From Glycomyces harbinensis (GTDB taxonomy: Bacteria; Actinomycetota; Actinomycetes; Mycobacteriales; Micromonosporaceae), in contig NZ_FNAD01000003.1 in assembly GCF_900101745.1 (NCBI RefSeq), forward strand, positions 372,001 to 436,000: DNA of 64,000 nucleotides. Direction: 5' to 3'. A program made the translations under genes and the position numbers. Under the pieces are notes generated by a model that saw only the letters and a list, made by a program, of their open reading frames with translations, made no database searches and was not told where the DNA came from. This document shows positions 1 to 64,000 of this stretch, one piece after another; the stretch's first letter is position 1; each line of letters begins with the position of its first letter.

Positions 1-2
1 GC

Positions 3-2417
3 ATCGCCGCGGCCGACCTCACCGGCGCGACCGACCTCAAGGACACCTCCGCGGCGCTGTCGCGCCTGGCCGACGCCGTCCTCGTCCGCGGCCTGGAACT
101 CGCCCGCGCCGACTGCCCCGGCGAGACCCGCCTCGCGGTGATCGCCATGGGCAAGACCGGCGCCGAAGAGCTCAACTACGTCTCCGACGTGGACGTCGTG
201 TTCGTCGCCGAAGGCAACCTCGACCTGGCCACCCGCCAGGCCGCCCGCATGATCCAGATCCTCGGGCCCGCCACCTGGCCGGTCGACGCGGGCCTGCGGC
301 CCGAAGGCCGCCACGGCGCCCTGGTGCGCACCATCGAGTCCTACGAGGCCTACCTCAAGGACTGGGCCCGCACCTGGGAGTTCCAGGCGCTCCTCAAGGC
401 CCGGCCCGCCGCCGGGGACCTCCAGCTCGGACTCGACTGGCTCGCTTCGGTGCAGCCGTTCATCTGGGGCGCGGCCGACCGGCCCGGCGTGGTCGCCGAC
501 ATCCGCGACATGCGCCGCAAGGTCGCCGAATCGGTGCCGGCCGCCGAGCGCCGCTTCGAGATCAAACTCGGGCCCGGCGGCCTGCGGGACATCGAGTTCG
601 CCGTCCAGCTCCTCCAGCTCGTGCACGGCAGGGGCGACGCCGCCCTGCGCGTGCGCTCGACCCTGGAGGCCCTCGACGTGCTCGTCGCGGGCGGCTACCT
701 GGCCCGCCGCGACGGCGAAGACCTCGCCGACACCTACGTCTTCCTGCGCACCGTCGAACACCGCGTCCAACTGCAGCGGCTCCTGCGCACCCACCGCGTC
801 CCCGACGGCGGCGAACCGCTCCACCACCTCGCCCGGACCCTCGGGTACACCACCGACGAGGGCTTCCTCGCGGCCTGGCGCGCCCACGCCACGACCGCGC
901 GGCGCCTCCACGAGAAACTGCTCTACAAGCCGCTCCTCGACGCCGTCACGCGCGTGCCCACGAACGAACTGCGTCTGACCGAGACCGAGGCCGCCTCGCG
1001 CCTGGCCGTGCTCGGCTTCGCCGACCCCGCGAGCGCCCTGACGCACATGAAGAAGCTCACCGAAGGCGTCTCGCGGACCGCGACCGTGCAGCGGGCGCTG
1101 CTGCCGGTCGTCCTCCACGAACTGGCCGACTCGCCCGAGCCCGACCGCGGCCTGCTCGCCTACCGCCAGGTCTCCGACAAGCTCGGCTCGACCCCCTGGT
1201 ACCTGCGGCTCCTGCGCGACGGCGGTCCCGCGGCCGTCCGCCTCGCCCGGCTCCTGGGCACCTCCCGGTACTTCACGAGCCTGCTCCTGCACGTGCCCCA
1301 GTCGCTGCGGTACCTCTCCGACAACGCCGACCTCAAGCCGCGCCCGCGCGAGACCCTCGCCATGGGGATGCTCCAGGCCGCCGCCCGCCACGGCGAGGCC
1401 ACCGCGGCGATCGGCGCGGTGCGGGCGATCCGCCGCCGCGAACTCATCCGCATCGCCGCCGCCGACCTGCTCGAACTCCTCGACGACCAGGGCGTCGGCC
1501 TCGCCCTCTCCGACCTCACCGACGCCGTGCTCCAAGCGGCCCTCGACATCGCCTCGCGCGGCATCGCCGACGCGCCGCCCATCAGCGTGATCGGCATGGG
1601 CCGCTTGGGAGGCCGCGAGACCGGCTTCGGCTCCGACGCCGACGTCGTGTTCCTCCACGCGGGCGAGACCGACGCGGAGCGCACCGCCGCGCGCAAGATC
1701 GTCGAAGCCGTGCGGACCCTGCTCGGCGCCCCGACCGCCGACCCGCCCCTCGTGCTCGACCTCGACCTGCGCCCCGAAGGCAAGGGCGGCGCGATCGCCC
1801 CGAGCCTCGCGGCGTACCGGCGCTACTACGCCGACCGGGCGCGGCTGTGGGAGCGCCAGGCGCTGCTGCGGGCGCGGCCCGTCGCCGGGGACGCGGCGCT
1901 GAGCGAGGCGTGGCGGATGATCGCCGACGAGGTGCGCTACCGGCCCGGCGGGCTGAGCGAGCCCGAGCGGGTCGAGTTCCGCCGGGTGAAGGCCCGCGTG
2001 GACTCCGAGCGCCTGCCGCGGGGCGCGGACCCCAACGGCCACACCAAGCTCGGGCGCGGCGGCCTGGTCGACATCGAGTGGGCGGCCCAGCTGCTCCAGC
2101 TCGAGCACGGCGAGGACGCTTCGCTGCACACGACGCGGACGGTTCCGGCGCTGGCGGCCGCGACCGCGGCCGGGTACCTGGACCGCGCGGATTTCGAGGC
2201 GCTGCGGGACGCGTGGGAGTTCGTGTCGCGGGTGCGCAACGACATGACGCTGGCGCGCGGGGTGCCGCGCGACGACCTGCCGCGGTCGGGGCCGGAGCTG
2301 GCCGCGCTGGCGCAGACGCTGGGCTTCGGCGAGGACACCGAGCGGTTCCTCAACCAGTACCGGCGCTTGACGAGGCTCGCTCACGATGCGGCGCATCGGA
2401 TCGTGTACGGCGACTGA
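3..2417 (+). CDS. glnE: Bifunctional glutamine synthetase adenylyltransferase/adenylyl-removing enzyme GlnE (5' partial)
   Basis: Controls glutamine synthetase by adding and removing AMP on its regulatory tyrosine in response to nitrogen status; cytoplasmic. The frame is open from the window edge, so the N-terminus lies outside; about 804 codons are visible against a usual 950-1000. Two nucleotidyltransferase modules are seen. The N-terminal adenylyl-removase module carries NYVSDVDVVF (about nt 174-203) and the C-terminal adenylyltransferase module carries GSDADVVF (about nt 1629-1652), each followed by its helical GlnE/GlnD-associated domain (GPGGLRDIEFAVQLLQL and GRGGLVDIEWAAQLLQL). The first internal ATG at 138 falls in the middle of a conserved motif and is not the start. 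Identity is very secure. Confidence 0.97.
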   Translation: MAAADLTGATDLKDTSAALSRLADAVLVRGLELARADCPGETRLAVIAMGKTGAEELNYVSDVDVVFVAEGNLDLATRQAARMIQILGPATWPVDAGLRPEGRHGALVRTIESYEAYLKDWARTWEFQALLKARPAAGDLQLGLDWLASVQPFIWGAADRPGVVADIRDMRRKVAESVPAAERRFEIKLGPGGLRDIEFAVQLLQLVHGRGDAALRVRSTLEALDVLVAGGYLARRDGEDLADTYVFLRTVEHRVQLQRLLRTHRVPDGGEPLHHLARTLGYTTDEGFLAAWRAHATTARRLHEKLLYKPLLDAVTRVPTNELRLTETEAASRLAVLGFADPASALTHMKKLTEGVSRTATVQRALLPVVLHELADSPEPDRGLLAYRQVSDKLGSTPWYLRLLRDGGPAAVRLARLLGTSRYFTSLLLHVPQSLRYLSDNADLKPRPRETLAMGMLQAAARHGEATAAIGAVRAIRRRELIRIAAADLLELLDDQGVGLALSDLTDAVLQAALDIASRGIADAPPISVIGMGRLGGRETGFGSDADVVFLHAGETDAERTAARKIVEAVRTLLGAPTADPPLVLDLDLRPEGKGGAIAPSLAAYRRYYADRARLWERQALLRARPVAGDAALSEAWRMIADEVRYRPGGLSEPERVEFRRVKARVDSERLPRGADPNGHTKLGRGGLVDIEWAAQLLQLEHGEDASLHTTRTVPALAAATAAGYLDRADFEALRDAWEFVSRVRNDMTLARGVPRDDLPRSGPELAALAQTLGFGEDTERFLNQYRRLTRLAHDAAHRIVYGD

Positions 2418-2696
2418 CGCGGTCGGATCGTCTGCGGCGATCGAAGCGCGCGGGTTCACCCGATCCGGTGAACTCCCGCGGCGGCGGGCCCGCGGGAGGC
2501 GATTCCTGTCGGTGCCTCGCGCGAAGCTGGCCCCAGACTTCGGTCCCCGGGTGGGTGGGGGTTAGGGAAGGTATACGGCCTTCAGCTGTACGGGGAACCC
2601 GGGCGACGGGGCGATGGGGACCCGGGCAGCGGTCATTGGGAGACTGCGGCAACGCGCGGCGCATAGACTCTGGTCGAGCGCCGACGGGAGGCCCGG

Positions 2697-3764
2697 ATGT
2701 TCGACTACATGGTCGTCGGCCCCGCGGGGGTCGAGCACCGCAGGGGCGAGGGCGCCGACCTGCCCGCGGCGGCGGGCGCCGACTCGTTCGTGTGGGCCGC
2801 GTTCGACGAGCCCGGGCTCCCCGACCTGGTCGCCGCCCTCGAAGCCCTCGGCCTGGACCACCTCGGCGTCGACCCCGGCCGCACCGTCCACCGCCGCCCC
2901 AAAGTGGAGCTCACCGAGGACGCGGTCATGCTGCTGGTCAAGACCGTCTGGTACCTCGAGGACACCCGCCAGGTCGAGACCGGCGACCTCGCCCTCTACA
3001 CCGACGGCCGCGCCCTCGTGACCGTCCGGCGCGGCGTCGTGGACCCCGCCGAAGGCGTCCGCAAGCGCCTCGGCGAGGCCGACTTCCGCTCCGAAGGCGT
3101 CCCCGGGATCGTCCAGGCGCTGTTCGACGCCGTGGTCGAGGAGTACGACGGCGCGATCGAAGACCTCGCCGACGACGTCTCCGACCTGGAGCAGGCCGTC
3201 TTCTCGGGGCTGCGGGTCGACCGCAACGAGGACATCTACTTCCTCATCCGCGAGACCCTGGAGTTCCAGAACGCGGTGCAGCCGCTGGTGCCGCTGGCGC
3301 ACATGATCAAGGAGCGCCGCACCGGCCAGGCCGCCCTGCAGGGCGGGCGGATGCAGGACGTCGCGGGCCACCTCATCCGCATCGACGGCGCGATCGAGAC
3401 CTGCATGAGCCTGCTGACCACGGTGCTCACCGCCCACCAGGGACAGATCGGGACCTGGCAGAACGACGACATGAGGAGGATCTCGGCCTGGGCCGCGATC
3501 GCGGTGGTGCCCACGGCCGTCGCGGGCATCTACGGCATGAACTTCACGCACATGCCCGAGCTTCATTGGAGGGTCGGCTATCCGGCCGTCATGCTCTTCA
3601 TCGGCGTCGTCTGCTTCCTTCTCTATCGGGGTTTCAAGCGCAACGGCTGGCTGTTACATATCGATGACGATGAGTCCCAATGGGAAATGCGCGAAAGAAG
3701 CGAGGGCCGGAACCGCGATGCGGTTCCGGCCCTCTGGCCCTGCCTGCCTTCCCGAACACCATAG
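2697..3764 (+). CDS. corA: CorA-family magnesium/divalent cation transporter
   Basis: Predicted inner-membrane Mg2+ (or Co2+/Ni2+) channel of the CorA family, 355 residues, typical length. An N-terminal acidic alpha/beta cytoplasmic domain (about 1-240) precedes a long helix and two C-terminal membrane spans. The signature G-M-N sits at residues 280-282 between the spans (YGMNFTHMPE), and the second span ends at GWLLH. The start is set by GGGAGG nine bases upstream. The last roughly 30 residues after the second span are unusual: they are encoded by a perfect 14-bp inverted repeat that looks like a terminator. No operon partner; glnE ends 279 bp upstream. Confidence 0.93.
   Translation: MFDYMVVGPAGVEHRRGEGADLPAAAGADSFVWAAFDEPGLPDLVAALEALGLDHLGVDPGRTVHRRPKVELTEDAVMLLVKTVWYLEDTRQVETGDLALYTDGRALVTVRRGVVDPAEGVRKRLGEADFRSEGVPGIVQALFDAVVEEYDGAIEDLADDVSDLEQAVFSGLRVDRNEDIYFLIRETLEFQNAVQPLVPLAHMIKERRTGQAALQGGRMQDVAGHLIRIDGAIETCMSLLTTVLTAHQGQIGTWQNDDMRRISAWAAIAVVPTAVAGIYGMNFTHMPELHWRVGYPAVMLFIGVVCFLLYRGFKRNGWLLHIDDDESQWEMRERSEGRNRDAVPALWPCLPSRTP
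3702..3734 (+). terminator. Strong hairpin inside the 3' end of corA
   Basis: A perfect 14-bp stem (GAGGGCCGGAACCG, 3702-3715, with its complement at 3721-3734) and 5-nt loop CGATG. It lies 30 bp before the corA stop codon, not after it. There is no U-run. It probably works as a terminator whose sequence has been captured in the reading frame, which suggests that the original corA stop was lost by frameshift or read-through. Confidence 0.6.
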
Positions 3765-3886
3765 CGTTGCCGCGCAAAGCGAAAGTGTCGAGGCCGCGCT
3801 TGCGCTCCGTGTCCGCGTGCGTCGCGCTCCCATAACCGCCTACTGTGCCACAAACCGTGAGCATTGAAATTTTTCGATGCGAATGC

Positions 3887-3916
3887 TTGACTTCAGAAGG
3901 CGCGACCGCAAAAATA
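3887..3916 (+). promoter_or_regulatory. Candidate promoter of the chitinase gene
   Basis: TTGACT (3887-3892), 18-bp spacer, A-rich AAAATA (3911-3916), in an unusually AT-rich stretch for this genome, 43 bp before the chitinase start. The 12-bp direct repeats and DasR-type sites known from Streptomyces chitinase promoters were looked for and not seen. Confidence 0.4.
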
Positions 3917-3958
3917 AAGACACCTATCAGTTAAGTCTCTTTACTTTTGGGAGGAACG

Positions 3959-5416
<1,458 letters not shown>

Positions 5417-5440
5417 TCCGGAAAGGCTGACCCATCCGGT

Positions 5441-5473
5441 CGGCGGGCTCCACAGCGCTGCTGGAGCCCGCCG
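5441..5473. terminator. Bidirectional terminator between convergent genes
   Basis: A perfect 12-bp stem (CGGCGGGCTCCA with TGGAGCCCGCCG) and 9-nt loop between the stop of the chitinase and the stop of the convergent DoxX-like gene. Confidence 0.75.
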
Positions 5474-5502
5474 GCCTCAGCCCTGCGGGCGGCCCCGTGC
5501 GG

Positions 5503-5850
5503 CTACGCCGCGATCATGAGCCACAGCGTCGCGACGCTCAACGCCAGGAACAGGACCGGCCCGGCGATGTTGCCGAACACGCGGGCCCTGACGTGCGCGA
5601 CCATCGCCAGCACGAAGAACACCACCAGCCCGACCGCCGCCGCGATACCCAGCGGCCGCCAGAACAGCCCGACCGCGAGGCCCGCGGCCGCCGCGCCCTT
5701 GACGAACCCCAGGAACGGCAGCCACGAGTCGGGCACCCCGACCGCCCGCGAGTTGCGCTTGACCCACTCGGCCCCCATGAAGTTGGCGACCGACTCGACC
5801 GCATTGCACGCGATGGTGACCGCGGTGACGACGACGAACGCGACGAACAC
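5503..5850 (-). CDS. DoxX-like small membrane protein
   Basis: A 115-residue integral membrane protein with four hydrophobic segments, matching the DoxX-like architecture (WVKRNSRAVGVPDSWLPFLGFVKGA, then GLFWRPLGIAAAVGLVVFF). The function of this subgroup is not established. The start chosen is GTG at 5850 because GGAGGA lies just upstream; a longer frame begins at 5901 but adds a Gly-rich stretch with no ribosome-binding site. It is divergent from the LysR gene, about 100 bp apart, so it is a likely target of that regulator. Confidence 0.8.
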   Translation of the reverse strand: MFVAFVVVTAVTIACNAVESVANFMGAEWVKRNSRAVGVPDSWLPFLGFVKGAAAAGLAVGLFWRPLGIAAAVGLVVFFVLAMVAHVRARVFGNIAGPVLFLALSVATLWLMIAA

Positions 5851-5935
5851 GGCTCCTCCGTTCCCCACGGCGGACCCTCCGCCGCACGGCTCCAGTCTCA
5901 TCCCGCCCTGTCCCCGCGGTCCAATACCAGTATCG

Positions 5936-5950
5936 ATAACCTCCGGTTAT
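5936..5950. promoter_or_regulatory. Palindromic LysR-type operator over the regulator start
   Basis: ATAACC-TCC-GGTTAT is a perfect 6-bp inverted repeat between the divergent DoxX-like and LysR genes. Its right arm overlaps the ATG of the LysR gene (5949), and no Shine-Dalgarno sequence is visible there, so this transcript may be leaderless and self-repressed. Confidence 0.45.
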
Positions 5951-6845
5951 GGATGTTGACACGCGGCTCCTGCGCTCCTTCGCCACCGTCGCCGAGGAAG
6001 GCAACCTCACCCGCGCCGCCGAGCGCCTCTTCATCTCACAGCCCGCGCTCACCAAGCAGATCAAGCAGCTGGAGCAGACCCTCGGGGCGCGCCTGTTCGA
6101 GCGCTCCAAGTCAGGCATGGCCCTGACCGGGCCCGGTGCGGCGCTGGCGCGGACCGCCGCCGACGTCCTCGGCGCCTGGGACAGGGCCGAGCAGGCCGTG
6201 CGGGCCGCCGAATCCGCGGCGTCCAAAGTGCTCCGCATCGGCTTCCTCGCCAGCGCCGCCAACGAGAAGACCCAGGAGATCCTCGCGGCCTTCCGCGAGC
6301 GCCGGCCCGACTGGCGGGTCGAACTCCGCCAGGCGAGCTGGGGCGACCCGGCCGGGGCGCTGGCCTCGGGCGAGGTCGAGGCGGCGTTCATGCGCCTGCC
6401 GTTCCCCGACCAGGACCGGTACGGGCTGACGGTGCTGCTGACCGAGCCGCGGTGCGTCGCGATGGCGGTGGGCCATCGGCTCGCCGCACGCGATTCGCTG
6501 CGTTTCGAGGACCTGCTGGACGAGCCGTTCGTGGCGGCGCCGAACGCGACAGGCGCGTTCCGCGACCACTGGATCGAGGCGGACGCCCGGGGGGACCGGC
6601 CGGTGCGCGTCGGCGCGGTGACCGAGCATCCGGACGACTGGTTGAGCGCGATCGCGAACGGCGACGGCATCGCCCTGGCACCGCTGAGTGCGTCACGGTA
6701 TTACGCGCGTCCCGACGTGGTCTACCGCGAGGTCGCCGGGGTCGGCCCCAGCACGGTGGCCCTGGCCTGGCCGAAGGCCCCGCCGAGCGACGGGACGCTG
6801 GCCGACTTCATCAGAGCCGCAATGGAAGCGGCCGATCCGGTCTGA
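5949..6845 (+). CDS. LysR-family transcriptional regulator
   Basis: A 298-residue DNA-binding regulator. The N-terminal winged helix-turn-helix (residues 1-60; LTRAAERLFISQPALTKQIKQLE is the recognition region) is followed by a periplasmic-binding-protein-like effector domain (about 88-290). The length and the divergent neighbour are typical of the family. The effector is unknown. The likely target is the adjacent DoxX-like gene and itself, through the palindrome in the shared intergenic region. Confidence 0.93.
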   Translation: MDVDTRLLRSFATVAEEGNLTRAAERLFISQPALTKQIKQLEQTLGARLFERSKSGMALTGPGAALARTAADVLGAWDRAEQAVRAAESAASKVLRIGFLASAANEKTQEILAAFRERRPDWRVELRQASWGDPAGALASGEVEAAFMRLPFPDQDRYGLTVLLTEPRCVAMAVGHRLAARDSLRFEDLLDEPFVAAPNATGAFRDHWIEADARGDRPVRVGAVTEHPDDWLSAIANGDGIALAPLSASRYYARPDVVYREVAGVGPSTVALAWPKAPPSDGTLADFIRAAMEAADPV

Positions 6846-7060
6846 GGTGTGTTCCGCGAACACGGCTTTGAACTGTGATGATGCGTCGCGGAGAAACAAT
6901 CTTGGGGCGCCGCGATGAATCCGCGGTGCGGGCCTCGTCAGCATTTGCAGGACGGCGTTTCGCCGTGCCTTCCGCAGTGTGTCTGACAGGGAGCGCCCAT
7001 GGGCCGAGCCGTACCGGGAACCTCGAGAGCGGTCGCGTCCGTGCGACCGGGGAGCGCGCG

Positions 7061-7549
7061 GTGAACGCCCCGGCCCCGCTGGAGCGCCTGGCCTCCACGG
7101 CGCGCGGGATCATCGACGCCAACAAGTACATGACCCTCGCGACGGCCGGCGCCGACGGCGCCCCCTGGGCCTCGCCGGTGTTCTTCACGCCCGACGGCTA
7201 CCGGGACCTGTACTGGGTCTCGTCGCCGACGGCCAAGCACTCGCGCAACATCTTCGATCACGCGGCGGTCGCGATCGTCGTGTTCGACTCGCAGGCGCCG
7301 ATCGGGGAGGCGGGGGCGGTCTACATGCGCGCCGAGGCGGGCGAGGTCCCCGCCGACGAGATCGAGGCGAGCGCCCGCCGCTACGCGTCGCGCTTCCCCG
7401 AGCTGAAGTACTTCGCGCCCGAGGAACTGCGGGCCCCGGCCCCCTACCGGCTCTTCCGCGCCAGGGTCTCGGAGCACTCGGTGCTGATCCGGGGGAGCGA
7501 CCCGGACTTCGGGACCGGCGTGGACTCCCGCCTGAAGGTCGACCTCTAG
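7061..7549 (+). CDS. Pyridoxamine 5'-phosphate oxidase-fold protein
   Basis: A 162-residue flavin or F420 split-barrel protein (PPOX family). The conserved core is YMTLATAGADGAPWASPVFF...LYWVSSPTAKHSRNI...VAIVVFDS, the FMN-binding barrel strands. The substrate is unknown; family members reduce or oxidise small molecules or simply bind flavin or heme. The GTG at 7061 with GGGGAG upstream is preferred; the frame is open further upstream to 6875, but that part has no family similarity. Confidence 0.85.
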   Translation: MNAPAPLERLASTARGIIDANKYMTLATAGADGAPWASPVFFTPDGYRDLYWVSSPTAKHSRNIFDHAAVAIVVFDSQAPIGEAGAVYMRAEAGEVPADEIEASARRYASRFPELKYFAPEELRAPAPYRLFRARVSEHSVLIRGSDPDFGTGVDSRLKVDL

Positions 7550-7607
7550 GACGGGCCCCGATCGATCGCCGGGCTGCGCGATTTCATTTTTTCTTCGCCC
7601 GGTCGAC

Positions 7608-7650
7608 TTGACGCGTCCTGCCAGAATCAGTAATGTGTGATATGTTACTG
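7608..7650 (+). promoter_or_regulatory. Promoter and GntR-type operator of the glycopeptide uptake operon
   Basis: TTGACG (7608-7613), 17-bp spacer and TAATGT (7631-7636) form a near-consensus housekeeping promoter. The imperfect dyad TAATGTGTGATATGTTACTG (7631-7650) begins exactly at the -10 hexamer. It matches the dyad in front of the hydroxyproline operon (19631-19650) at 17 of 20 positions, and there too it begins at the -10. This is most simply an operator for the FCD-type GntR encoded between the two operons. Confidence 0.72.
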
Positions 7651-7780
7651 CGTTTCGAAAGTGAACGGTAACCTCATCGACCTGGGGATTCGTTCACGTC
7701 CGACCCCGCGGGCCTCCGGATGATCCCGGCTCCCGAGCCACTCCGCAGCGGCGCTGCCGCGGAGGAACTTGCGCAACGCA

Positions 7781-7803
7781 GTGATATATCACATGTCACA
7801 TAC
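7781..7803 (+). promoter_or_regulatory. Second operator-like site in the leader
   Basis: A perfect 12-bp palindrome GTGATATATCAC (7781-7792) overlaps ACATGTCACATAC (7791-7803). The latter matches the core of the other operators, ATATGTCACATAT, at 11 of 13 positions. It lies about 150 bp downstream of the promoter-proximal site and 105 bp before the binding-protein gene, so looping or roadblock repression is possible. Confidence 0.5.
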
Positions 7804-7908
7804 CAGACTCCCGGAGGCGCGGATGGACGACCGACGAAGCGGGACGACCGTTCCCCCCGGATCCCCGACACCGCTGAACTGCGCGAAGAACCGATAAGGA
7901 ACTCCCTC

Positions 7909-9594
7909 ATGGCCAAACGAACCACCCGGGCGGCGGTAGCCGTCGCGGCGGCGGCACTGCTCCTCACCGCCTGTTCCAACGGCGGCTCCGACTCCGGGGG
8001 CAGTGCCGGCGACGAGCCGACCACCGGCGGCACCATCCACATGCTCCAGAACGCCGACTTCTCCTACCTCGACCCCGCGCGGGGCTTCGACGGCGGCGTC
8101 AACGCGTTCTACCGCCTGATCTACCGCGGCCTCACCATGCAGGCCGCCGGCGACGCCGAGGACCCGAACGCGATCGTCCCCGACATGGCCGAAAGCCTCG
8201 GCACCGCCTCCGAAGACGGCCTCACCTGGACCTACACCCTCAAAGACGGCCTGGCGTTCGACAACGGCGACCCCATCACCTCCGCCGAGGTCGCCTTCGG
8301 CATCTCCCGCGCCTGGGACCCCGAGATCGGCATCGGCTCGCCGTGGCTCAAGAACACGATCGAGGCCCCCGCGGACTACCTCGGGCCGTACCAGTCCGGC
8401 GAGCACCCCGGCATCGAGACCCCCGACGAGCACACCATCGTCTTCCACCTCACCGAGCCCTTCCCCGAGTTCGACAACGTCCTCGCGCAGCCGAACGCGG
8501 TGGCCTTCCCGGTCGGGACCGGCGCCGGCGACGAGTTCATCAACGACGTCATCGCCTCCGGCCCTTACACGGTCGAGACCTACACCCCCGGCAGCCTCAT
8601 CCGGCTGGAGCGCAACGACCACTGGGACGCCGACACCGACGACGTCCGCAAGGCCTACCCGGACGCGTGGGAGTTCGAGATCGGCCTCGACGGGGCCACG
8701 ATCGACGAACGGCTCATGGCCGGGCAGGGCGCCGACGCCAACGCCATCTCCGGGCGCATCCAGCCGGCCACCCTGGCCCGCATCCAGGCCCCGGACCTGG
8801 CCGACCGGGTCGAGACCGCCGACGCCTACTGCACCACCTACATGGGCATGAACACCACCAAGGCGCCCTTCGACCAGGTCGAGGTCCGCCAGGCGATCAA
8901 CTACGCCATCGACCGCGCCTCCCTCCAGACGGCCTCGGGCGGCAACCAGCTCGCCGACCCCGCGACCACGATCACGCCTCCGGCGGTCAGCGGCCACAAG
9001 GACTTCGACCTCTACCCGAGCGACGACTACACCGGCGACCCCGAGAAGGCCCGGGAGCTCCTGGCCTCGGTCGGCCTCGAGGACGGCTTCTCCTTCACCC
9101 TCGACATCCGCTCGCAGCCGATCATGCAGGCGCAGGCCGAGTCCATCCAGCAGGCGCTCGCGGGGATCGACGTCGACGTCGAGCTGAACGTCATCGACAC
9201 CTCGACGTACTACGAGACGATCGGCACGCCCTCGCAGCAGTCCGACGCGGCCATCACCGGCTGGTGCCCCGACTGGGCCTCCAGCGCGAGCACGATGGTC
9301 CCGCCGCTGGTCGACGGCCGGCTCATCACCGACAAGGGCAACAGCAACCTCGCGCAGATCAACGACGAGGGGATCAACGCCCGCATCGACGAGATCAAGG
9401 CCATGACCGACCTCGAGGCCGCGAACGTCGAGTGGGGCGAGTTCGACGAGGAGGTCATGGCGCTGGCGCCGATGGCCCCGCTCCTGTGGGAGAAGGGCGT
9501 CTTCCTCCCCGGTGGGAACATCGCGAACTACATCCCCAACACCAGCATGACCGACCTGACGATCATCGGGCTCAAGGACCCGTCCGTGGGCTGA
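7909..9594 (+). CDS. Oligopeptide-type ABC transporter substrate-binding lipoprotein
   Basis: A family 5 extracellular solute-binding protein (DppA/OppA type), 561 residues. It is the capture subunit of the importer encoded downstream. A lipoprotein signal peptide ends in the lipobox LTAC (Cys22), followed by a Gly/Ser linker. The mature part has typical SBP_5 blocks (PDMAESLGTASEDGLTWTYTL, VRQAINYAIDR, WCPDWASS). The ATG at 7909 is set by AAGGA; the longer frame from 7720 would place the signal sequence internally. It is the first gene of an eight-gene operon with peptidases and an arabinofuranosidase, so the ligand is probably a proline- or hydroxyproline-rich (glyco)peptide. Confidence 0.95.
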   Translation: MAKRTTRAAVAVAAAALLLTACSNGGSDSGGSAGDEPTTGGTIHMLQNADFSYLDPARGFDGGVNAFYRLIYRGLTMQAAGDAEDPNAIVPDMAESLGTASEDGLTWTYTLKDGLAFDNGDPITSAEVAFGISRAWDPEIGIGSPWLKNTIEAPADYLGPYQSGEHPGIETPDEHTIVFHLTEPFPEFDNVLAQPNAVAFPVGTGAGDEFINDVIASGPYTVETYTPGSLIRLERNDHWDADTDDVRKAYPDAWEFEIGLDGATIDERLMAGQGADANAISGRIQPATLARIQAPDLADRVETADAYCTTYMGMNTTKAPFDQVEVRQAINYAIDRASLQTASGGNQLADPATTITPPAVSGHKDFDLYPSDDYTGDPEKARELLASVGLEDGFSFTLDIRSQPIMQAQAESIQQALAGIDVDVELNVIDTSTYYETIGTPSQQSDAAITGWCPDWASSASTMVPPLVDGRLITDKGNSNLAQINDEGINARIDEIKAMTDLEAANVEWGEFDEEVMALAPMAPLLWEKGVFLPGGNIANYIPNTSMTDLTIIGLKDPSVG

Positions 9595-9599
9595 TACCG

Positions 9600-10574
9600 A
9601 TGACCTTCACTCCGACAGAACTCGAAGCTGAAGGTGCGGCGGGCGGTGAGGCGATCGGCGAACCCGCGTCGTCCTCGCCGCCCGCGTCAGGACGGCGACT
9701 CGTCCGCACCTTCCTGCGCGACCGCGTCGCGGTCGCCTGCAGCGCCTACATCCTCATCGTCATCCTCATGGCGGTCTTCGCCCCGCTCCTGGTCAAGCTC
9801 AGCGGCTACGGCCCCCTGGAGTTCGACCAGAGCGCCGTCGACTCCAACCTCGGCGGGCTCCCGCTCGGGTGGGGCGGCGGGATCGGCGCCGACCACTGGT
9901 TCGGCGTCGAACCGGGCAACGGCCGCGACATCTTCGCCCGGATCGTCTACGGCGCCAGGGTGTCGATGACGATCGCGCTCCTGGCGACCGCCCTGACGAG
10001 CGTCCTCGGCGTCGTCTTCGGGCTCGTCGCCGGCTACTTCGGCGGGCGCATCGACATGGTCGTCTCGCGCGTCATGGAGTTCCTGATGGCCTTCCCGGCC
10101 CTCATCTTCATGATCGCGGTCCTCTCGGCCCTGCCGGCCGAGAACCGCCAGGCGCTGCTGGTCGTCGTGATCTCCTTCTTCGGCTGGCCGTACCTGGCAC
10201 GGATCGTGCGGGGCCAGACGATGTCGCTCAAGCAGCGCGAGTTCGTCGAGTCCGCGAAGGCCTCGGGCGCCTCCAGCGCCCAGATCATCTTCAAGGAGAT
10301 CCTCCCGAACCTCTCCTCCACGATCATCGTGATGACGACCCTCGCGGTGCCCGGCTACGTCGGCACCGAGGCGGGCCTGTCGTTCCTGGGCGTCGGCGTC
10401 GTACCGCCGACCCCCTCGTGGGGCCAGATGATCGCGAGTTCCGTGCCCTGGTACGCGGTCGACCCCGCCTACTTCCTGTTCCCGGGCGCGTTCCTGTTCC
10501 TGCTCGTGCTGTCGTTCACCGTCCTGGGCGACCGCATCAAGAAGATCGCCGAGTCCGGGGAGGCCCGCTCTTGA
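9600..10574 (+). CDS. Peptide ABC transporter permease (DppC/OppC type)
   Basis: A membrane-spanning subunit of the importer, 324 residues. After a 35-residue hydrophilic N-terminus come six predicted spans. The binding-protein-dependent permease EAA loop is visible (EFVESAKASGASSAQIIFKEILPNL, about residues 215-240), which contacts the ATPases. It starts 5 bp after the binding-protein gene and overlaps the next permease by 4 bp (TTGA), implying translational coupling. The order C before B is the reverse of the common dppBC order. Confidence 0.94.
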   Translation: MTFTPTELEAEGAAGGEAIGEPASSSPPASGRRLVRTFLRDRVAVACSAYILIVILMAVFAPLLVKLSGYGPLEFDQSAVDSNLGGLPLGWGGGIGADHWFGVEPGNGRDIFARIVYGARVSMTIALLATALTSVLGVVFGLVAGYFGGRIDMVVSRVMEFLMAFPALIFMIAVLSALPAENRQALLVVVISFFGWPYLARIVRGQTMSLKQREFVESAKASGASSAQIIFKEILPNLSSTIIVMTTLAVPGYVGTEAGLSFLGVGVVPPTPSWGQMIASSVPWYAVDPAYFLFPGAFLFLLVLSFTVLGDRIKKIAESGEARS

Positions 10575-11569
10575 TCCGCTTCCTCGTGAACCGCCTGCTG
10601 GGCATGGCCGTCGTGCTGTTCCTGGTGTGCGTGTTCACCTACGTGATCTTCTTCGTCCTCTCGCCCGACCCGGCCGTGCAGATCTGCGGCAAGAACTGCA
10701 CGCCCGAGGCGATCGACCGGATCCGCGCGAACCTCGGCCTCGACCAGCCGTTCTGGTCGCAGTTCTGGACCTTCCTCACCGGACTGTTCGCCGGGCGCAC
10801 CTACGGGACCGGCGCGAACCTCATCGACTGCGCCGCACCGTGCCTGGGCTACTCGTTCCAGTCGAGCCAGCCGGTCACCGAGATGATCCTCCAGCGCCTG
10901 CCCGTCTCCGCCACGGTCGCCATCGGCGCCGCCGTGCTGTGGCTGCTCGCCGGCGTCTCGGCCGGACTCGTCAGCGCCGTGCGCGAAGGCAGGTTCACCG
11001 ACCGGTTCATCACCGGGCTCACGCTCACGGGCATGTCCATCCCCAACTACGTCCTCGGGCTCTCGCTCCAGTTCCTGCTGGTGGTCACGCTCGGATGGCT
11101 CCCGTTCCCGCACGCGGTCGCGTTCGGCGACGACCCGGTGCAGTGGTTCGCGAACTTCCTCATGCCCTGGATCGTGCTCTCGATCGGCGCCGCCGCCGTC
11201 TACACGCGGCTCACCCGCGCCAACGTCATCGAGACACTCCAGGAGAACTACGTGCGCACCGCGCGGGCGAAGGGCCTGCGCCCCGGCCTGGTCTGGCGTC
11301 GGCACGCCCTGCGCCCGGCCCTCACCCCGATCGTCACCATCTTCGGGATGGACTTCGCCGGACTGCTCGGCGGCGCCCTCATCACCGAGACCGTGTTCGG
11401 CCTCAACGGCGTCGGCAAGCTCGCCGCCGACTCCATCACCAAGAACGACCAGCCGGTCATCATGGGCGTCACCTTGCTTGCGGCCTTCCTGGTCGTCGTC
11501 GGCAACATGATCGTCGACCTGCTCTATACGACCATCGACCCGCGGGTGCGGGTGGGGAGCGCGACATGA
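10571..11569 (+). CDS. Peptide ABC transporter permease (DppB/OppB type)
   Basis: The second membrane subunit, 332 residues, starting at TTG (GGGGAGG seven bases upstream). It has the typical N-terminal span, the signature LGLDQPFWSQFWTFL, and an EAA loop (ENYVRTARAKGLRPGLVWRRHALRPAL). The periplasmic segment near residues 37-45 carries CGKNC, seen in many actinobacterial homologues. It overlaps both neighbours by 4 bp. Confidence 0.94.
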   Translation: MIRFLVNRLLGMAVVLFLVCVFTYVIFFVLSPDPAVQICGKNCTPEAIDRIRANLGLDQPFWSQFWTFLTGLFAGRTYGTGANLIDCAAPCLGYSFQSSQPVTEMILQRLPVSATVAIGAAVLWLLAGVSAGLVSAVREGRFTDRFITGLTLTGMSIPNYVLGLSLQFLLVVTLGWLPFPHAVAFGDDPVQWFANFLMPWIVLSIGAAAVYTRLTRANVIETLQENYVRTARAKGLRPGLVWRRHALRPALTPIVTIFGMDFAGLLGGALITETVFGLNGVGKLAADSITKNDQPVIMGVTLLAAFLVVVGNMIVDLLYTTIDPRVRVGSAT

Positions 11570-12432
11570 CGTCCACATCGGATGAACGACCGCTGCTGCG
11601 CGTGCGCGGCCTCACGGTCGGCTTCCCCACCGCCGCGGGCACCGTGGACGTCGTCAAGTCGCTCGACTTCGACCTCGCCCGCGGCGGCGCCCTCGGCATC
11701 GTCGGCGAGTCCGGCTCGGGAAAGTCCATGACCAGCCTCGCGATCATGGGCCTGCTGCCCAAGGGCGCCAAGCGCACCGGCTCCATCGAGTTCGACGGCA
11801 CCGAGCTCTCCGAACTCCGCGAACGCGAGATGCAGGCCGTCCGCGGCGACCGCATCGCCATGGTCTTCCAGGACCCGCTCTCCTCCCTCAACCCCTACTA
11901 CACCGTGGGGACGCAGATCAGCGAGGCGTACCTCTCGCACCGCACCGGCGTGACCCGCCGCCAGGCCAGGAAGGTCGCCATCGAGGCGATGGAACGCGTC
12001 CACATCCGCAACGCCCCCCGCAGGGTCGACCACTACCCGCACCAGTTCTCCGGCGGGATGCGCCAGCGGGTCATGATCGCGATGACCCTCAGCATGGAGC
12101 CCGACCTCATCATCGCCGACGAGCCGACCACCGCCCTCGACGTCACGGTGCAGGCCCAGATCCTCGACCTCCTGGCCGAGATCCGCCGCGACACCGGCGC
12201 CGGGCTCATCCTCATCACCCACGACCTCGCCGTGGTCAGCGAGGTCGCCGACCACCTCATCGTCATGCGCGAGGGCGACCTCGTCGAGCAGGGCGCGGCC
12301 GAGCGGATCTTCTGCGACCCGCAGGAGGACTACACCCGCATGCTCCTCGACGCGGTGCCGCGCATCGACGACGAGATCGGCCTGCTGCGCACCGCGGCCG
12401 TAGAGACCGGCACCGCCGAGGAGGACCGATGA
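11566..12432 (+). CDS. Peptide ABC transporter ATP-binding protein (DppD/OppD type)
   Basis: A 288-residue ATPase energising the importer. The Walker A motif is GESGSGKSM, the signature FSGGMRQRVMIAM, Walker B DLIIADEPTTALD, and the H-loop LITHD. The Walker A ends in Met rather than Thr, which is normal for DppD-type subunits. The ATG at 11566 overlaps the upstream stop. Confidence 0.95.
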   Translation: MTSTSDERPLLRVRGLTVGFPTAAGTVDVVKSLDFDLARGGALGIVGESGSGKSMTSLAIMGLLPKGAKRTGSIEFDGTELSELREREMQAVRGDRIAMVFQDPLSSLNPYYTVGTQISEAYLSHRTGVTRRQARKVAIEAMERVHIRNAPRRVDHYPHQFSGGMRQRVMIAMTLSMEPDLIIADEPTTALDVTVQAQILDLLAEIRRDTGAGLILITHDLAVVSEVADHLIVMREGDLVEQGAAERIFCDPQEDYTRMLLDAVPRIDDEIGLLRTAAVETGTAEEDR

Positions 12433-13283
12433 GCACCGAACCCCTGCTGCGGGCGAGGAACCTCGTCAAGGAGTTCACCGTGCACGGCGGCGGCCTGCTC
12501 GGCAGGTCCGCGAAATTCCGCGCGGTCGACGACGTCTCGCTCGACGTCCGCTCCGGAGAGACCCTGGCGCTCGTGGGCGAGTCCGGCTCGGGCAAGTCCA
12601 CGACCGCCCGGCTCATCGCCCGGCTCATCGACACCACCAGCGGCTCCGTCGAGTTCGCCGGCCGCGAGGTCCACGCCCTCACCGGGAAGGCCCTGCACGC
12701 GTACCGCGGCGAAGTCCAGGTCGTCTTCCAGGACCCGTACTCCTCCTTGAACCCCAAGCACACCGTGGAGCGGATCGTGACCGCGCCGCTGGTCTACCAG
12801 AAGCGGCCCGTCCCCGGCGGCGCGCGGGCGTTCACCAGGGAGCTCATGGAGCGGGTGGGCCTCGACCCCGACCACTCGGCGCGCTTCCCGGCCCAGTTCT
12901 CGGGCGGGCAGGCCCAGCGCATCGGCATCGCCCGGGCGCTGGCCGTGTCCCCGAAGCTCATCATCGCCGACGAGGCCGTCTCGGCGCTCGACGTCTCGGT
13001 GCAGGCGCAGGTCATCAACCTGCTTCGGCGCCTTCAGGACGAGGAGGGCTTCAGCTACCTGTTCATCGCGCACGACCTGGCCGTGGTGCGCCAGATCGCG
13101 ACGCGGGTCGCGGTGATGAACGAGGGCCGCATCGTCGAGACCGGCGACCGCGACCAGGTCTTCGGCGCACCGCGCGACCCGTACACGAGGAAGCTCCTGG
13201 CCGCCGTCCCGCGCATTCGGCCAGAATGGGACGCCGCGCGGCGCCGCAACGAGGCGGCCCGCCGGAAACGACAGGAGGCCTGA
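12429..13283 (+). CDS. Peptide ABC transporter ATP-binding protein (DppF/OppF type)
   Basis: The second ATPase of the heterodimer, 284 residues. It has Walker A GESGSGKST, signature FSGGQAQRIGIARAL, Walker B KLIIADEAVSALD (Glu-Ala in place of the usual Glu-Pro), and the H-loop FIAHDL. The C-terminus is Arg/Lys-rich. It overlaps the upstream ATPase by 4 bp, and the peptidase gene begins 2 bp after its stop. Confidence 0.95.
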   Translation: MSTEPLLRARNLVKEFTVHGGGLLGRSAKFRAVDDVSLDVRSGETLALVGESGSGKSTTARLIARLIDTTSGSVEFAGREVHALTGKALHAYRGEVQVVFQDPYSSLNPKHTVERIVTAPLVYQKRPVPGGARAFTRELMERVGLDPDHSARFPAQFSGGQAQRIGIARALAVSPKLIIADEAVSALDVSVQAQVINLLRRLQDEEGFSYLFIAHDLAVVRQIATRVAVMNEGRIVETGDRDQVFGAPRDPYTRKLLAAVPRIRPEWDAARRRNEAARRKRQEA

Positions 13284-13285
13284 GG

Positions 13286-14563
13286 ATGACGCAGTATTCG
13301 ATGCCCGGCATGTGGGTGCGCGAGCACGCCGTCGACGTCCCGCTGGACTGGGACGACCACGGCCGGGGCGAGATCGAGGTGTTCGTCCGCGAAATCGTCG
13401 ACCCCGACCGCCGCGGCGACGACCTCCCGCTCATCACGTACCTCCAGGGCGGCCCCGGCGGCGCGAACCCGCGCCCGCTGGAGCCGAACGGCTGGATCGA
13501 GGAGGCGCTCAAGCACTACCGGGTCGTGCTGGTCGACCAGCGCGGCACCGGGCGCAGCACGCCGCTCGACGCGCAGGCCGTCGCCGAACTCGGCGACGCC
13601 GGCGCCGACCACCTCGCCCGCTTCCGCGCCGACTCGATCGTGCGCGACCTCGAGCACGTGCGCCACCGCCTCTACAACGGCCGGAAGTGGGCGACGCTCG
13701 CGCAGAGCTACGGCGGCTGGCTGACCCTCGCGTACCTCTCGCACGCTCCGGAAGCGATCGCCGCGGCCTACGTGTGCGGCGGCATCCCCGGGAACCCGAT
13801 GAGCGCCGACGAGGTCTACCGGCGCACGTTCGACCGCGTCGCGGCCAAGACCGCCGAGTACTACCGGCGCTACCCGCAGGACGCCGAGCGGGTCGGGGCG
13901 ATCGCCGACCGGCTCGCGGCCGAGCCGGTGCACCTGGCCGACGGCGACGTGCTGACCGTGCACCGCTTCCAGACCCTCGGCATCGACTTCGGCATGAAGC
14001 CGGGCTTCGAGCGGATGCACTGGCTGGTGGAGAACGCGTTCATCCGGCCGGGGCGCCTCTCCGAGGGCTTCCTCGCCGACGTGCTCGCCCGCACCTCCTC
14101 GGCCGCCAACCCGCTGTTCTGGACGCTCCAGGAGTCGATCTACGGCGACGGCGCGAACGGGCCGACCGCCTGGGCGGCGCAGCGCGAGCGCGACCGGCGC
14201 CCCGAGTTCTCCGGGGACCTGCGCCCGCTGCCGTTCACCGGCGAGATGGCGTTCCCGTGGATGTTCGAGGAGGTCCGGCTGCTGCGCGGCTTCGCGCCCG
14301 CCGTGAACGCCCTCGCCGAGCGCCGCGAATGGAGCCCGATCCTCGATCCCGACCGCTTGGCGGCCAACGAGGTCCCGGTGGCCGCGGCGGTCTACTTCGA
14401 CGACATGTTCGTCGACTCCGGTCTGCAACTGGACACGCTCAAGGGCCTCGGCGGCGCCCAGGCCTGGGTGACCAACGAGTTCGAACACGACGGGATCGGC
14501 TCGGGCCGGGTGCTCACGCGCCTGCGCGAGCTGGTCCGCGACCGAGGAGGAGAACGGCGATGA
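13286..14563 (+). CDS. Proline iminopeptidase-like alpha/beta hydrolase (S33)
   Basis: Predicted cytoplasmic aminopeptidase removing N-terminal proline (or hydroxyproline) from imported peptides; 425 residues, no signal peptide. S33 hallmarks are the oxyanion motif GGPGG (55-59), DQRGTGRS (84-91) and the nucleophile elbow AQSYGG with Ser141. A candidate acid follows in VYFDDMF and a candidate histidine in EFEHDGIG near the C-terminus. It is coupled to the ABC genes upstream (2-bp gap) and to the Xaa-Pro aminopeptidase downstream (ATGA overlap), which supports proline-rich peptides as the transporter's cargo. Confidence 0.9.
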   Translation: MTQYSMPGMWVREHAVDVPLDWDDHGRGEIEVFVREIVDPDRRGDDLPLITYLQGGPGGANPRPLEPNGWIEEALKHYRVVLVDQRGTGRSTPLDAQAVAELGDAGADHLARFRADSIVRDLEHVRHRLYNGRKWATLAQSYGGWLTLAYLSHAPEAIAAAYVCGGIPGNPMSADEVYRRTFDRVAAKTAEYYRRYPQDAERVGAIADRLAAEPVHLADGDVLTVHRFQTLGIDFGMKPGFERMHWLVENAFIRPGRLSEGFLADVLARTSSAANPLFWTLQESIYGDGANGPTAWAAQRERDRRPEFSGDLRPLPFTGEMAFPWMFEEVRLLRGFAPAVNALAERREWSPILDPDRLAANEVPVAAAVYFDDMFVDSGLQLDTLKGLGGAQAWVTNEFEHDGIGSGRVLTRLRELVRDRGGERR

Positions 14564-15987
14564 CCGACACGACACGACCCCCGTACGCGGGCACCCGCTA
14601 CCCGAAGCTGGCCGAGGTCCCGGCGTTCACCGAGTTCATCGCCCGGGGCTGGGGCGCCGAACCGGTCCCGGCGCCCATGGTGGACGGCGCCGCCGAAGCG
14701 GCCGCCTCGCACCGGCGCCGCCTCTCCGAGCGCCTGCCCGGCGCCGTCATCGTGGTCGCCGCCGGGACCGCCCGGGTCCGCAACGACGACTGCGACTACC
14801 TCTTCCGCGCCGACAGCGACTTCGTGTGGCTCACCGGATGCCAGACCGAGGGCGCCGTCCTCGTGATGACCCCCGTGCCCGGCGGGCACGACGCGCAGCT
14901 GTACGCGCCGCCGCCGTTCCGCCCCGGCGACACCGGGTTCTTCGCGAACGCCGCCCACGGGGAACTGTGGGTCGGCGCCTCGCCGGGCCTGCGCGAGTGG
15001 GCCGAGGCGCTCCAGATCGGCGTCGAACCCCTTCCGGCGCTGGACGACCGCAAGGACCTCGGCGGCGCCCTCGCCGCCGGCGCCGTGAGCGAAGCGCTCG
15101 TCGCCGAGCACGGACTCGAAGTGTCCCCGCAGCTGGGCCGGAACCTCTCCCAGCTGCGGATGGTCAAGGACGCCTGGGAGATCGCCCAGATGCGCCTCGC
15201 GATCGACGCCACCGTGGCCGGTTTCGCCGAGACCGTCCGCGAGATCCCGCGCGCCGTCGAGGACGGCCTGGGCGAGCGCTGGCTCCAGGGCACGTTCGAC
15301 CGCCACGCCCGCACCCACGGCAACGGCCCCGGGTACGCGACGATCGTCGGCTCGGGCGCGCACGCCCCCGTCCTGCACTGGGTCCGGTGCGACGGCCCGA
15401 TCGTCCCCGACGCCGCGCTGCTGCTCGACATGGGCGTGGAGGCGAACAGCCTCTACACGGCCGACGTGACCCGCACGATCCCCGCGAGCGGTACGTTCAG
15501 CCCGCGCCAGCGCGAGGTCCACGACCTCGTGGAGCGGGCCCACCGCGCCGGTCTCGCGCAGATCCGACCCGGCACGGTGTACCTCGACTTCCATTTCGCC
15601 GCAATGGAGGTCATCGCGCAGGGCCTGCACGACTGGGGCCTGCTGCCGGTGTCGGTGGACGAGGCGCTGTCCCCGTCGGGCCAGTTCCACCGCCGCTACC
15701 TCGCCTGCGGGATCGGCCACCACCTGGGCCTGGACGTGCACGACTGCTCCAAGGCCGAGTACGAGGACTACATGGGCGCCGAACTCGAGGCGGGCGTGGT
15801 GATGACCGTGGAACCGGGGCTGTACTTCCACGCGAACGACCTCACCGTGCCGCCGGAGCTGCGCGGCATCGGCGTGCGCCTCGAAGACGACGTGCTCGTC
15901 ACCGAGACCGGCTCGGAAGTGCTGTCGGCGGGCCTGCCGATCGACGCCGTCGGCGTCGAGGACTGGACGAAGGCGCTGCTGGCATGA
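14560..15987 (+). CDS. Xaa-Pro aminopeptidase / prolidase (M24B)
   Basis: A metallopeptidase cutting Xaa-Pro bonds, 475 residues, cytoplasmic. It has an N-terminal aminopeptidase P domain (about 35-180) and a C-terminal pita-bread domain. All five dinuclear metal ligands are visible: Asp290 and Asp302 (LLDMG...YTADVTRT), the His of GIGHHLG (387/388), Glu418 (TVEPGLYF) and Glu442 (VRLEDD). It completes, with the iminopeptidase, the ability to degrade (hydroxy)proline-rich oligopeptides. It overlaps both neighbours by 4 bp. Confidence 0.94.
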   Translation: MTDTTRPPYAGTRYPKLAEVPAFTEFIARGWGAEPVPAPMVDGAAEAAASHRRRLSERLPGAVIVVAAGTARVRNDDCDYLFRADSDFVWLTGCQTEGAVLVMTPVPGGHDAQLYAPPPFRPGDTGFFANAAHGELWVGASPGLREWAEALQIGVEPLPALDDRKDLGGALAAGAVSEALVAEHGLEVSPQLGRNLSQLRMVKDAWEIAQMRLAIDATVAGFAETVREIPRAVEDGLGERWLQGTFDRHARTHGNGPGYATIVGSGAHAPVLHWVRCDGPIVPDAALLLDMGVEANSLYTADVTRTIPASGTFSPRQREVHDLVERAHRAGLAQIRPGTVYLDFHFAAMEVIAQGLHDWGLLPVSVDEALSPSGQFHRRYLACGIGHHLGLDVHDCSKAEYEDYMGAELEAGVVMTVEPGLYFHANDLTVPPELRGIGVRLEDDVLVTETGSEVLSAGLPIDAVGVEDWTKALLA

Positions 15988-18803
15988 CCGTGACACCCCT
16001 GGTGCGCCCCTTCGCGCTCGACGCGGTGCGGCTGGGCGACGCGAGCGCCTTCGCCCGCGCCCGTTCAGCACTGCTCCACCTCGCCCGCGTGTACCCGGTC
16101 GACCGCCTGCTCGCGGTCTTCCGCCGCAACGCCGGGCTCGACGACCGCGGCGCGGTCCCGCCCGGCAACTGGGAGGGCTTCGGCCACCCCAACGAGGACG
16201 CCTGGGGCGAGGGCGACTACCCGGGCCGCGAGAGCGCCCAGACGGCGAACCTGCTGCGCGGCCATTACGCCGGGCACTTCCTGTCGATGCTCGCCCTGGC
16301 CGCCGCGGGCGAACGCGACGCCGCACTCAAGTCGAAAGTGGACGATTTCGTCGCCGGGCTCGGCGAGGTCCAGGCCGCCCTCGCGGCCACCGGCCGCTAC
16401 TCCCACCCGGGCTTCCTCGCCGCCTACGGCGAATGGCAGTTCTCCCGGCTGGAGGACTACGCGCCCTACGGCGAGATCTGGGCGCCCTACTACACCTGCC
16501 ACAAGATCATGGCCGGGCTCCTGGACGCGCACGAACTCACCGGCTCCGCCCGGGCCATCGAGGTCGCCGCGGCGATGGGCCACTGGGTGCAGGGGCGCCT
16601 CTCGCGCCTCGAACCCGAACGGCGCCAACGCATGTGGTCGCTCTACATCGCGGGCGAGTTCGGCGGCATGAACGAGACCATGGCCCGCCTGAGCACCGCC
16701 GCGAGCGAACCGCTGTTCCTGGAGACGGCGGCCTACTTCGACCAGGAGAAGCTGCTCGACGCGGGCGCCTCGCGCACCGACGTCCTCACCGACATGCACG
16801 CCAACCAGCATCTGCCCCAGCTCGTCGGCTACGTCGAGCAGTACGAGCGGACGGGCTCGCGGCACTATCTCGACGCCGCGATCGGCCTGTGGGACCAGAT
16901 CGTCCCCGGCCGCACCTATGCGCACGGCGGCACCGGCGAGAGCGAGCTGTGGGGCCCGCCCGACACGGTCGCCGGCGACATCGGGCACCGCAACGCCGAG
17001 ACCTGCGCGAGCTACAACCTGCTCAAGCTCGCCCGCAAGCTCTTCGCGCACACCCTCGACGCGCGCTACATGGACTACTACGAGCGGACCGTGCTCAACC
17101 ACGTCCTCGGCTCGCGCAAGGCCGCCCGCTCGGACACGAGCCCCGAGGTCACCTACATGTTCCCGGTCCACCCGGGGGCGCTGCGCGAGTACGACAACGT
17201 CGGCACCTGCTGCGGCGGCACCGGACTGGAGAACCACCTCAAGTACCAGGACACCGTCTACTTCGGATCCGACGACGGACTCTATGTGAACCTGCCCGTG
17301 GACGCCGCACTCGACTGGGCCGACGCCGGGCTGCGCGTGACGCAGCGGTCGGGCTTCCCGCTCGGCGAGTCGACCGCGCTCGTCTTCACCGCACTCGACG
17401 GCGGCCGGCCCGACCGCACCGAGCGCACCGTCCGCCTGCGCGTACCGACCTGGGCCGCAGGCGATCTGGAGCTGCGCCTCAACGGTTCCCCCGTCGACGC
17501 CGCACTCGTCCCCGGCGAGTACGCGGCGCTGAAGCGCGCCTGGCGCGCCGGCGACGTGATTGCCCTCAGCGCGCCCGTGTCGCTCCGGGCCGAACCCGCG
17601 ATCGACGACCCCCGCCAGTGCACACTGTTCCTCGGCGCGACGCTCCTGCTGGCGCAGTCGGAGGCCACCACCGGGCTCACCTTCGGCCTCAACGGCCGGC
17701 GGGCCTTCGACGGCGGCCTCATCACCGGCCGCACCGGCGCCGAGCTGCTCGCCGAACTCGCCCGCGAGGGCACGGTCGAACTCGACGGCACCAGGTTCGA
17801 ACCGTGCTGGTCGGGCCAGGACGGCAGGTACCACATGTACGTGCGCTCGGCGGACGACGAGATCGCCTTCGGCGGCAACGGCACCGGCGTGCCGAACCGG
17901 GTCCGCTCCGACGGCGGCACGTTCCTCGACGAACTGTGGGCGCCGGGCGCCTTCGCCGACCGGGCGGCCTTCCTCGACCGCGTCGCGCTCGTCGCCGCGC
18001 GCGTGCGGTCCGAAGGCCTCCTCGGCCGCGACGAACTCGCGGCCGTCCTCGAAGGCGCCGCGGCCTTCGACGGCGGTGGCACCGGTGCCACCCGTCGCGC
18101 GCTGGTGGTCGCACCCGGGACGCCGCTCGCCCCGGCCCTCGCCGCCCAAGGGCTCGCCGCCGACGCGGCGCCCGAGACCGCTCCCGGCAGCGGGCGCGTC
18201 GAGTTCGACGCCGCCGCACCGCAGGGCCGGACCGCGGTGACCGTGTGGGTCCTGCCCGCCGACCCCGGCCCCGTGCCTCCCGCCGTCGCCATCGAGATCC
18301 TGGAGGACCCGGCGCCCTCGGGCTGGTTCACCACCGCCCCGCGCGTCCGCCTGCGCGGCTTCGACGTCGACAACCCCGGAAGTCGGTCCGGGCTCCGACT
18401 GGAGCTGCGCGTCGCGGGCGGCGACTGGCTCCCGTACACCGAACCGGTCGCGATCGAAGCCGAAGGCGTGCAACGCATCGAGGCCCGCGTCACCGACGGC
18501 GCCGGGCGCACCGGCGCCACCAGCCGCGAGGTCGGCATCGACACGCGCCCGCCCGTCTCGAGAGCCGTCGTGAAGGATCTCGGGTCGAGCGTCGAGATCA
18601 CCCTGCACGCCGACGACGAGGTCTCCGGCGTCGAGCGCGTCCAATGGGAGGGCCCCGGCACGTTCTGGGGGACCTTCCAGGAGGCGTTCGTGCGTACCCT
18701 CGACACGGAACCGCAGGTGATCGAGTACGCCGCGACCGACCGGGCCGGCAACGTGGAGCCGCGTCGGCGCCTCGTCATCCCCGGAACCGGAGGTGCGCGG
18801 TGA
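15984..18803 (+). CDS. GH127/DUF1680-type beta-L-arabinofuranosidase with C-terminal Ig-like extension
   Basis: Predicted to release beta-L-arabinofuranose, the sugar that decorates hydroxyproline in plant extensins; 939 residues with no signal peptide, hence cytoplasmic. An (alpha/alpha)6 barrel spans about 20-430 and beta domains follow. Family residues known from the characterised HypBA1 enzyme can be placed: GES with Glu319 (acid/base), Glu339 and Cys341 in AETCAS, and Cys409-Cys410 in GTCCGG (zinc site and nucleophile). Residues from about 760 to 935 form an Ig/OmpL47-like module (DTRPPVSRAVV, DEVSGVERVQWEGPG) unusual for this family. It is translationally coupled to the Xaa-Pro aminopeptidase. 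Exact glycan specificity is inferred, not shown. Confidence 0.87.
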   Translation: MTVTPLVRPFALDAVRLGDASAFARARSALLHLARVYPVDRLLAVFRRNAGLDDRGAVPPGNWEGFGHPNEDAWGEGDYPGRESAQTANLLRGHYAGHFLSMLALAAAGERDAALKSKVDDFVAGLGEVQAALAATGRYSHPGFLAAYGEWQFSRLEDYAPYGEIWAPYYTCHKIMAGLLDAHELTGSARAIEVAAAMGHWVQGRLSRLEPERRQRMWSLYIAGEFGGMNETMARLSTAASEPLFLETAAYFDQEKLLDAGASRTDVLTDMHANQHLPQLVGYVEQYERTGSRHYLDAAIGLWDQIVPGRTYAHGGTGESELWGPPDTVAGDIGHRNAETCASYNLLKLARKLFAHTLDARYMDYYERTVLNHVLGSRKAARSDTSPEVTYMFPVHPGALREYDNVGTCCGGTGLENHLKYQDTVYFGSDDGLYVNLPVDAALDWADAGLRVTQRSGFPLGESTALVFTALDGGRPDRTERTVRLRVPTWAAGDLELRLNGSPVDAALVPGEYAALKRAWRAGDVIALSAPVSLRAEPAIDDPRQCTLFLGATLLLAQSEATTGLTFGLNGRRAFDGGLITGRTGAELLAELAREGTVELDGTRFEPCWSGQDGRYHMYVRSADDEIAFGGNGTGVPNRVRSDGGTFLDELWAPGAFADRAAFLDRVALVAARVRSEGLLGRDELAAVLEGAAAFDGGGTGATRRALVVAPGTPLAPALAAQGLAADAAPETAPGSGRVEFDAAAPQGRTAVTVWVLPADPGPVPPAVAIEILEDPAPSGWFTTAPRVRLRGFDVDNPGSRSGLRLELRVAGGDWLPYTEPVAIEAEGVQRIEARVTDGAGRTGATSREVGIDTRPPVSRAVVKDLGSSVEITLHADDEVSGVERVQWEGPGTFWGTFQEAFVRTLDTEPQVIEYAATDRAGNVEPRRRLVIPGTGGAR

Positions 18804-18915
18804 CACCCCGATCCGAAGGCCGTGCGGACGGTGAGGTGTACGCTGCGATGCGACGGCGTCGGCCATGGCCTTGCCCTCACAACTGCGTTATCGAAGGGCG
18901 AGCGGGAGAGTGACG

Positions 18916-19590
18916 TTGCCATCCATCCAGCGACTGGAACCGGGTCAGAGTCTGCGGGCGCGGGTCGAGCGCACGCTCGCCACCGCGATCATCTCCGGTG
19001 AGCTCGCCCCCGGGACGCTGCTGACCGTGCCCACGCTCGCCGAGCGGTTCGCCGTGTCGGCCACGCCCGTGCGCGAGGCGATGCTCGACCTGGAGAAGCG
19101 CGGCTTCGTGGAGCCGGTGCGCAACAAGGGCTTCCGCGTCACGGCCGTGAGCGACGACCTGCTCCAGGACATCGTCGAGATCCGGCTGCTGCTCGAACCC
19201 GACGCCATGGCGCGCCTCGCACCGGTCTTCCCCGCAGGCCGCCTGGAGGAGTTCCGCGCCCAGGCCGACGCGATCGTCAAGGGCGCCCGCGCGGGGGACC
19301 TCACCGCCTACCTGCTCGCCGACCAGAAGTTCCACCTCGACCTGACCGCGCTGCTCGGCAACGCGGTGCTGGTCGAGACGATCGCCGAGCTGCGCGCGCG
19401 CACCCGCCTCGTCGGACTCGTCTCACTGCTGGAGACCAGCATGCTCGACGTCTCGGCCGCCGAGCACCACGAGCTCCTCGACTTCCTGGCCGCGGGGGAC
19501 GCGGCCGCGGCCGAGGACCTCATGCGCCAGCACATCAGGCACGCCGTCGGATGGTGGGCCGGCAAACCCGAAGCGGCCGAGGGGGAGTAA
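18916..19590 (+). CDS. FCD-subfamily GntR transcriptional regulator
   Basis: A 224-residue regulator. The winged helix-turn-helix is at about 1-70 (SGELAPGTLLTVPTLAERFAVSATPVREAMLDLEKRGFVEP), followed by the all-helical FCD ligand domain with Asp/His metal-ligand-like residues (DQKFHLDLTALLGN, EHHELLDFLAAGD). The start chosen is TTG 18916, correctly spaced from GGGAGAG; GTG at 18910 is in frame but too close. It sits between the peptide/arabinoside operon and the hydroxyproline operon, whose promoters share a dyad, and is the obvious candidate regulator. Hydroxyproline or an intermediate would be the likely effector (inference). Confidence 0.92.
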   Translation: MPSIQRLEPGQSLRARVERTLATAIISGELAPGTLLTVPTLAERFAVSATPVREAMLDLEKRGFVEPVRNKGFRVTAVSDDLLQDIVEIRLLLEPDAMARLAPVFPAGRLEEFRAQADAIVKGARAGDLTAYLLADQKFHLDLTALLGNAVLVETIAELRARTRLVGLVSLLETSMLDVSAAEHHELLDFLAAGDAAAAEDLMRQHIRHAVGWWAGKPEAAEGE

Positions 19591-19603
19591 CCCGCGACTC
19601 AAG

Positions 19604-19620
19604 CGGGGGCCGCGCCCCCG
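19604..19620 (+). terminator. Hairpin after the GntR gene
   Basis: CGGGGGC-CGC-GCCCCCG, a perfect 7-bp GC stem with a 3-nt loop, directly after the regulator and immediately upstream of the hydroxyproline operon promoter. There is no U-run, so it may terminate only in part. Confidence 0.5.
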
Positions 19621-19630
19621 TCAGCCCTAT

Positions 19631-19650
19631 TAATATGTGACATATTACTG
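19631..19650 (+). promoter_or_regulatory. GntR-type operator over the -10 of the hydroxyproline operon
   Basis: TAATATGTGACATATTACTG contains the 13-bp near-perfect palindrome ATATGTSACATAT. TAATAT (19631-19636) is a plausible -10. The same dyad, 17 of 20 identical, sits in the same register on the uptake-operon promoter at 7631-7650. The first gene begins 21 bp downstream after AAAGGAGG. Confidence 0.72.
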
Positions 19651-19670
19651 TTCGGGAAAGGAGGGACCAC

Positions 19671-20852
19671 ATGCGAGCGGACGTCGTCGTCATCGGCGCA
19701 GGGATCATCGGCGCCGCGTGCGCGCGCGCCCTCGCGCGCGAGGGCCGCCGCGTCGTCGTGGTCGACCGCGGGGCCCCGGCCGGCGCGACCACCGCGCGCG
19801 GCGAAGGCAACCTCCTGGTCTCCGACAAGGCCCCCGGGCCCGAACTCGACCTCGCGCTGGAGGCCGCCGCGACATGGCCCGGCCTCGCCGCCGAACTCGC
19901 CGCCGAACTGGGCGACGCGTTCCCCTCCATCGAGTACGAACGCAAGGGCGGCATCGTCGTCGCCCTCACCGAGGCGGGCGCCGCACCGCTGCGCGCCTTC
20001 GCCCGGAGCCAGGCCGCCGTCGGCGTGGAGGCCGCCGACCTCAGCGCCGCCGAGGCGCTGGCGCTGGAGCCCCACCTCAACCCCGACCTCACCGCGGCCG
20101 TCCACTACCCGCAGGACGCCCAGGTCCAGCCCGTCGTCGCCGCCGAGGCCCTGCTCGCCTCCGCGAGGCGCGCGGGCGCGCGCGTAGTCCAAGGCGACGC
20201 GGTCCTCGGCGCCCTGCGCGACGACGCCGGCCGCATCAGCGGCGTCCGCACCGCCGCGGGCCGGATCACCGCCGACCACGTCGTGGTCGCCGCCGGGCCG
20301 TGGTCGGGCTCGGTGGCCGCATCGCTCGGCGCCGACATCCCCGTGCGCCCCAGGCGCGGCACCGTCCTGGTGACCGCCCGCATGCGCCAAAGGGTGTTCC
20401 ACAAGGTCTACGACGGCGACTACTTCGGCGCGACCCAGTCGGCCGACGCCGCGCTCCAGACCTCCAGCGTCGTGGAGTCGACCCCCGGCGGCACCGTCCT
20501 CATCGGATCGAGCCGCCAGCAGATCGGCTTCGACGACCGCCTCGACGTCGCCGTCCTCGCCGAGGTCGCCCGAAAGGCCCTGCGGCTCTTCCCGTTCCTG
20601 GAGACCACGCCGGTGATCCGCTCCTACGGCGGCTTCCGGCCCTACATGCCCGACCACCTGCCCGTCATCGGCGAGGACCACCGCCACCCCGGCCTGTGGT
20701 ACGCCACGGGACACGAAGGCGCCGGGATCGGCCTCGCCGGGGTGACGGGCGCGCTCCTGTGCGCGCAGCTCGCCGGCACCGCCCCGGCGCTCGACCCGGC
20801 CCCGTTCCGGCTCTCGCGGCCCAGCCTCGCCCCGCACCTGGAGGCGCCATGA
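19671..20852 (+). CDS. FAD-dependent D-hydroxyproline dehydrogenase, DAO-fold subunit
   Basis: A 393-residue oxidase/dehydrogenase of the D-amino-acid-oxidase fold (HcnC-like subunit). It oxidises cis-4-hydroxy-D-proline to 1-pyrroline-4-hydroxy-2-carboxylate. The Rossmann FAD motif VVVIGAGIIGAACARAL occupies residues 5-21, the ribose-binding acidic end is VVVDRG, and the C-terminal block GLWYATGHEGAGIGLAGVTG is typical. AAAGGAGG fixes the start. It overlaps the small ferredoxin-like subunit by 4 bp; the three-subunit arrangement matches known heteromeric D-hydroxyproline dehydrogenases. Confidence 0.9.
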   Translation: MRADVVVIGAGIIGAACARALAREGRRVVVVDRGAPAGATTARGEGNLLVSDKAPGPELDLALEAAATWPGLAAELAAELGDAFPSIEYERKGGIVVALTEAGAAPLRAFARSQAAVGVEAADLSAAEALALEPHLNPDLTAAVHYPQDAQVQPVVAAEALLASARRAGARVVQGDAVLGALRDDAGRISGVRTAAGRITADHVVVAAGPWSGSVAASLGADIPVRPRRGTVLVTARMRQRVFHKVYDGDYFGATQSADAALQTSSVVESTPGGTVLIGSSRQQIGFDDRLDVAVLAEVARKALRLFPFLETTPVIRSYGGFRPYMPDHLPVIGEDHRHPGLWYATGHEGAGIGLAGVTGALLCAQLAGTAPALDPAPFRLSRPSLAPHLEAP

Positions 20853-21172
20853 GCGACATCGTCCCCTGGGGCGCCGACCCGATCCGGCCCGCCGAGCCCC
20901 GGCCGCTGCGCCTCACCGTCGACGGCGAGACCGTCGAAGGGCTCCAAGGCCAGTCGATCGCGGGCGTCCTCCTCGCACAGGGCCGGACCGCCTGGCGCTC
21001 CACCACCGCGGGCCGCCCCCGCGGCGTCTTCTGCGGGATCGGCGTCTGCTTCGACTGCGTCGCCACCGTCAACGGCGAGAGCGATGTGCGCCTGTGCCTC
21101 AGGCGGGCCGCCGACGGCGACGCCGTCGAGACCCAGGACGACCACGACTCCGCGGAAGGAGCACGCCCATGA
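20849..21172 (+). CDS. [2Fe-2S] ferredoxin-like subunit of D-hydroxyproline dehydrogenase
   Basis: A 107-residue HcnA-like protein. The cluster ligands are Cys62, Cys67 and Cys70 in FCGIGVCFDC plus Cys83 in VRLCLRR. It carries electrons between the flavin subunits. ATGA overlaps at both ends couple its synthesis to the two flavoprotein subunits. Confidence 0.9.
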   Translation: MSDIVPWGADPIRPAEPRPLRLTVDGETVEGLQGQSIAGVLLAQGRTAWRSTTAGRPRGVFCGIGVCFDCVATVNGESDVRLCLRRAADGDAVETQDDHDSAEGARP

Positions 21173-22569
21173 CCCGCGTCCTCGTCATCGGCGCCGGGCC
21201 CGCCGGGCTCGCCGCCGCCGCGGCCGCCGCCGACGCCGGCGCGCGCGTGACCCTCCTGGACTCCGGCGACGGCCTCGGCGGGCAGTACTGGCGGCACCTG
21301 CCGCCGCAGCGCCCGAGCCGCCGCGAAGCCCGACTCCACCACGGCTGGAAGCACTTCCAGCACCTCCAGGCCCGCGTCCGCGACCGCGTCGAAGTGATCA
21401 CCGAGGCCCAGGTCTGGGCGATCGAGACCGCGGGCGGCACCACCGCGAGAGTCCTCATCGGACCGAGCGACGCCGCGGGCCGCGAGTCCCGCCGCCTGAC
21501 CGCCGACGCGGTCGTCCTCGCCCCCGGCGCCCACGACCGCACCCTGCCCTTCCCCGGCTGGCACCTCCCCGGCGTCTACTCCGCCGGGGCCGCCCAGGCC
21601 CTCGCCAAAGGCGAGCGGATCCGCGTGGGCCGCAAGGTCGTCGTCGCCGGCGCCGGGCCGTTCCTGCTGCCGGTGGCCCAGTCGCTCACCGGCGCGGGCG
21701 CCACCGTCCTCGGCGTGTACGAGGCCGCCCGGCTCCCGGCCATCGCCAGAGGCTGGCTGCCCCGACCGCAGCGCCTCCTCAGGACCGCCCACAAGGGACG
21801 CGAACTCGCCGGGTACGCCTTCCACCACCTCTCCCGCCGCGTGCCCTACCGCCTCGGCCGCGCCGTGGTCGAAGCGCGCGGCGACGGACGCGTCGAGGAG
21901 GCCGTCATCGCCCGCCTCGACGCCGACTGGGCCCCGATCCCGGGCACCGAGCGCACCGTCGCCGCCGACGCCGTCTGCGTCAGCCACGGCTTCACGCCCC
22001 GCCTGGAACTGCCCATCGCCGCCGGGTGCGCGATCGGCCCCGACCGGTTCGTCCAGGTCGACGCCGACCAGCGCACCAGCGTCCCGGGCGTCTACGCCGC
22101 CGGGGAGATCACCGGCATCGGCGGGGTCGACGCGGCCCTCGTCGAAGGCCGCATCGCCGGGCACCGCGCGGCGGGCGGCGACCCGGCCGCACTCGCCGGG
22201 GACCGGCGCCTGCGCCGCGCCACCACCGACCTCGCCCGGCGCATCGAAGCCGCCCACGGCATCCGCCCCGGCTGGACCTCCTGGCTGCGCGACGACACCG
22301 TCGTCTGCCGCTGCGAGGAGGTCCCCTACGGGCGGCTGCGCGACACGGCCGCCGCCACCGGGCAGTCCGCGCTGCGCTCGGTGAAACTCACGACCCGTGC
22401 GGGCCTGGGCATCTGCCAGGCGCGCATGTGCGGGCGCACCGTCGAGGAGCTCACCGGCGCTTCGACCGGCGACCCCTGCGACACCTCCGACCGGCGGCCA
22501 CTGGCCGCGCCCATCCGACTCGGCGACCTCGCCGAGCTCGCCACCGCGCCCAACGGCGACAGTGCGTAG
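21169..22569 (+). CDS. NAD(P)/FAD-dependent subunit of D-hydroxyproline dehydrogenase with BFD-like iron-sulfur domain
   Basis: A 466-residue HcnB-like subunit. The N-terminal FAD motif is VLVIGAGPAGLAAAAAAADA (4-23), and a second dinucleotide motif is VVVAGAGPFLLPVA (157-170). The C-terminal BFD-type [2Fe-2S] domain has Cys380, Cys382, Cys416 and Cys421 (CRC...CQARMC). Together with the preceding two genes it forms the complete three-subunit dehydrogenase that passes electrons to an acceptor. The ATG overlaps the upstream stop. Confidence 0.92.
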   Translation: MTRVLVIGAGPAGLAAAAAAADAGARVTLLDSGDGLGGQYWRHLPPQRPSRREARLHHGWKHFQHLQARVRDRVEVITEAQVWAIETAGGTTARVLIGPSDAAGRESRRLTADAVVLAPGAHDRTLPFPGWHLPGVYSAGAAQALAKGERIRVGRKVVVAGAGPFLLPVAQSLTGAGATVLGVYEAARLPAIARGWLPRPQRLLRTAHKGRELAGYAFHHLSRRVPYRLGRAVVEARGDGRVEEAVIARLDADWAPIPGTERTVAADAVCVSHGFTPRLELPIAAGCAIGPDRFVQVDADQRTSVPGVYAAGEITGIGGVDAALVEGRIAGHRAAGGDPAALAGDRRLRRATTDLARRIEAAHGIRPGWTSWLRDDTVVCRCEEVPYGRLRDTAAATGQSALRSVKLTTRAGLGICQARMCGRTVEELTGASTGDPCDTSDRRPLAAPIRLGDLAELATAPNGDSA

Positions 22570-22581
22570 AAAGGCACTTCC

Positions 22582-23499
22582 ATGAGTGACAAGAAGTTCG
22601 ACCTCGGCGGCGTCATCGTCGCGACCACCCTGGCGTTCAAGGAGGACCCGAAGGCGCCGGGCGGACTCGCGGTCGACTACGACAAGTTCGCCGAGCACTG
22701 CGACTTCCTCGTCGGCAACGGCTGCCGCGGCGTCGGCCCCAACGGCTCCCTCGGCGAGTACTCCTCCCTCACCGACGAGGAGCGCCGCAAGGTCATCCAG
22801 GTCGCCGTCGAAGCGGTCGCGGGCCGCGGGCTCGTCGTCGCCGGCGTCCACGGCGTCGGCTGGCACCAGGCCGTCAAGTGGGCCGAGTACGCGAAGGAGG
22901 ACGGCGCCGACGGCGTCCTGCTCCTGCCCCCCACGATCTACCGCGCCAACCGCGGCGAAGTGCTCGAGCACTACGCCAAGGTCGACGAGGTCGGCCTGCC
23001 GATCATGATGTACAACAACCCGATCGACACCAAGGTCGACCTCACCCCCGACCTGGTCGCCGAACTCTTCGAACTCGAGAACGTCGTCGCGATCAAGGAG
23101 TTCTCCACCGACATCCGCCGCGTCACCGAGATCAGGGAGCGGTGCGGCATCGACGTCATCGCCGGCGCCGACGACCTCCTGTTCGAATCGCTCGTCATGG
23201 GCGCGACCGGATGGTTCGCCGGCTACCCGAACGCCTTCCCGCGCGAAGCCGTCGAGATCTACGACCTCGTCGTGGCCGGGAAGCTCGAAGCGGCCCGCGA
23301 GCTGTACACCGGCCTCGTCCCCGTCTTCCGCTGGGACACGAAGACCGAGTTCGTGCAGGCCATCAAACTCTCGATGGACATCGCCGGCAACAGCTACGGT
23401 GGACCGACCCGCCCGCCGCGCGGGCCGCTCACGCCCGAGCACCACGCCCAGGTCGTCCGCGACACCCGCCGCGCGCTCGACTTCGCCGCCGCACGATGA
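22582..23499 (+). CDS. 1-Pyrroline-4-hydroxy-2-carboxylate deaminase (DapA family)
   Basis: A 305-residue class I aldolase-fold enzyme. It deaminates and dehydrates 1-pyrroline-4-hydroxy-2-carboxylate to 2,5-dioxopentanoate. The Schiff-base lysine is Lys172 (VVAIKEFS) and the catalytic tyrosine Tyr144 (IMMYNNP). The pyruvate-binding loop reads GPNGSLGEY rather than the GTTGE of true dihydrodipicolinate synthases, as expected for a specialised member. It sits between the dehydrogenase and the epimerase, which defines the assignment. Confidence 0.9.
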   Translation: MSDKKFDLGGVIVATTLAFKEDPKAPGGLAVDYDKFAEHCDFLVGNGCRGVGPNGSLGEYSSLTDEERRKVIQVAVEAVAGRGLVVAGVHGVGWHQAVKWAEYAKEDGADGVLLLPPTIYRANRGEVLEHYAKVDEVGLPIMMYNNPIDTKVDLTPDLVAELFELENVVAIKEFSTDIRRVTEIRERCGIDVIAGADDLLFESLVMGATGWFAGYPNAFPREAVEIYDLVVAGKLEAARELYTGLVPVFRWDTKTEFVQAIKLSMDIAGNSYGGPTRPPRGPLTPEHHAQVVRDTRRALDFAAAR

Positions 23500-23504
23500 G
23501 GCAT

Positions 23505-23536
23505 CGGTCGGGAACACCGCTCCGTGTTCCCGACCG
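23505..23536 (+). terminator. Intercistronic hairpin in the hydroxyproline operon
   Basis: A perfect 13-bp stem (CGGTCGGGAACAC with GTGTTCCCGACCG), loop CGCTCC, right after the deaminase gene and 28 bp before the epimerase. It may attenuate or stabilise: genes 1-4 would be made in excess over the epimerase and the aldehyde dehydrogenase. Confidence 0.5.
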
Positions 23537-23564
23537 CCTCGCGACCACCACCGATTGGACCGAC

Positions 23565-24566
23565 ATGAGAACGACACGGCTCATCAGCGCCGTCGACTCG
23601 CACACCGAGGGCATGCCGACCCGGGTCGTCACCGGCGGCGTCGGCACCATCCCCGGCGAGACCATGAACGAGCGCCGCCTCCACGTCATCGAGCACATGG
23701 ACGACCTGCGGCGGTTCCTCATGAACGAGCCACGCGGCCACGCCGCGATGAGCGGCGCCCTCCTCCAGCCGTCCACGCGCCCCGACTGCGACTGGGGCGT
23801 CGTCTATATCGAAGTCTCCGGGTGCCTGCCCATGTGCGGGCACGGCACCATCGGCGTCGCCACGGTGCTCGTGGAGACCGGCATGGTCCCCGTGGTCGAG
23901 CCCGTCACCGAGATCCGCCTCGACACGCCCGCCGGGCCCGTCACCGCCCGCGTCGACGTCGTCGACGGGCACGCCGAGTCGGTCACGATCGAGAACGTCC
24001 CCAGCTACGTCGACGTCCTCGACACCACGGTCGAAGTCCCCGGCCTGGGCACGGTGCCGTACTCGATGGCCTTCGGCGGCAACTTCTACGCCATGGTCGA
24101 CCTCGACGCCGTCGGCCTGCCCTTCGACCGCTCGCACCAGCAGGAGATCATCGCCGCCGGCCTCGCGATCATGAACGCGATCAACGAGACCGCGCCGCCC
24201 GTGCACCCCGAGATCGCCGGACTCGACCACTGCCACCACGTCGAGTTCATCGCCCCCGGCTCGGACGCGAAGCACTCGCGCCACGCCATGGCGATCTACC
24301 CCGGCTGGTTCGACCGCTCCCCTTGCGGCACCGGCACTTCCGCCCGGATGGCCGAACTGTGGGCTCGCGGCGAACTCCCGCTCGACGCCGACTTCGTCAA
24401 CGAGTCCTTCATCGGCACCCGCTTCATCGGGCGCCTCGTCGCCGAGACGACCGTCGGGGACCGCCCGGCCGTGATCCCCCGGATCACCGGCCGCGCCTGG
24501 GTGACCGGCACGGCCCAGTACACGCTCGATCCGACCGACCCGTTCCCGTCGGGATTCCAGTTCTAG
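23565..24566 (+). CDS. 4-Hydroxyproline 2-epimerase (proline racemase family)
   Basis: A 333-residue cofactor-independent epimerase. It interconverts trans-4-hydroxy-L-proline and cis-4-hydroxy-D-proline, the first step of the pathway. Both catalytic cysteines are present, Cys91 in MCGHGT and Cys254 in SPCGTGTSA. This separates it from the dehydratase paralogues, which have Thr at the second position. The start ATG has no strong Shine-Dalgarno sequence. It lies after the intercistronic hairpin and 8 bp before the aldehyde dehydrogenase. Confidence 0.93.
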   Translation: MRTTRLISAVDSHTEGMPTRVVTGGVGTIPGETMNERRLHVIEHMDDLRRFLMNEPRGHAAMSGALLQPSTRPDCDWGVVYIEVSGCLPMCGHGTIGVATVLVETGMVPVVEPVTEIRLDTPAGPVTARVDVVDGHAESVTIENVPSYVDVLDTTVEVPGLGTVPYSMAFGGNFYAMVDLDAVGLPFDRSHQQEIIAAGLAIMNAINETAPPVHPEIAGLDHCHHVEFIAPGSDAKHSRHAMAIYPGWFDRSPCGTGTSARMAELWARGELPLDADFVNESFIGTRFIGRLVAETTVGDRPAVIPRITGRAWVTGTAQYTLDPTDPFPSGFQF

Positions 24567-24574
24567 GAGAACCA

Positions 24575-26062
24575 ATGACCGACACGCCGACCGAAGCGCT
24601 CGACGCGATCGCGCGCACCGCCGACGACGCCGCGCACGCGCTGGCGCTCAGCGCTCCCGCCGCCCGCGCCGCCGCGCTCAACGCCGCCGCGGACGCGCTC
24701 ACCGCGAACGCCGACGAGCTGGTGGCGCTCGCGATGGACGAGACCGGACTGGCGGAGGCGCGGCTGCGCGGCGAATTGAAGCGCACCGCCGTCCAGCTGC
24801 GGCTCTTCGCCGACACGGTCGTCGACGGGACCTACCTCGACGCCCGGATCGACCGGCCCGACCCCGAGTTCGCGCTCGGCCCGCGCCCCGACCTGCGCCG
24901 CGTCAACGAACCGGTGGGCCCGGTGCTGAACTTCGCCGCGAGCAACTTCCCGTTCGCGTTCTCCGTCGCGGGCGGCGACACCGCGGCCGCACTCGCCGCG
25001 GGCAACCCCGTGATCGTGAAGGCCCACCCCGGCCATCCGCGCCTGTCCGAGCGCACCGCGGCCCTCGTCGCCGCCGCGCTCGAAGGCGCCGGACTGCCGA
25101 CGGGCACCTTGCAGCTCATCGAGGGCCAGGACGCGGGCACCGCGATGCTGAAGCACCCGCTCGTCAAGGCCGCGGCCTTCACCGGCTCGACCGGTGCGGG
25201 CCGCATGCTCGCCGACATCGCGGCCGCGCGTCCGGCGCCGATCCCGTTCTACGGCGAACTCGGCAGCGTCAACCCGGTCTTCGTCACCGCCGGAGCGATC
25301 GAGGAGCGCGGCTCGGCGATCGCGGCCGGACTCGTCACGAGCGTCGGCGGGTCCGCCGGGCAGCTGTGCACGAAACCGGGCCTGGTGTTCCTGCCCGAGG
25401 GCCACGGCCTCGCCGAGGCGGTCGCCGCCGCCTCCGCCGCCATCGCCGAGCACCGGATGCTCAACCCGCGCATCGCCGCGGGCTACGCGCAGCGGCGCGA
25501 AGCAGTCCTGGGCGCCAAGGGCGTTCGCGTCCTCGCCCCCGGCGAGGTCCGCACCGACGAGGACGGCCAGGCCTGGGTGACGCCCACGATCGCGGCCGTC
25601 GCGCTCGACGACCTCCGCGCGGGCGGCGACACGCTCCTTCCAGAGTGCTTCGGCCCGCTCGCGATCCTGGTCGACGTCCCGGACGGCGAGCGGTACGCGG
25701 ACCTCTTGGAGGAGCTCTTCGAAGGCAACCTCACGGTCACCGTGCACCGCGCCGAGGGCGACGACGTCGCGCGGCTCGTGCGCGCCGCCGCGCGCCGGGC
25801 CGGCCGGGTCCTGTTCGACGGCTGGCCCACGGGCGTCGCGGTGACCCCCGCGATGCAGCACGGAGGGCCTTGGCCCGCAACGACCTCCGGCGGTACGAGC
25901 GTCGGCACGGCGGCCATCGGCCGCTTCGTGCAGGCGGTGGCGTACCAGAACGCACCGGAGGCTCTCCTCCCGCCGCCGCTGCGCGACGACAACCCCTGGG
26001 GCGTGCCGCAGCGCATCGCCGAGGCCGGCGAATCCGCCCGCTGGGGCGGTGCGGGGAACTGA
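24575..26062 (+). CDS. 2,5-Dioxopentanoate (alpha-ketoglutarate semialdehyde) dehydrogenase
   Basis: A 495-residue aldehyde dehydrogenase that oxidises the pathway's last intermediate to 2-oxoglutarate. Catalytic Cys265 lies in GQLCTKPG, Glu228 in FYGELG, Asn123 in ASNFPF, and the cofactor lysine Lys149 in VIVKAHPGHP. The VKAHPGHP/GQLCTKPG pattern is typical of the KGSADH group. It is the last gene of the operon and is followed by a hairpin. Confidence 0.92.
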   Translation: MTDTPTEALDAIARTADDAAHALALSAPAARAAALNAAADALTANADELVALAMDETGLAEARLRGELKRTAVQLRLFADTVVDGTYLDARIDRPDPEFALGPRPDLRRVNEPVGPVLNFAASNFPFAFSVAGGDTAAALAAGNPVIVKAHPGHPRLSERTAALVAAALEGAGLPTGTLQLIEGQDAGTAMLKHPLVKAAAFTGSTGAGRMLADIAAARPAPIPFYGELGSVNPVFVTAGAIEERGSAIAAGLVTSVGGSAGQLCTKPGLVFLPEGHGLAEAVAAASAAIAEHRMLNPRIAAGYAQRREAVLGAKGVRVLAPGEVRTDEDGQAWVTPTIAAVALDDLRAGGDTLLPECFGPLAILVDVPDGERYADLLEELFEGNLTVTVHRAEGDDVARLVRAAARRAGRVLFDGWPTGVAVTPAMQHGGPWPATTSGGTSVGTAAIGRFVQAVAYQNAPEALLPPPLRDDNPWGVPQRIAEAGESARWGGAGN

Positions 26063-26074
26063 ACCGGGCGTCGA

Positions 26075-26105
26075 ACGGGCGGTCATCGACTCGGTGGCCG
26101 CCCGT
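26075..26105 (+). terminator. Terminator of the hydroxyproline operon
   Basis: ACGGGCGG (26075-26082) pairs with CCGCCCGT (26098-26105), 8 bp with a 15-nt loop, directly after the aldehyde dehydrogenase gene. Confidence 0.55.
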
Positions 26106-26137
26106 CGGCGTGGGGCCTGGCGCCTCCGCTCCGACCC

Positions 26138-26170
26138 TGCTAAATTAGGGCAGCCTAAATTGATTTAGCA
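26138..26170 (+). promoter_or_regulatory. Iron-box (IdeR/DtxR/DmdR-type) operator
   Basis: TTAGGGCAGCCTAA (26145-26158) fits the TTAGG-N4-CCTAA core of actinobacterial iron boxes. It is nested inside a second perfect inverted repeat, TGCTAAAT (26138-26145) and ATTTAGCA (26163-26170). The tract is strikingly AT-rich and ends 34 bp before the heme-related gene, so iron-dependent repression is expected. Confidence 0.75.
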
Positions 26171-26203
26171 TCGGCTAACTCACGGGGCGATCGGAGGACT
26201 GCA

Positions 26204-26965
26204 ATGCGCCCATCCGCGGCTGAAGTCGCCCGCACGCTGGCCCGCGGCCGCCTGAAGGGGGCCCTGCGGTTCGCCGACGGCATCCCGGTGACCGGCTTCC
26301 ACCACGCCACCGACCGCACCGGCAGGCCGCTGCTGCTCGCCGCCCCCGGCGACGAGATCACCGGGCGCCTCCGCGAGAGCGGCGCCGCCCCCGACGTCTC
26401 GCTGACCGTCGACGACGTGCCGCCGCTGCGCGGCGCCCCGAGCCTGGGCCGCATCCGCCTCACCGGCACGCTGAGCCGCGTGCCCGAAACCGCGACCCGC
26501 GCGGCCGTGCTCGAATACGCGCGGTCCAACCCGATCCCCGAACTCTTCGACGTCGGCGACCGGATCACGATGCACCGCATCGAACTGCGCCGCGTGTCCC
26601 TCAACCGGCCCGGCTCGACCGAGGAGATCGACCCCCTCGACTACGCGGCCGCGGAGCCCGATCCGCTCCACGAATGCGAAGGCGACCTCCTCCAGGACCT
26701 GGCCCACCACCACTCCGCGCAGCTCGACCACCACCTCCGGCACCTCCTCGAGGCCAAAGGGGCCGCCTACGCCGGCGTGCCGCGCGCGATGCGGCTCGAC
26801 CGGTACGGCTTCGTCATCGACCTGGGCGACGACACCGCCGGCCCCGCGCACGGCCGGTGGCTGCGCCTGGAGTTCGCGCGCCCGGTGTGCAGCCAGCACG
26901 ACCTCGCGCACCTGATGCACCCCATCCTGTTCCACCATCACACCGCCGACGGCTGCGAACATTAG
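26204..26965 (+). CDS. DUF2470/HugZ-like heme-utilisation protein
   Basis: A 253-residue protein with an N-terminal PPOX-like split barrel (about 20-165) and a C-terminal DUF2470 region (about 170-250; HECEGDLLQDLAHHHSAQLDHHLRHLLEAK). It is similar in architecture to HugZ-type heme-binding or heme-degrading proteins that release iron from heme. The C-terminus is rich in His (ILFHHHTADGCEH), a possible metal or heme site. The iron box upstream agrees with a role in iron acquisition. Enzymatic activity is not provable here. Confidence 0.82.
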   Translation: MRPSAAEVARTLARGRLKGALRFADGIPVTGFHHATDRTGRPLLLAAPGDEITGRLRESGAAPDVSLTVDDVPPLRGAPSLGRIRLTGTLSRVPETATRAAVLEYARSNPIPELFDVGDRITMHRIELRRVSLNRPGSTEEIDPLDYAAAEPDPLHECEGDLLQDLAHHHSAQLDHHLRHLLEAKGAAYAGVPRAMRLDRYGFVIDLGDDTAGPAHGRWLRLEFARPVCSQHDLAHLMHPILFHHHTADGCEH

Positions 26966-26994
26966 GGCCCGTCCCGAACCGTTTTCGCCGAACG

Positions 26995-27017
26995 CTTGAC
27001 ATTGACACGATGTCAAG
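26995..27017 (+). promoter_or_regulatory. MerR-type dyad operator
   Basis: CTTGACAT (26995-27002) and ATGTCAAG (27010-27017) form a perfect 8-bp inverted repeat with a 7-bp spacer. TTGACA of the left arm doubles as the -35. Such long dyads over the spacer are the classical MerR binding arrangement, and the second gene of this operon encodes a MerR regulator. Confidence 0.65.
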
Positions 27018-27046
27018 GTCTTGACTGGGTGTCGGAGGTGGTTCCG

Positions 27047-27694
27047 ATGAACCCACGGCACACGAAAGCGGCCGACGCCCTGGCCGGCCCCGACTCGTCG
27101 ACGCGGCTCAAGGCCGCGCTCACGATCGGCACCGACCCCGACCCGGCCTCGGCCGAGGCCCTCATCGCGCGGTGCGCGGTCGAGAGCGACTTCTACGTGC
27201 GCGACATGCTCACCTGGGCGCTGACCCGGCTCCCGCCGGACGTCACCGTGCCGAGGCTGCTCGCCGAACTGGACTCGCCGAACACCCAGGCCCGCAGCCA
27301 GGCCCTGCACACGCTCTCGAAGATCGGCGACGCCCGCGCCTGGCCCGCGATCACGCGGTCCCACCTGCGCGACCCCGACGACGAGGTCGCCCGCAGCGCC
27401 TGGCGCGCCGCCGCCGCCCTCGTCCCCGACGGGGAGGAGCGGCACCTCGCCGAGGAACTGGCCGCGCAGCTCGGTCGCGGCGACCGGGACGTGCAGCTCA
27501 GCCTGAGCCGCGCCCTCATCGAACTCGGCGCGGTGGTCGAACCGGTGCTCAAGGCCGCCATGGAAAGCCGCGACCCGGTCGTCTACGCGCACGCGAAGGC
27601 CACCGAACGACTCCTGGGCGACCCCGACGCCGCCTTCGAGCTCGCGATCCACGAGGCCAAGCGTGTCGTAGCGCTCGGCGACAAGGAGGCCTGA
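27047..27694 (+). CDS. HEAT-repeat protein
   Basis: A 215-residue cytoplasmic protein made almost wholly of about six HEAT/PBS-lyase-type helical repeats (RLLAELDSPNTQARSQALHTLSKIG, HLRDPDDEVARSAWRAAAAL and similar). No catalytic motif is seen; such solenoids bind proteins or nucleic acids. GGAGGTG sets the ATG at 27047. It is followed 2 bp later by a MerR regulator that itself carries HEAT repeats, and a MerR-type operator precedes it, so the two form a self-regulated pair. The cargo or partner is unknown. Confidence 0.8.
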   Translation: MNPRHTKAADALAGPDSSTRLKAALTIGTDPDPASAEALIARCAVESDFYVRDMLTWALTRLPPDVTVPRLLAELDSPNTQARSQALHTLSKIGDARAWPAITRSHLRDPDDEVARSAWRAAAALVPDGEERHLAEELAAQLGRGDRDVQLSLSRALIELGAVVEPVLKAAMESRDPVVYAHAKATERLLGDPDAAFELAIHEAKRVVALGDKEA

Positions 27695-27696
27695 CC

Positions 27697-28707
27697 GTGC
27701 TCATCGGCGAGGTCGCGCGCCGTTCGGGCGTCAGCACCAGGATGCTCAGGCACTACGACGCGCTCGGACTGGTGCGGCCCACCGGCCGCACCACCGGCGG
27801 CTACCGCGAATACGCCGACGAGGACATCCGCCGGATCTTCCACGTGGAGAGCCTGCGGACCCTGGGCCTGTCGCTGCGCCAGATCGGGCAGATCCTGGAC
27901 GACCCCGGGTTCGACCCGTCCGCGCTCATCGGCGACCTCATCCGCGGCACCGAAGCGCGGCTGAGCCGGGAGCAGGAGCTGCTCAAGCGGCTCCGCGCGG
28001 TCGACTCCTCGGAGCCCTCCGGCTGGGAGGACGTCCTGCGCCTCGTCCAACTGCTGCACGGGCTCGGGTCGCCGAACGCCGCGCGGCGGCAGCAGGCCGC
28101 GCTCGCACCGGAGGCGGAGATGCCCGCCCCGCTGCTGGCCGAGGCGGTCCTGGCCGAATCCGATCCGCACGTCGCCGGGGCGCTGCGGTGGGCGCTCGCC
28201 CGGGCCGACCGCGACGTGGTCGCCAGCCTGGCGCCCGGCCTCCGATCGGAGCGGGTCGAGGTGCGGCGCCGCGCGGTGCTCGCGCTCGCCGAGATGCCCG
28301 GCGACGAGGCGGCCGCGGTGCTCGCGGAGGCCCTCGACGACGCGGACGCGACGGTCCGCCGGCACGCCGCCCTGGCGCTGGGCGCCCGGGGGGCCGCCGC
28401 GGCGGTCCCGGTGCTCGTCGCCATGGTGGTCGACGGCGCGAACGACGTCGAGGCCGCCGAGGTCCTGGGGGATCTCGCATCCGATCCGGAACGGGCGGAA
28501 CGGATCAGGGACGCCCTGGCCGACGCGCTCGACGCGCCGCCGATGGACGCCGCGGTGCGGATGCGTCTCGTCCAGGCGCTCGCCGAGATGCCCGCCGCCC
28601 TCGCGCTGGAGGTGCTGCACGGCCTGGCCGGGGACGACGACCGGACCGTGGCCCGAACCGCGACGGCTTTGGCGGCCGTGATCGAGGGCCGGGCGGGCGG
28701 CGCCTGA
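27697..28707 (+). CDS. MerR-family regulator fused to HEAT repeats
   Basis: A 336-residue fusion. Residues 1-70 are a MerR winged helix (IGEVARRSGVSTRMLRHYDALGLVRPTGRTTGGYREY), and 75-110 a dimerisation coiled coil. From about 120 to 330 there are five or six HEAT repeats (VLAESDPHVAGALRWALAR, LRSERVEVRRRAVLALAEM, LDDADATVRRHAALALGARG). Normal MerR effector domains are small; here the effector domain is replaced by an alpha-solenoid like that of the neighbouring protein. The GTG at 27697 follows AAGGAGG and lies 2 bp after the upstream stop. Direct sensing of a protein or of damaged DNA is possible (inference). Confidence 0.85.
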   Translation: MLIGEVARRSGVSTRMLRHYDALGLVRPTGRTTGGYREYADEDIRRIFHVESLRTLGLSLRQIGQILDDPGFDPSALIGDLIRGTEARLSREQELLKRLRAVDSSEPSGWEDVLRLVQLLHGLGSPNAARRQQAALAPEAEMPAPLLAEAVLAESDPHVAGALRWALARADRDVVASLAPGLRSERVEVRRRAVLALAEMPGDEAAAVLAEALDDADATVRRHAALALGARGAAAAVPVLVAMVVDGANDVEAAEVLGDLASDPERAERIRDALADALDAPPMDAAVRMRLVQALAEMPAALALEVLHGLAGDDDRTVARTATALAAVIEGRAGGA

Positions 28708-28708
28708 G

Positions 28709-28726
28709 GGGCCGGCCGCCCGGCCC
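28709..28726. terminator. Hairpin between convergent MerR and ArsR genes
   Basis: GGGCCGG-CCGC-CCGGCCC, a perfect 7-bp stem with a 4-nt loop, placed between two converging stops (28707 and 28751). Confidence 0.5.
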
Positions 28727-28750
28727 GCTCCACAGGACGGGCCCCAGCCC

Positions 28751-29248
28751 TCACGTCTCCGACCGGGGCCGGTATACGCCCACCAGCACGCCGTGCCGCG
28801 CTTCACCGTCCTCATCGGGCAGTTCGTGGACCATGTCCTCCAACGTCTTCCGCAACCGCTGCGCCTGCGCCTCGCTCAATCGGACGTTGCGCAGCAGCAC
28901 CAGCGGATCGCCCTCGTCGGTGAGGATCTCCTCGGCCACGGCCGCGAGGACCACCTTGGTCGTCTCGCCGGTGTCGTACCGGATCCGCTCGGCGGTCCGC
29001 TTGAAGTACTGCTCCGTCCCGCCCCTGACCTGCCGCGTGTGGTCGAGCCGCACCAGGCCGGCCTCCCGCAGGATCTTCAGGTGGTGACTCGCGCTGCCCT
29101 TGCTGATCTCCAGGTCGGCGGCGAGACGGCTCAGCGTCGCGGGCTCCTTCCCGAGGGCGAAGAGCATCCGGTGGCGCACCGGATGCCCCAGCGCGCGGTA
29201 CTGCCGCGTCGTGGCGATCGTCATCGATTCGGGGTCGGCGGCTGTCAT
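28751..29248 (-). CDS. ArsR-type helix-turn-helix regulator
   Basis: A 165-residue winged-helix repressor. The N-terminal ArsR/SmtB-like domain is at about 12-95 (YRALGHPVRHRMLFALGKEPATLSRLAADLEISKGSASHHLKILREAGLV). A C-terminal helical region without metal-binding Cys pairs makes metal sensing unlikely. It is divergent from the S41 peptidase gene, with a long palindrome between the two, so it probably represses both. Confidence 0.88.
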   Translation of the reverse strand: MTAADPESMTIATTRQYRALGHPVRHRMLFALGKEPATLSRLAADLEISKGSASHHLKILREAGLVRLDHTRQVRGGTEQYFKRTAERIRYDTGETTKVVLAAVAEEILTDEGDPLVLLRNVRLSEAQAQRLRKTLEDMVHELPDEDGEARHGVLVGVYRPRSET

Positions 29249-29253
29249 GAATC

Positions 29254-29277
29254 AAGTGTCCAGAATACTGGACGCTT
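29254..29277. promoter_or_regulatory. Operator between ArsR and S41 peptidase genes
   Basis: AAGTGTCCAG (29254-29263) and CTGGACGCTT (29268-29277) pair at 9 of 10 positions around AATA. The site begins 6 bp upstream of the ArsR start codon and lies 49 bp before the peptidase start. Confidence 0.65.
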
Positions 29278-29325
29278 TGTCAAATCGGTGGTTCACTACT
29301 AGGGACCCGCCCTCAGGAGGACTCC

Positions 29326-30294
29326 ATGCCGCCATCCGCCGCCACCGTCGTTCCGGACGTCGTCCGGCTGCTCCGCGAGCACTACGTGTTCCCCGACGTC
29401 GCCGACGAACTCGGGAAGACCCTCACCGCGCACGCGGCCGACGGCCGCTACACCGACGCCGACCAGGCCCGCCTCGCCGAGCTCGTCACCGCCGACCTGC
29501 AATCGGTCAACGGCGACCTCCACCTGCGGCTCAAGCACAGCGCGGCCGAGTTGAGCGACACCCACGACGACGAGGCGACCCAGCTGCGGCAGATGGCCGA
29601 GTGGAGCGACCTGACCTGCGGCGGCGTCGCGCACGCGCAGCGCCTGCCCGGCAACGTCGGACTGCTGAAGATCGCGCCGCTGCTGTTCCCGCCCGCCGTC
29701 GCAGGGGAGAAGGTCACCGCCGCGATGAACCTCCTCGCCGCCACCGACGCGCTGATCCTCGACCTGCGCGAATGCCTCGGCGGCGACCCGAACACGGTCG
29801 CCCTCGCCTACAGTTACCTCACCGACTTCGAGCCCGTGCAGCTCTCGGGCATGGCGAAGCGCGATCCCGCGGACTTCGAGCAGCTGTGGACCTTCCACGT
29901 CCCCGGCGCCAAGTTCGGCGGCGCGAAACCCGTCTGGGTCCTCATCAGCGCCACGACCTTCTCCGGCGGCGAGGCGCTGAGCTTCGACCTCCAAGAGCGC
30001 GGCCGGGCCGTGGTGATCGGCGAGCGGACCAGGGGCGGCGCGCATCCGCGCCAGGGCTTCCGCGTGGACACCCACCTGGAGGTCACCATCCCGACGGCCC
30101 GCTCGGTCAGCCCGATCTCCGGCGGCAACTGGGAAGGCGTCGGCGTCACCCCGGACGTGCCGACCACTGCGGACGACGCCCTGCCCGAGGCCCACCGCCG
30201 CGCCCTCGAAGCGGTCCTGGCGCTCGGCGCGGAGGGCTTGCGCGCACCGGTCGCCGACGAAGCGGCCCAAGCACTTCGCGCCCTTGCCGAGTGA
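29326..30294 (+). CDS. S41-family peptidase (IRBP/tail-specific protease fold)
   Basis: A 322-residue protein without signal peptide. The N-terminal helical domain typical of IRBP-like S41 members (1-100) is followed by the catalytic crotonase-like fold: DLRECLGGDPNTVALAYSYL (146-165), the nucleophile Ser213 in SATTFSGGEALSF, and GERTRGGAHP (232-241). Some family members act as proteases, others bind hydrophobic ligands; activity here is unproven. It is controlled by the divergent ArsR-type gene and converges with the phosphotransferase gene downstream. Confidence 0.85.
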   Translation: MPPSAATVVPDVVRLLREHYVFPDVADELGKTLTAHAADGRYTDADQARLAELVTADLQSVNGDLHLRLKHSAAELSDTHDDEATQLRQMAEWSDLTCGGVAHAQRLPGNVGLLKIAPLLFPPAVAGEKVTAAMNLLAATDALILDLRECLGGDPNTVALAYSYLTDFEPVQLSGMAKRDPADFEQLWTFHVPGAKFGGAKPVWVLISATTFSGGEALSFDLQERGRAVVIGERTRGGAHPRQGFRVDTHLEVTIPTARSVSPISGGNWEGVGVTPDVPTTADDALPEAHRRALEAVLALGAEGLRAPVADEAAQALRALAE

Positions 30295-30304
30295 CGCGAG
30301 GGCT

Positions 30305-31192
30305 TCAGCGGCCGGCGAGGAGCCGATCGATCGTGGCCCTGCCGCCGGCCGTCCAGGTGGGCTTGCCTCCGGTCTGGCCCAGTTCCCCGGCGCGGCCGAC
30401 CTGCATGAGGCCGAAGGCCCGCATGAGCGCCCAGCCGCGCGCACGGCGCACCGTCGCCGCGTCGGCCAGCGGATGGGCGTCGAGGAACGCCGCGATCGCG
30501 TTCTCGGGCAGCAGCATCCAGGCCGCGCAGAGGTCGGCGGCCGGGTCCGCGGCGCACATGTCGCCGAAGTCGATGACGCCGGCGAGCGTCCCTCCGGCGG
30601 TGAGCACGTTGGCCGGGTGGAGGTCGGCGTGGATCCAGACCGGCGGCCGGTGCCACGGCTCGGCGGCGACCGCGTCGTCCCAGATCGCCTGCAGCGCAGG
30701 GATCTGCTCGGCGGAGAGGAACCCGCCGGAGTGAAGGTCCATATCGGGGTGCTGATGGATCGGCATGCTGCGGTGCGGATTGCGCGGGGCGTCCGCGGGC
30801 GCCTCCCGGTGGAGCGCGGTGAGGAACGCCGCGAGGGCCGCCGCCGATCGCGGGCCGTCCTCGACCGGGGCCGAATCGGCCGGACTGCCCGGGACCCAGG
30901 AGGTCACCAGCCACGGCTTGGGGAACGCCCCGGTGGGCTCGCCGAGGCGGACCGGGGCGGGCACGGGGAGCGGCAGCCGCGGGGCCAGCACCGGGAGCCA
31001 GCGGTGCTCCTGTTCCAGCAGAAGGGGAGCGCGCGGGGTCATAGGGAAGCGGACGGCGAGTTCGTCGCCCAGGCGCCACATCTGGTTGTCCCAGCCGCCC
31101 TGGAAGCGCTCGAGCGGCAGGTCGGCCAGGTGGGGGAGCTGCTCCTTGAGGAGCGTGCGGATCATCGCCTCGTCGATCATCGGGTCGCTCAA
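30305..31192 (-). CDS. Aminoglycoside phosphotransferase-family kinase
   Basis: An APH/choline-kinase-fold small-molecule kinase of about 295 residues. The nucleotide-binding lobe has FQGGWDNQMWRLGDELAVRFP; the Brenner catalytic motif is IHADLHPANVL; the metal motif is GVIDFGDM. The substrate is unknown; related genes in actinomycetes include antibiotic and sugar kinases. The start chosen is TTG 31192 (AGAGAGG seven bases upstream); ATG 31180 is an alternative, and the frame is open to 31273 but that part lacks family similarity. Confidence 0.85.
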   Translation of the reverse strand: MSDPMIDEAMIRTLLKEQLPHLADLPLERFQGGWDNQMWRLGDELAVRFPMTPRAPLLLEQEHRWLPVLAPRLPLPVPAPVRLGEPTGAFPKPWLVTSWVPGSPADSAPVEDGPRSAAALAAFLTALHREAPADAPRNPHRSMPIHQHPDMDLHSGGFLSAEQIPALQAIWDDAVAAEPWHRPPVWIHADLHPANVLTAGGTLAGVIDFGDMCAADPAADLCAAWMLLPENAIAAFLDAHPLADAATVRRARGWALMRAFGLMQVGRAGELGQTGGKPTWTAGGRATIDRLLAGR

Positions 31193-31546
31193 GCGGGCGC
31201 CTCTCTGTTCGCGGATCGCGTCCCAAGGTAGCAATCCGCGATCCGGCGGCGGTGCGCCCGCGTCCGTTCGCATACGCGTGTATCGGCTCCCGAGCGCGCG
31301 AATGGACGCGATAGGTCCCGTGACAGGACAATGGAATTGTGATGGCTTTCATATCTCTTGGACATCGATGGCGGTGCCGGAATTCGCATCGGAATACCAC
31401 TGGAGAACCATGCACATCGCTGAGGAACCGGCCCGCTGAGGGGGTGGTCGAAGCGCGGTTTTCGGAACCACATTGATCACTGGTTTCGTCTAGAATTCGA
31501 GTCCAGAGTCAGAAGAGATCCAATCTGAACAACGCTGGGAGCATAG
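31193..31546. other. Intergenic region between divergent kinase and SARP genes
   Basis: About 350 bp, distinctly richer in A/T than the flanks (for example 31471-31540). It must hold both promoters, but I see no clear consensus hexamers or dyad. No supported coding frame. Confidence 0.4.
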
Positions 31547-32314
31547 GTGGAGTTTAGGTTGCTAGGCCCGTTCGAGACACGCCATCAGGGAAAACTCATC
31601 GAACTCCGCGGTGGGACCTATCCGAAGATACTGGTGTTGCTGCTGCTCGGCGACGGGTCGGCGGTCTCCATCGTCCGCATCGTCGATGCGCTGTGGGACG
31701 ACGCCCCTCCGTCGACCGCGTGGCGGCAGGTCCGCAACCGCGTGGCCTCGCTCCGCAGGGTGCTGAGGGCCCACGGCCATGATCCCGTTCAGACGGTGCC
31801 ACAGGGCTATCGGATTCACACGGGCGAGGTCGACTGCGACAGCTCCCATTTCGCCGCGTTCACGGACCGGGCGAGGGCGATCGCGCAGGACGGCCGGCTC
31901 CGGGAGGCCGTGCAGATCATGGACGACGCCCTCGCGCTGTGGACCGGACCGGCATTGATGGGCCTGTCGGGAAAGGTCTTCGAGGCCTCTTCGCTGCGGC
32001 TCGAGGAATCGCGGCTGAGCGCGATCGAATCGCGCGCGTCATGGCAGCTGCGACTCGGACTCTCCGCCCGGGTGATCGGCGAGTTGTCGGAACTCATCGT
32101 CGCCAAACCGTACCGGCAGCAATTGGTGTACCTGTACATGTGCGCATTGCAGCACGACGGGAGGGCCGCCGACGCATTGAAGGCGTACGAGATGTACCGC
32201 TCGCGGTTGAACGACGAGCTCGGCATCAATCCGGGCCAGCAGTTGCAGCAGTTGTACGTCTCCATATTGCGCGATGAAATGCCTTATATGGACAATCGGT
32301 CGCTGCAGTTCTGA
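31547..32314 (+). CDS. AfsR/SARP-family transcriptional regulator (BTAD)
   Basis: A 255-residue stand-alone SARP. The OmpR-like winged helix is at about 1-92 (MEFRLLGPFE...VSIVRIVDALWDDAPPSTAWRQVRNRVASLRRVL), and the bacterial transcriptional activation domain at about 98-245 (HFAAFTDRARAIAQDGRLREAVQIMDDALALWTG, GRAADALKAYEMYRSRLNDELGINPG). The start is GTG with GGGAG upstream. SARPs usually activate antibiotic clusters, but no biosynthetic cluster is present in this window; it looks like an orphan regulator. Its base composition is slightly lower in GC than its neighbours. Confidence 0.93.
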   Translation: MEFRLLGPFETRHQGKLIELRGGTYPKILVLLLLGDGSAVSIVRIVDALWDDAPPSTAWRQVRNRVASLRRVLRAHGHDPVQTVPQGYRIHTGEVDCDSSHFAAFTDRARAIAQDGRLREAVQIMDDALALWTGPALMGLSGKVFEASSLRLEESRLSAIESRASWQLRLGLSARVIGELSELIVAKPYRQQLVYLYMCALQHDGRAADALKAYEMYRSRLNDELGINPGQQLQQLYVSILRDEMPYMDNRSLQF

Positions 32315-32327
32315 CGCCCCGGAACGA

Positions 32328-32359
32328 GAGCGCCCGGGCCCCTGAGGGTCCGGGCGCTC
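32328..32359. terminator. Bidirectional terminator after SARP
   Basis: GAGCGCCCGGGCCC (32328-32341) pairs with GGGTCCGGGCGCTC (32346-32359) at 13 of 14 positions, loop CTGA, between two convergent genes. Confidence 0.75.
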
Positions 32360-32402
32360 GATGATGTCGGTTCGCCGGCAAGGCGTGCCGCCGGCGGACC
32401 CG

Positions 32403-32798
32403 CTAGCAGTGGACGCTCGCCCCGTTGCCGATCAGGAGGCTGTCCTTGATCCAGCCCTGCACGCCGGTGTTGACGTCGTAGATGTGCGACCACGTGCCGC
32501 CGGTGCCGGAGTCCCAGCAGTCGTACTGGAGCGTGTGCGAGGCCTGGGCCTGGCCCACGATCGTGCAGGCGGGGCTGGAGTTGTGGGGACCGGTGCGGAT
32601 GTTCACGCCGTTGCCGGTGGTGCCGCCGTAGCTGCCGTCGTAGATGCCCCACGAGTGGTTGCAGTTGGACTGGACGCCGACGTCTCCGGCGGGCCGGACG
32701 GTCTCGGCGCCGGCCTGGGCGGCGGAGAAGCCGACGGTCGCGAGGACCAGCATGGTGCCGCCGGCGATGGCGGCGATCTTGCGGGCGAAGGGTTTCAC
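32403..32798 (-). CDS. Secreted cysteine-rich SH3-like protein
   Basis: A 131-residue exported protein. The GTG at 32798 follows AAGGAGGAG. The signal peptide is KPFARKIAAIAGGTMLVLA...AQAGA with cleavage near residue 32. The mature part resembles a bacterial SH3 module (GNGVNIRTGP, WSHIYDVNTGVQGWIKDSLL) and has six cysteines that could form disulfides. The target is unknown; such proteins are common in actinomycete secretomes and often bind the cell wall. The longer frame to 32951 has no supporting features. Confidence 0.85.
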   Translation of the reverse strand: MKPFARKIAAIAGGTMLVLATVGFSAAQAGAETVRPAGDVGVQSNCNHSWGIYDGSYGGTTGNGVNIRTGPHNSSPACTIVGQAQASHTLQYDCWDSGTGGTWSHIYDVNTGVQGWIKDSLLIGNGASVHC

Positions 32799-33090
32799 TT
32801 CTTGTCTCCTCCTTGATGTCGGACCGTTCGGCGGGAAGTAGAGGCTTCTCGTCGTCCGGCCCTGCCAAGTCGCTGAGCGACGCTCAATCGACATATGAAT
32901 GGTCGCGTCGTCGCACACAGTCACGGCATCGATGGGGAACAACCCGTGCACATCCGCTGCACAATCCGTAGTGGAGCCGCGCGACTGAGGGCCTTTGCGT
33001 CACTCCTGCGCCGCCGGCAGGGATTCCGCGTCGGTGGTGGCGGCCGGTAATGCGGTTGCGCGTGCGGCGGCGGGCGGCTGTACTTCCCCC

Positions 33091-34023
33091 ATGGTCGACT
33101 TCCGGCAAGGGCACACCGCCGCCTGGGCCCAGTACTTCGCGCGCCGGGGATTCCCCGTCGCCGAACCGATCGCCGCCGGCGTCGAAGGCGCCGTGTACCG
33201 GCTCGAAGCCGGCACGGTCGCCAAGGTGTGGAGCGGACGGCCCCCGGCCGACTTCGCGCTCACGCGCGAGGTGTACGCGGACATCGCGCACCACCGCCCG
33301 CCCTTCGCCACGCCGGAGATCCTGAAGACCGAGGAGGTCGACGGGGTCCTCGTCAGCTATGAGCGCGAACTCCCGGGGACGCCGCTCGCCCCCGACTCCG
33401 GGGTTCGGGACCCGGGCCGTGCGATACCGCCCGGACAGGCCGACGCCCTCCTCGCCGTCCTGCGCGGCCTGGCCGCCGTCCCCGGCACCGATGCCATGCG
33501 GCGCTTGACGGTCCAAGGCGACGACCGCCCGCTCTGGCAGGACCGCGCGCGCTTCCCGGACGCCCTCGCCGACCTCGTCGAACGCGCGGTCGGCCGCCAC
33601 CGCGACCTGCTCGCCGCCCACGTCCCCGACCTCGCCGTCACCGTCGAGCGGACCGTGCGCGCGCTCAGGGCACTGCCCGATACTCCCGTCACCGTCGTCC
33701 ACGGGGACCTGGTGCCGCCCAACGTGCACGTCGACGCCACCGGCCTCCCGGTCGCCGTCCTCGACTTCGGGTTCTTCACCACCGCAGGCGATCCCGCGTT
33801 CGAGGCCGCCGTCACCGCCGCCGTCTGGGACATGTACGGGCCCTATGCCGAGGAGCACGTCGCGACCCTCACCGGCCGCTTCGCCGCCGAACTGCGCCAC
33901 CCGCCGCAGACCCTCGCGCTCTACCAGACCGCCTACGCGCTGGCGACGTACGACCTGTTCTCCACCGACGGCACCGACGGCCACTTCCGCTGGTGCGCCG
34001 CACTGGTCGACCGCTCGGCTTGA
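33091..34023 (+). CDS. APH-family phosphotransferase
   Basis: A 310-residue kinase-like fold, not closely similar to the other APH-type gene in the window. The catalytic motif is VVHGDLVPPNVHVD and the metal motif VAVLDFGFF. The nucleotide lobe reads AAGVEGAVYRLEAGTVAKVW. No ribosome-binding site is clear before ATG 33091; the frame is open to 32995 with low-complexity Ala-rich sequence, so the start is uncertain. Substrate unknown. It converges on the LysR gene. Confidence 0.85.
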   Translation: MVDFRQGHTAAWAQYFARRGFPVAEPIAAGVEGAVYRLEAGTVAKVWSGRPPADFALTREVYADIAHHRPPFATPEILKTEEVDGVLVSYERELPGTPLAPDSGVRDPGRAIPPGQADALLAVLRGLAAVPGTDAMRRLTVQGDDRPLWQDRARFPDALADLVERAVGRHRDLLAAHVPDLAVTVERTVRALRALPDTPVTVVHGDLVPPNVHVDATGLPVAVLDFGFFTTAGDPAFEAAVTAAVWDMYGPYAEEHVATLTGRFAAELRHPPQTLALYQTAYALATYDLFSTDGTDGHFRWCAALVDRSA

Positions 34024-34033
34024 CGACCCGGCT

Positions 34034-34954
34034 TCAGACGGGCAGTCGCACCGGTTCGGCCGGGGACGGCGCGGCGTCGGCGCCGGGGAGCAGTTCGAGG
34101 AGATGCGCGGCGGGGGAGTCGGCCTGGTCCCAGGCGGTGGAGACGACCGACACCGTCCACTGAGGCGTGTCCTCTTCGGTCAACGGCAGGACGCGCAGCG
34201 CGGCCGCCTGCGGCTTCGCGGCGACGTGCCTGGGGACCACGGCGATCCCCAGGCCCCGGGCGACCAGGTCGAGCAGCGTGTGGACGTCGTTGACGGTGCA
34301 GCGCACGCGCCTGCGCAGGCCGCGCGCGGCGAACACCGACTCGTTCAGCGCCCGCACGCCCCAGGCCGCGCCGAAGTCCACGAAGTCCTGGCCGCCGAGG
34401 GCGTCCCACTGCACGGAGGAGCGCGCGGCGAGCGGATGGTCGGGCAGCGTCACGACCACCAGCGGCTCGCGGCCGATCTCGCGGTGCGGCAGGGTGCTCA
34501 GGCGCTTGTCGGTGGCGACGAACGCGACGTCGAGCTCGCCGGCGCGGACCATGCCGAGCAGGTCGTGCGAGCCGCACTGGGTGAACATCGTCTCGACCAG
34601 CGGGTGGCGGCGGTGGAAGCGGTCGAGCAGGGAGTTGACGTCGACCAGGCCGAGGCACTGCTCGGCCCCGATGCTGAGCGAACCGGAGACGGCGCGGCTC
34701 GCCTTGACCACGGCGTCGCGGGCGCCCGCGGCCTGCTCGAGCATCATCCGCGCGTACGGCAGCAGCGCGAACCCCGCCTCGGTGGGCTCGACCCGGCGCG
34801 TGGTCCGGGTGAACAGGGCGGTGCCCAGCTCGTCCTCGAGGCTGCGGATCGCCGCCGACAGGCCCGACTGGGAGATCCCGATCAGCTCCGCCGCACGTGT
34901 GAAGTGCCTCTCATCCGCGAGCGCGACCAGGTACTCCATCTGCCGCAGGTCCAT
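34034..34954 (-). CDS. LysR-family transcriptional regulator
   Basis: A 306-residue regulator. The N-terminal helix-turn-helix is at about 1-60 (FTRAAELIGISQSGLSAAIRSLEDELGTALF), and the effector domain at 88-295 contains a CLGLVDV block like the CynR/YofA groups. It is divergent from two aldo/keto reductase genes; a dyad with the T-N11-A character of LysR boxes lies in between. It probably activates the reductases in response to an unknown carbonyl or aromatic signal. Confidence 0.93.
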   Translation of the reverse strand: MDLRQMEYLVALADERHFTRAAELIGISQSGLSAAIRSLEDELGTALFTRTTRRVEPTEAGFALLPYARMMLEQAAGARDAVVKASRAVSGSLSIGAEQCLGLVDVNSLLDRFHRRHPLVETMFTQCGSHDLLGMVRAGELDVAFVATDKRLSTLPHREIGREPLVVVTLPDHPLAARSSVQWDALGGQDFVDFGAAWGVRALNESVFAARGLRRRVRCTVNDVHTLLDLVARGLGIAVVPRHVAAKPQAAALRVLPLTEEDTPQWTVSVVSTAWDQADSPAAHLLELLPGADAAPSPAEPVRLPV

Positions 34955-35003
34955 GAATCATTCCCTCGGATTCTCAATTCCAGAAACACCAGTTGTTGGA
35001 CTT

Positions 35004-35022
35004 CTAGATTAGCCGTATCTAG
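35004..35022. promoter_or_regulatory. LysR-box dyad
   Basis: CTAGAT-N7-ATCTAG (35004-35009 and 35017-35022), a perfect 6-bp inverted repeat with a 7-bp spacer in the AT-rich divergent intergenic region, 50 bp from the LysR start and 72 bp from the first reductase. Confidence 0.6.
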
Positions 35023-35093
35023 CATCAACCTGGTAATCCGCCAGCCGACGGGAGCGCGGCAGCGCCTCCCGCCCAGCCGCAAGGAGTGCACCA

Positions 35094-35954
35094 ATGCAGC
35101 AGCGCACCATCGGGGACCGGCAGGTCTCGGCGATCGGACTCGGCGGGATGCCGATGTCGATCGAGGGCCGGCCCGGCGAAGAGCGGTCGATCGCGACCGT
35201 CCACGCCGCGCTGGACGCCGGCGTCACGCTCATCGACACCGCGGACGCCTATCACCGCGACGCGAACGAGGTCGGCCACAACGAGTCCCTGATCGCCAAG
35301 GCGCTCAAGGAGTACGGCTCGGGCGCCGACGACGTCCTGGTCGCGACCAAGGGTGGCCACCTGCGCCCCGGGGACGGCAGCTGGACCAAGGACGGCCGCC
35401 CCGAGTACCTGAAGGAGGCCGCGAAGGCCTCCGCGCAGCGCCTCGGCGTCGAGGCGATCGGCCTCTACCAGTTCCACCGCCCCGACCCGCAGGTCCCGTA
35501 CGCCGACTCGATCGGCGCGATCCGCGACCTGCTCGACGAGGGCGTCATCCGCCTGGCCGGCATCTCCAACGCGAGCGTCGCCCAGATCGACGAGGCCAAC
35601 GAGATCCTGGGCGGCCGGCTCGCGTCGGTGCAGAACCAGTTCTCGCCGCGGTTCCGCTCCAGCGAAGGCGAACTCGAGCACTGCGCGAAGATCGGCGTCG
35701 CGTTCCTGCCCTGGAGCCCCTTGGGCGGCATCAAGAGCGCCCCCGAACTCGGCAGCCGTCACGAGGTCTTCAACGAGGTCGCGAACGAGCTCGGCGTCAG
35801 CGTCTACCAGGTCACCCTGGCGTGGCACCTCGCGCTCGCGCCCGTGGTCGTCCCGATTCCGGGCGCCTCGCGTCCCGAGAGCATCCGCGACTCGGCCGGC
35901 GCGGCCGAGCTGAAGCTCACCGGCGACCTGGTCGCCCGCCTGTCCGCAGCCTAG
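35094..35954 (+). CDS. Aldo/keto reductase
   Basis: A 286-residue NADPH-dependent TIM-barrel oxidoreductase. The catalytic tetrad can be placed: Asp and Tyr in DTADAYH, Lys in VATKGGH, His in YQFHRPD. The cofactor end is IPGASRPESI. It is the first of two tandem reductases controlled by the divergent LysR gene; substrate unknown. Confidence 0.92.
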   Translation: MQQRTIGDRQVSAIGLGGMPMSIEGRPGEERSIATVHAALDAGVTLIDTADAYHRDANEVGHNESLIAKALKEYGSGADDVLVATKGGHLRPGDGSWTKDGRPEYLKEAAKASAQRLGVEAIGLYQFHRPDPQVPYADSIGAIRDLLDEGVIRLAGISNASVAQIDEANEILGGRLASVQNQFSPRFRSSEGELEHCAKIGVAFLPWSPLGGIKSAPELGSRHEVFNEVANELGVSVYQVTLAWHLALAPVVVPIPGASRPESIRDSAGAAELKLTGDLVARLSAA

Positions 35955-35971
35955 AGAATGAGGATTCACCG

Positions 35972-36904
35972 ATGAAGAGGTTCAAGCTGCCCGGCACGGA
36001 GATCGAGGCGCCGAACGTGGTGCTCGGGCTCATGCGCATCCCCGACAAGACCGACGAGGAGGTGCGCACGCTCGTCAAGACCGCCACCGACGCGGGGATC
36101 GACTTCCTCGACCTCGCCGACGTCTACGGCCACGAGGTCCACGGCTGCGAGCGCCGCTTCGGGGAGGCCATGCGGCTCAGCGCGTCCGAGCGCGAGCGCC
36201 TGGTGATCCAGACCAAGGCCGGGATCGTGGGCCCGGGCCCGTACTTCGACTTCTCCTACGAGCACCTCATCGAGGCCGTGAACGGCTCGCTCGAAGCGCT
36301 GAACACCGACTACATCGACATCCTGCTGCTGCACCGGCCCGACGCGCTCGTCGAGCCCGAGGAGGTCGCCCGCGCGTTCGACGAGCTCGCCGCCGCCGGG
36401 AAGGTCCGCGCGTTCGGCGTCTCGAACCACACGCCGCGCCAGATCGACCTGCTGCGCAAGCACGTGACGCAGCCGCTGGTCGCGAACCAGGTCCAGCTCT
36501 CGATCACGCACTCGCCGCTCGTCGCGCAGGGCATCGCGGCGAACATGCAGGGCCTCGACCAGTCGATCAGCCGCGACGACGGGCTGCTGGACTACTGCCG
36601 GCTCAACGACATCACGGTGCAGGCGTGGTCGCCGTTCCAGGCGGGCTTCTTCGACGGGCCGTTCCTGGACTCGCCGAAGTACCCCGAGCTGAACGCCTCG
36701 ATCGACCGACTCGCCGCCAAGTACGGCGTCCCGCCGATCGCGATCGCGGTCGCCTGGATCACGCGCCACCCGGCGAACATGCAGGTCGTCATCGGCACCA
36801 CCACGCCCGAGCGCGTGGCCGCCTCGGCACAGGGCTCGGAGGTCCCGCTGACGCGCGCCGAATGGTACGAACTGGTCCGCGGCGCCGGATACACCGTCCC
36901 TTAG
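35972..36904 (+). CDS. Aldo/keto reductase
   Basis: A 310-residue second aldo/keto reductase, 17 bp after the first and only distantly similar to it (YdhF-like pattern). Tetrad residues: Asp and Tyr in DLADVYGHEVHGCERRFGEA, Lys in IQTKAG, His in LLLHRPDALVEPEEV. The C-terminal cofactor motif is VVIGTTTPERV. Probably co-transcribed with its neighbour; followed by a very strong hairpin. Confidence 0.92.
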   Translation: MKRFKLPGTEIEAPNVVLGLMRIPDKTDEEVRTLVKTATDAGIDFLDLADVYGHEVHGCERRFGEAMRLSASERERLVIQTKAGIVGPGPYFDFSYEHLIEAVNGSLEALNTDYIDILLLHRPDALVEPEEVARAFDELAAAGKVRAFGVSNHTPRQIDLLRKHVTQPLVANQVQLSITHSPLVAQGIAANMQGLDQSISRDDGLLDYCRLNDITVQAWSPFQAGFFDGPFLDSPKYPELNASIDRLAAKYGVPPIAIAVAWITRHPANMQVVIGTTTPERVAASAQGSEVPLTRAEWYELVRGAGYTVP

Positions 36905-36932
36905 GGACACCGACTTCAATTCCACTGAGGGG

Positions 36933-36976
36933 GGCGGCGGCGTCCCGGGTCTGAGGGGACCCGGGACGCCGCCGCC
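36933..36976. terminator. Very strong bidirectional terminator
   Basis: A perfect 19-bp stem (GGCGGCGGCGTCCCGGGTC, 36933-36951; complement 36958-36976) with loop TGAGGG between the convergent reductase and membrane-protein genes. Confidence 0.8.
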
Positions 36977-36979
36977 GTG

Positions 36980-37645
36980 CTACCTCCTGCCGCGGATGAG
37001 GAAGGCCCCGTAGAGGACCAGCCACGCCACCCAGATCAGCCAGCCCGTCAGGCCGAGGAGCCCCAGCGCGTTGCCGCCGTCCATCACCTGCGGGGTGAGG
37101 ACCGCCGAAGCGAACTGGAGCGCGGCCGCGCCGAACCCCATGGCCGCCAACCAGGTCGGGATGACCCCGCCGCGCCGCCCCGCCGTCGACAGGCCGACCA
37201 GCGCGAGCGCCAGGAAGGTCCCGTTCAGGCCGAACAGGGCCTCGTGCAGCGCCCACAGCGCGGTCGCGCTCTCCTCGGCCTGCGTGTGCGCCAAGGCGAG
37301 CCGGACCGCGCTGACCGTCGTCATGTTCAGGTTCTGCAGCAGGATCCCGGCGAAGCCGACCAGCGCCCAGGCCTCGCCCCGCTCGCGCTCCCCGTCGCGG
37401 ACGGCCGCGACCGCACCGGCCCCGAACACGGTCGCGACCACCCAGACGAAGGGCAGGAACACGGTCCCCAGGCGCATCGCGCCCGCCTCGGCGCCGAAGA
37501 ACGCGACCGCGTCCTCGGGCTCCGAACCCGGGGTCGGGAGCCCGGCCGGGACCAGGACGAGGACGTTCAGCAATAGGATCAGGGCCGCGAAGCCGATGCC
37601 CGCGATCCCGCCGATCCGGGCGAACGCATTGATTTTATGGTTCAT
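36980..37645 (-). CDS. Uncharacterised six-span membrane protein
   Basis: A 221-residue integral membrane protein with about six hydrophobic segments (IGGIAGIGFAALILLLNVLVLVPAG, LPFVWVVATVFGAGAVAAV, GLLGLTGWLIWVAWLVLYGAFLI). I recognise no functional motif; it is DUF4386-like in length and topology. It is divergent from a TetR gene, and its start codon lies inside the operator palindrome. ATG 37645 is preferred over 37690, and neither has a clear Shine-Dalgarno sequence. It is likely repressed by the TetR protein. Confidence 0.75.
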   Translation of the reverse strand: MNHKINAFARIGGIAGIGFAALILLLNVLVLVPAGLPTPGSEPEDAVAFFGAEAGAMRLGTVFLPFVWVVATVFGAGAVAAVRDGERERGEAWALVGFAGILLQNLNMTTVSAVRLALAHTQAEESATALWALHEALFGLNGTFLALALVGLSTAGRRGGVIPTWLAAMGFGAAALQFASAVLTPQVMDGGNALGLLGLTGWLIWVAWLVLYGAFLIRGRR

Positions 37646-37659
37646 ATATTCAATATATG
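37643..37659. promoter_or_regulatory. Perfect AT-rich palindrome spanning both divergent starts
   Basis: CATATATT-C-AATATATG, a perfect 8-bp inverted repeat. Its left end CAT is the start codon of the membrane-protein gene on the minus strand, and its right end ATG is an in-frame possible start of the TetR gene. It is the obvious TetR operator, and transcripts on both sides may be nearly leaderless. Confidence 0.65.
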
Positions 37660-37680
37660 CTGCGAAAGATTCGAGGGGAC

Positions 37681-38313
37681 ATGGGGACACCCGCGGGCCG
37701 CCGCGCCTACGACTCGCTGCGCCGTACCGACCAGGCGCACCGCACCAAGGCCGAGATCGCGCAGGCCGCCCGGCGGCTGTTCACCGCCAACGGCTGGGCC
37801 GCCACGACCATCCGCGAGGTCGCCCGCGAAGCCGGGGTCGCCGTGCCGACCGTCTACGCGGCCTACGGGAACAAGACCGGCCTCGCGCTGGCCCTGTCCG
37901 ACGCCGCCCACGACGAGTCCGACCTGCCGGCCGAGATCGCCGCCCTCGAAGCGGCCCAAGGCGATCCGGCCGCGCAGCTCGCCGCGATGGCGGGCTTCGA
38001 CCGGCGCCTGTTCGAACGCTCCGGCGACCTCATCCTCATGCTGCGCGAAGCCGGCCGCGCCGAACCCGAACTCGCCCCGGTCTACCGAGACGGCCGCCGC
38101 CGCGCCGACGCCTTTCGCGCCGAGGTGTTCGGCTCCTGGCCCGAAGGCACACTGCAAGCGGGCGTAGCGGAGTCAGTGGACGTCTACGCGGCCCTGTGCA
38201 ACATCGACGCCTTCCGGACCCTCACCGCGGAGCGGTCCTGGAGCCCCGACCGGATCGAGGCCTGGTGGGCGGGACTGCTGGCGAGGGAACTGCTCGCCCC
38301 GGCCCTCGGGTAG
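37681..38313 (+). CDS. TetR-family transcriptional regulator
   Basis: A 210-residue regulator. The N-terminal helix-turn-helix is at about 20-65 (EIAQAARRLFTANGWAATTIREVAREAGVAVPTVYAAYGNKTGLALAL), followed by a helical ligand domain. The start is ATG 37681 (GAGGGG upstream); ATG 37657, eight codons earlier, lies inside the operator. Its 3' end overlaps the 3' end of the convergent XRE gene by 141 bp. Confidence 0.9.
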   Translation: MGTPAGRRAYDSLRRTDQAHRTKAEIAQAARRLFTANGWAATTIREVAREAGVAVPTVYAAYGNKTGLALALSDAAHDESDLPAEIAALEAAQGDPAAQLAAMAGFDRRLFERSGDLILMLREAGRAEPELAPVYRDGRRRADAFRAEVFGSWPEGTLQAGVAESVDVYAALCNIDAFRTLTAERSWSPDRIEAWWAGLLARELLAPALG

Positions 38314-39126
38314 GGCCGCGGAGGCCAGGAGCGCCAGCTTGTCCGCGTCGCCGGTCCCGGCGTCGGGGTGGAACACCACGAGGTTCAGGCCCTCGGCCCC
38401 GCCCACGGCCAACCGCTCCCGGTTGAGGGTCAGCTCCCCGACCTGCGGGTGGTCGAACCGCAGCGGCGTCCCGCGCTGCCCCCGCACCTCGTGCCGCGCC
38501 CAGAGCTTGCGAAACCGCGGACTGGCCAGCGAGAGCTCCCCGGCGAGCTCGATGAAGCGGGGGTCGTCGACGTCGTTGCCCACCGACTGCCGCAGGTTCG
38601 CGATGAAGCACTCCGTGACGTTCTCCCACTCCGGGTACAGCGCCTGCTCGGCCGGGTCCAAGAACAGGTTCCGCAGCTGGTTGCCGCCCACGACGAGGCG
38701 GGGATCGAGCGCGCGGGCCAGCGCGTTCGACGCCAGGACGTCGAAGTACCGGCCCTCGATGAACGCGGGCTGCACGAGGGCGTCCAGGAGCTTGAGCGCG
38801 CCGTCCGGCACGGTCTCCTTTTTCGGCCGGCGCCTGCGCTGGCGGTGCACGTCCGAAGCGAGCGCGAGCAGGTGCGCCACGTGGTCGTCGTCGAGCCGCA
38901 GCACCCGGGCGATCGCCTTCAGCACCTGCACCGACGGGTTGCGGTCGCGGCCCCGCTCCAGCCGCAGGTAGTAGTCGAAGCTGATGCCGGCGAGCATGGC
39001 GACCTCCTCCCGCCGCAGGCCCGGTACGCGCCGCACCCCGATGTCGGGGATGCCGGCCTGCTCCGGCGTCACCAGCTCGCGCCGCGCTCGCAGGAACGCG
39101 CCCAGGGCATTCGATTTCTCGCTCAC
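38173..39126 (-). CDS. XRE-family regulator with MmyB-like ligand domain
   Basis: A 317-residue regulator. The N-terminal helix-turn-helix is at about 8-80 (GVRRVPGLRREEVAMLAGISFDYYLRLERGRDRNPSVQVLKAIARVLRLDD), and the PAS-like MmyB domain at about 105-270, known to bind fatty-acid-like ligands. The usual family end is near LLASAALPEG; the last 45 residues are encoded antisense to the TetR gene and are Pro/Gly/Arg-rich, so the stop may have been displaced by a frameshift. It is divergent from an SDR gene, the common partner of this regulator type in actinomycetes. Confidence 0.9.
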   Translation of the reverse strand: MSEKSNALGAFLRARRELVTPEQAGIPDIGVRRVPGLRREEVAMLAGISFDYYLRLERGRDRNPSVQVLKAIARVLRLDDDHVAHLLALASDVHRQRRRRPKKETVPDGALKLLDALVQPAFIEGRYFDVLASNALARALDPRLVVGGNQLRNLFLDPAEQALYPEWENVTECFIANLRQSVGNDVDDPRFIELAGELSLASPRFRKLWARHEVRGQRGTPLRFDHPQVGELTLNRERLAVGGAEGLNLVVFHPDAGTGDADKLALLASAALPEGRGEQFPRQQSRPPGLDPVGAPGPLRGEGPEGVDVAQGRVDVH

Positions 39127-39163
39127 CCCTCCAGCGTAAGACCGCCCGCCGCGAGCAGAGGGG

Positions 39164-39192
39164 GTCCTGTGACACCCCCGGCACGACAGGAC
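39164..39192. promoter_or_regulatory. Inverted repeat between XRE and SDR genes
   Basis: GTCCTGT (39164-39170) and ACAGGAC (39186-39192), a perfect 7-bp repeat with a 15-bp spacer. A likely operator of the MmyB-type regulator controlling both divergent genes. Confidence 0.55.
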
Positions 39193-39264
39193 TCAGGGTC
39201 CGCCGTCCGGCCGCGCATAGCGTGGCGAGGGCCCGCTCAGGGCGCACTTTCCAGGAGGAGACCC

Positions 39265-39951
39265 ATGACCGTCACACTGATCACCGGGGCCAACAAGGGC
39301 ATCGGCTTCGAGACCGCCAGGCAGCTGCTGGCACTGGGACACACCGTCTACATCGGCGCACGCGACCCCGAACGGGGCGGGAAGGCCGCGGCGGCGCTCG
39401 GCGCGCGATTCGTGCAACTCGACGTGACCGACGACGATTCGGTGAACGCCGCGCTGGCGACGATCGCCGCCGACGAGGACCGACTCGACGTCCTGGTGCA
39501 CAACGCGGGCGTTCTCGGGGCCGGGGCCGTCGACGGGCCCACGGCCCTGCGCGTCTTCGACACCAACGCCGTCGGCATCGTGCGCGTCACGGAGGCGGCG
39601 CTGCCGCTCCTGCGCAAGTCCGCGAACCCCGCCGTCGTCACCGTTTCGAGCAGCGCGGGCTCGTTCTGGGCGGTGAACAACCCCGAACGCCCCGAGTTCC
39701 ACCTGCCGACGACGCTCTACTCCGCGTCGAAGGCGGCGGCGACCATGCTGACGGTCCAGTACGCCAAGTCCCAGCCGGGCATCAAGTTCAACGCCCTCGA
39801 ACCGGGCTTCACCGCCACCGACATGACCGCGGGTTTCGAGGGCGGGAGGTCGCCGGAGGAGAGCGCCCGCACGGTCGTGCGCCTGGCGACCCTGGGCCCG
39901 GACGGGCCCACCGGGACCTTCCAGGACGAATCCGGGCCGCTGCCCTGGTAA
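39265..39951 (+). CDS. Short-chain dehydrogenase/reductase
   Basis: A 228-residue classical SDR. The cofactor motif is TGANKGIGFETARQL (residues 6-20), NAG lies in VHNAGVLGAG, the catalytic Ser in VSSSAGSF and the Tyr-x-x-x-Lys in YSASKAA. It is probably NADP-dependent, like the carbonyl-reductase-type SDRs it resembles; substrate unknown. AGGAGGAG precedes the ATG. It is divergent from the XRE regulator. Confidence 0.93.
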   Translation: MTVTLITGANKGIGFETARQLLALGHTVYIGARDPERGGKAAAALGARFVQLDVTDDDSVNAALATIAADEDRLDVLVHNAGVLGAGAVDGPTALRVFDTNAVGIVRVTEAALPLLRKSANPAVVTVSSSAGSFWAVNNPERPEFHLPTTLYSASKAAATMLTVQYAKSQPGIKFNALEPGFTATDMTAGFEGGRSPEESARTVVRLATLGPDGPTGTFQDESGPLPW

Positions 39952-39965
39952 GCGGCGCAGGCGAT

Positions 39966-39992
39966 GCCGCCTCACGGGCCCCGTGAGGCGGC
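39966..39992 (+). terminator. Terminator after the SDR gene
   Basis: GCCGCCTCACGGG (39966-39978) and CCCGTGAGGCGGC (39980-39992), a perfect 13-bp inverted repeat 14 bp after the stop. The 230 bp from here to the tRNA gene contains no supported gene. Confidence 0.65.
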
Positions 39993-40222
39993 CGGTGCGG
40001 AAGGCCGCTCCGCAAGCCGTCGCCGGCGACGCGCACGCCGAGATCGCCTAGCAGCCCTACCCGCTCCAGGCCGGCGTATGTCGGCCCTCTTCCGGGCGAG
40101 GCTCTGACTGCCGGGCCGTTCGCGCAGTTCAGGCAACGGACGCACCCACGGCGCCGGCGAATACCTGGCGGCGTTTTGAGGCGGTGGTGCTGTACCCTGG
40201 CTGAGGCCGCTTTCGCGGCCAT

Positions 40223-40299
40223 CGGGACGTGGCGCAGCTTGGTAGCGCACCTCGTTTGGGACGAGGGGGTCGCAGGTTCAAATCCTGTCGTCCCGACCA
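40223..40299 (+). tRNA. tRNA-Pro(UGG)
   Basis: A 77-nt gene with CCA encoded. Acceptor CGGGACG pairs with CGTCCCG; the D arm contains GGTAGCGC; the anticodon stem CCTCG/CGAGG encloses loop TTTGGGA with anticodon TGG; the T arm is CAGGTTCAAATCCTG. All arms pair, and it reads as a functional proline tRNA. Confidence 0.98.
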
Positions 40300-40302
40300 A
40301 AA

Positions 40303-40349
40303 CTCCCAGGTCAGGGACTTGCTCCATGGCTTGGGAGCTTTCCTTTTTT
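40303..40349 (+). terminator. Terminator of the tRNA-Pro transcript
   Basis: CTCCCA (40303-40308) pairs with TGGGAG (40332-40337), followed by the T-rich tract TTCCTTTTTT, one of the few clear U-runs in the window. Confidence 0.6.
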
Positions 40350-40350
40350 G

Positions 40351-40766
40351 CGATTGCTCGTCTCTCGCTGGTCTAGACGTTCCAGGATGCCCTGGGATAC
40401 CCAGGGGCGACAGCCTTCTTTTGGGTTAACTAAGTCCCAGTCTTCGGTGAACTCGAGCCTGGTTGCGTGCCTTAGGGTGTCGCCAGCAAACATCGGAAAG
40501 TTCGAGGGCGCCAGGTGAGAGGCGTTCAAGGTGCACATGTCGGGTGACCCGTCAGCATCACACCGCTGATGTGGGGGCACCTGTAGTAGGGCATCGCTGG
40601 TGCCTCCAGGTCTGGTCAGTTTCGAGAGACTCCCGGAGAAGGTCGTCTGTGCCCCGGGCCTCGATGAAGGCGATGTTCCTAATGATGATCTGGGTATCCG
40701 GGTCGAGGAGCCCGCTACGCGAAATGTGCGGCCGTCTACCGCGCGGTCCTGGTCATGACCGTGCAC
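40351..40766 (-). pseudogene. Decayed coding region next to tRNA-Pro
   Basis: On the minus strand, three protein-like stretches lie in order but in different frames: DTQIIIRNIAFIEARGTDDLLRESLE (about 40715-40630), MPYYRCPHISGVML (about 40600-40555) and PMFAGDTLRHATRLEFTEDWDLVNPKEG (about 40495-40410). The codon bias is weaker than in the flanks. This pattern fits one or two small genes broken by frameshifts. I cannot name the family. Local GC is lower than average, and the site downstream of a tRNA is a common integration spot, but no attachment repeat or integrase is seen. Confidence 0.3.
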
Positions 40767-40776
40767 AGGGCAAGCC

Positions 40777-41376
40777 CTAGAGTCTGTCGCGGTTGGCGAT
40801 CGCCCTGCGTATCGCGGTGCCGATCCAGTGGGCCTCCGCGAGCGCCCTGATCTCCTTGCGGGACGGTCGGGTCCGGCGGTCGGGGAAGAGCGAGTTCTCG
40901 AGTCGGATGGCGGCGACGAGCGACAGGAGCGCCTGCGTGCGCTCGTCGAACGCGCGGCCGTTCCGGGCGGCGGAGGCGAGGCGGGTGCGGGCGTCGGCCG
41001 TCGCGTTTCGATCGCTTGATCGGTATCGGATGTCGGTGAAGATCCCCAGAGACTTCGTGCTTTCGTGGAGCAATGCGCCGGAGGCGACGAGGCCGTCGCG
41101 CACGGTCGGCAGGAGGCCCTTCTTGGTCTCTTTGACCAGGGCGTGCGGTGAGCAGGGCTTGTCCGCGGCGATGGCGGCGAGGCGCGAATCGAGGAGGGGA
41201 TCGCCCGTGGGCGTCGGGTCGAGGACGCGGACCTTCTTGCCGTCTAGGCCGATGCGTCCGGCGAGCACGAGTTCGTAGAGGACCGCGCCGCCGAGGCCCA
41301 GGTCGAGGTGCGTGCTGGCCCGGCCGTTCGTGCTTTCGTGCGAGATCAGCGCCAGCTCTTCGAGCAGTGTGGGCAT
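40777..41376 (-). CDS. GPP34-family protein
   Basis: A 199-residue protein matching the Golgi phosphoprotein 3 (GPP34) fold frequently found in actinomycetes. The conserved N-terminus is TLLEELALISHESTNGRASTHLDLGLGGAVLYELVLAGRIGL and the mid-region VKETKKGLLPTVRDGLVASGALLHE. The eukaryotic protein binds phosphatidylinositol-4-phosphate; the bacterial role is unknown. The start ATG 41376 follows a weak ribosome-binding site. Monocistronic. Confidence 0.85.
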   Translation of the reverse strand: MPTLLEELALISHESTNGRASTHLDLGLGGAVLYELVLAGRIGLDGKKVRVLDPTPTGDPLLDSRLAAIAADKPCSPHALVKETKKGLLPTVRDGLVASGALLHESTKSLGIFTDIRYRSSDRNATADARTRLASAARNGRAFDERTQALLSLVAAIRLENSLFPDRRTRPSRKEIRALAEAHWIGTAIRRAIANRDRL

Positions 41377-41380
41377 GGCT

Positions 41381-41550
41381 TCAGCCTAGGGCCTGGAAGA
41401 TCTGGTCCCAGATGCCGTCCGCAGTCCAGCGGTCTGAGTTGGGCATACTGCCTCCACGACCGCCCGCCCGATTATGAGGATGTCCCGATCGTCGAGAAGG
41501 AAGATCTCGGGATACTGAGGCTGCATCCTTCGCTTGCCGAGATGGGGCAT
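41381..41550 (-). pseudogene. Small gene remnants upstream of GPP34
   Basis: One frame encodes YPEIFLLDDRDILIIGRAV (about 41515-41460), which looks like the start of a small actinomycete protein. A second frame encodes SDRWTADGIWDQIFQALG ending at 41381, which resembles the W-x-ADG-x-W motif near the N-terminus of IS5-type transposases. Neither continues. Probably the scar of an insertion or deletion next to the GPP34 promoter. Confidence 0.25.
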
Positions 41551-41648
41551 TGCGGCGACCGGCGTCCCGCGCACGCGCGTCGGTATGTTGGCGGCGGAGG
41601 GCCATACTCGTCGGCGAGGCACGACGAATCGACGACGAGGCAGGGAAC

Positions 41649-42179
41649 ATGACACGGCAGCGGCCCCGGACCTACCAGTGGCACCTCGCCGCGGACGGCA
41701 CCGCGATCAAGGCGTACCCGAAGGCGCTGGACCACTCGAACCCGCAGCAGGAGGCGCCGAAAGGCCTGAAGTACCTCCGCTACGCCACCGTGCGGCGCCT
41801 GGCGCTCGCGGACTTGTACGCCGTCGAGGACGCCCTCGACGAGTCCGCCGCGCGCTACGAGCGCGTGGCGCGGGCGGTGACCCTCACGGGCGTGTTCGGG
41901 CTGGCCGCAATGATCGTCGGCTGGCTCGTCCTCCCCGCGATCGGCCTCGACGATGCCTGGACGCCGATCCTGCGCGTCGCCTCGATCCCGGTCCTGGCGG
42001 TCGGCGTCGCGGGCGTGATGTTCACGCCTCTGTCGATGCGCCGCAGCATCGACCGCATCCGCACCGAAGGGGGCCTCGACGTCTCGGCGCCCAAGGTCCT
42101 CAAGGAGGACGAAGCGCTGGCCCTGCTTCACGCCCCGGGGACGGTCTCCGGCCCGGCTATTGAAGCAGGCACCCTCTGA
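41649..42179 (+). CDS. Uncharacterised protein with two membrane spans
   Basis: A 176-residue protein. The N-terminal 80 residues are soluble (RTYQWHLAADGTAIKAYPKALDHS), followed by two hydrophobic helices (VTLTGVFGLAAMIVGWLVLP and ILRVASIPVLAVGVAGVMFTP) and a basic/acidic C-tail. No recognised family. ATG 41649 is preferred with AGGCAGGGA upstream; an earlier in-frame ATG at 41550 gives an Arg-rich extension without support. Confidence 0.65.
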   Translation: MTRQRPRTYQWHLAADGTAIKAYPKALDHSNPQQEAPKGLKYLRYATVRRLALADLYAVEDALDESAARYERVARAVTLTGVFGLAAMIVGWLVLPAIGLDDAWTPILRVASIPVLAVGVAGVMFTPLSMRRSIDRIRTEGGLDVSAPKVLKEDEALALLHAPGTVSGPAIEAGTL

Positions 42180-42654
42180 GGGGCCCTCACTCCTGCGGTG
42201 GCAGGGTGGGGTGCACGGTCCGGCGTCGCAGCGGTTTTGCCACAGGTGTCAGCGGTCGGCGACCTGGATCGCTCTGGCTGGGCCGCGGTGATGGCGGCGC
42301 CGTAGGCGCCGGCCCGCAGACGCGGCTCCGCTCGATCCCCAGCATGCCGGCCCTCCGGGCGACGCCGACCTCGGCGGCACCGGACTCTCCCACGTTGAGG
42401 AGATCGTCGACATCGACGGCTACACCGCCGAGGTACTCGACGTAGAACGCCGCGCCATCTCCAGCATCGGCCTCCGCCCCAACCCCTCGACGAGCGAGCA
42501 GGACACCGCCCCGCTCGAACAGTCGATCCACCAGTCTCGGCCCGGCACGTCATCGCCGTGCCCCGATCCGTGCCGGCATTCCGAGGCGCCGCGGTTTCGG
42601 TGATGGCGACTTCGGTCGTGCAGTGGATTGCCGTGAGGCGGCCGAAACCATGTG
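42180..42654. other. Long intergenic region with a possible coding fossil
   Basis: About 475 bp without an intact gene. On the plus strand from about 42346 to 42567 one frame lacks a start but encodes GDADLGGTGLSHVEEIVDID and further protein-like sequence, a probable fragment of a lost gene of unknown family. The rest shows no recognisable element. The AT-rich operator array begins at 42655. Confidence 0.3.
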
Positions 42655-42737
42655 AATTGGCCTCGTTTCACCATGGGAGCAGGCCAATTATTCGCGATTG
42701 GCACTGGTTCGGGTGCCAATCGGCCCAGAGTATTGGT
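42655..42737 (+). promoter_or_regulatory. Array of alternating ATTGG/CCAAT half-sites
   Basis: Five half-sites in alternating orientation: AATTGGCC (42655), GGCCAATT (42682), ATTGGCAC (42697), GTGCCAAT (42713), ATTGGT (42732). Neighbouring pairs form perfect inverted repeats, for example ATTGGCAC-N8-GTGCCAAT. The array sits directly upstream of the sugar-uptake operon and is a likely cooperative operator, perhaps for the MocR-type regulator encoded in the operon (inference). Confidence 0.6.
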
Positions 42738-42778
42738 CTCACGAAGTGCGCGATGGCGCACCCCTCGAGAGGAGATCA

Positions 42779-44023
42779 ATGATGATCAGCTGTAGCGCGC
42801 GACGCGCGTCCCTGGCGGTGATGGCCGCCGGCGCGCTCGCCCTCACCGCGTGCTCAGGTGGCGGCGACGACGGCGACGGGACCGGGTCGATCACGTTCGG
42901 CAACTGGCAGTGGCTCGAAACGGGCCGCGGCGAGGCCATGTGGGACGCCGCCACCGCGTTCGAGGACGCCGAGCCGGACATCCGGCTGGAGAAGTCCGAG
43001 ACCCCCTTCGCCCAGTACGCGGACAAGCTCAACACCGAGCTCGGCGCCGGCGCCGGACCCGATGTCTTCGTCGTCCTCGACCGGCAGTTCGCCACCCTCG
43101 CGGAGGCGGGCCTGCTCGAACCCCTCGACGACGCGGTCGCCGACGCGGACCTCAACGCCACCAACGACAACCTCAACATCGACGGCGAGCAGCTCGCCGT
43201 CACCTGGGAGCAGGTCAGCTACGCCCTACTCGGCAACGCGAACGTCCTCGAAGAGGCCGGGATCGAGCAGATGCCCACCACCGTCGAGGAGCTCATCGCC
43301 GCGGGCGAGCAGGCCGAGGCCGCCGGGTTCGACGGCTTCGCCGTGCGCCACCAGATGAACGAGTACAACGGCTGGGCCTACGACTTCCCCAGTTGGACCT
43401 ACGGCTACGGCGGCTCCTGGTCAGACGGCGAGAACCTGACGGTCGACTCCGCGGAGAACATCGCCGGCGTCAGCGCCTACAAGGAGGTCTTCGACGCCGG
43501 GATCGTCCCGGTCGGCGACGACGCCTCGACCTTCCGCTCCAAGTTCAAGGAGAACCAGCTGGCGATGATCATCGACAACAGCGGCACCGCGCTGTCGCTG
43601 ACCTCGGACAGCCAGCTCACCGGTCAGGACCTCGTCTCGGCGCCGCTGCCGTTCCCCGACCCGGGCGCGCACCAGAAGCTCGTCCTGGCCGTCAACGCCA
43701 ACAGCGACAACAAGGAGGCCGCGAAGCAGTTCGTCTCGTGGGCGGTCTCCGAAGAGGGCCAGGCCACGCTCCGCCCGTCGCTCGGCGCCAGCGTCCTGGC
43801 GACCGACGTCCCGATCGACGCCGAATTCGCCGCGGCCAACCCCTGGGCCGAGACGTTCGTCGAACTCGGCGCGACCAACCGCAGCGGCCTGCCCGCCGGC
43901 TTCGAGACCGAGGCCGACCCGATCATGCGGGCCGTACTCGAACAGGTCGAACGCGTCATCACCGAGGACCTGGACCCCGCCGAGGCGATGCGCAACGCCC
44001 AAGCCGCCCTGGAAGCGGACTGA
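42779..44023 (+). CDS. Carbohydrate ABC transporter substrate-binding lipoprotein (CUT1)
   Basis: A family 1 solute-binding protein of about 414 residues, membrane-anchored outside the cell. The signal peptide ends in lipobox LTAC (Cys25) and a Gly/Asp linker. Typical blocks are ITFGNWQW, GPDVFVVLDRQFATLAEAGLLEPLDD and VSWAVSEEGQATLRPSLGA. ATG 42779 and 42782 are adjacent; GAGAGGAG fits either. It is the first gene of an eight-gene carbohydrate operon. Ligand unknown; a hexitol, sugar acid or short oligosaccharide is suggested by the enzymes downstream. Confidence 0.94.
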   Translation: MMISCSARRASLAVMAAGALALTACSGGGDDGDGTGSITFGNWQWLETGRGEAMWDAATAFEDAEPDIRLEKSETPFAQYADKLNTELGAGAGPDVFVVLDRQFATLAEAGLLEPLDDAVADADLNATNDNLNIDGEQLAVTWEQVSYALLGNANVLEEAGIEQMPTTVEELIAAGEQAEAAGFDGFAVRHQMNEYNGWAYDFPSWTYGYGGSWSDGENLTVDSAENIAGVSAYKEVFDAGIVPVGDDASTFRSKFKENQLAMIIDNSGTALSLTSDSQLTGQDLVSAPLPFPDPGAHQKLVLAVNANSDNKEAAKQFVSWAVSEEGQATLRPSLGASVLATDVPIDAEFAAANPWAETFVELGATNRSGLPAGFETEADPIMRAVLEQVERVITEDLDPAEAMRNAQAALEAD

Positions 44024-44031
44024 CCCCGAAC

Positions 44032-44056
44032 GCCGGGCGGGCCCGACCCGCCCGGC
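44032..44056 (+). terminator. Intercistronic hairpin after the binding-protein gene
   Basis: GCCGGGCGGG-CCCGA-CCCGCCCGGC, a perfect 10-bp stem 8 bp after the stop and 38 bp before the permease. Such hairpins commonly protect the 5' message or terminate in part, giving excess binding protein over permease. Confidence 0.6.
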
Positions 44057-44094
44057 ACCCGCTCACCGAGACGAACCCACAGACGGAGGCAACG

Positions 44095-45057
44095 GTGTCC
44101 AACGGCACGGTCGACGGCGCTCCCCCCGAGGCGGCGAGCGCGTCCAAGGGCGCCCGCCGCCCCGGCGCCCGAAGGCGGCGGCCCGGCGAACTGCTCGGCT
44201 ACGTGTTCATCGCGCCCGCAGTGCTCTACCTCGCGGTGTTCCTGCTCGTCCCCCTCGTGCAGGGGATCGCGATGAGCTTCACCGACACGCGGCTCATCAA
44301 CCCCGCCGGCGGCGAACCGGTCGGCTTCGACAACTACGCCCAGGCGCTCGGCGCCGACCGGTTCTGGAACTCGCTGCTGGCGACGCTGCTCTACACCGCC
44401 GCGACCGTCGCCGGGACACTCGCCCTCGGCACGGCCGCCGCCGTCCTGGTCAACCGGGCCTTCCGCGGCAGGGCGCTCGTACGAGGGCTCCTGACCTTCC
44501 CCTACGCGATGCCGACCGTGGCCGTGGCACTGGTCTTCGCATGGATGTACAACCAGTCCAACGGGGTCTTCAACCGCGGACTCGGCGTCCTCGGCGTCGG
44601 CGAGACCGGCTGGCTCACCGACCCGAACTGGGGCATGGCCTCCGTCGTCGCCGCGACGGTCTGGAAGGTCTTCCCGTTCGTCATGCTCGTCGTCCTCGCC
44701 GCGCTCCAGTCGGTGAGCGCGGAACTGTACGAGGCCGCCCGCATCGACGGCGCCGACGCGCTCAGCACCTTCCGGTCGGTCGTGGTGCCGCACCTGGCCC
44801 CGACCCTGCGGATCGTCGCGCTGCTCATGACCATCTGGTCCATCAGACGCTTCGAGATCATCTTCCTGCTCACCGGCGGCGGCCCGGTCGAGAAGACGAA
44901 CACCCTGGTCATCAACGTCTACCGCACGGCCTTCAGCGACCAGGACCTCGGCCTCGCCGCCGCGATCGGGGCCCTCGGACTCATCGTCTCGCTGGCCGTG
45001 ACCTGTGTCTTCCTCCTGGTCGAACGCCGCGAGAGCCAACGAGAGGAGGCATCGTGA
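44095..45057 (+). CDS. Carbohydrate ABC transporter permease (MalF/UgpA type)
   Basis: A 320-residue permease with six spans after a 35-residue basic N-tail. The EAA loop is ELYEAARIDGADALSTFRSVVVPHLAPTL. The start GTG 44095 follows GGAGG. It overlaps the second permease by 4 bp. Confidence 0.94.
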   Translation: MSNGTVDGAPPEAASASKGARRPGARRRRPGELLGYVFIAPAVLYLAVFLLVPLVQGIAMSFTDTRLINPAGGEPVGFDNYAQALGADRFWNSLLATLLYTAATVAGTLALGTAAAVLVNRAFRGRALVRGLLTFPYAMPTVAVALVFAWMYNQSNGVFNRGLGVLGVGETGWLTDPNWGMASVVAATVWKVFPFVMLVVLAALQSVSAELYEAARIDGADALSTFRSVVVPHLAPTLRIVALLMTIWSIRRFEIIFLLTGGGPVEKTNTLVINVYRTAFSDQDLGLAAAIGALGLIVSLAVTCVFLLVERRESQREEAS

Positions 45058-45887
45058 AACTCAAGCGCACCGTCGCGCGCCTGCTCGTGTCCACCGCACT
45101 GCTCGCCTTCGTCCTGTTCGCCGGATTCCCGGTCTACTGGATGCTCAACACCGCGCTCACCAGCGACACCGAGCTGTACAAGTCCGGACAGGACTGGTGG
45201 CCGCACGCCGAACGGCTGCCCGGCGTCCCCGACGCGCTCGCCGACGTCCCGATCGGCGACTGGCTGCTCAACTCCGGTTTCATCGCCTTCGGCACCACGA
45301 TGCTGAGCCTGCTGCTGGCCGTCCTCGGCGCCTACGCGCTGAGCCGCTACCGCTTCCACGGCAAGGGCGCGGCCGCGTTCTTGCTGTTCTCGACCCAGAT
45401 GCTCCCCGAAGCGCTGCTGGTGGTGCCCCTGTTCGCCCTGTTCGGGATGCTCGGGCTCCTCAACGGCCTCGGCGGACTCGTGCTCGCCAACACCGCGTTC
45501 GCGATGCCGGTGGCGCTGTTCATCGTCAAAAGCGCGATCGACAAGATCCCCTACGAGATCGAGGAGTCGGCCCGCGTCGACGGCTGTCCGCGCTACGGCC
45601 AGCTCACCCAGATCGTGCTGCCGCTGGTGACCCCGAGCATCGCCGCCGCGGCCGTCGTGACGTTCTTCGACGGCTGGAACGAGTTCCTGTTCGCCAACAC
45701 GTTCCTGACCGACTCCGAGAAGTGGCCCGCCTCGGTCGGGCTCGCGACCTTCGTCGGCCAGTACACGACGCCGCTGAGCAGCGTCATGGCCGCGGCGTTC
45801 CTGTTCTCGCTGCCGGCGATCGTGTTCTTCGTCCTCATGCAACGACGCATCGTCAGCGGTCTGACCGCCGGCGCAGTGAAAGGGTGA
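45054..45887 (+). CDS. Carbohydrate ABC transporter permease (MalG/UgpE type)
   Basis: A 277-residue second permease with six spans and the EAA loop YEIEESARVDGCPRYGQLTQIVLPLVTP. GTG start overlapping the upstream stop (GTGA), GAGAGGAGG upstream. The ATPase gene follows after 4 bp. Confidence 0.94.
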   Translation: MKLKRTVARLLVSTALLAFVLFAGFPVYWMLNTALTSDTELYKSGQDWWPHAERLPGVPDALADVPIGDWLLNSGFIAFGTTMLSLLLAVLGAYALSRYRFHGKGAAAFLLFSTQMLPEALLVVPLFALFGMLGLLNGLGGLVLANTAFAMPVALFIVKSAIDKIPYEIEESARVDGCPRYGQLTQIVLPLVTPSIAAAAVVTFFDGWNEFLFANTFLTDSEKWPASVGLATFVGQYTTPLSSVMAAAFLFSLPAIVFFVLMQRRIVSGLTAGAVKG

Positions 45888-45891
45888 TCCG

Positions 45892-47079
45892 ATGCCGCGC
45901 ATGGTGTTCGACCACGTGACCAAGTCCTTCGGCTCCGATCCGGTCATCGACGGCTTCTCCGCCGAGATCGCCGACCGCGAGTTCCTGGTGCTGCTGGGGC
46001 CCTCGGGCTGCGGCAAGTCCACGATGCTGCGCATGATCGCGGGCCTCGCGGACGTCTCCGGCGGCACGATCAGCTTCGACGGCCGCGTCGTCAACGGCCT
46101 GGAGCCGCGCGAGCGCGACATCGCGTTCGTCTTCCAGTCCTACGCGCTCTACCCGCACATGACCGTCGCCCAGAACATCGCGTTCCCGCTCGTGATGGGG
46201 CATTTCCGGCCCTGGTACCACCTGCCGGTCCTCTCCTCGGTCATGAAGCGGGCCATCGCGAGGCGGCCCGAGGTCGCCGACAAGGTGGCCGAGGTCGCGC
46301 GCGTCCTGGAACTGACCGAGTACCTCGACCGCCGGCCCAAGTCCCTGTCCGGCGGCCAGCGCCAGCGCGTCGCCCTGGCCCGCAGCCTCGTGCGCGACCC
46401 GTCGGTGTACCTGCTCGACGAGCCTCTGTCCAATCTAGACGCGAAGTTGCGGACGCAGATGCGCTCGGAGATCACCGGCCTCCACCGCCGGGTCCGCAAG
46501 AGCTTCGTGTACGTCACGCACGACCAGGTCGAGGCCATGACCATGGCCACGCGCATCATCGTGCTCGACCGGGGCCGCATCCAGCAGATCGGCACCCCCG
46601 AGGAGATCTACACGCGGCCCGCCAACGCGTTCGTCGCCCGGTTCATCGGCTCACCGGGCATGAACCTCGTCCCGGCCACCGCCGCGGGCGGCCTCGTTCA
46701 CGACCGGCGCAGCGGCCAGGTGCTCGACACCGGCACCGGCCTCGACGACGGCGAGTACCGGTTCGGGCTGCGCCCCGAGGCGATCAGGATCGCCGCCGAC
46801 GGCGAGGACGGCCTCGCGGCCACCCTCACGACCGTCGAGCACCTCGGCGGGGAGATCGTCGCCGGATTCAGGCTCGGCCACCACGACGCCGACGACGGCG
46901 TCACGGTCGACCTGGGCGACACCGTGTTCGCGCGTCTCGCCCCCGACCCGTCGCTGCGAGCCGGCGCCCGGCGTCGCCTCGTGTTCGACCGCGACGCCGT
47001 CGGCTACTTCAGCGCCGCGACCGGACTACGGGTGCCCGCCACCCGGGGCACCACCCAACCGCAAGGGAGCAACCGATGA
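45892..47079 (+). CDS. Carbohydrate ABC transporter ATPase (MalK/UgpC type)
   Basis: A 395-residue ATPase dedicated to this importer. Walker A is GPSGCGKST (36-44), Q-loop FQSYALYPHMTV, signature LSGGQRQRVALARSL, Walker B VYLLDEPLSNLD, H-loop VYVTHDQ, and the C-terminal TOBE regulatory domain starts near residue 240. An insertion of about 20 residues between the Q-loop and the signature (GHFRPWYHLPVLSSVMKRAI) is not usual. Most actinomycetes share one MsmK for many CUT1 importers, so a dedicated copy is notable. Confidence 0.93.
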   Translation: MPRMVFDHVTKSFGSDPVIDGFSAEIADREFLVLLGPSGCGKSTMLRMIAGLADVSGGTISFDGRVVNGLEPRERDIAFVFQSYALYPHMTVAQNIAFPLVMGHFRPWYHLPVLSSVMKRAIARRPEVADKVAEVARVLELTEYLDRRPKSLSGGQRQRVALARSLVRDPSVYLLDEPLSNLDAKLRTQMRSEITGLHRRVRKSFVYVTHDQVEAMTMATRIIVLDRGRIQQIGTPEEIYTRPANAFVARFIGSPGMNLVPATAAGGLVHDRRSGQVLDTGTGLDDGEYRFGLRPEAIRIAADGEDGLAATLTTVEHLGGEIVAGFRLGHHDADDGVTVDLGDTVFARLAPDPSLRAGARRRLVFDRDAVGYFSAATGLRVPATRGTTQPQGSNR

Positions 47080-47954
47080 ACATCGCACTGGTAGGACTCG
47101 GCGCCATGGGCTCGGGCATGGCCGGACGGCTCGTCGACGCGGGCCTGCGCGTCGACGGATTCGACTCCGACGCCGAGGCCCGCGCCCGCGCCCGCGGCCG
47201 CGGGGCATCCGTCCACGAGACGCTCGAGCAGACCCTGGCGGCGTCCCCGGGCCCGCGGGTCGTCTGGCTCATGCTCCCGGCCGGCGTGGTCACCCGCTCG
47301 GTCACGGCGACCGTGCTCGACGCCGTCGGCCACGGCGACATCGTGGTCGACGGCGGCAACAGCCACTTCGCCGACGCCGCGGGCCACAGCGAGCGGGCTG
47401 TCGGACGCGGCGCCGCCTTCGCCGACGTCGGCGTCAGCGGCGGCCAGTGGGGCGCCGAGCACGGCTACGGCCTCATGGTCGGCGCCGACGAGGACACCTA
47501 CCGCGCGCTCACCCCGGTCCTGGACGCGCTGTCGGCCGACGGCGGCCACCGCCGCGTCGGAGGCCCCGGATCGGGACACCTGGTCAAGGCCCTCCACAAC
47601 GGCGTCCAGTACGGGATCCTCCAGGCGTACGCCGAGGGCTTCGCCCTGCTGCGCGCCCACCCGGAAGTGGACGCGGCGGCCGCGCTCGGCGCCTGGCAGG
47701 CCGGCAGTTCGGTCCGGTCGTGGCTGCTCGAGCAGATCATCGCCGCCGTCGAGGCCGATCCGGGCCTGGACGACGTCGAACCGGTCGTCCCCGACTCCGG
47801 TATGGGCCGGTGGACCTCGGAGGAGGCGATCCGGCTCGGCGTCCCCACCCCGGTGATCGCCGCGGCGCTCCACGCCCGGTTCCGCTCCCGGTCGGACGGG
47901 AGCGCCGAGCGGATGCTCCGCGCGGCCCGCACCCGGATCGGAGGCCAGCGGTGA
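47076..47954 (+). CDS. 6-Phosphogluconate dehydrogenase-like (GntZ type)
   Basis: A 292-residue short, NAD-type decarboxylating 6-phosphogluconate dehydrogenase homologue. The cofactor motif is VGLGAMGSGMAGRLV (5-19); substrate motifs are VDGGNSHFAD and DVGVSGGQWG, and HNGVQYGILQAYAEGF carries the catalytic Lys/His/Asn block. It would give a pentulose 5-phosphate and CO2 from a sugar-acid phosphate. Coupled to neighbours at both ends by 4-bp overlaps. The true substrate may differ from 6-phosphogluconate. Confidence 0.9.
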   Translation: MNIALVGLGAMGSGMAGRLVDAGLRVDGFDSDAEARARARGRGASVHETLEQTLAASPGPRVVWLMLPAGVVTRSVTATVLDAVGHGDIVVDGGNSHFADAAGHSERAVGRGAAFADVGVSGGQWGAEHGYGLMVGADEDTYRALTPVLDALSADGGHRRVGGPGSGHLVKALHNGVQYGILQAYAEGFALLRAHPEVDAAAALGAWQAGSSVRSWLLEQIIAAVEADPGLDDVEPVVPDSGMGRWTSEEAIRLGVPTPVIAAALHARFRSRSDGSAERMLRAARTRIGGQR

Positions 47955-48499
47955 CCGGTCACGACGGCGCCGGCATCGTCGCCTCGGCGAAGCGGGCCCT
48001 CAGCGAGATCGAAGCGGTCCTCGCCGCCGCCGACACGACCGGTCTGGCGCTCCTGGCCGCCGCGGTCGACGGCGCACCGCGCGTGTTCGTCGCGGGCGGC
48101 GGGCGCTCGCTGCTGATGATGCGCGCGGTGGCGATGCGGCTGATGCACATCGGACTCGACGTCCACGTCGTCGGCGACACCACCGCCCCGGCGGTCCGCA
48201 GCGGCGACCTCGTCGTCGTCGCCAGCGCCCGCGGCGGCCGCAGCGCCCTGGCCGTGGCCGAGGCGGCGCGTGCCTCCGGGGCCAAGGTGGCCGCCGTGAC
48301 CGCCTCCGACGAGGCGTTCGGCGACGCCGCCGACCTCCTCGTGCGTCTGCCCGCCCGCACGCAGGTGCCCTCGTCGCAGCACGCCGGGAGCCTGTTCGAG
48401 CAGTCCCTGCTCGTCGTCGGCGACGCGCTCACCCGCAGCGTCCAGGTCTCCCGCCAGGTGCCCTCCGCCGCCCTCGACGCCCGCCACGCGAACCTGTGA
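47951..48499 (+). CDS. 6-Phospho-3-hexuloisomerase-like SIS protein
   Basis: A 182-residue SIS-domain sugar-phosphate isomerase (PHI/HxlB-like). The core is RVFVAGGGRSLLMMRAVAMRLMHIGLDVHVVGDTTAPAVRSGDLVVVASARGG and QHAGSLFEQSLLVVGD near the end. In methylotrophs this enzyme works with hexulose-6-phosphate synthase; no synthase is present here, so it more likely handles a 3-ketohexose 6-phosphate made by the neighbouring dehydrogenase and kinase (inference). GTG start overlapping the upstream stop. Confidence 0.87.
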   Translation: MTGHDGAGIVASAKRALSEIEAVLAAADTTGLALLAAAVDGAPRVFVAGGGRSLLMMRAVAMRLMHIGLDVHVVGDTTAPAVRSGDLVVVASARGGRSALAVAEAARASGAKVAAVTASDEAFGDAADLLVRLPARTQVPSSQHAGSLFEQSLLVVGDALTRSVQVSRQVPSAALDARHANL

Positions 48500-48568
48500 G
48501 GCCCCGATGGAAGCGACCGGACGCCCGTGGCCGAACGGCGAGACGCCGCTGATCGGCCGCGAGCACAC

Positions 48569-48574
48569 TACACT
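48569..48574 (+). promoter_or_regulatory. Candidate internal -10 before the MocR gene
   Basis: TACACT 40-50 bp upstream of the preferred start of the regulator gene; the -35 is weak. It would allow the regulator, dehydrogenase and kinase to be made independently of the long transcript. Confidence 0.35.
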
Positions 48575-48617
48575 CGGGATCATCCGGCGCCCCCCGACCG
48601 TCGCGAAGGGGGCAGTG

Positions 48618-50036
48618 GTGGACGTCGTGTCGACCCTCGGCGACTGGTACGCCGACAGCGGACCGCTCTACCAGCGGCTGGCCGGGGCCGTGCGACGCGC
48701 CGTCGCCGACGGCCGGCTTCAACCCGGCACCCTGCTGCCCGCCGAGCGCCGGCTCGCCGAGCGTCTCTCGATCGGGCGCAGCACCGTGATCCGCGCCTAC
48801 GACCTGCTTCGCGACGAGGCCGTGCTCGAAAGCCGCCGCGGCTCGGGCACGTGGGTCGCCGGGGCCGAACCCGGGGACGGCGGCGTCCGGCACGACGGCC
48901 TGCAGCGGGTCGCCCCCAGCATCGGCGACGACGTGGTCGACCTCGCCACGGCCTCGCTCCCGGCACCGGCCGAACTCGCCGCCGCGCTCCGCGCCCTCGG
49001 CGACGGCCCGCTGGGCGACGCGCTGCTGCGACCGGGCTACTCGCACGCGGGCGTCGCGGAACTGCGCGAGGCGATCGCCGCCCAGTTCACCGCCGACGGA
49101 CTGCCCACCGTCCCACGCGAAATCCTCATCACGACCGGCGCGCAGCAGGCGATGGACCTCATCGTCCGCCACTTCACCTCCCGCGGCGACGCCGTCGTCA
49201 TGGAGGACCCCAGTTCGGCCGGAGCGCTCGACCTGCTCAGCGAGGCCGGATGCGTCGTCCACACCGCCCCCTCGGTGGCCTCGGGCGGCGCCGAACCGAT
49301 CACCGAGGTGCTGCGCCGCCGCGCCCCGCAGCTCGTCTACCTCCAGGTGCCGCTCGGACCCGAAGGGACCATGGCCCGCGGCGGCGACGTCGTGACGCTC
49401 GCCCGGCGCCTCCCCGAGGAGGCGATCGTCGTCGAGGACGCCAGCCTCCGCGACCTCGCCTTCGACCGCGACCCGCCCCCGTACCTGGCCGCCAGGGCCC
49501 CCGCCGACCGCGTCCTGACCGTCGGCTCCATGAGCAAGGTGTACTGGGGCGGGCTCAGGGTCGGCTGGATCAGGGGCGCGGAGAAGATCATCGAACGCCT
49601 GGCGCGCACCAAGGCGCGCGCCGACCTCGGCACGCCCGTGCTCAGCCAGCACGTGTCCGCCTGGATGCTCAGGCGCCGCGACGGCGTCCTGGCCGCCCGC
49701 CTCGACCAGATCCGCACCTCCCGCGACGCGCTCGCGGCGGCCCTGACCGAGCTGCTGCCCGACTTCGCCTGGACGCCGCCCGACGGCGGCCTGACCATCT
49801 GGGCGCTCATGCCGCACGGCACCTCCGAGCCGTTCGCCGAGCTCGCCCACGCCCACGGCGTCCTCGTCGCCACCGGCGAATCCCTCTCACCCTCGGGCCG
49901 CAACAGCGACCGGCTGCGCCTGTCCTACGCGCCGCCGCCCGAAGTGATCCGTGAAGGCGTCATCCGCCTGGCCCGAGCCTGGGCCGACTTCGACCGGCGC
50001 ACCCGCACCGCCGCCATGAAAGGACCCGCCCCATGA
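48618..50036 (+). CDS. MocR-type GntR/aminotransferase-like regulator
   Basis: A 472-residue PLP-dependent transcriptional regulator. The GntR winged helix is at about 10-80 (RLAGAVRRAVADGRLQPGTLLPAERRLAERLSIGRSTVIRAYDLLRDEAVLE), and the fold-type I aminotransferase-like domain at about 100-465. The PLP lysine region is GSMSKVYWGGLRVGWI. The GTG at 48618 or 48615 follows AAGGGGG; the frame opens at 48507 without support. It is embedded in the sugar operon and is the best candidate to bind the half-site array at 42655-42737. Confidence 0.9.
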   Translation: MDVVSTLGDWYADSGPLYQRLAGAVRRAVADGRLQPGTLLPAERRLAERLSIGRSTVIRAYDLLRDEAVLESRRGSGTWVAGAEPGDGGVRHDGLQRVAPSIGDDVVDLATASLPAPAELAAALRALGDGPLGDALLRPGYSHAGVAELREAIAAQFTADGLPTVPREILITTGAQQAMDLIVRHFTSRGDAVVMEDPSSAGALDLLSEAGCVVHTAPSVASGGAEPITEVLRRRAPQLVYLQVPLGPEGTMARGGDVVTLARRLPEEAIVVEDASLRDLAFDRDPPPYLAARAPADRVLTVGSMSKVYWGGLRVGWIRGAEKIIERLARTKARADLGTPVLSQHVSAWMLRRRDGVLAARLDQIRTSRDALAAALTELLPDFAWTPPDGGLTIWALMPHGTSEPFAELAHAHGVLVATGESLSPSGRNSDRLRLSYAPPPEVIREGVIRLARAWADFDRRTRTAAMKGPAP

Positions 50037-51064
50037 GAGCCGTCTCCTACCCCGCCCCCGGGCAGTTCACCGTCGCCGACCTCGCCGACCGGCCGCTGGC
50101 CGCCGCCGAGGTGCGGATCGCGAACCTCGTCGTCGGCCTGTGCGGCACCGACCTGCACCTGCACCAGGGCCACAACTACCCGGCCTACCCGCTGACGCCC
50201 GGCCACGAGATCGTCGCCCGCGTGGTCGAGACCGGTCCCGGCGTCGACACGGTCGCGGTCGGCGAAGTCGTGGCCGTCGACAACGTCGTGTACTGCCGCG
50301 ACTGCCGCCGGTGCAAGAAGGGCGAGTTCAACTTCTGCGAACGGCGCCGGTCGATGGGCACGAAACTGCCCGGCGGCTTCGCCGAGCACGCCGTCACGCT
50401 CGCGGAGAAGTGCTACCCCATCGGCGACCTGCCCCTGGAGGCCGCCGTCCTGACCGAGCCGACCGCATGCGCCCTGCACGGCCTGCAGCTCCTCGACGTC
50501 CCGGTCGGAGCCAGCGCCCTGATCACCGGGGCCGGTCCGACCGGCCTGATCCTCGCGCAGCTGCTCCGGCACTCCGGCGCCGCGAAGGTGGTCGTGGCCG
50601 CGCCGACGCGCGCGAAGCTCGACCTGGCGCTGCGGCGCGGTGCCGACGCGGTCGTGCAGGTGGACCGGCACGACTTCGCCGCGACGGCCCCGGTCGTGGC
50701 CGAGCACGCCCCCGGCGGCTTCGACGTCGTCGTCGACGCCACCGGCGTCCCGGCCGTCATCGAGGGACTCGTCCCGCTGACGGCCTCCGGCGGCACCCTC
50801 ATGGTCTACGGCATGGCCGGACCCGACGAGCGGATCAGCCTGTCCCCGTTCGAGATCTTCCGCCGGCAGCTGACCGTCGTCGGCTCCTTCGCGCAGACCT
50901 TCGACTTCGCTCGCGCGATCGACTTCCTCGCCACCGGGAAGGTCACGGCCGAAGGCATGATCACCCACCGGTTCGGGCTCGACGACTACCGCAGGGCGCT
51001 CGACACCCTCGCCGACCCCGCCTGCGTCAAGGCCGTCGTCGAACCGAACGGGCCGGTACTGTGA
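50033..51064 (+). CDS. Zinc-dependent polyol/alcohol dehydrogenase (MDR)
   Basis: A 343-residue medium-chain dehydrogenase of the sorbitol/threonine dehydrogenase group. Catalytic zinc residues are Cys37, His58 and Glu59 (LCGTD, PGHE); structural zinc Cys88, Cys91, Cys94 and Cys102 (CRDCRRCKKGEFNFC). The cofactor motif is ITGAGPTGLILAQL. It probably oxidises a sugar alcohol or sugar acid imported by the ABC system. ATGA overlap with the regulator gene upstream, GTGA overlap with the kinase downstream. Confidence 0.92.
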   Translation: MRAVSYPAPGQFTVADLADRPLAAAEVRIANLVVGLCGTDLHLHQGHNYPAYPLTPGHEIVARVVETGPGVDTVAVGEVVAVDNVVYCRDCRRCKKGEFNFCERRRSMGTKLPGGFAEHAVTLAEKCYPIGDLPLEAAVLTEPTACALHGLQLLDVPVGASALITGAGPTGLILAQLLRHSGAAKVVVAAPTRAKLDLALRRGADAVVQVDRHDFAATAPVVAEHAPGGFDVVVDATGVPAVIEGLVPLTASGGTLMVYGMAGPDERISLSPFEIFRRQLTVVGSFAQTFDFARAIDFLATGKVTAEGMITHRFGLDDYRRALDTLADPACVKAVVEPNGPVL

Positions 51065-52458
51065 CGCCGACCCGCACCGAGACCCTCGCGATCGACCTCG
51101 GTTCGACCGGGGTGCGGGCCGCGCGCTTCGGACCGGACGGGCGGCGCATCGGGCCGGTCGCGGCGCGGCGGCACCGCGGCGGCGGCTCGGCACCCGGCAG
51201 GGTCCGCCCGGAATCGCTCCTCGCGGCGGTCCTCGACACCATCGGCAAGGTCGACCTCGCCGGCGTGGGGGCGGTGGCCGTCAGCGCCCTGTGGCATTCG
51301 GCCCTCGCGCTCGACGCCGAGTCCGAACCCGTCGGCGAGGCCGTGACGTGGGAGGCGGCGATGCCCGAACGGGTGCGCGCGACCGTCGAAGCGGCCGCCG
51401 CGGACTGGTCGCTCGACGTCTCCGGGGCCTACCCGCACTCCAGCTACGCCGTCGCGGCGTTCCCGCTGCTCTACGACGAGCGCGTCGACCGCTTCGCCGA
51501 CCTCGGATCCTGGATCACCGAGCGGCTCACCGGGCGCCGCCTCGGATGGTCGCCGACGATGGCGGCCGCCTCCGGGCTGTGGCGCCAGGACGACCGGGCT
51601 TGGAACCGGCCCCTGTTCGCGGCACTCGGCCTCCCCGAGCACCTGATACCGCCATTGTGGACAGATCCGGTCGAAGGCGACGGGACCGTGCCCGGACTCG
51701 CGGGCGCGATCTGGCTCCCGACCGCCGGAGACGGCCTGTGCCACAACATAGGCCACGCCGCCGTCGGCCCCGGGACCATCGCGGTCACCGTCGGCACCTC
51801 CGGCAGCGTCCGCGCCCTCCTGCCCGGGGCCGCGCGGGCCGTACCCGGACTGTGGCGATACCGGTGCGCCGACGACCTCGACGCCGTCGGCGGCGCGGTG
51901 ACCTCTGCCGGCAACGCCCTCGAATGGGTGCGGCGCTTCACCGGAACCGGCGTCGACTGGGGCCGCTACTCGGGCGACCCGGTCCTTCCGCCGGTGCGGG
52001 CCGACCCCGCGGTCTACGGCCGCCGAGGCCCGGACTACCCCTGGGACGCCACCGCCTCGATCAGCGGACTCGGCCCCTCCTCGACGCTCGACGACGTGCG
52101 GGACGCGTTCGCGATCGACCTGTGGCGCGACTTCCGCGCGCACTTCACGAGCATGCGACCCCTGCTCGACCCCGAACCGGTCGTGCGCGCGGCCGGAGGC
52201 GTCATCAACGGTCACCACGCCGGTGCCCAGCTTCTGGCCGACGCGCTCGCGACGCCCGTCGAGCTCGTCGACGTGGACGAGGCCTCTTTGGCGGGCGCGG
52301 GTGTGGTCGGCGCGCAGTTCCTGCGCGACGGGCTCCACGACCTGCCCGCCGCCGCCGCCGCTGCCGAGCGCGGCGAACTCGGCGCATGCCGGACCGTGCG
52401 ACTGCTGGAGCCCCGAGCCGCATGGACCGAGCGGCTGGAGGCCCGCTGGCGGCCCTGA
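51061..52458 (+). CDS. FGGY-family carbohydrate kinase
   Basis: A 465-residue sugar kinase of the gluconokinase/xylulokinase family. N-terminal phosphate motif LAIDLGSTGVRAARFGPDG; the C-domain phosphate motif GTIAVTVGTSGSVRAL; adenosine region GGVINGHHAGAQLLADAL. It phosphorylates the ketose or sugar acid made in this pathway. The last gene of the operon; GTG start coupled to the dehydrogenase. Confidence 0.92.
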   Translation: MTPTRTETLAIDLGSTGVRAARFGPDGRRIGPVAARRHRGGGSAPGRVRPESLLAAVLDTIGKVDLAGVGAVAVSALWHSALALDAESEPVGEAVTWEAAMPERVRATVEAAAADWSLDVSGAYPHSSYAVAAFPLLYDERVDRFADLGSWITERLTGRRLGWSPTMAAASGLWRQDDRAWNRPLFAALGLPEHLIPPLWTDPVEGDGTVPGLAGAIWLPTAGDGLCHNIGHAAVGPGTIAVTVGTSGSVRALLPGAARAVPGLWRYRCADDLDAVGGAVTSAGNALEWVRRFTGTGVDWGRYSGDPVLPPVRADPAVYGRRGPDYPWDATASISGLGPSSTLDDVRDAFAIDLWRDFRAHFTSMRPLLDPEPVVRAAGGVINGHHAGAQLLADALATPVELVDVDEASLAGAGVVGAQFLRDGLHDLPAAAAAAERGELGACRTVRLLEPRAAWTERLEARWRP

Positions 52459-52753
52459 ACGGCCGCAACCGAACCCGGGCAATATCCTCTTCGGACACCT
52501 CCCTGTGCGCGCGGAGGCATGCCCGATGAGCAGGCGAAACAAGTTCGAATTCTGATACCTGAGGGGTCGGATTCGGACAGCGCTGACAAGATCCGGGGCA
52601 AGCCTGCGCCCCGACGGGCGAGGAACAGGACCGGCCGGGTGAGCCGAAGCGCTCTCCTCGCGGCGGGCCCGACCGCGTGCCGTGCCGCTCGGACACGGGC
52701 GAAGGGATTCCTCGCCGGACCGCCCCTGATTGTCAAGAATCGATAACGAACCC
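52459..52753. other. Intergenic region downstream of the sugar operon
   Basis: About 300 bp between the kinase stop and the MFS operator. I see no supported gene and no clear terminator. Base composition is somewhat less GC-rich around 52530-52560. Confidence 0.4.
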
Positions 52754-52769
52754 TACCGATCACTCGGTA
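52754..52769 (+). promoter_or_regulatory. Palindromic operator before the MFS gene
   Basis: TACCGA-TCAC-TCGGTA, a perfect 6-bp inverted repeat 60 bp before the transporter start. The regulator is not adjacent. Confidence 0.5.
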
Positions 52770-52828
52770 TGGACGCCATACTTCCCTCAGTGGACTTCAC
52801 CCCGCCCCTCAGCGAACAGGAGAGCGCC

Positions 52829-54100
52829 GTGGCGCTAGAGACGAATGGGCGCACCGCCCCTCCGGGCAACGATCCCCGCACCGCTCCCGCCAACGCGCCC
52901 AAGGGTTTCATCGTCCGCGCAGCCCTGTCGAACTACGGACTGTGGACCGCGCTGCTCACCCCCGGGATCATCACGCTCGCCATCCGCGTCGAGCAGGTCG
53001 CCGGCGCGGACTTCGAGGCCGTCTACGCCGCGGTCCTGTCCGTCGGCGCGACCATCGGCATGTTCGGGAACCCGGTCTGGGGCCGGTTGTCGGACCGCAC
53101 GCGCTCGCGCTTCGGCAGGCGCCGACCGTGGATCGCGCTCGGCGCCGCCGCAGGCGTTGGCGGCGTCGCGGTGGTCGCGTTCGTCCCGCAGGTGTGGGCG
53201 CTGGTCCTCGGCTGGGCAATCGCCCAGGCCGGATTCAACGCAGCGCTCGCCGCGATGATGGCCTCGGTGCCCGATCAAGTCCCGGTGAAGGATCAAGGCC
53301 GTGTCTCCGGCGCGTTCGGCGCGGCCGTCACCGGCGGCATCCTCACCGGATCGATGATCGCCGCGATCACCCAGAACACGACCCTGATGTTCATGGTCCC
53401 GTGCGCCCTCTGCCTCGCGCTGGCCGCGCAGTTTGCGCTCACGTTCAAGGACCCGCAGGTCGACGCGCGCGGAGAGCGGTTCTCGCTCAAGGAGATCGGC
53501 ACGACCTTCGTGTTCAACCCGCGACGGCACCCCGACTTCGGCTGGGCCTGGCTCACGAAGTTCCTGCTCGTCTCCGGATCGCTCGCGCCGATGGCCTACA
53601 TGGTGTACTTCCTCGCCGACCGTCTCGACTTGAGCGCCACCGAGGCCGGCGGCATCGTCGGCCTGCTCTTCACGGCCAGCTACGCCCTGCAGACCGCCGT
53701 CGCCCTCGCCGGAGGCTGGTTCTCGGACCGGATCGGGCGCCGCAAGCCCTTGTTCACCGCCTCCGGGCTCCTGGCCGTGACCGGGCTGCTGCTCATGGCC
53801 TTCGCTCCGAACCTGCCCGCGATCATCACGGCCCAACTCGTGCTCACGGTCGCCGGGGGCCTGTTCGCCGCGGTCGACGGCGCGCTCGTCTTCCAGACGC
53901 TGCCGAATCCCGCGGAGCCCGCGAAGGACCTCGGCATCGCCAACCTCGCCAACGGGCTACCGCAGACGATCCTGCCCATGGTCGCCACGGCGATCCTCGC
54001 TGTCGGCACGGGCTCGAACTACACACTGCTGTTCTGCGTCTCGGCCGTCTTCTCCCTCCTGGGCGCGGCGACCGTGCTGCAAGTCAGGAGCGTCCGATGA
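52829..54100 (+). CDS. Major facilitator superfamily transporter
   Basis: A 423-residue 12-span transporter. The loop 2-3 motif GRLSDRTRSRFGRRRPWI and its C-half repeat GWFSDRIGRRKPL are visible; the pattern resembles sugar/cation symporters of the SLC45/GPH type. A sugar substrate is plausible because of the neighbouring carbohydrate operon, but unproven. The start GTG 52829 follows AGGAG; the frame is open to 52730 and contains the operator there, which argues against an upstream start. Confidence 0.9.
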   Translation: MALETNGRTAPPGNDPRTAPANAPKGFIVRAALSNYGLWTALLTPGIITLAIRVEQVAGADFEAVYAAVLSVGATIGMFGNPVWGRLSDRTRSRFGRRRPWIALGAAAGVGGVAVVAFVPQVWALVLGWAIAQAGFNAALAAMMASVPDQVPVKDQGRVSGAFGAAVTGGILTGSMIAAITQNTTLMFMVPCALCLALAAQFALTFKDPQVDARGERFSLKEIGTTFVFNPRRHPDFGWAWLTKFLLVSGSLAPMAYMVYFLADRLDLSATEAGGIVGLLFTASYALQTAVALAGGWFSDRIGRRKPLFTASGLLAVTGLLLMAFAPNLPAIITAQLVLTVAGGLFAAVDGALVFQTLPNPAEPAKDLGIANLANGLPQTILPMVATAILAVGTGSNYTLLFCVSAVFSLLGAATVLQVRSVR

Positions 54101-54141
54101 GGGCTCGGCTCACGCGCTGGCGTCAGGTCACTGATATTTCG

Positions 54142-54171
54142 TTGACAGGTCTCCGCTCGGGTTCCTACCCT
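54142..54171 (+). promoter_or_regulatory. Strong promoter of the RNHCP leader
   Basis: TTGACA (54142-54147), 18-bp spacer, TACCCT (54166-54171), the best -35 consensus in the window. It predicts a transcript beginning near 54178, giving an untranslated leader of about 270 nt before the first RNHCP gene. Confidence 0.6.
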
Positions 54172-54231
54172 GATCGGGTCCGCATATCGCGGACGGTGAA
54201 CCGGGCCCCGACGCCCTAGAAAGTGGTCTTG

Positions 54232-54273
54232 ATGTCCCCCTATGCGCCGAGCGCGCCTCGCAGCATCGCTTAA
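54232..54273 (+). CDS. Candidate 13-residue leader peptide
   Basis: ATG at 54232 encodes MSPYAPSAPRSIA and a TAA stop, inside the long leader. It has a weak upstream purine tract (GAAAGTGG). It is followed 14 bp later by a stable hairpin, the geometry of ribosome-mediated attenuation. Proline codons make up 3 of 13. Speculative, but it would explain the long leader. Confidence 0.35.
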   Translation: MSPYAPSAPRSIA

Positions 54274-54287
54274 GCGTCCGATGATCT

Positions 54288-54308
54288 CGCCGCACCTCGG
54301 GTGCGGCG
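54288..54308 (+). promoter_or_regulatory. Leader hairpin
   Basis: CGCCGCACC-TCG-GGTGCGGCG, a perfect 9-bp stem with 3-nt loop in the leader of the RNHCP operon. A second small stem (CGCCTC/GAGGCG) lies near 54350-54370. Could be an attenuator. Confidence 0.45.
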
Positions 54309-54448
54309 GCCGGACGACCCGATGCCGATGAATCGCCTCGCTCCGTGACGCCTCGTGCAGAGGCGGCGGACGCGTGCGCCCGTTCGACCGAGACCGCTCG
54401 GCCTGCTCTTGCTGTCAGCGAAGACCATCTCCAGCAAGGAGCCCACGG

Positions 54449-54808
54449 GTGTCCAACACCGACAACACACTCAAGACCAGCATCTTCACCTGCGCTTGGT
54501 GCGGACTCACCACCACCAAGTACATCGCTGAGGGTGCGGTGCGCAACCACTGCCCCTCCTGCATGCACTCCAAGCACGTCACCGACCACGTCGAGGGCGG
54601 GTCGAGCACGTGCGAAGGGCGGATGAGCCCGATCGCCATCGCGGTGCTGCGCACCGGAGACTGGATGCTCATCCACCGCTGCCGGCGCTGCGACGAGCTC
54701 ACCTCGAACCCGGTGTGCGCGGACGACAACCAGCTCATCCTCATGCGCATGGCGGTCCGCCCGCTGGCGCAACCGCCGTTCCCGCTCGAAACCCTCGGCA
54801 GTCTGTAG
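54449..54808 (+). CDS. RNHCP-domain protein
   Basis: A 119-residue protein with the RNHCP domain: FTCAWCGLTT, the name-giving VRNHCPSCMHSKHV, a third cysteine in STCEGRM and a CRRCDELTSN pair, a likely zinc-ribbon arrangement. The function of the family is not established. The GTG at 54449 with AAGGAG upstream is preferred to the longer frame from 54374. It is the first of two tandem paralogues 11 bp apart. Confidence 0.88.
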   Translation: MSNTDNTLKTSIFTCAWCGLTTTKYIAEGAVRNHCPSCMHSKHVTDHVEGGSSTCEGRMSPIAIAVLRTGDWMLIHRCRRCDELTSNPVCADDNQLILMRMAVRPLAQPPFPLETLGSL

Positions 54809-54819
54809 GAGGTGCGGCC

Positions 54820-55242
54820 ATGCCTCGACGCACCCGACCGCGCGGACAGACCGGCCACCGGCGACAGCGGCACAAGGACGTCCTGCACGCCGGAGACGGG
54901 CATCGGGCGAACGGCTTCCGCTGCGTCGGTTGCCGTCTCGACGTCCCTCCGGACGCGCCGGGAACCGCGCACCGCAACCACTGCCCCAACTGCCTGACCA
55001 GTCGGCATGTCGATCGCCGCATCCCCGGCGACCGGGACACCGACTGCCGGGGGCGGATGGAGGCGGTGGCCGTCTCCACCCGGCCCGACGGGGAGTGGAT
55101 GATCGTCCACCAGTGCCTGCACTGCGGCGAGCTCAGCACGAACCGCATCGCGGGCGATGACAACGCCATCGCCTTGATGCGTTTGGCGCTCAAGCCGCTT
55201 CAGGACACCAACAGAGCGAGCCGAACGCTGCTCAACCTCTGA
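54820..55242 (+). CDS. RNHCP-domain protein, tandem paralogue
   Basis: A 140-residue second copy. It carries FRCVGCRLDVP, HRNHCPNCLTSRHVD, DTDCRGRMEAVAV and HQCLHCGELSTNRIAGDDN, so all cysteine positions of the first copy are kept. It adds a 35-residue basic N-terminus (MPRRTRPRGQTGHRRQRHKD) suggestive of RNA or ribosome contact. AGGAGGTG precedes the ATG. A strong terminator follows, so the pair forms an operon. Confidence 0.9.
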   Translation: MPRRTRPRGQTGHRRQRHKDVLHAGDGHRANGFRCVGCRLDVPPDAPGTAHRNHCPNCLTSRHVDRRIPGDRDTDCRGRMEAVAVSTRPDGEWMIVHQCLHCGELSTNRIAGDDNAIALMRLALKPLQDTNRASRTLLNL

Positions 55243-55245
55243 GAG

Positions 55246-55280
55246 CGCAGGGCGCCGGTGCGACACACCGGCGCCCTGCG
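55246..55280 (+). terminator. Terminator of the RNHCP operon
   Basis: A perfect 15-bp stem (CGCAGGGCGCCGGTG with CACCGGCGCCCTGCG) and loop CGACA, 3 bp after the second RNHCP stop. Confidence 0.75.
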
Positions 55281-55282
55281 GT

Positions 55283-55441
55283 TCACGCGTCGGGCCCCGC
55301 CGACGGCATGGCCCATGAGGTGAGCTTCTCGGGGTTGCGGACGGCCCGGATGCGGGTGACGTGGTCGCCTGTGATGTCGAAGGCCGCGACGGTGACGGTG
55401 GTGCCGTCGAGCTGGGCGACCAGGCCGGGGCGGTCAACGCG
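55283..55441 (-). pseudogene. C-terminal fragment of a SigJ-like ECF sigma factor
   Basis: The 52 residues VDRPGLVAQLDGTTVTVAAF to IRAVRNPEKLTSW match the end of the SnoaL-like C-terminal domain of SigJ-type sigma factors (the PGLVA and RNPEKL motifs). Nothing upstream encodes the sigma-2 and sigma-4 regions; the sequence passes directly into the DUF1206 gene region. A truncated remnant left by a deletion. Confidence 0.7.
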
Positions 55442-55509
55442 GGCTGGTGCCGTCGATCGTGGCGCAGGCGGTGCACCGCGTCGGCACGCGCGCTCTCCCA
55501 CCCGGCGGG

Positions 55510-56331
55510 TCAGACCTTTCGGTACTTGGCCTGGAAGAAGCAGTAGACGCCGAAGCACGCGATACCGAGGGTGATCAGGCCGAGGAGCCATGGCCCCCAA
55601 GCCGTCCCGGCCAGCGTCTTGAGAGCGGCGTCGAGGCCGCCGGCCTGTTGCGGGTCGTAGTTGACCGCCGCGGAGACGATCAGGGCGCCGGCGATGCCGT
55701 ACGCGACGCCCTTGCTCGCGTATCCGGCCATGCCGAGCCGCCGCACCGTGCGACGCACCGACGGGCTCATCCGCCCGGTGTTCAGGTGCTTCTGGAACTT
55801 CGTCGTGAGCCCGTAGATCACCAGGCCGACGCCCACGGCGGCGACGACGACTCCGGCCAGGCCGACCAGGAAGCGCCCGCCGTCCGAATCCATCATGGAC
55901 GACGCGGAGGACTGCTGGCTCTGCGACTGCGACGCGTTCGCGCCGCTGACCACCTTGTAGCCGAGGTAGGCGAAGTAGAGGTAGAGGACCGTGCGGCAAC
56001 CGGAGATGACGCGCTCGAACACCGCGGTCCGGTCCTGCGGGCCGCTCACGCCGATCACCGCTTCAAAGGCCTGCCAGACGGCCATCGCGACCATGCCGAT
56101 GATGATGCCGATGACCAGGAGCTCGCCGGTCGGCTGCTGGGAGAGGGTCTTCAAGGCGCCGGACTGGTCGGTCTCGCCGGACGAGTCGCCAAGGGCCACC
56201 TGCAGCGCCAGCCACGCGAACAGAAGGTGGAGGACGCCGTATCCGATGAAGCCGCCACGGGTGAGGAGTTCCAGCGGTTTGCTGTCGGCCGCGCGCGAGG
56301 CGGTGCGGCGGACGTCGGGGGTGGAGGACAT
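55510..56331 (-). CDS. DUF1206 membrane protein
   Basis: A 273-residue integral membrane protein with six spans arranged as three DUF1206 pairs; the repeated RxGFxGYG/AKGVAYGIAG motif is visible (TRGGFIGYGVLHLLFAW, GYASKGVAYGIAGALIV). A Ser/Gln-rich loop (ASQSQSQQSSASSM) lies in the middle. Function unknown. ATG 56331 is chosen over a TTG at 56358; neither has a good ribosome-binding site. Confidence 0.87.
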   Translation of the reverse strand: MSSTPDVRRTASRAADSKPLELLTRGGFIGYGVLHLLFAWLALQVALGDSSGETDQSGALKTLSQQPTGELLVIGIIIGMVAMAVWQAFEAVIGVSGPQDRTAVFERVISGCRTVLYLYFAYLGYKVVSGANASQSQSQQSSASSMMDSDGGRFLVGLAGVVVAAVGVGLVIYGLTTKFQKHLNTGRMSPSVRRTVRRLGMAGYASKGVAYGIAGALIVSAAVNYDPQQAGGLDAALKTLAGTAWGPWLLGLITLGIACFGVYCFFQAKYRKV

Positions 56332-56449
56332 GTCGAGATGGATTGCCGCAGGCGACAAGTCCTAAACGCCGCCCCGGGCGTCAACGCCGCCGGACGGGAG
56401 ACTGACCCCCCGGCCGGCCGGCGTGCCGCTGAAGCTCTTCCGTTGCGGC

Positions 56450-57163
56450 TCAGGCGCTCGCGTTCTTCAGTTGGGGGTAGACCGCTTCGAGCGGGGCGCT
56501 GAGTCCGGCCTTCGCCTGTACGGAGACCTCGTCGGCGAGGACCTCGTACGCGCCCGCCTCGAGCCCGTCGAACACGATCCGCACCAGGTCCGCCGGGTCG
56601 GTCTTCGGGTCATCGGTGTGCGCGGCCATCGCGGTGTCGACGTAGCCGACGTGTACTCCGAGGACTTGCACGCCTTGGGGATCGAGCTCCAGGCGCAGCG
56701 AGTTCGTCGCCGACCACAGTGCGGCCTTGGTGGCGCTGTACACGCCGCCGATCGCGTACCAGCTCAATGCGGAGTGGACGTCGATGATCGCCGGCTCCTC
56801 ATTGGCCGTCAGGACCGGCGCGAAGGCGCGGGTGAGGAACAGCGGGCCGAGGAAGTTGGTCTCGACGTTGGCGCGGATCTCCGCATCGGTATGGGTGAGG
56901 ATGCCCGCGCTGGGGACGCCGATGCCGGCGTTGTTGATCAGCACGGTCACATCGGGGGCGGCCTCGACCGCCGCACGGATGGAGGCGGGATCGGTGACGT
57001 CCAGGGCGAGCGGGACGATGCGCTCGTCGTCCCACACGCGGGGGTTGCGGGCGGTGGCGTACACCTTGCTCGCGCCGCGCGCGAGCGCGTCGTGGACGAA
57101 GTGCGTGCCGATGCCGCCGTTGGCCCCGGTCACGAGGACTACGGCTCCGTTGAGCGCGGTCAT
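56450..57163 (-). CDS. Short-chain dehydrogenase/reductase
   Basis: A 237-residue classical SDR. Cofactor motif TGANGGIG (11-18), NNAGIG, and the catalytic Tyr-x-x-x-Lys in YSATKAA. Substrate unknown. ATG 57163 follows AAAGG; the frame runs to 57331 without support. Divergent from a TetR gene across a perfect palindrome, so it is a TetR-controlled reductase. Confidence 0.92.
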   Translation of the reverse strand: MTALNGAVVLVTGANGGIGTHFVHDALARGASKVYATARNPRVWDDERIVPLALDVTDPASIRAAVEAAPDVTVLINNAGIGVPSAGILTHTDAEIRANVETNFLGPLFLTRAFAPVLTANEEPAIIDVHSALSWYAIGGVYSATKAALWSATNSLRLELDPQGVQVLGVHVGYVDTAMAAHTDDPKTDPADLVRIVFDGLEAGAYEVLADEVSVQAKAGLSAPLEAVYPQLKNASA

Positions 57164-57324
57164 GTTCTTGCCTTTCGGTTGTCGACCCCGCACCGGTCGG
57201 TGCGGGTTGGAACGTGAGCGGCGCGGGCGGCCCGCGCAGGTGGTCGGATCATCGGCGCCGTTCGCTTTCGGGCCGGCGTGGGAGAATGAACCGAGGCACT
57301 TCCGAGCCCACGCTGTAACGACTA

Positions 57325-57340
57325 CACTCACAACTGAGTG
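57325..57340. promoter_or_regulatory. TetR operator
   Basis: CACTCA-CAAC-TGAGTG, a perfect 6-bp inverted repeat in the AT-richer gap, 32 bp upstream of the TetR start and about 160 bp from the divergent SDR start. Confidence 0.6.
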
Positions 57341-57371
57341 CGGTCAGAGTCTATTCCCGAAGGATGCACCT

Positions 57372-57971
57372 ATGTCAGCCGTCACTCCGCCGGTCGGACG
57401 ACGTGAGCGGAACAAGCAGGAGAAGCTCGAGCGCATCACGGCCGCGGCCGGTGCGTTGTTCGCCGAGCGCGGGGTCGACGAGGTCACCACGCAGCAGATC
57501 GCCGACAGGGCCGATATCGGTGCGGGCACGTTGTTCTTGTACGCCAAGAACAAGGGCGAGCTGCTGCTGCTGGTGCAGAACTCGATGTACGCCGATGCGC
57601 TCGCCGAGGGCAGGGCCGCCGCGGAGGCGGTTCCGGAGGCGCTGGGTGCGGTGATGGCGATCGTGGGCCCGGTGGTGGCGTGCAATCGCAAGCAGGTCGA
57701 CAACGGTCGCACGTATCTGCGGGAGATGGTCTTCGGCGATCCGGAGGAGCCCCACCACCGCGAAGCCCTCGCGCTCACCGTGCAGACCGAGGAGGCGATC
57801 GCGGCCGTGCTGCGCCGCGACGAGCGCATGTCCGAGACCGCCGCGACCCTCGCCCGGATCGTCTCCGCGATCATGTTCACCACCATGGCCCCCACGGCCA
57901 ACATCGGACGCAGCGTCGCGGAGCTCCTCGACGACGTCCGCGGGCAGGTCCAGGTCCTTCTGGAGCGCTGA
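57372..57971 (+). CDS. TetR-family transcriptional regulator
   Basis: A 199-residue regulator. Helix-turn-helix at about 18-62 (RITAAAGALFAERGVDEVTTQQIADRADIGAGTLFLYAKNKGELLLL), then a helical ligand domain (VQTEEAIAAVLRRDERMSETAATLARIVSAIMFTT). It likely represses itself and the divergent SDR. Its whole length is also covered, on the other strand, by the open C-terminal extension of the next SDR frame; codon statistics and domain content favour the TetR reading. Confidence 0.9.
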   Translation: MSAVTPPVGRRERNKQEKLERITAAAGALFAERGVDEVTTQQIADRADIGAGTLFLYAKNKGELLLLVQNSMYADALAEGRAAAEAVPEALGAVMAIVGPVVACNRKQVDNGRTYLREMVFGDPEEPHHREALALTVQTEEAIAAVLRRDERMSETAATLARIVSAIMFTTMAPTANIGRSVAELLDDVRGQVQVLLER

Positions 57972-58865
57972 CGCGATCGTCGCCGCGGCCGGACGTTCGG
58001 CCGCACCGCCCGCAGGCCTAACAAGGTGCCCGGCTAACTCGGCCCGGGCCCGCAGCAGTTCGCGAGTGAGCGCGTCCAGGCGCGCGGCGTCGCCGGGATC
58101 GAAGTTCGGATGCGCCAGGCTGATCCGGCGGTCCACCACGAAGGCGCTCAAGGGTTCCGGCGGTGGTTCGTCCATGATCGCGAGGATCGGGACGATCGCC
58201 GCCTCGACCGGTTGCGCGTGCCGCTTCATCTCGGCGATCTGGGCCTCCGCCGCGGCGTCGAACTCGCCCGCGAGCCCGGTGCTCGTGCCGCCGGGGAACT
58301 GAAGCACGTACCGGGTGCGGCGCTCGCGCCCGGCGGCGAAGGCGACGGCGAGGAGGTCGTTCAGCCTGCCGCCCTGCGACATCGCGGTCCAACCGTGGTA
58401 ACCGCGCACGAACTCGAGGTCGTCCCAGTGGACCGTCGGCGGGCCCACGCCGGGCCCGGCGACGTTCATGACGACGGGCTTCTCCGCTCGTTCCATCGGT
58501 TCTGCCAGGCCGTGGCCGAGCAGGAACCGGCTCAGGTAGAAGAGCGCGAAATTCCACTCGAAGCCCTCGGCGGTCACCGCGCGGCGGGAGCGGAAGTACC
58601 TCGCGCACAGCACGAGGGCGTCGATGACGGGATACTCCGCCTTGAGCGCCGCGATGACCCGGCGGTTCTCGGCGACGAGGCTGAGGTCGGCCTGTACGAA
58701 GCGGGCGCGGTCCGCGGCGCCGGCGCTCGCCGCCGCGTCGAGGAAGCGCCGGCCCTTCCGCGGGTCGGGGCCGATGACGACGACCTGCTCGCCGCGGTCG
58801 CGGTAGGCGGTGGCGAGGGCCTGGCCGATGCCGGAGGTGCCTCCGGTGATCACGATGGTCTTCAA
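57375..58865 (-). CDS. Atypical SDR whose frame runs on antisense to TetR
   Basis: Residues 1-285 are an SDR: cofactor motif VITGGTSGIGQALATAY at 4-20. The active site is degenerate: the NAG position reads LCARYF and the expected Tyr-x-x-x-Lys region reads AMSQGGRLND, so catalysis is doubtful. The natural C-terminus should lie near 58020 (LTRELLRARAELAGHL). A stop is present there only in other frames, and the reading frame continues for about 200 residues (HGGEHDRGDDPGEGRGG and similar low-complexity) to 57375, wholly antisense to the TetR gene. The protein probably ended near 58020 before a frameshift. The TTG start at 58865 overlaps the stop of the upstream remnant (TTGA), with AAGGAG upstream. 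Confidence 0.6.
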   Translation of the reverse strand: MKTIVITGGTSGIGQALATAYRDRGEQVVVIGPDPRKGRRFLDAAASAGAADRARFVQADLSLVAENRRVIAALKAEYPVIDALVLCARYFRSRRAVTAEGFEWNFALFYLSRFLLGHGLAEPMERAEKPVVMNVAGPGVGPPTVHWDDLEFVRGYHGWTAMSQGGRLNDLLAVAFAAGRERRTRYVLQFPGGTSTGLAGEFDAAAEAQIAEMKRHAQPVEAAIVPILAIMDEPPPEPLSAFVVDRRISLAHPNFDPGDAARLDALTRELLRARAELAGHLVRPAGGAAERPAAATIASALQKDLDLPADVVEELRDAASDVGRGGHGGEHDRGDDPGEGRGGLGHALVAAQHGRDRLLGLHGEREGFAVVGLLRIAEDHLPQIRATVVDLLAIARHHRAHDRHHRTQRLRNRLRGGPALGERIGVHRVLHQQQQLALVLGVQEQRARTDIGPVGDLLRGDLVDPALGEQRTGRGRDALELLLLVPLTSSDRRSDG

Positions 58866-59047
58866 CGGGTTTCTCCTTGCGCGAGAACGGGACGCATGCG
58901 GTAGGCCACGAGCGGTGCGAGGACGGCGACTCCGGCCATGACCAGGAACGCGTCGGAGTGCGCGGCGCCGTCCTGCCCGGTGGAGCGGATTGGCCGCCTC
59001 CCTGCCGCTCGGCTGCGCAGGGCGGTCGCGGCGGGCGTGACTGCCAT
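58862..59047 (-). pseudogene. Internally deleted MFS transporter remnant
   Basis: The 61 codons join a short N-terminus (MAVTPAATALRSRAAG) to a segment that reads like the last span and tail of a drug-efflux MFS protein (DAFLVMAGVAVLAPLVAYRMRP). The 12-14 spans expected in between are absent. The frame is still intact and still translationally coupled to the SDR gene, suggesting a recent deletion. Controlled by an Rrf2-type site upstream. Confidence 0.6.
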
Positions 59048-59077
59048 GCGTCGCTTCCTCCTTGCGTCATATACCGG

Positions 59078-59095
59078 AACTATGATGGTTACAGT
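59078..59095 (-). promoter_or_regulatory. Rrf2-type operator, copy 1
   Basis: On the minus strand this reads ACTGTAACCATCATAGTT, 31 bp upstream of the MFS remnant. It matches the site upstream of the Rrf2 gene (59618-59635) at 16 of 18 positions. Confidence 0.6.
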
Positions 59096-59100
59096 TTGGT

Positions 59101-59134
59101 GAAAAAGGCGCGGCGGAGGACGGGCCTCCGCCGC
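59101..59134 (-). terminator. Rho-independent terminator of the Rrf2 gene
   Basis: A perfect 10-bp stem (GCGGCGGAGG with CCTCCGCCGC, loop of 5) followed on the minus strand by GCCTTTTTC, a true U-run. Confidence 0.8.
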
Positions 59135-59141
59135 CGGTGGT

Positions 59142-59585
59142 TCAGCGTTGCAGGTCGAGCTCGCGCTCCCGGTCCAGCACCCGCTGGACCAGGTGGGCGA
59201 TCGTGGTCCGGCCGAGCCGCTCCTCCATGGCCTGCTCGGCCTCCCGGAACTCGGTCTCGAGCAGCGCCTGGATGTTGCGCCCGACCTCGCACTCGCGGCT
59301 CGGCGGGTGGGCGTGCCCGGTGAGCACCGGGCCCGTCTCGACGGCGGCGTAGGCGTCGTGGAGCGTGATCGCGCGAGGGGCGCGGGCGAGCGTCCACCCG
59401 CCGCCGCGGCCCTCGGTCGACTCGACCAGGCCCGCGTCGCGAAGGCTCCCGAGGATGCGCCGCACGAGCACCGGATTGCTCTCCAGGCTGTCGGCGATCT
59501 CGGCCGAGGTCAGGGTGCGCTCGCTCCAGCGCGCCAGCATGGTGAGCGCATGGATCGCGACCGCGCTCCTGCTGCTGATGGCCAT
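59142..59585 (-). CDS. Rrf2-family transcriptional regulator
   Basis: A 147-residue winged-helix regulator (ISSRSAVAIHALTMLARWSERTLTSAEIADSLESNPVLVRRILGSLRDAGLVES). The iron-sulfur cysteine cluster of NsrR, IscR and RirA is absent: only one Cys remains (SRECEVG), so this is a cluster-free, YwnA-like member or a single-thiol sensor. ATG 59585; the longer frame to 59780 has no support. The shared ACTGTAACCAT motif suggests it controls itself and the MFS-remnant/SDR unit. Confidence 0.9.
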   Translation of the reverse strand: MAISSRSAVAIHALTMLARWSERTLTSAEIADSLESNPVLVRRILGSLRDAGLVESTEGRGGGWTLARAPRAITLHDAYAAVETGPVLTGHAHPPSRECEVGRNIQALLETEFREAEQAMEERLGRTTIAHLVQRVLDRERELDLQR

Positions 59586-59617
59586 GTCGTCCCTCGCTTC
59601 CGTCGTCCGCCGATTAA

Positions 59618-59640
59618 ACTGTAACCATACTAGTTGCAGT
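59618..59640 (-). promoter_or_regulatory. Rrf2-type operator, copy 2
   Basis: Plus-strand ACTGTAACCATACTAGTT followed by GCAGT. The outer parts ACTGTAAC and GTTGCAGT form an imperfect inverted repeat. It lies 33 bp upstream of the Rrf2 start, a typical autoregulatory position. Confidence 0.62.
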
Positions 59641-59800
59641 AACGCGGATGATCGACCCGGCCCCCGCCGTTCGCGAACGACGGCGGTCCCCGCACCCCAG
59701 AACAGGGAGGGACGCCATCTGAGGGCGTTGATCGCCAAGGGCCGCAACTGTGGCACCCTAGTCGGAGCAGAACGCCCCACTTCCTCCTGAACGAAGCACG

Positions 59801-61183
<1,383 letters not shown>

Positions 61184-61214
61184 GAGAACGACCGTCCGAT
61201 AGGGACGAGCCTGG

Positions 61215-62006
61215 TCACAGGAGCGTCCACAGCTGCTTCTCGTCGCCGGAGTCGCAGTCCTGGACGGCCACGGCGTCACCGGACTCGGCCGACGAGCTCT
61301 TGAGGACGCTCAGGCACAGGTCGCCGCTCGCGGCGGTCAGGAGCTGGTAGGCGTCGCCGACCGGCGCGAGCTCCCAGGTCTGGGCGTCGAGGCCGTCGCA
61401 GCCGTCGAAGCCCACGAGCATGCCGTCCTCGGTGCCGCCGTCGTCGACGGTCATGCACGGCGTCCACTCGTCGAAGGCCATCTCGACCTCGTACCGGTCG
61501 CCGTCCTCGACCCACGTCAGTTCCGGGTCGGTGTCGCCGCACTCGCCCAGCACCATCACGCTGCGGTCGCCGTCCGGCTCCTCGCCCCAGGTCATGCACA
61601 GGCCGCTGGCCTCCTGGCGGGCCCGGTAGACGCCCGTCCCCGGCAGCGCCGAGTCCGGCTCCGCCGCTTCCGATGCCGACTCCTCCGACGACGTCTCGCC
61701 GGACGATTCCCCCTCGGTCGCCGACTCGCTCTCCCGCGCGGGGTCCGTCGACTCGGTCGGCTCGGTCGACGGGCTCGAACCGGAAGCCGAATCGGAGTCG
61801 AAGTCGGCGTGCGCGGCCGAATCGGCGTCGACCGCGGGCGGGTCCTCGGACATCGACGCCCAGACGACGGCGGCGGCGAGGGCGAGGACCACCGCCGCGG
61901 CGGACGCGATGGACTTGCCGTTCAGCAGCTGGTTCTCCGGCGGATCCCAAGGCTCGTCGAGTCGGGCGTCCGCGCTCCGTGACGGCTCGGAGTTCTCAGT
62001 CTCCAC
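61215..62006 (-). CDS. Membrane-anchored RICIN-domain protein
   Basis: A 263-residue protein, GTG 62006 with GAGGAA upstream. A 35-residue cytoplasmic tail is followed by one span (KSIASAAAVVLALAAAVVWASM), then a long Ser/Glu/Asp/Thr linker (about 75-135), and a C-terminal ricin-type beta-trefoil (GLCMTWG..., QTWELAPVGDAYQLLTAASGDLCLSVL..., EKQLWTLL). The trefoil likely binds carbohydrate on the outer surface. It converges with the kinase gene and is divergent from the FHA gene. The longer open frame to 62654 is antisense to the FHA gene and is not used. Confidence 0.85.
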   Translation of the reverse strand: METENSEPSRSADARLDEPWDPPENQLLNGKSIASAAAVVLALAAAVVWASMSEDPPAVDADSAAHADFDSDSASGSSPSTEPTESTDPARESESATEGESSGETSSEESASEAAEPDSALPGTGVYRARQEASGLCMTWGEEPDGDRSVMVLGECGDTDPELTWVEDGDRYEVEMAFDEWTPCMTVDDGGTEDGMLVGFDGCDGLDAQTWELAPVGDAYQLLTAASGDLCLSVLKSSSAESGDAVAVQDCDSGDEKQLWTLL

Positions 62007-62165
62007 TGTGGCTTCCTCGGGGGTGGTCTCGTCGCAATGAGCGTGGTCGATCCTACCGGGGCGGGCGCCCGGCGCTCGGCGACGGCCCGGCGGGCGAGAG
62101 GGGTCCCGCGCGGGGGCGGACATAATCGGGTCCTCGAAGACCGCCGCCAGAGAGGACCGCTCGAG

Positions 62166-63005
62166 ATGAGTACGAAAGCCTTTCCCCCGCAGATCCTTCC
62201 GCCGTGGGTGCGCAGCCTCGCCGCCGGCGTCCCCGAGGCGCCCGAAGGCGCCGACCCGCTGCCGCCGGCCCCGCCGGGCACCATGTTCGTGCTCGGCGAG
62301 GAGGTCGGGTGGGCGGTGCCGCCGCGCCCGTTCGAGATCCTCTTCGGACGCGACGAGGACAGCGTCAACATCCCGCTCGGCGTCAAGGACAAGCACATCA
62401 GCCGGGTCCACGGGCGCCTCGTCTGCCACGGCAGGGAGTGGACGATGCGCAACGAGGGCAGGCTGCCGATGCTCTTCCCCGGCGACGCCATGCTGCTCAC
62501 CGGACAGGAGCGCCTGGTCCAGGACGCCTACACACCCGTGTACATCGGCGACCTCTCCGAGGCGGTGCACTGCCTGGAGATCCGGCTCGTCGGCGGGAGG
62601 CGCGCTCCCGGCGACGTCCGCGCCGACGACGAGACGGTGCCGCCGCAGGAGCACCCGCTGAGCCGGGTCGAGCGCCTGGTCCTGGCCTCACTGGCGCAGC
62701 GGTACCTCCGCGCGCTCCCTCGCGCGCAGCCGATGGCCTGGCGCCAGGTCGCCGACGACCTGCGCCGCTCGCCGCTCGCGGTCGAGCGGAACTGGAACGA
62801 GGGCACCGCCGCGCGCATCGTCGCGGGCGTGCGCGAACGCCTGTCGCACCCGGACTACCGCCCCCGCGTGGAAGGGCTGCTGCGCGACGAGGCCCTCGGC
62901 GAACCGCTCGGGAACGCGCTGAACGACAACCTGATCCGGGCACTCCTCCAGAGCACCACACTGGTCCCGCAGGATCTGGAGCCGCTCGGCCTCGGCGAGG
63001 AGTGA
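62166..63005 (+). CDS. FHA-domain protein
   Basis: A 279-residue protein. The forkhead-associated domain is at about 40-140: FGRDEDSVNIPLGVKDKHISRVHGRLVCHGREWTMRNEG holds the conserved Gly-Arg and Ser-Arg-x-His phosphothreonine-binding residues. The C-terminal half (RVERLVLASLAQRYL...MAWRQVADDLRRSPLAVERNWNEGTAARIVAGVRERL) resembles a winged helix. A natural reader of the nearby Ser/Thr kinase's output (inference). No signal peptide. Confidence 0.9.
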   Translation: MSTKAFPPQILPPWVRSLAAGVPEAPEGADPLPPAPPGTMFVLGEEVGWAVPPRPFEILFGRDEDSVNIPLGVKDKHISRVHGRLVCHGREWTMRNEGRLPMLFPGDAMLLTGQERLVQDAYTPVYIGDLSEAVHCLEIRLVGGRRAPGDVRADDETVPPQEHPLSRVERLVLASLAQRYLRALPRAQPMAWRQVADDLRRSPLAVERNWNEGTAARIVAGVRERLSHPDYRPRVEGLLRDEALGEPLGNALNDNLIRALLQSTTLVPQDLEPLGLGEE

Positions 63006-63128
63006 GGCTCGCGAAGCCGGTCCGGCGAGGACTTCGGGGCCTCTGGACGACCTGGAACACTCCACGGCGTCGCGTCGAGAAGAGCGTTCGAGCCGTTTGG
63101 AGGGGTCTTCTCGGGGGACTATATCGGC

Positions 63129-63530
63129 ATGGTGCGGGAAACGACCGGAGTCGCCTTCGGACTGGTGATGCTCTGCGGAGTGTCCGCCGGGTGCGGGGCG
63201 GGCCAGCGGGAATCGGAGGCTTCGGCCGTCGCCGAGGACTTCACGGCGGCACTCGACGGAGACGATGCGGCCGCGGCGTGCGCGCTGCTCTCCCCTGAGA
63301 CCGCGGAGGCCCTGGTCGCCTCCGAGGGGCAGGCGTGCGAAGCCTCGATCGGGTCGCTGGGACTGCCGGGCGGCGCGGTCGCCGAGGTCGAGGTGTGGGG
63401 GGACCGCGCGCAGGTCAGCACCGACGCGGACGTCCTTTTCCTGGTCGAACTCGGTGACGGCTGGAAGGTCGCGGCCGCCGGATGCCTCCCTGACGGTGAC
63501 CGGCCCTATCAGTGCGAGGTGGGCTCATGA
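63129..63530 (+). CDS. Small putative lipoprotein
   Basis: 133 residues with a signal peptide ending in the lipobox-like VSAGCG (Cys22). The mature part has a short helix-rich segment (AVAEDFTAALDGDDAAAACALLSPETAEALVASEGQ) and a beta segment like the small DUF4878/lumazine-like extracytoplasmic folds (AEVEVWGDRAQVSTDADVLFLVELGDGWKVAAAGC). Function unknown. Overlaps the next gene by 4 bp. Confidence 0.8.
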   Translation: MVRETTGVAFGLVMLCGVSAGCGAGQRESEASAVAEDFTAALDGDDAAAACALLSPETAEALVASEGQACEASIGSLGLPGGAVAEVEVWGDRAQVSTDADVLFLVELGDGWKVAAAGCLPDGDRPYQCEVGS

Positions 63531-63613
63531 GGCGGGCCATGTTCGGGGCGTACCTGGCCTTCACCATGCTGGGACTCGTCTACGCCATCGCCGTCGGGCT
63601 GCTGCACCGCTGA
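63527..63613 (+). CDS. 28-residue single-span membrane protein
   Basis: ATG 63527 overlaps the lipoprotein stop (ATGA) and encodes MRRAMFGAYLAFTMLGLVYA and eight further residues ending in LLHR. One hydrophobic helix with basic ends. A strong AGGAGGGG for the next gene follows its stop. The coupling at both sides argues that it is translated. No homologue recognised. Confidence 0.6.
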   Translation: MRRAMFGAYLAFTMLGLVYAIAVGLLHR

Positions 63614-63622
63614 GGAGGGGAC

Positions 63623-63934
63623 ATGAAGCGCTTCCTACGGGACAACGGCTTGAGCGTGGGCTTCGGCCTGCTGTTCCTCGCCGCGCTGGTCGGCCAGGCC
63701 TTCGCCGGGCAGGCCGACTTCAACTACCGCCAGCTCGCCCAGGAGGGCAGGCAGGTCTCGCTGCTGGAGTACGTCGCCTCGAGCGACTTCGCCGTCGACG
63801 TCGCGGAGAACTGGCAGTCGGAGTTCCTGGCGATGGGCTCGATCGTCGTCCTCAGCGTCTACCTGCGCCAGCGCGGCTCCCCGGAGTCGAAACCGGTCGG
63901 CGCCCCGCACGACGCCACCCAGGAGTCGGGCTGA
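63623..63934 (+). CDS. DUF6766-like membrane protein, short form
   Basis: 103 residues: an N-terminal span (GLSVGFGLLFLAALVGQAFAG), a soluble loop (LLEYVASSDFAVDVAENWQSEFLAMG) and a second span (SIVVLSVYLRQRGSPESKP). It matches the first half of DUF6766 proteins, which I recall as roughly 200 residues; the second half is missing, and the frame ends in a hydrophilic tail before a strong terminator. Probably a natural short form or a C-terminal truncation. AGGAGGGG precedes the ATG. Confidence 0.8.
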   Translation: MKRFLRDNGLSVGFGLLFLAALVGQAFAGQADFNYRQLAQEGRQVSLLEYVASSDFAVDVAENWQSEFLAMGSIVVLSVYLRQRGSPESKPVGAPHDATQESG

Positions 63935-63940
63935 GCACGA

Positions 63941-63976
63941 CGAAGGCCGCCCGCCGGTGTCGGCGGGCGGCCTTCG
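63941..63976 (+). terminator. Strong terminator after the DUF6766-like gene
   Basis: A perfect 16-bp stem (CGAAGGCCGCCCGCCG with CGGCGGGCGGCCTTCG) and loop GTGT. Confidence 0.8.
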
Positions 63977-64000
63977 CTCGATTCAGGCGGGTATGTCGTC

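Follow-up and report, generated by a model that had tools for sequence, protein, structure and literature searches.

A candidate HypR-type regulon joining peptide import, a GH146-like glycosidase and hydroxyproline catabolism in Glycomyces harbinensis

Described systems and the gene content of the locus

Two described bacterial systems come closest to the locus considered here. The HypR regulon of Streptomyces coelicolor (SCO6289–SCO6294; Kotowska 2019, PMC6608401) resembles it in a GntR/FadR-type regulator, the gene order DAO–Fer2–Pyr–DapA–epimerase, an ATGTCAC operator core and the inclusion of a secreted zinc peptidase gene; it differs in that a peptide importer, a prolyl peptidase and an arabinofuranosidase are not among its described members, the peptidase in question is a putative collagenase of family M9, and no semialdehyde dehydrogenase gene is described beside the operon. 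The hydroxyproline-arabinoside system of Bifidobacterium longum (HypAA, HypBA2, HypBA1, a sugar ABC importer and the BauR1 regulon; PMC7263609, PMC5928203) likewise targets β-L-arabinofuranose (Araf) on hydroxyproline-rich glycoproteins and has a cytoplasmic final glycosidase, but it is described as importing the β-Ara2 sugar after extracellular cleavage, whereas the glycosidase studied here sits with a peptide importer and prolyl peptidases, followed by hydroxyproline (Hyp) catabolism genes. GH127 action on extensin has also been inferred from single-cell genomes (PMC4454575), in an account whose available part is silent on hydroxyproline catabolism and on any shared regulon. A sequence-only reading of this DNA knew of no described system joining these steps, and the literature agrees: we found no description of a joint importer–glycosidase–hydroxyproline system in the available parts of open-licence PMC papers, including PMC4113996, PMC7933510 and PMC9147577.

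The window is the whole 64,000-nucleotide stretch of Glycomyces harbinensis DNA that was analysed. Open reading frames and profile matches place 15 intact genes at 7909–26062, covering peptide import, prolyl peptidases, a glycosidase, a regulator and the trans-4-hydroxyproline pathway (Table 1), so that the contiguous locus proposed by the sequence-only reading is real. The glycosidase gene is translationally coupled to the peptide-import operon and the GntR/FCD regulator gene adjoins the Hyp operon. No sugar-type ABC importer accompanies the glycosidase, SBP_bac_5 and OppB/C/D/F components being found instead, although SBP_bac_5 membership does not define the ligand of the binding protein (SBP); no GH121 arabinobiosidase occurs among the 15 genes, each of which matches other families.

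Table 1. Features of the locus and its upstream region (window coordinates)
Feature	Position	Strand	Basis
Promoter-like pair TTGACG (7608–7613), 17 nt, TAATGT (7631–7636)	7608..7636	+	read from sequence
Candidate operator 1, TAATGTGTGATATGTTACT, upstream of importer operon	7631..7649	+	palindrome search
Weaker operator copy, 3 mismatches, also upstream of SBP	7780..7798	-	palindrome search
SBP_bac_5 peptide-binding lipoprotein (SBP)	7909..9594	+	Pfam 248 bits; closest solved chain 2wok, 295 bits
OppC-type permease	9600..10574	+	Pfam-type family match
OppB-type permease	10571..11569	+	family match
OppD-type ATPase	11566..12432	+	family match
OppF-type ATPase	12429..13283	+	family match
Proline/hydroxyproline iminopeptidase, S33 large type, 425 aa	13286..14563	+	family match and solved relatives
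Xaa-Pro aminopeptidase, M24 with AMP_N (aminopeptidase P)	14560..15987	+	family match
GH146-like β-L-arabinofuranosidase, no signal peptide	15984..18803	+	E339, C341, C409, C410
GntR/FCD (HypR-like) regulator	18865..19590 (alternative start 18910)	+	FCD 81 bits, GntR 54 bits
Candidate operator 2, TAATATGTGACATATTACT, 21–22 bp before Hyp operon	19631..19649	+	palindrome search
D-hydroxyproline dehydrogenase, DAO subunit	19671..20852	+	family match; gene order as described for SCO6289-6293 (PMC6608401)
D-hydroxyproline dehydrogenase, 2Fe-2S subunit	20849..21172	+	family match
D-hydroxyproline dehydrogenase, Pyr_redox_2/BFD subunit	21169..22569	+	family match
DapA-like pyrroline-4-hydroxy-2-carboxylate deaminase	22582..23499	+	family match
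Probable 4-hydroxyproline 2-epimerase, proline racemase family	23565..24566 (alternative start 23496)	+	family match, Cys motifs
Aldehyde dehydrogenase, putative 2-oxoglutarate semialdehyde dehydrogenase	24575..26062	+	family level only

Large-type S33 prolyl aminopeptidases of about 440 residues can accept hydroxyproline. The iminopeptidase is of this type, scoring 322–323 bits against 8jgm/8jgn (448 aa) versus 25–27 bits against small-type enzymes in a sequence search of solved structures, and it falls below the NCBIfam prolyl aminopeptidase cut-offs. Both cysteine motifs were found in the epimerase, which scored 337 bits against the NF010578 cut-off of 376 and passed none of the other models. 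The prediction that the locus would fully degrade its substrate is too strong, as the locus contains no arabinose catabolic genes; an L-arabinose isomerase gene is present elsewhere in the same genome.

Family, clade and linkage of the glycosidase

Zinc in HypBA1 is bound by a glutamate and three cysteines (E338, C340, C417 and C418); in the window glycosidase, E339, C341, C409 and C410 are conserved without exception in alignments of 10 and of 33 sequences. Among enzymes of solved structure, the glycosidase scored 201 bits against BT0349 and 143–144 bits against Bll3HypBA1, versus 30–49 bits against GH127 enzymes. It is thus closer to GH146 by sequence, and plain GH127/HypBA1 membership was rejected on these scores; a fold comparison gave a less clear-cut list, with good coverage of residues 10–623 and barely any of the C-terminal OmpL47-like part. 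The enzyme was aligned with solved GH146 enzymes and likened by family, from its nearest sequence and fold relatives, to XeHypBA1 (PMC6085000) and Bll4HypBA1 (PMC10850190), GH146 enzymes that act on Araf-β-Hyp and for which the cited accounts describe no peptide-import or hydroxyproline operon context. Specificity within GH146 is reported to vary: BT0349 acts on arabinan-derived oligosaccharides and β-1,2-arabinobiose, and Bll3HypBA1 on β-1,3-linked Araf.

In a phylogeny with group labels assigned from gene neighbours before tree building, 37 operon-linked glycosidases formed one fork with support of 100. A shuffle test, with 2 of 500 shuffles as low, carries little weight because the second group has only three rows; the interpretation follows from the fork as drawn in the tree. 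Operon-clade enzymes begin at the catalytic domain, and many members of the sister clade have export-type N-termini; N-terminal hydrophobicity never exceeds 1.67 in the operon clade and does so in 16 of 27 sister-clade rows, the two overlapping as sister rows reach down to 1.24. These N-termini support the earlier proposal that deglycosylation is intracellular.

The loci compared are those of the top 80 among at least 543 confirmed relatives (33 named clade loci and 47 others), which is not a census. In this set, at least two peptide genes accompany the glycosidase in 31 of 33 clade loci and in none of the 47 others, and a Hyp gene is present in 22 of 33 and 4 of 47, respectively; the stretch covered holds no Hyp gene in the remaining 11 clade loci, some of which end at contig ends. 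A close SBP occurs in 13 of 150 genomes of the GTDB family, and all 13 have the close glycosidase and also the epimerase. The Hyp operon lies downstream in Glycomyces and upstream in two other genomes (G084 and G006). The comparison supports co-conservation of the glycosidase, peptidases, importer and Hyp genes outside Glycomyces as well. Chance adjacency of the two operons was rejected on the shared operator, the tree clade and these linkage counts. One may still postulate that the locus takes in arabinosides of the sugar type (fragments of arabinan, AGP or RG-II) and that the Hyp operon adjoins it by chance; GH146 is reported to include arabinan- and AGP-acting members, and for 43 of the 47 non-clade homologues among the best 80 the stretch covered lacks a Hyp gene. 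The importer, however, is of a peptide family, two prolyl peptidases lie in the same operon, an operator is common to both operons, and different gene orders recur; we regard this scenario as very unlikely.

Linkage is not universal. Of 15 Glycomyces genomes that have the peptide operon, 5 carry their Hyp genes at another place. Separation of the two operons, which the sequence-only reading had named as counter-evidence if routine, is thus partly observed, yet four of the five separated Hyp loci bear the same site type, that of G152 having no such site. G098 and G132 show decay: the iminopeptidase gene is retained beside the Hyp operon, and operon genes that were lost have left short remnants there. 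We also sampled 20 epimerase loci outside the genus, non-randomly, from 99 non-own matches (14 best and six further down): none carried the glycosidase, and the idea that it always travels with Hyp genes was rejected. On this reverse sample the glycosidase seems to be an accessory of a broader module for hydroxyproline peptides. In favour of an arabinosylated Hyp substrate, locus L193 of Flavobacteriaceae has an epimerase and a glycosidase and, farther along, genes for an FGGY kinase, an Aldolase_II protein and an arabinose isomerase.

These patterns bear on a scenario in which a HypR regulon serves unglycosylated Hyp peptides (from collagen, gelatin or bare plant peptides) with the glycosidase as a passenger whose substrate is some other cytoplasmic β-L-arabinofuranoside. 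Loci L206 and L208 combine importer ATPases, peptidases and the Hyp operon without a glycosidase, G132, G067 and G098 keep only the iminopeptidase gene next to the Hyp operon, and S. coelicolor HypR is described as controlling a putative collagenase (PMC6608401). We nevertheless judge the scenario unlikely: the operon glycosidase is one clade tied to peptide genes in at least six actinobacterial families, it is translationally coupled here with its catalytic residues present, and GH36 α-galactosidase genes inserted in the operons of Leucobacter and Pseudoclavibacter point to plant glycopeptides, fitting the α-galactose reported on extensin serine.

A palindrome at both operon promoters

New here is a 17-bp palindrome at the promoters of both operons (7631 and 19631). 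Exact matches in the 6.17-Mb genome occur only at these two positions; beyond them, one site has one mismatch and the remaining sites have three, and 100 shuffles of the window gave no matches. The second hexamer of the promoter-like pair, TAATGT, falls inside operator 1, and the same TTGACG-17-TAATGT arrangement precedes the SBP gene in G151 (L099); a generic sigma-70 scan returned no promoter-like site. The palindrome shares its ATGTCAC core with the site footprinted for HypR in S. coelicolor (PMC6608401): TAATATGTCACATATTA at 19631 includes it, and at 7631 the opposite strand reads ATATCAC, a variant of it.

The pattern matches 26 places across 22 Glycomyces genomes, and 25 of them precede these genes or a secreted metallopeptidase gene (SBP, 12; DAO, 7; iminopeptidase, 1; metallopeptidase, 5; elsewhere, 1), the odd place (G150:C16:55179) adjoins no nameable regulon gene, and a reversed-pattern control gave no matches. 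The sites are not uniform: those at the DAO promoter have three mismatches in G069 and G049 and two in G117, and those at the SBP promoter have two in G145 and G152, with none under three in G049. A second, weaker site near the SBP gene is found in several other Glycomyces as well. Outside the genus, 10 of the 22 clade loci among the best 80 of at least 543 relatives have a profile site of 15–27 bits upstream of the SBP gene or in the GntR–SBP intergenic region (Promicromonospora, Kineosporia, Actinoplanes, Kineococcus and Brachybacterium), which is the top-scoring match of its own locus in 9 of 10; in Brachybacterium, the top match (17.5) precedes the iminopeptidase gene. Seven Microbacterium loci from the same 80 with the SBP upstream region covered had no such operator; absence in L131, L133, L134 and L151 is uninformative because the SBP promoter lies outside the stretch analysed, and no SBP gene was seen in L142. 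The comparison supports the earlier proposal of one regulon: both promoters carry the same rare palindrome, which is conserved across Glycomyces and recurs in five further actinobacterial genera from four families.

The metallopeptidase gave no match up to E 1 in a sequence search of solved structures, and Pfam returned only a ricin-type domain below cut-off; a Lactobacillales homologue matched the zinc-peptidase domain ATLF (E 0.002, below cut-off). Its site differs from the DAO site at the central base, and the sites of FCD-type regulators can resemble each other; the palindrome might thus belong to a different GntR/FCD regulator, with the two operons and the metallopeptidase co-regulated by a non-hydroxyproline signal. 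This seems very unlikely, since Hyp loci of another type in six Glycomyces genomes (G085, G099, G142, G150, G153 and G154) bear this kind of site, differing from the strict pattern by one mismatch, next to a GntR gene of their own, and 13 of 20 sampled Hyp loci outside the genus have a site above 20 bits within the stretch.

A proposed route for hydroxyproline-rich glycopeptides

In our view the locus is probably a regulon of the HypR type (GntR/FCD) that serves the use of hydroxyproline-rich glycopeptides, a reading backed by comparison with other genomes. Extracellular peptidases would release short peptides with Hyp still bearing β-L-arabinofuranose, and the Opp-type importer, assigned by sequence, may take these up whole. 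None of the three enzymes that would act next shows a signal peptide: in the cytoplasm, the GH146-like enzyme would cleave Araf off Hyp, the iminopeptidase would strip N-terminal Pro or Hyp and aminopeptidase P would strip Xaa from Xaa-Pro/Hyp. The epimerase would then act on free trans-4-Hyp, the three-subunit dehydrogenase would oxidise the product, and deamination followed by a second oxidation would yield 2-oxoglutarate; this pathway is known in other bacteria, and its genes are present here. Arabinose may enter a separate pathway, given the isomerase gene elsewhere in the genome. By analogy with S. coelicolor HypR, the regulator may act on the shared palindrome and keep both operons repressed until levels of Hyp or of one of its products rise; at the importer promoter, the palindrome spans the –10-like hexamer.

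Extensin is a possible substrate, suggested by the Ara-Hyp activity of GH146 relatives and by GH36 in two related operons. A fuller version of the proposal, in which extensin is used import-first, has in our view about an even chance of being correct: intact glycopeptides would be imported (with Hyp-β-arabinose and, in some lineages, Ser-α-galactose), sugars and imino acids would be removed intracellularly under one hydroxyproline switch, the secreted metallopeptidase, previously unassigned, would be the outside cutter in some Glycomyces, and the module would occur in at least six Actinomycetota families.

The described bacterial route for hydroxyproline-rich glycoproteins imports sugar, and the described hydroxyproline regulon starts from free hydroxyproline or collagen. 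If the proposal is true, a regulon that combines the two would account for how actinobacteria of soil and plants gain carbon and nitrogen from extensin, and it would assign a function to a GH146-like subclade. It would also provide an enzyme set (importer protein, Hyp iminopeptidase, Ara-Hyp glycosidase and perhaps a Ser-Gal α-galactosidase) with which plant glycoproteins and arabinosylated peptide hormones could be trimmed.

Operon structure and a shared operator

The locus is real: inspection of the sequence found every gene that the sequence-only reading had claimed in the window, none of them broken. The proposed translational coupling, running from the peptide-binding lipoprotein (SBP) to the GH146-like beta-L-arabinofuranosidase (hereafter the glycosidase), was borne out by four-base stop/start overlaps at 5 of 7 junctions, the other two being gaps of 5 nt (SBP–OppC) and 2 nt (OppF–iminopeptidase); the glycosidase start codon falls within the final codons of aminopeptidase P.

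Positions of features (window positions unless a contig or locus is named)
Feature	Position	Remark
Window	G000 (source genome), contig C13, bases 372001-436000	
Operator before SBP	7631	TAATGTGTGATATGTTACT
Peptide operon	7909-18803	
Glycosidase	15984-18803	
GntR/FCD gene	18865-19590	
Operator before DAO	19631	TAATATGTGACATATTACT
Hyp operon	19671-26062	
GlnE, CorA, GH18 chitinase with CBM5/12, S41 peptidase, two APH-fold phosphotransferases, sugar-type ABC importer	138-5416, 29326-34023, 42698-47079	further families in the window
tRNA-Pro	40223	
Metallopeptidase	G000:C27:74626 (L079 8599-10488)	operator-like palindrome just upstream of start
Exact degenerate operator match	G150:C16:55179 (L114 9180)	upstream of ABC-type ATPase gene
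GH36 gene, Pseudoclavibacter	L131 7685-9904	
GH36 gene, Leucobacter	L133 2893-5070	
FGGY kinase, Aldolase_II, L-arabinose isomerase, Flavobacteriaceae	L193 10443-14014	
Ornithine cyclodeaminase/mu-crystallin family gene, Microbacterium	L132 about 14,800-15,800	between epimerase and GntR

The two promoter regions bear near-identical palindromes. With up to 3 mismatches, the consensus matches the window at these two operators and at 7780 only (0 matches in 100 shuffles), and the 17-bp core occurs exactly at the two operators and nowhere else in the source genome. The single place in that genome with 1 mismatch lies on contig C27, upstream of a secreted metallopeptidase gene; the other places all have 3 mismatches, two of them beside SBP and three elsewhere, and a reversed-pattern control gave 1 match. 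Across 22 Glycomyces genomes, a degenerate form of the operator gave 30 strand matches without mismatch, equal to 26 places, and its reversal gave 0. Assigned by hand from neighbouring genes, these places lie upstream of SBP (12), DAO (7), the metallopeptidase (5) and iminopeptidase (1, in G132), with 1 unexplained. The exact match in G150 is about 38 kb from a Hyp locus on the same contig, and no regulon link was found among its neighbouring genes.

At the importer, the operator covers the second hexamer of a promoter-like TTGACG-17-TAATGT, the arrangement expected of a repressor site. The Streptomyces coelicolor study (PMC6608401) describes HypR as a GntR/FadR repressor of SCO6289-6293 with L-Hyp as inducer, and places ATGTCAC in its footprinted site; the gene order of SCO6289-6293 given there is the same as that of the window's Hyp genes. 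Joint regulation of both operons as one regulon, as originally proposed, is well supported by comparison of sequences.

The metallopeptidase is a candidate extracellular member of this regulon. This 613-residue protein carries an HEFGH (HExxH) motif and what looks like a signal peptide, and it matched no peptidase family in Pfam. Six of the 22 Glycomyces genomes encode it, and each of these also has SBP; its operator, which differs from the DAO site in the central base, has the exact degenerate form in 5 of 6, the G153 copy being 2 mismatches from the strict pattern. Homologues adjoin GH127/146 genes on two gut-type Bacillota contigs, one from Lachnospiraceae (L183) and one from Lactobacillales (L185); L185 has an M24 peptidase as well.

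Co-inheritance within and beyond Glycomyces

SBP is present in 15 and the epimerase in 19 of the 22 Glycomyces genomes, and all 15 SBP-bearing genomes have both. The contiguity that the sequence-only reading had described holds in 10 of these 15 but not in G099, G142, G150, G152 and G153, where the peptide operon has its own GntR gene and the Hyp operon is absent. These five carry a more distant Hyp locus elsewhere (epimerase 69-70% identical), with an operator-type site at one mismatch in four (L068, L069, L113, L116); none was found in the fifth (L115, from G152). In G084 and G006 the Hyp operon is found upstream rather than downstream of SBP. G132, G067 and G098 keep iminopeptidase beside the Hyp operon and lack the importer and glycosidase there; a short OppF piece remains in each of the first two, and G098 retains short remnants similar to OppF (61 aa) and to the C-terminal end of the glycosidase, plus a doubtful aminopeptidase P piece (E 0.02). 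When 150 GTDB-family genomes were compared, SBP had a close match (at least 61% identity) in 13, the source genome included, and these same 13 all encode the epimerase and a close glycosidase (at least 56%); 17 more have weaker SBP matches only (34-41%).

In G124 (L054), conserved metabolic enzymes (DAO and the glycosidase) contain long in-frame insertions made of low-complexity tandem repeats, amounting to roughly 190 aa in the DAO subunit. Alignment gaps suggest similar inserts in the Hyp genes of G108 (L055) and G139 (L050).

Using the glycosidase alignment as query, we scanned a named-genome collection and obtained the 80 top-ranked among 543 confirmed loci; 33 of these 80 were labelled operon-linked from neighbour genes before tree building (two of them, L142 and L151, show one peptide gene only). 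In a 95-row tree, built by a quick method and with several long branches outside this fork, all rows labelled operon-linked, 37 in number (the 33 named loci plus the window, L120, L056 and L057), form one exclusive fork with support 100. Its genera are Glycomyces, Microbacterium, Leucobacter, Pseudoclavibacter, Promicromonospora, Kineosporia, Kineococcus, Actinoplanes, Nesterenkonia and Brachybacterium. Co-conservation of the glycosidase with peptide and Hyp genes extends beyond the genus: at least 2 peptide genes occur at 31/33 named clade loci versus 0/47 of the remaining best 80, at least 1 Hyp gene at 22/33 versus 4/47, and three or more at 15/33 versus 1/47. At seven Microbacterium loci the glycosidase is followed by deaminase and epimerase genes on the same strand. 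No Hyp gene was seen within the examined stretch at 11/33 clade loci, in some because the contig ends. The ornithine cyclodeaminase/mu-crystallin gene in L132 perhaps encodes a pyrroline-2-carboxylate reductase.

At 10 of 22 non-Glycomyces clade loci the Glycomyces operator profile finds a match of 15 to 27 bits, located either upstream of SBP or between GntR and SBP, and this is the best match of its locus in 9 of those 10; in Brachybacterium, the better of two matches precedes iminopeptidase. The other 12 (Microbacteriaceae, Nesterenkonia and one short Promicromonospora contig) gave no match above 8 bits. Seven of them, all Microbacterium, include the region upstream of SBP, and these informative loci have another operator or none.

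The reverse sample comprised 20 of 99 epimerase loci outside Glycomyces, made up of the 14 top-ranked and six of lower rank, and the glycosidase was found in 0/20. In L206 and L208, genes for OppD, OppF, the iminopeptidase and aminopeptidase P immediately precede GntR and the Hyp genes, with no glycosidase among them, and L220 has aminopeptidase P and a more distant importer. The glycosidase thus looks like an addition, in one clade, to a wider Hyp-peptide module of importer and prolyl peptidases.

Glycosidase location and predicted substrate

No signal peptide was seen in the glycosidase, as had been claimed. Operon-clade enzymes start at the catalytic domain or close to it, and none of their N-terminal stretches has a Kyte-Doolittle mean above 1.67; in the sister clade (27 rows: L058-L065 and L153-L173, minus L155 and L162) 16 of 27 exceed this value and most others also have long N-terminal extensions, although the ranges of the two clades overlap. 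No such extension was seen in sister-clade L168 (cut by its contig) or L169. Residues about 807-932 of the window's glycosidase form C-terminal OmpL47-like domains, although the enzyme has no signal peptide; the segment preceding them is absent from three aligned Glycomyces proteins (L051, L052, L053).

GH36 alpha-galactosidase genes (Melibiase scores 390 and 401 bits) lie between aminopeptidase P and the glycosidase in L131 and L133, respectively, and no Hyp gene was seen within either examined stretch. Extensin bears arabinosylated Hyp and Ser-O-alpha-Gal (PMC7933510). In Flavobacteriaceae L193 the end of an aldehyde dehydrogenase gene is followed by epimerase, glycosidase and DUF885 genes and then, past one opposite and two more reading frames, by those for FGGY kinase, Aldolase_II and L-arabinose isomerase, all inside 14 kb; Hyp and arabinose catabolism are thereby brought together. 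Hyp genes also adjoin a glycosidase homologue in Paenibacillus L181 and Muricauda L194; the homologue in Bifidobacterium miconis L190 has iminopeptidase and M24 genes close by on the opposite strand, and a second PF07944 enzyme, this one with the GH127 C-terminal domain, is encoded in Brachybacterium L146. A single L-arabinose isomerase gene is present in the source genome and lies on a contig other than the window's.

Taken together, these results probably reflect a HypR-type regulon for using hydroxyproline-rich glycopeptides. That intact arabinosylated Hyp glycopeptides from extensin, the predicted substrate, would be imported and then deglycosylated and degraded inside the cell under one hydroxyproline switch is an evenly balanced proposition. 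The enzymes and the regulator are each of known kinds. We found no described system joining these steps in one regulon in the open-licence literature, in agreement with the sequence-only reading, and judged against those papers the new part is the union of known kinds of enzyme and regulator in a single regulon.
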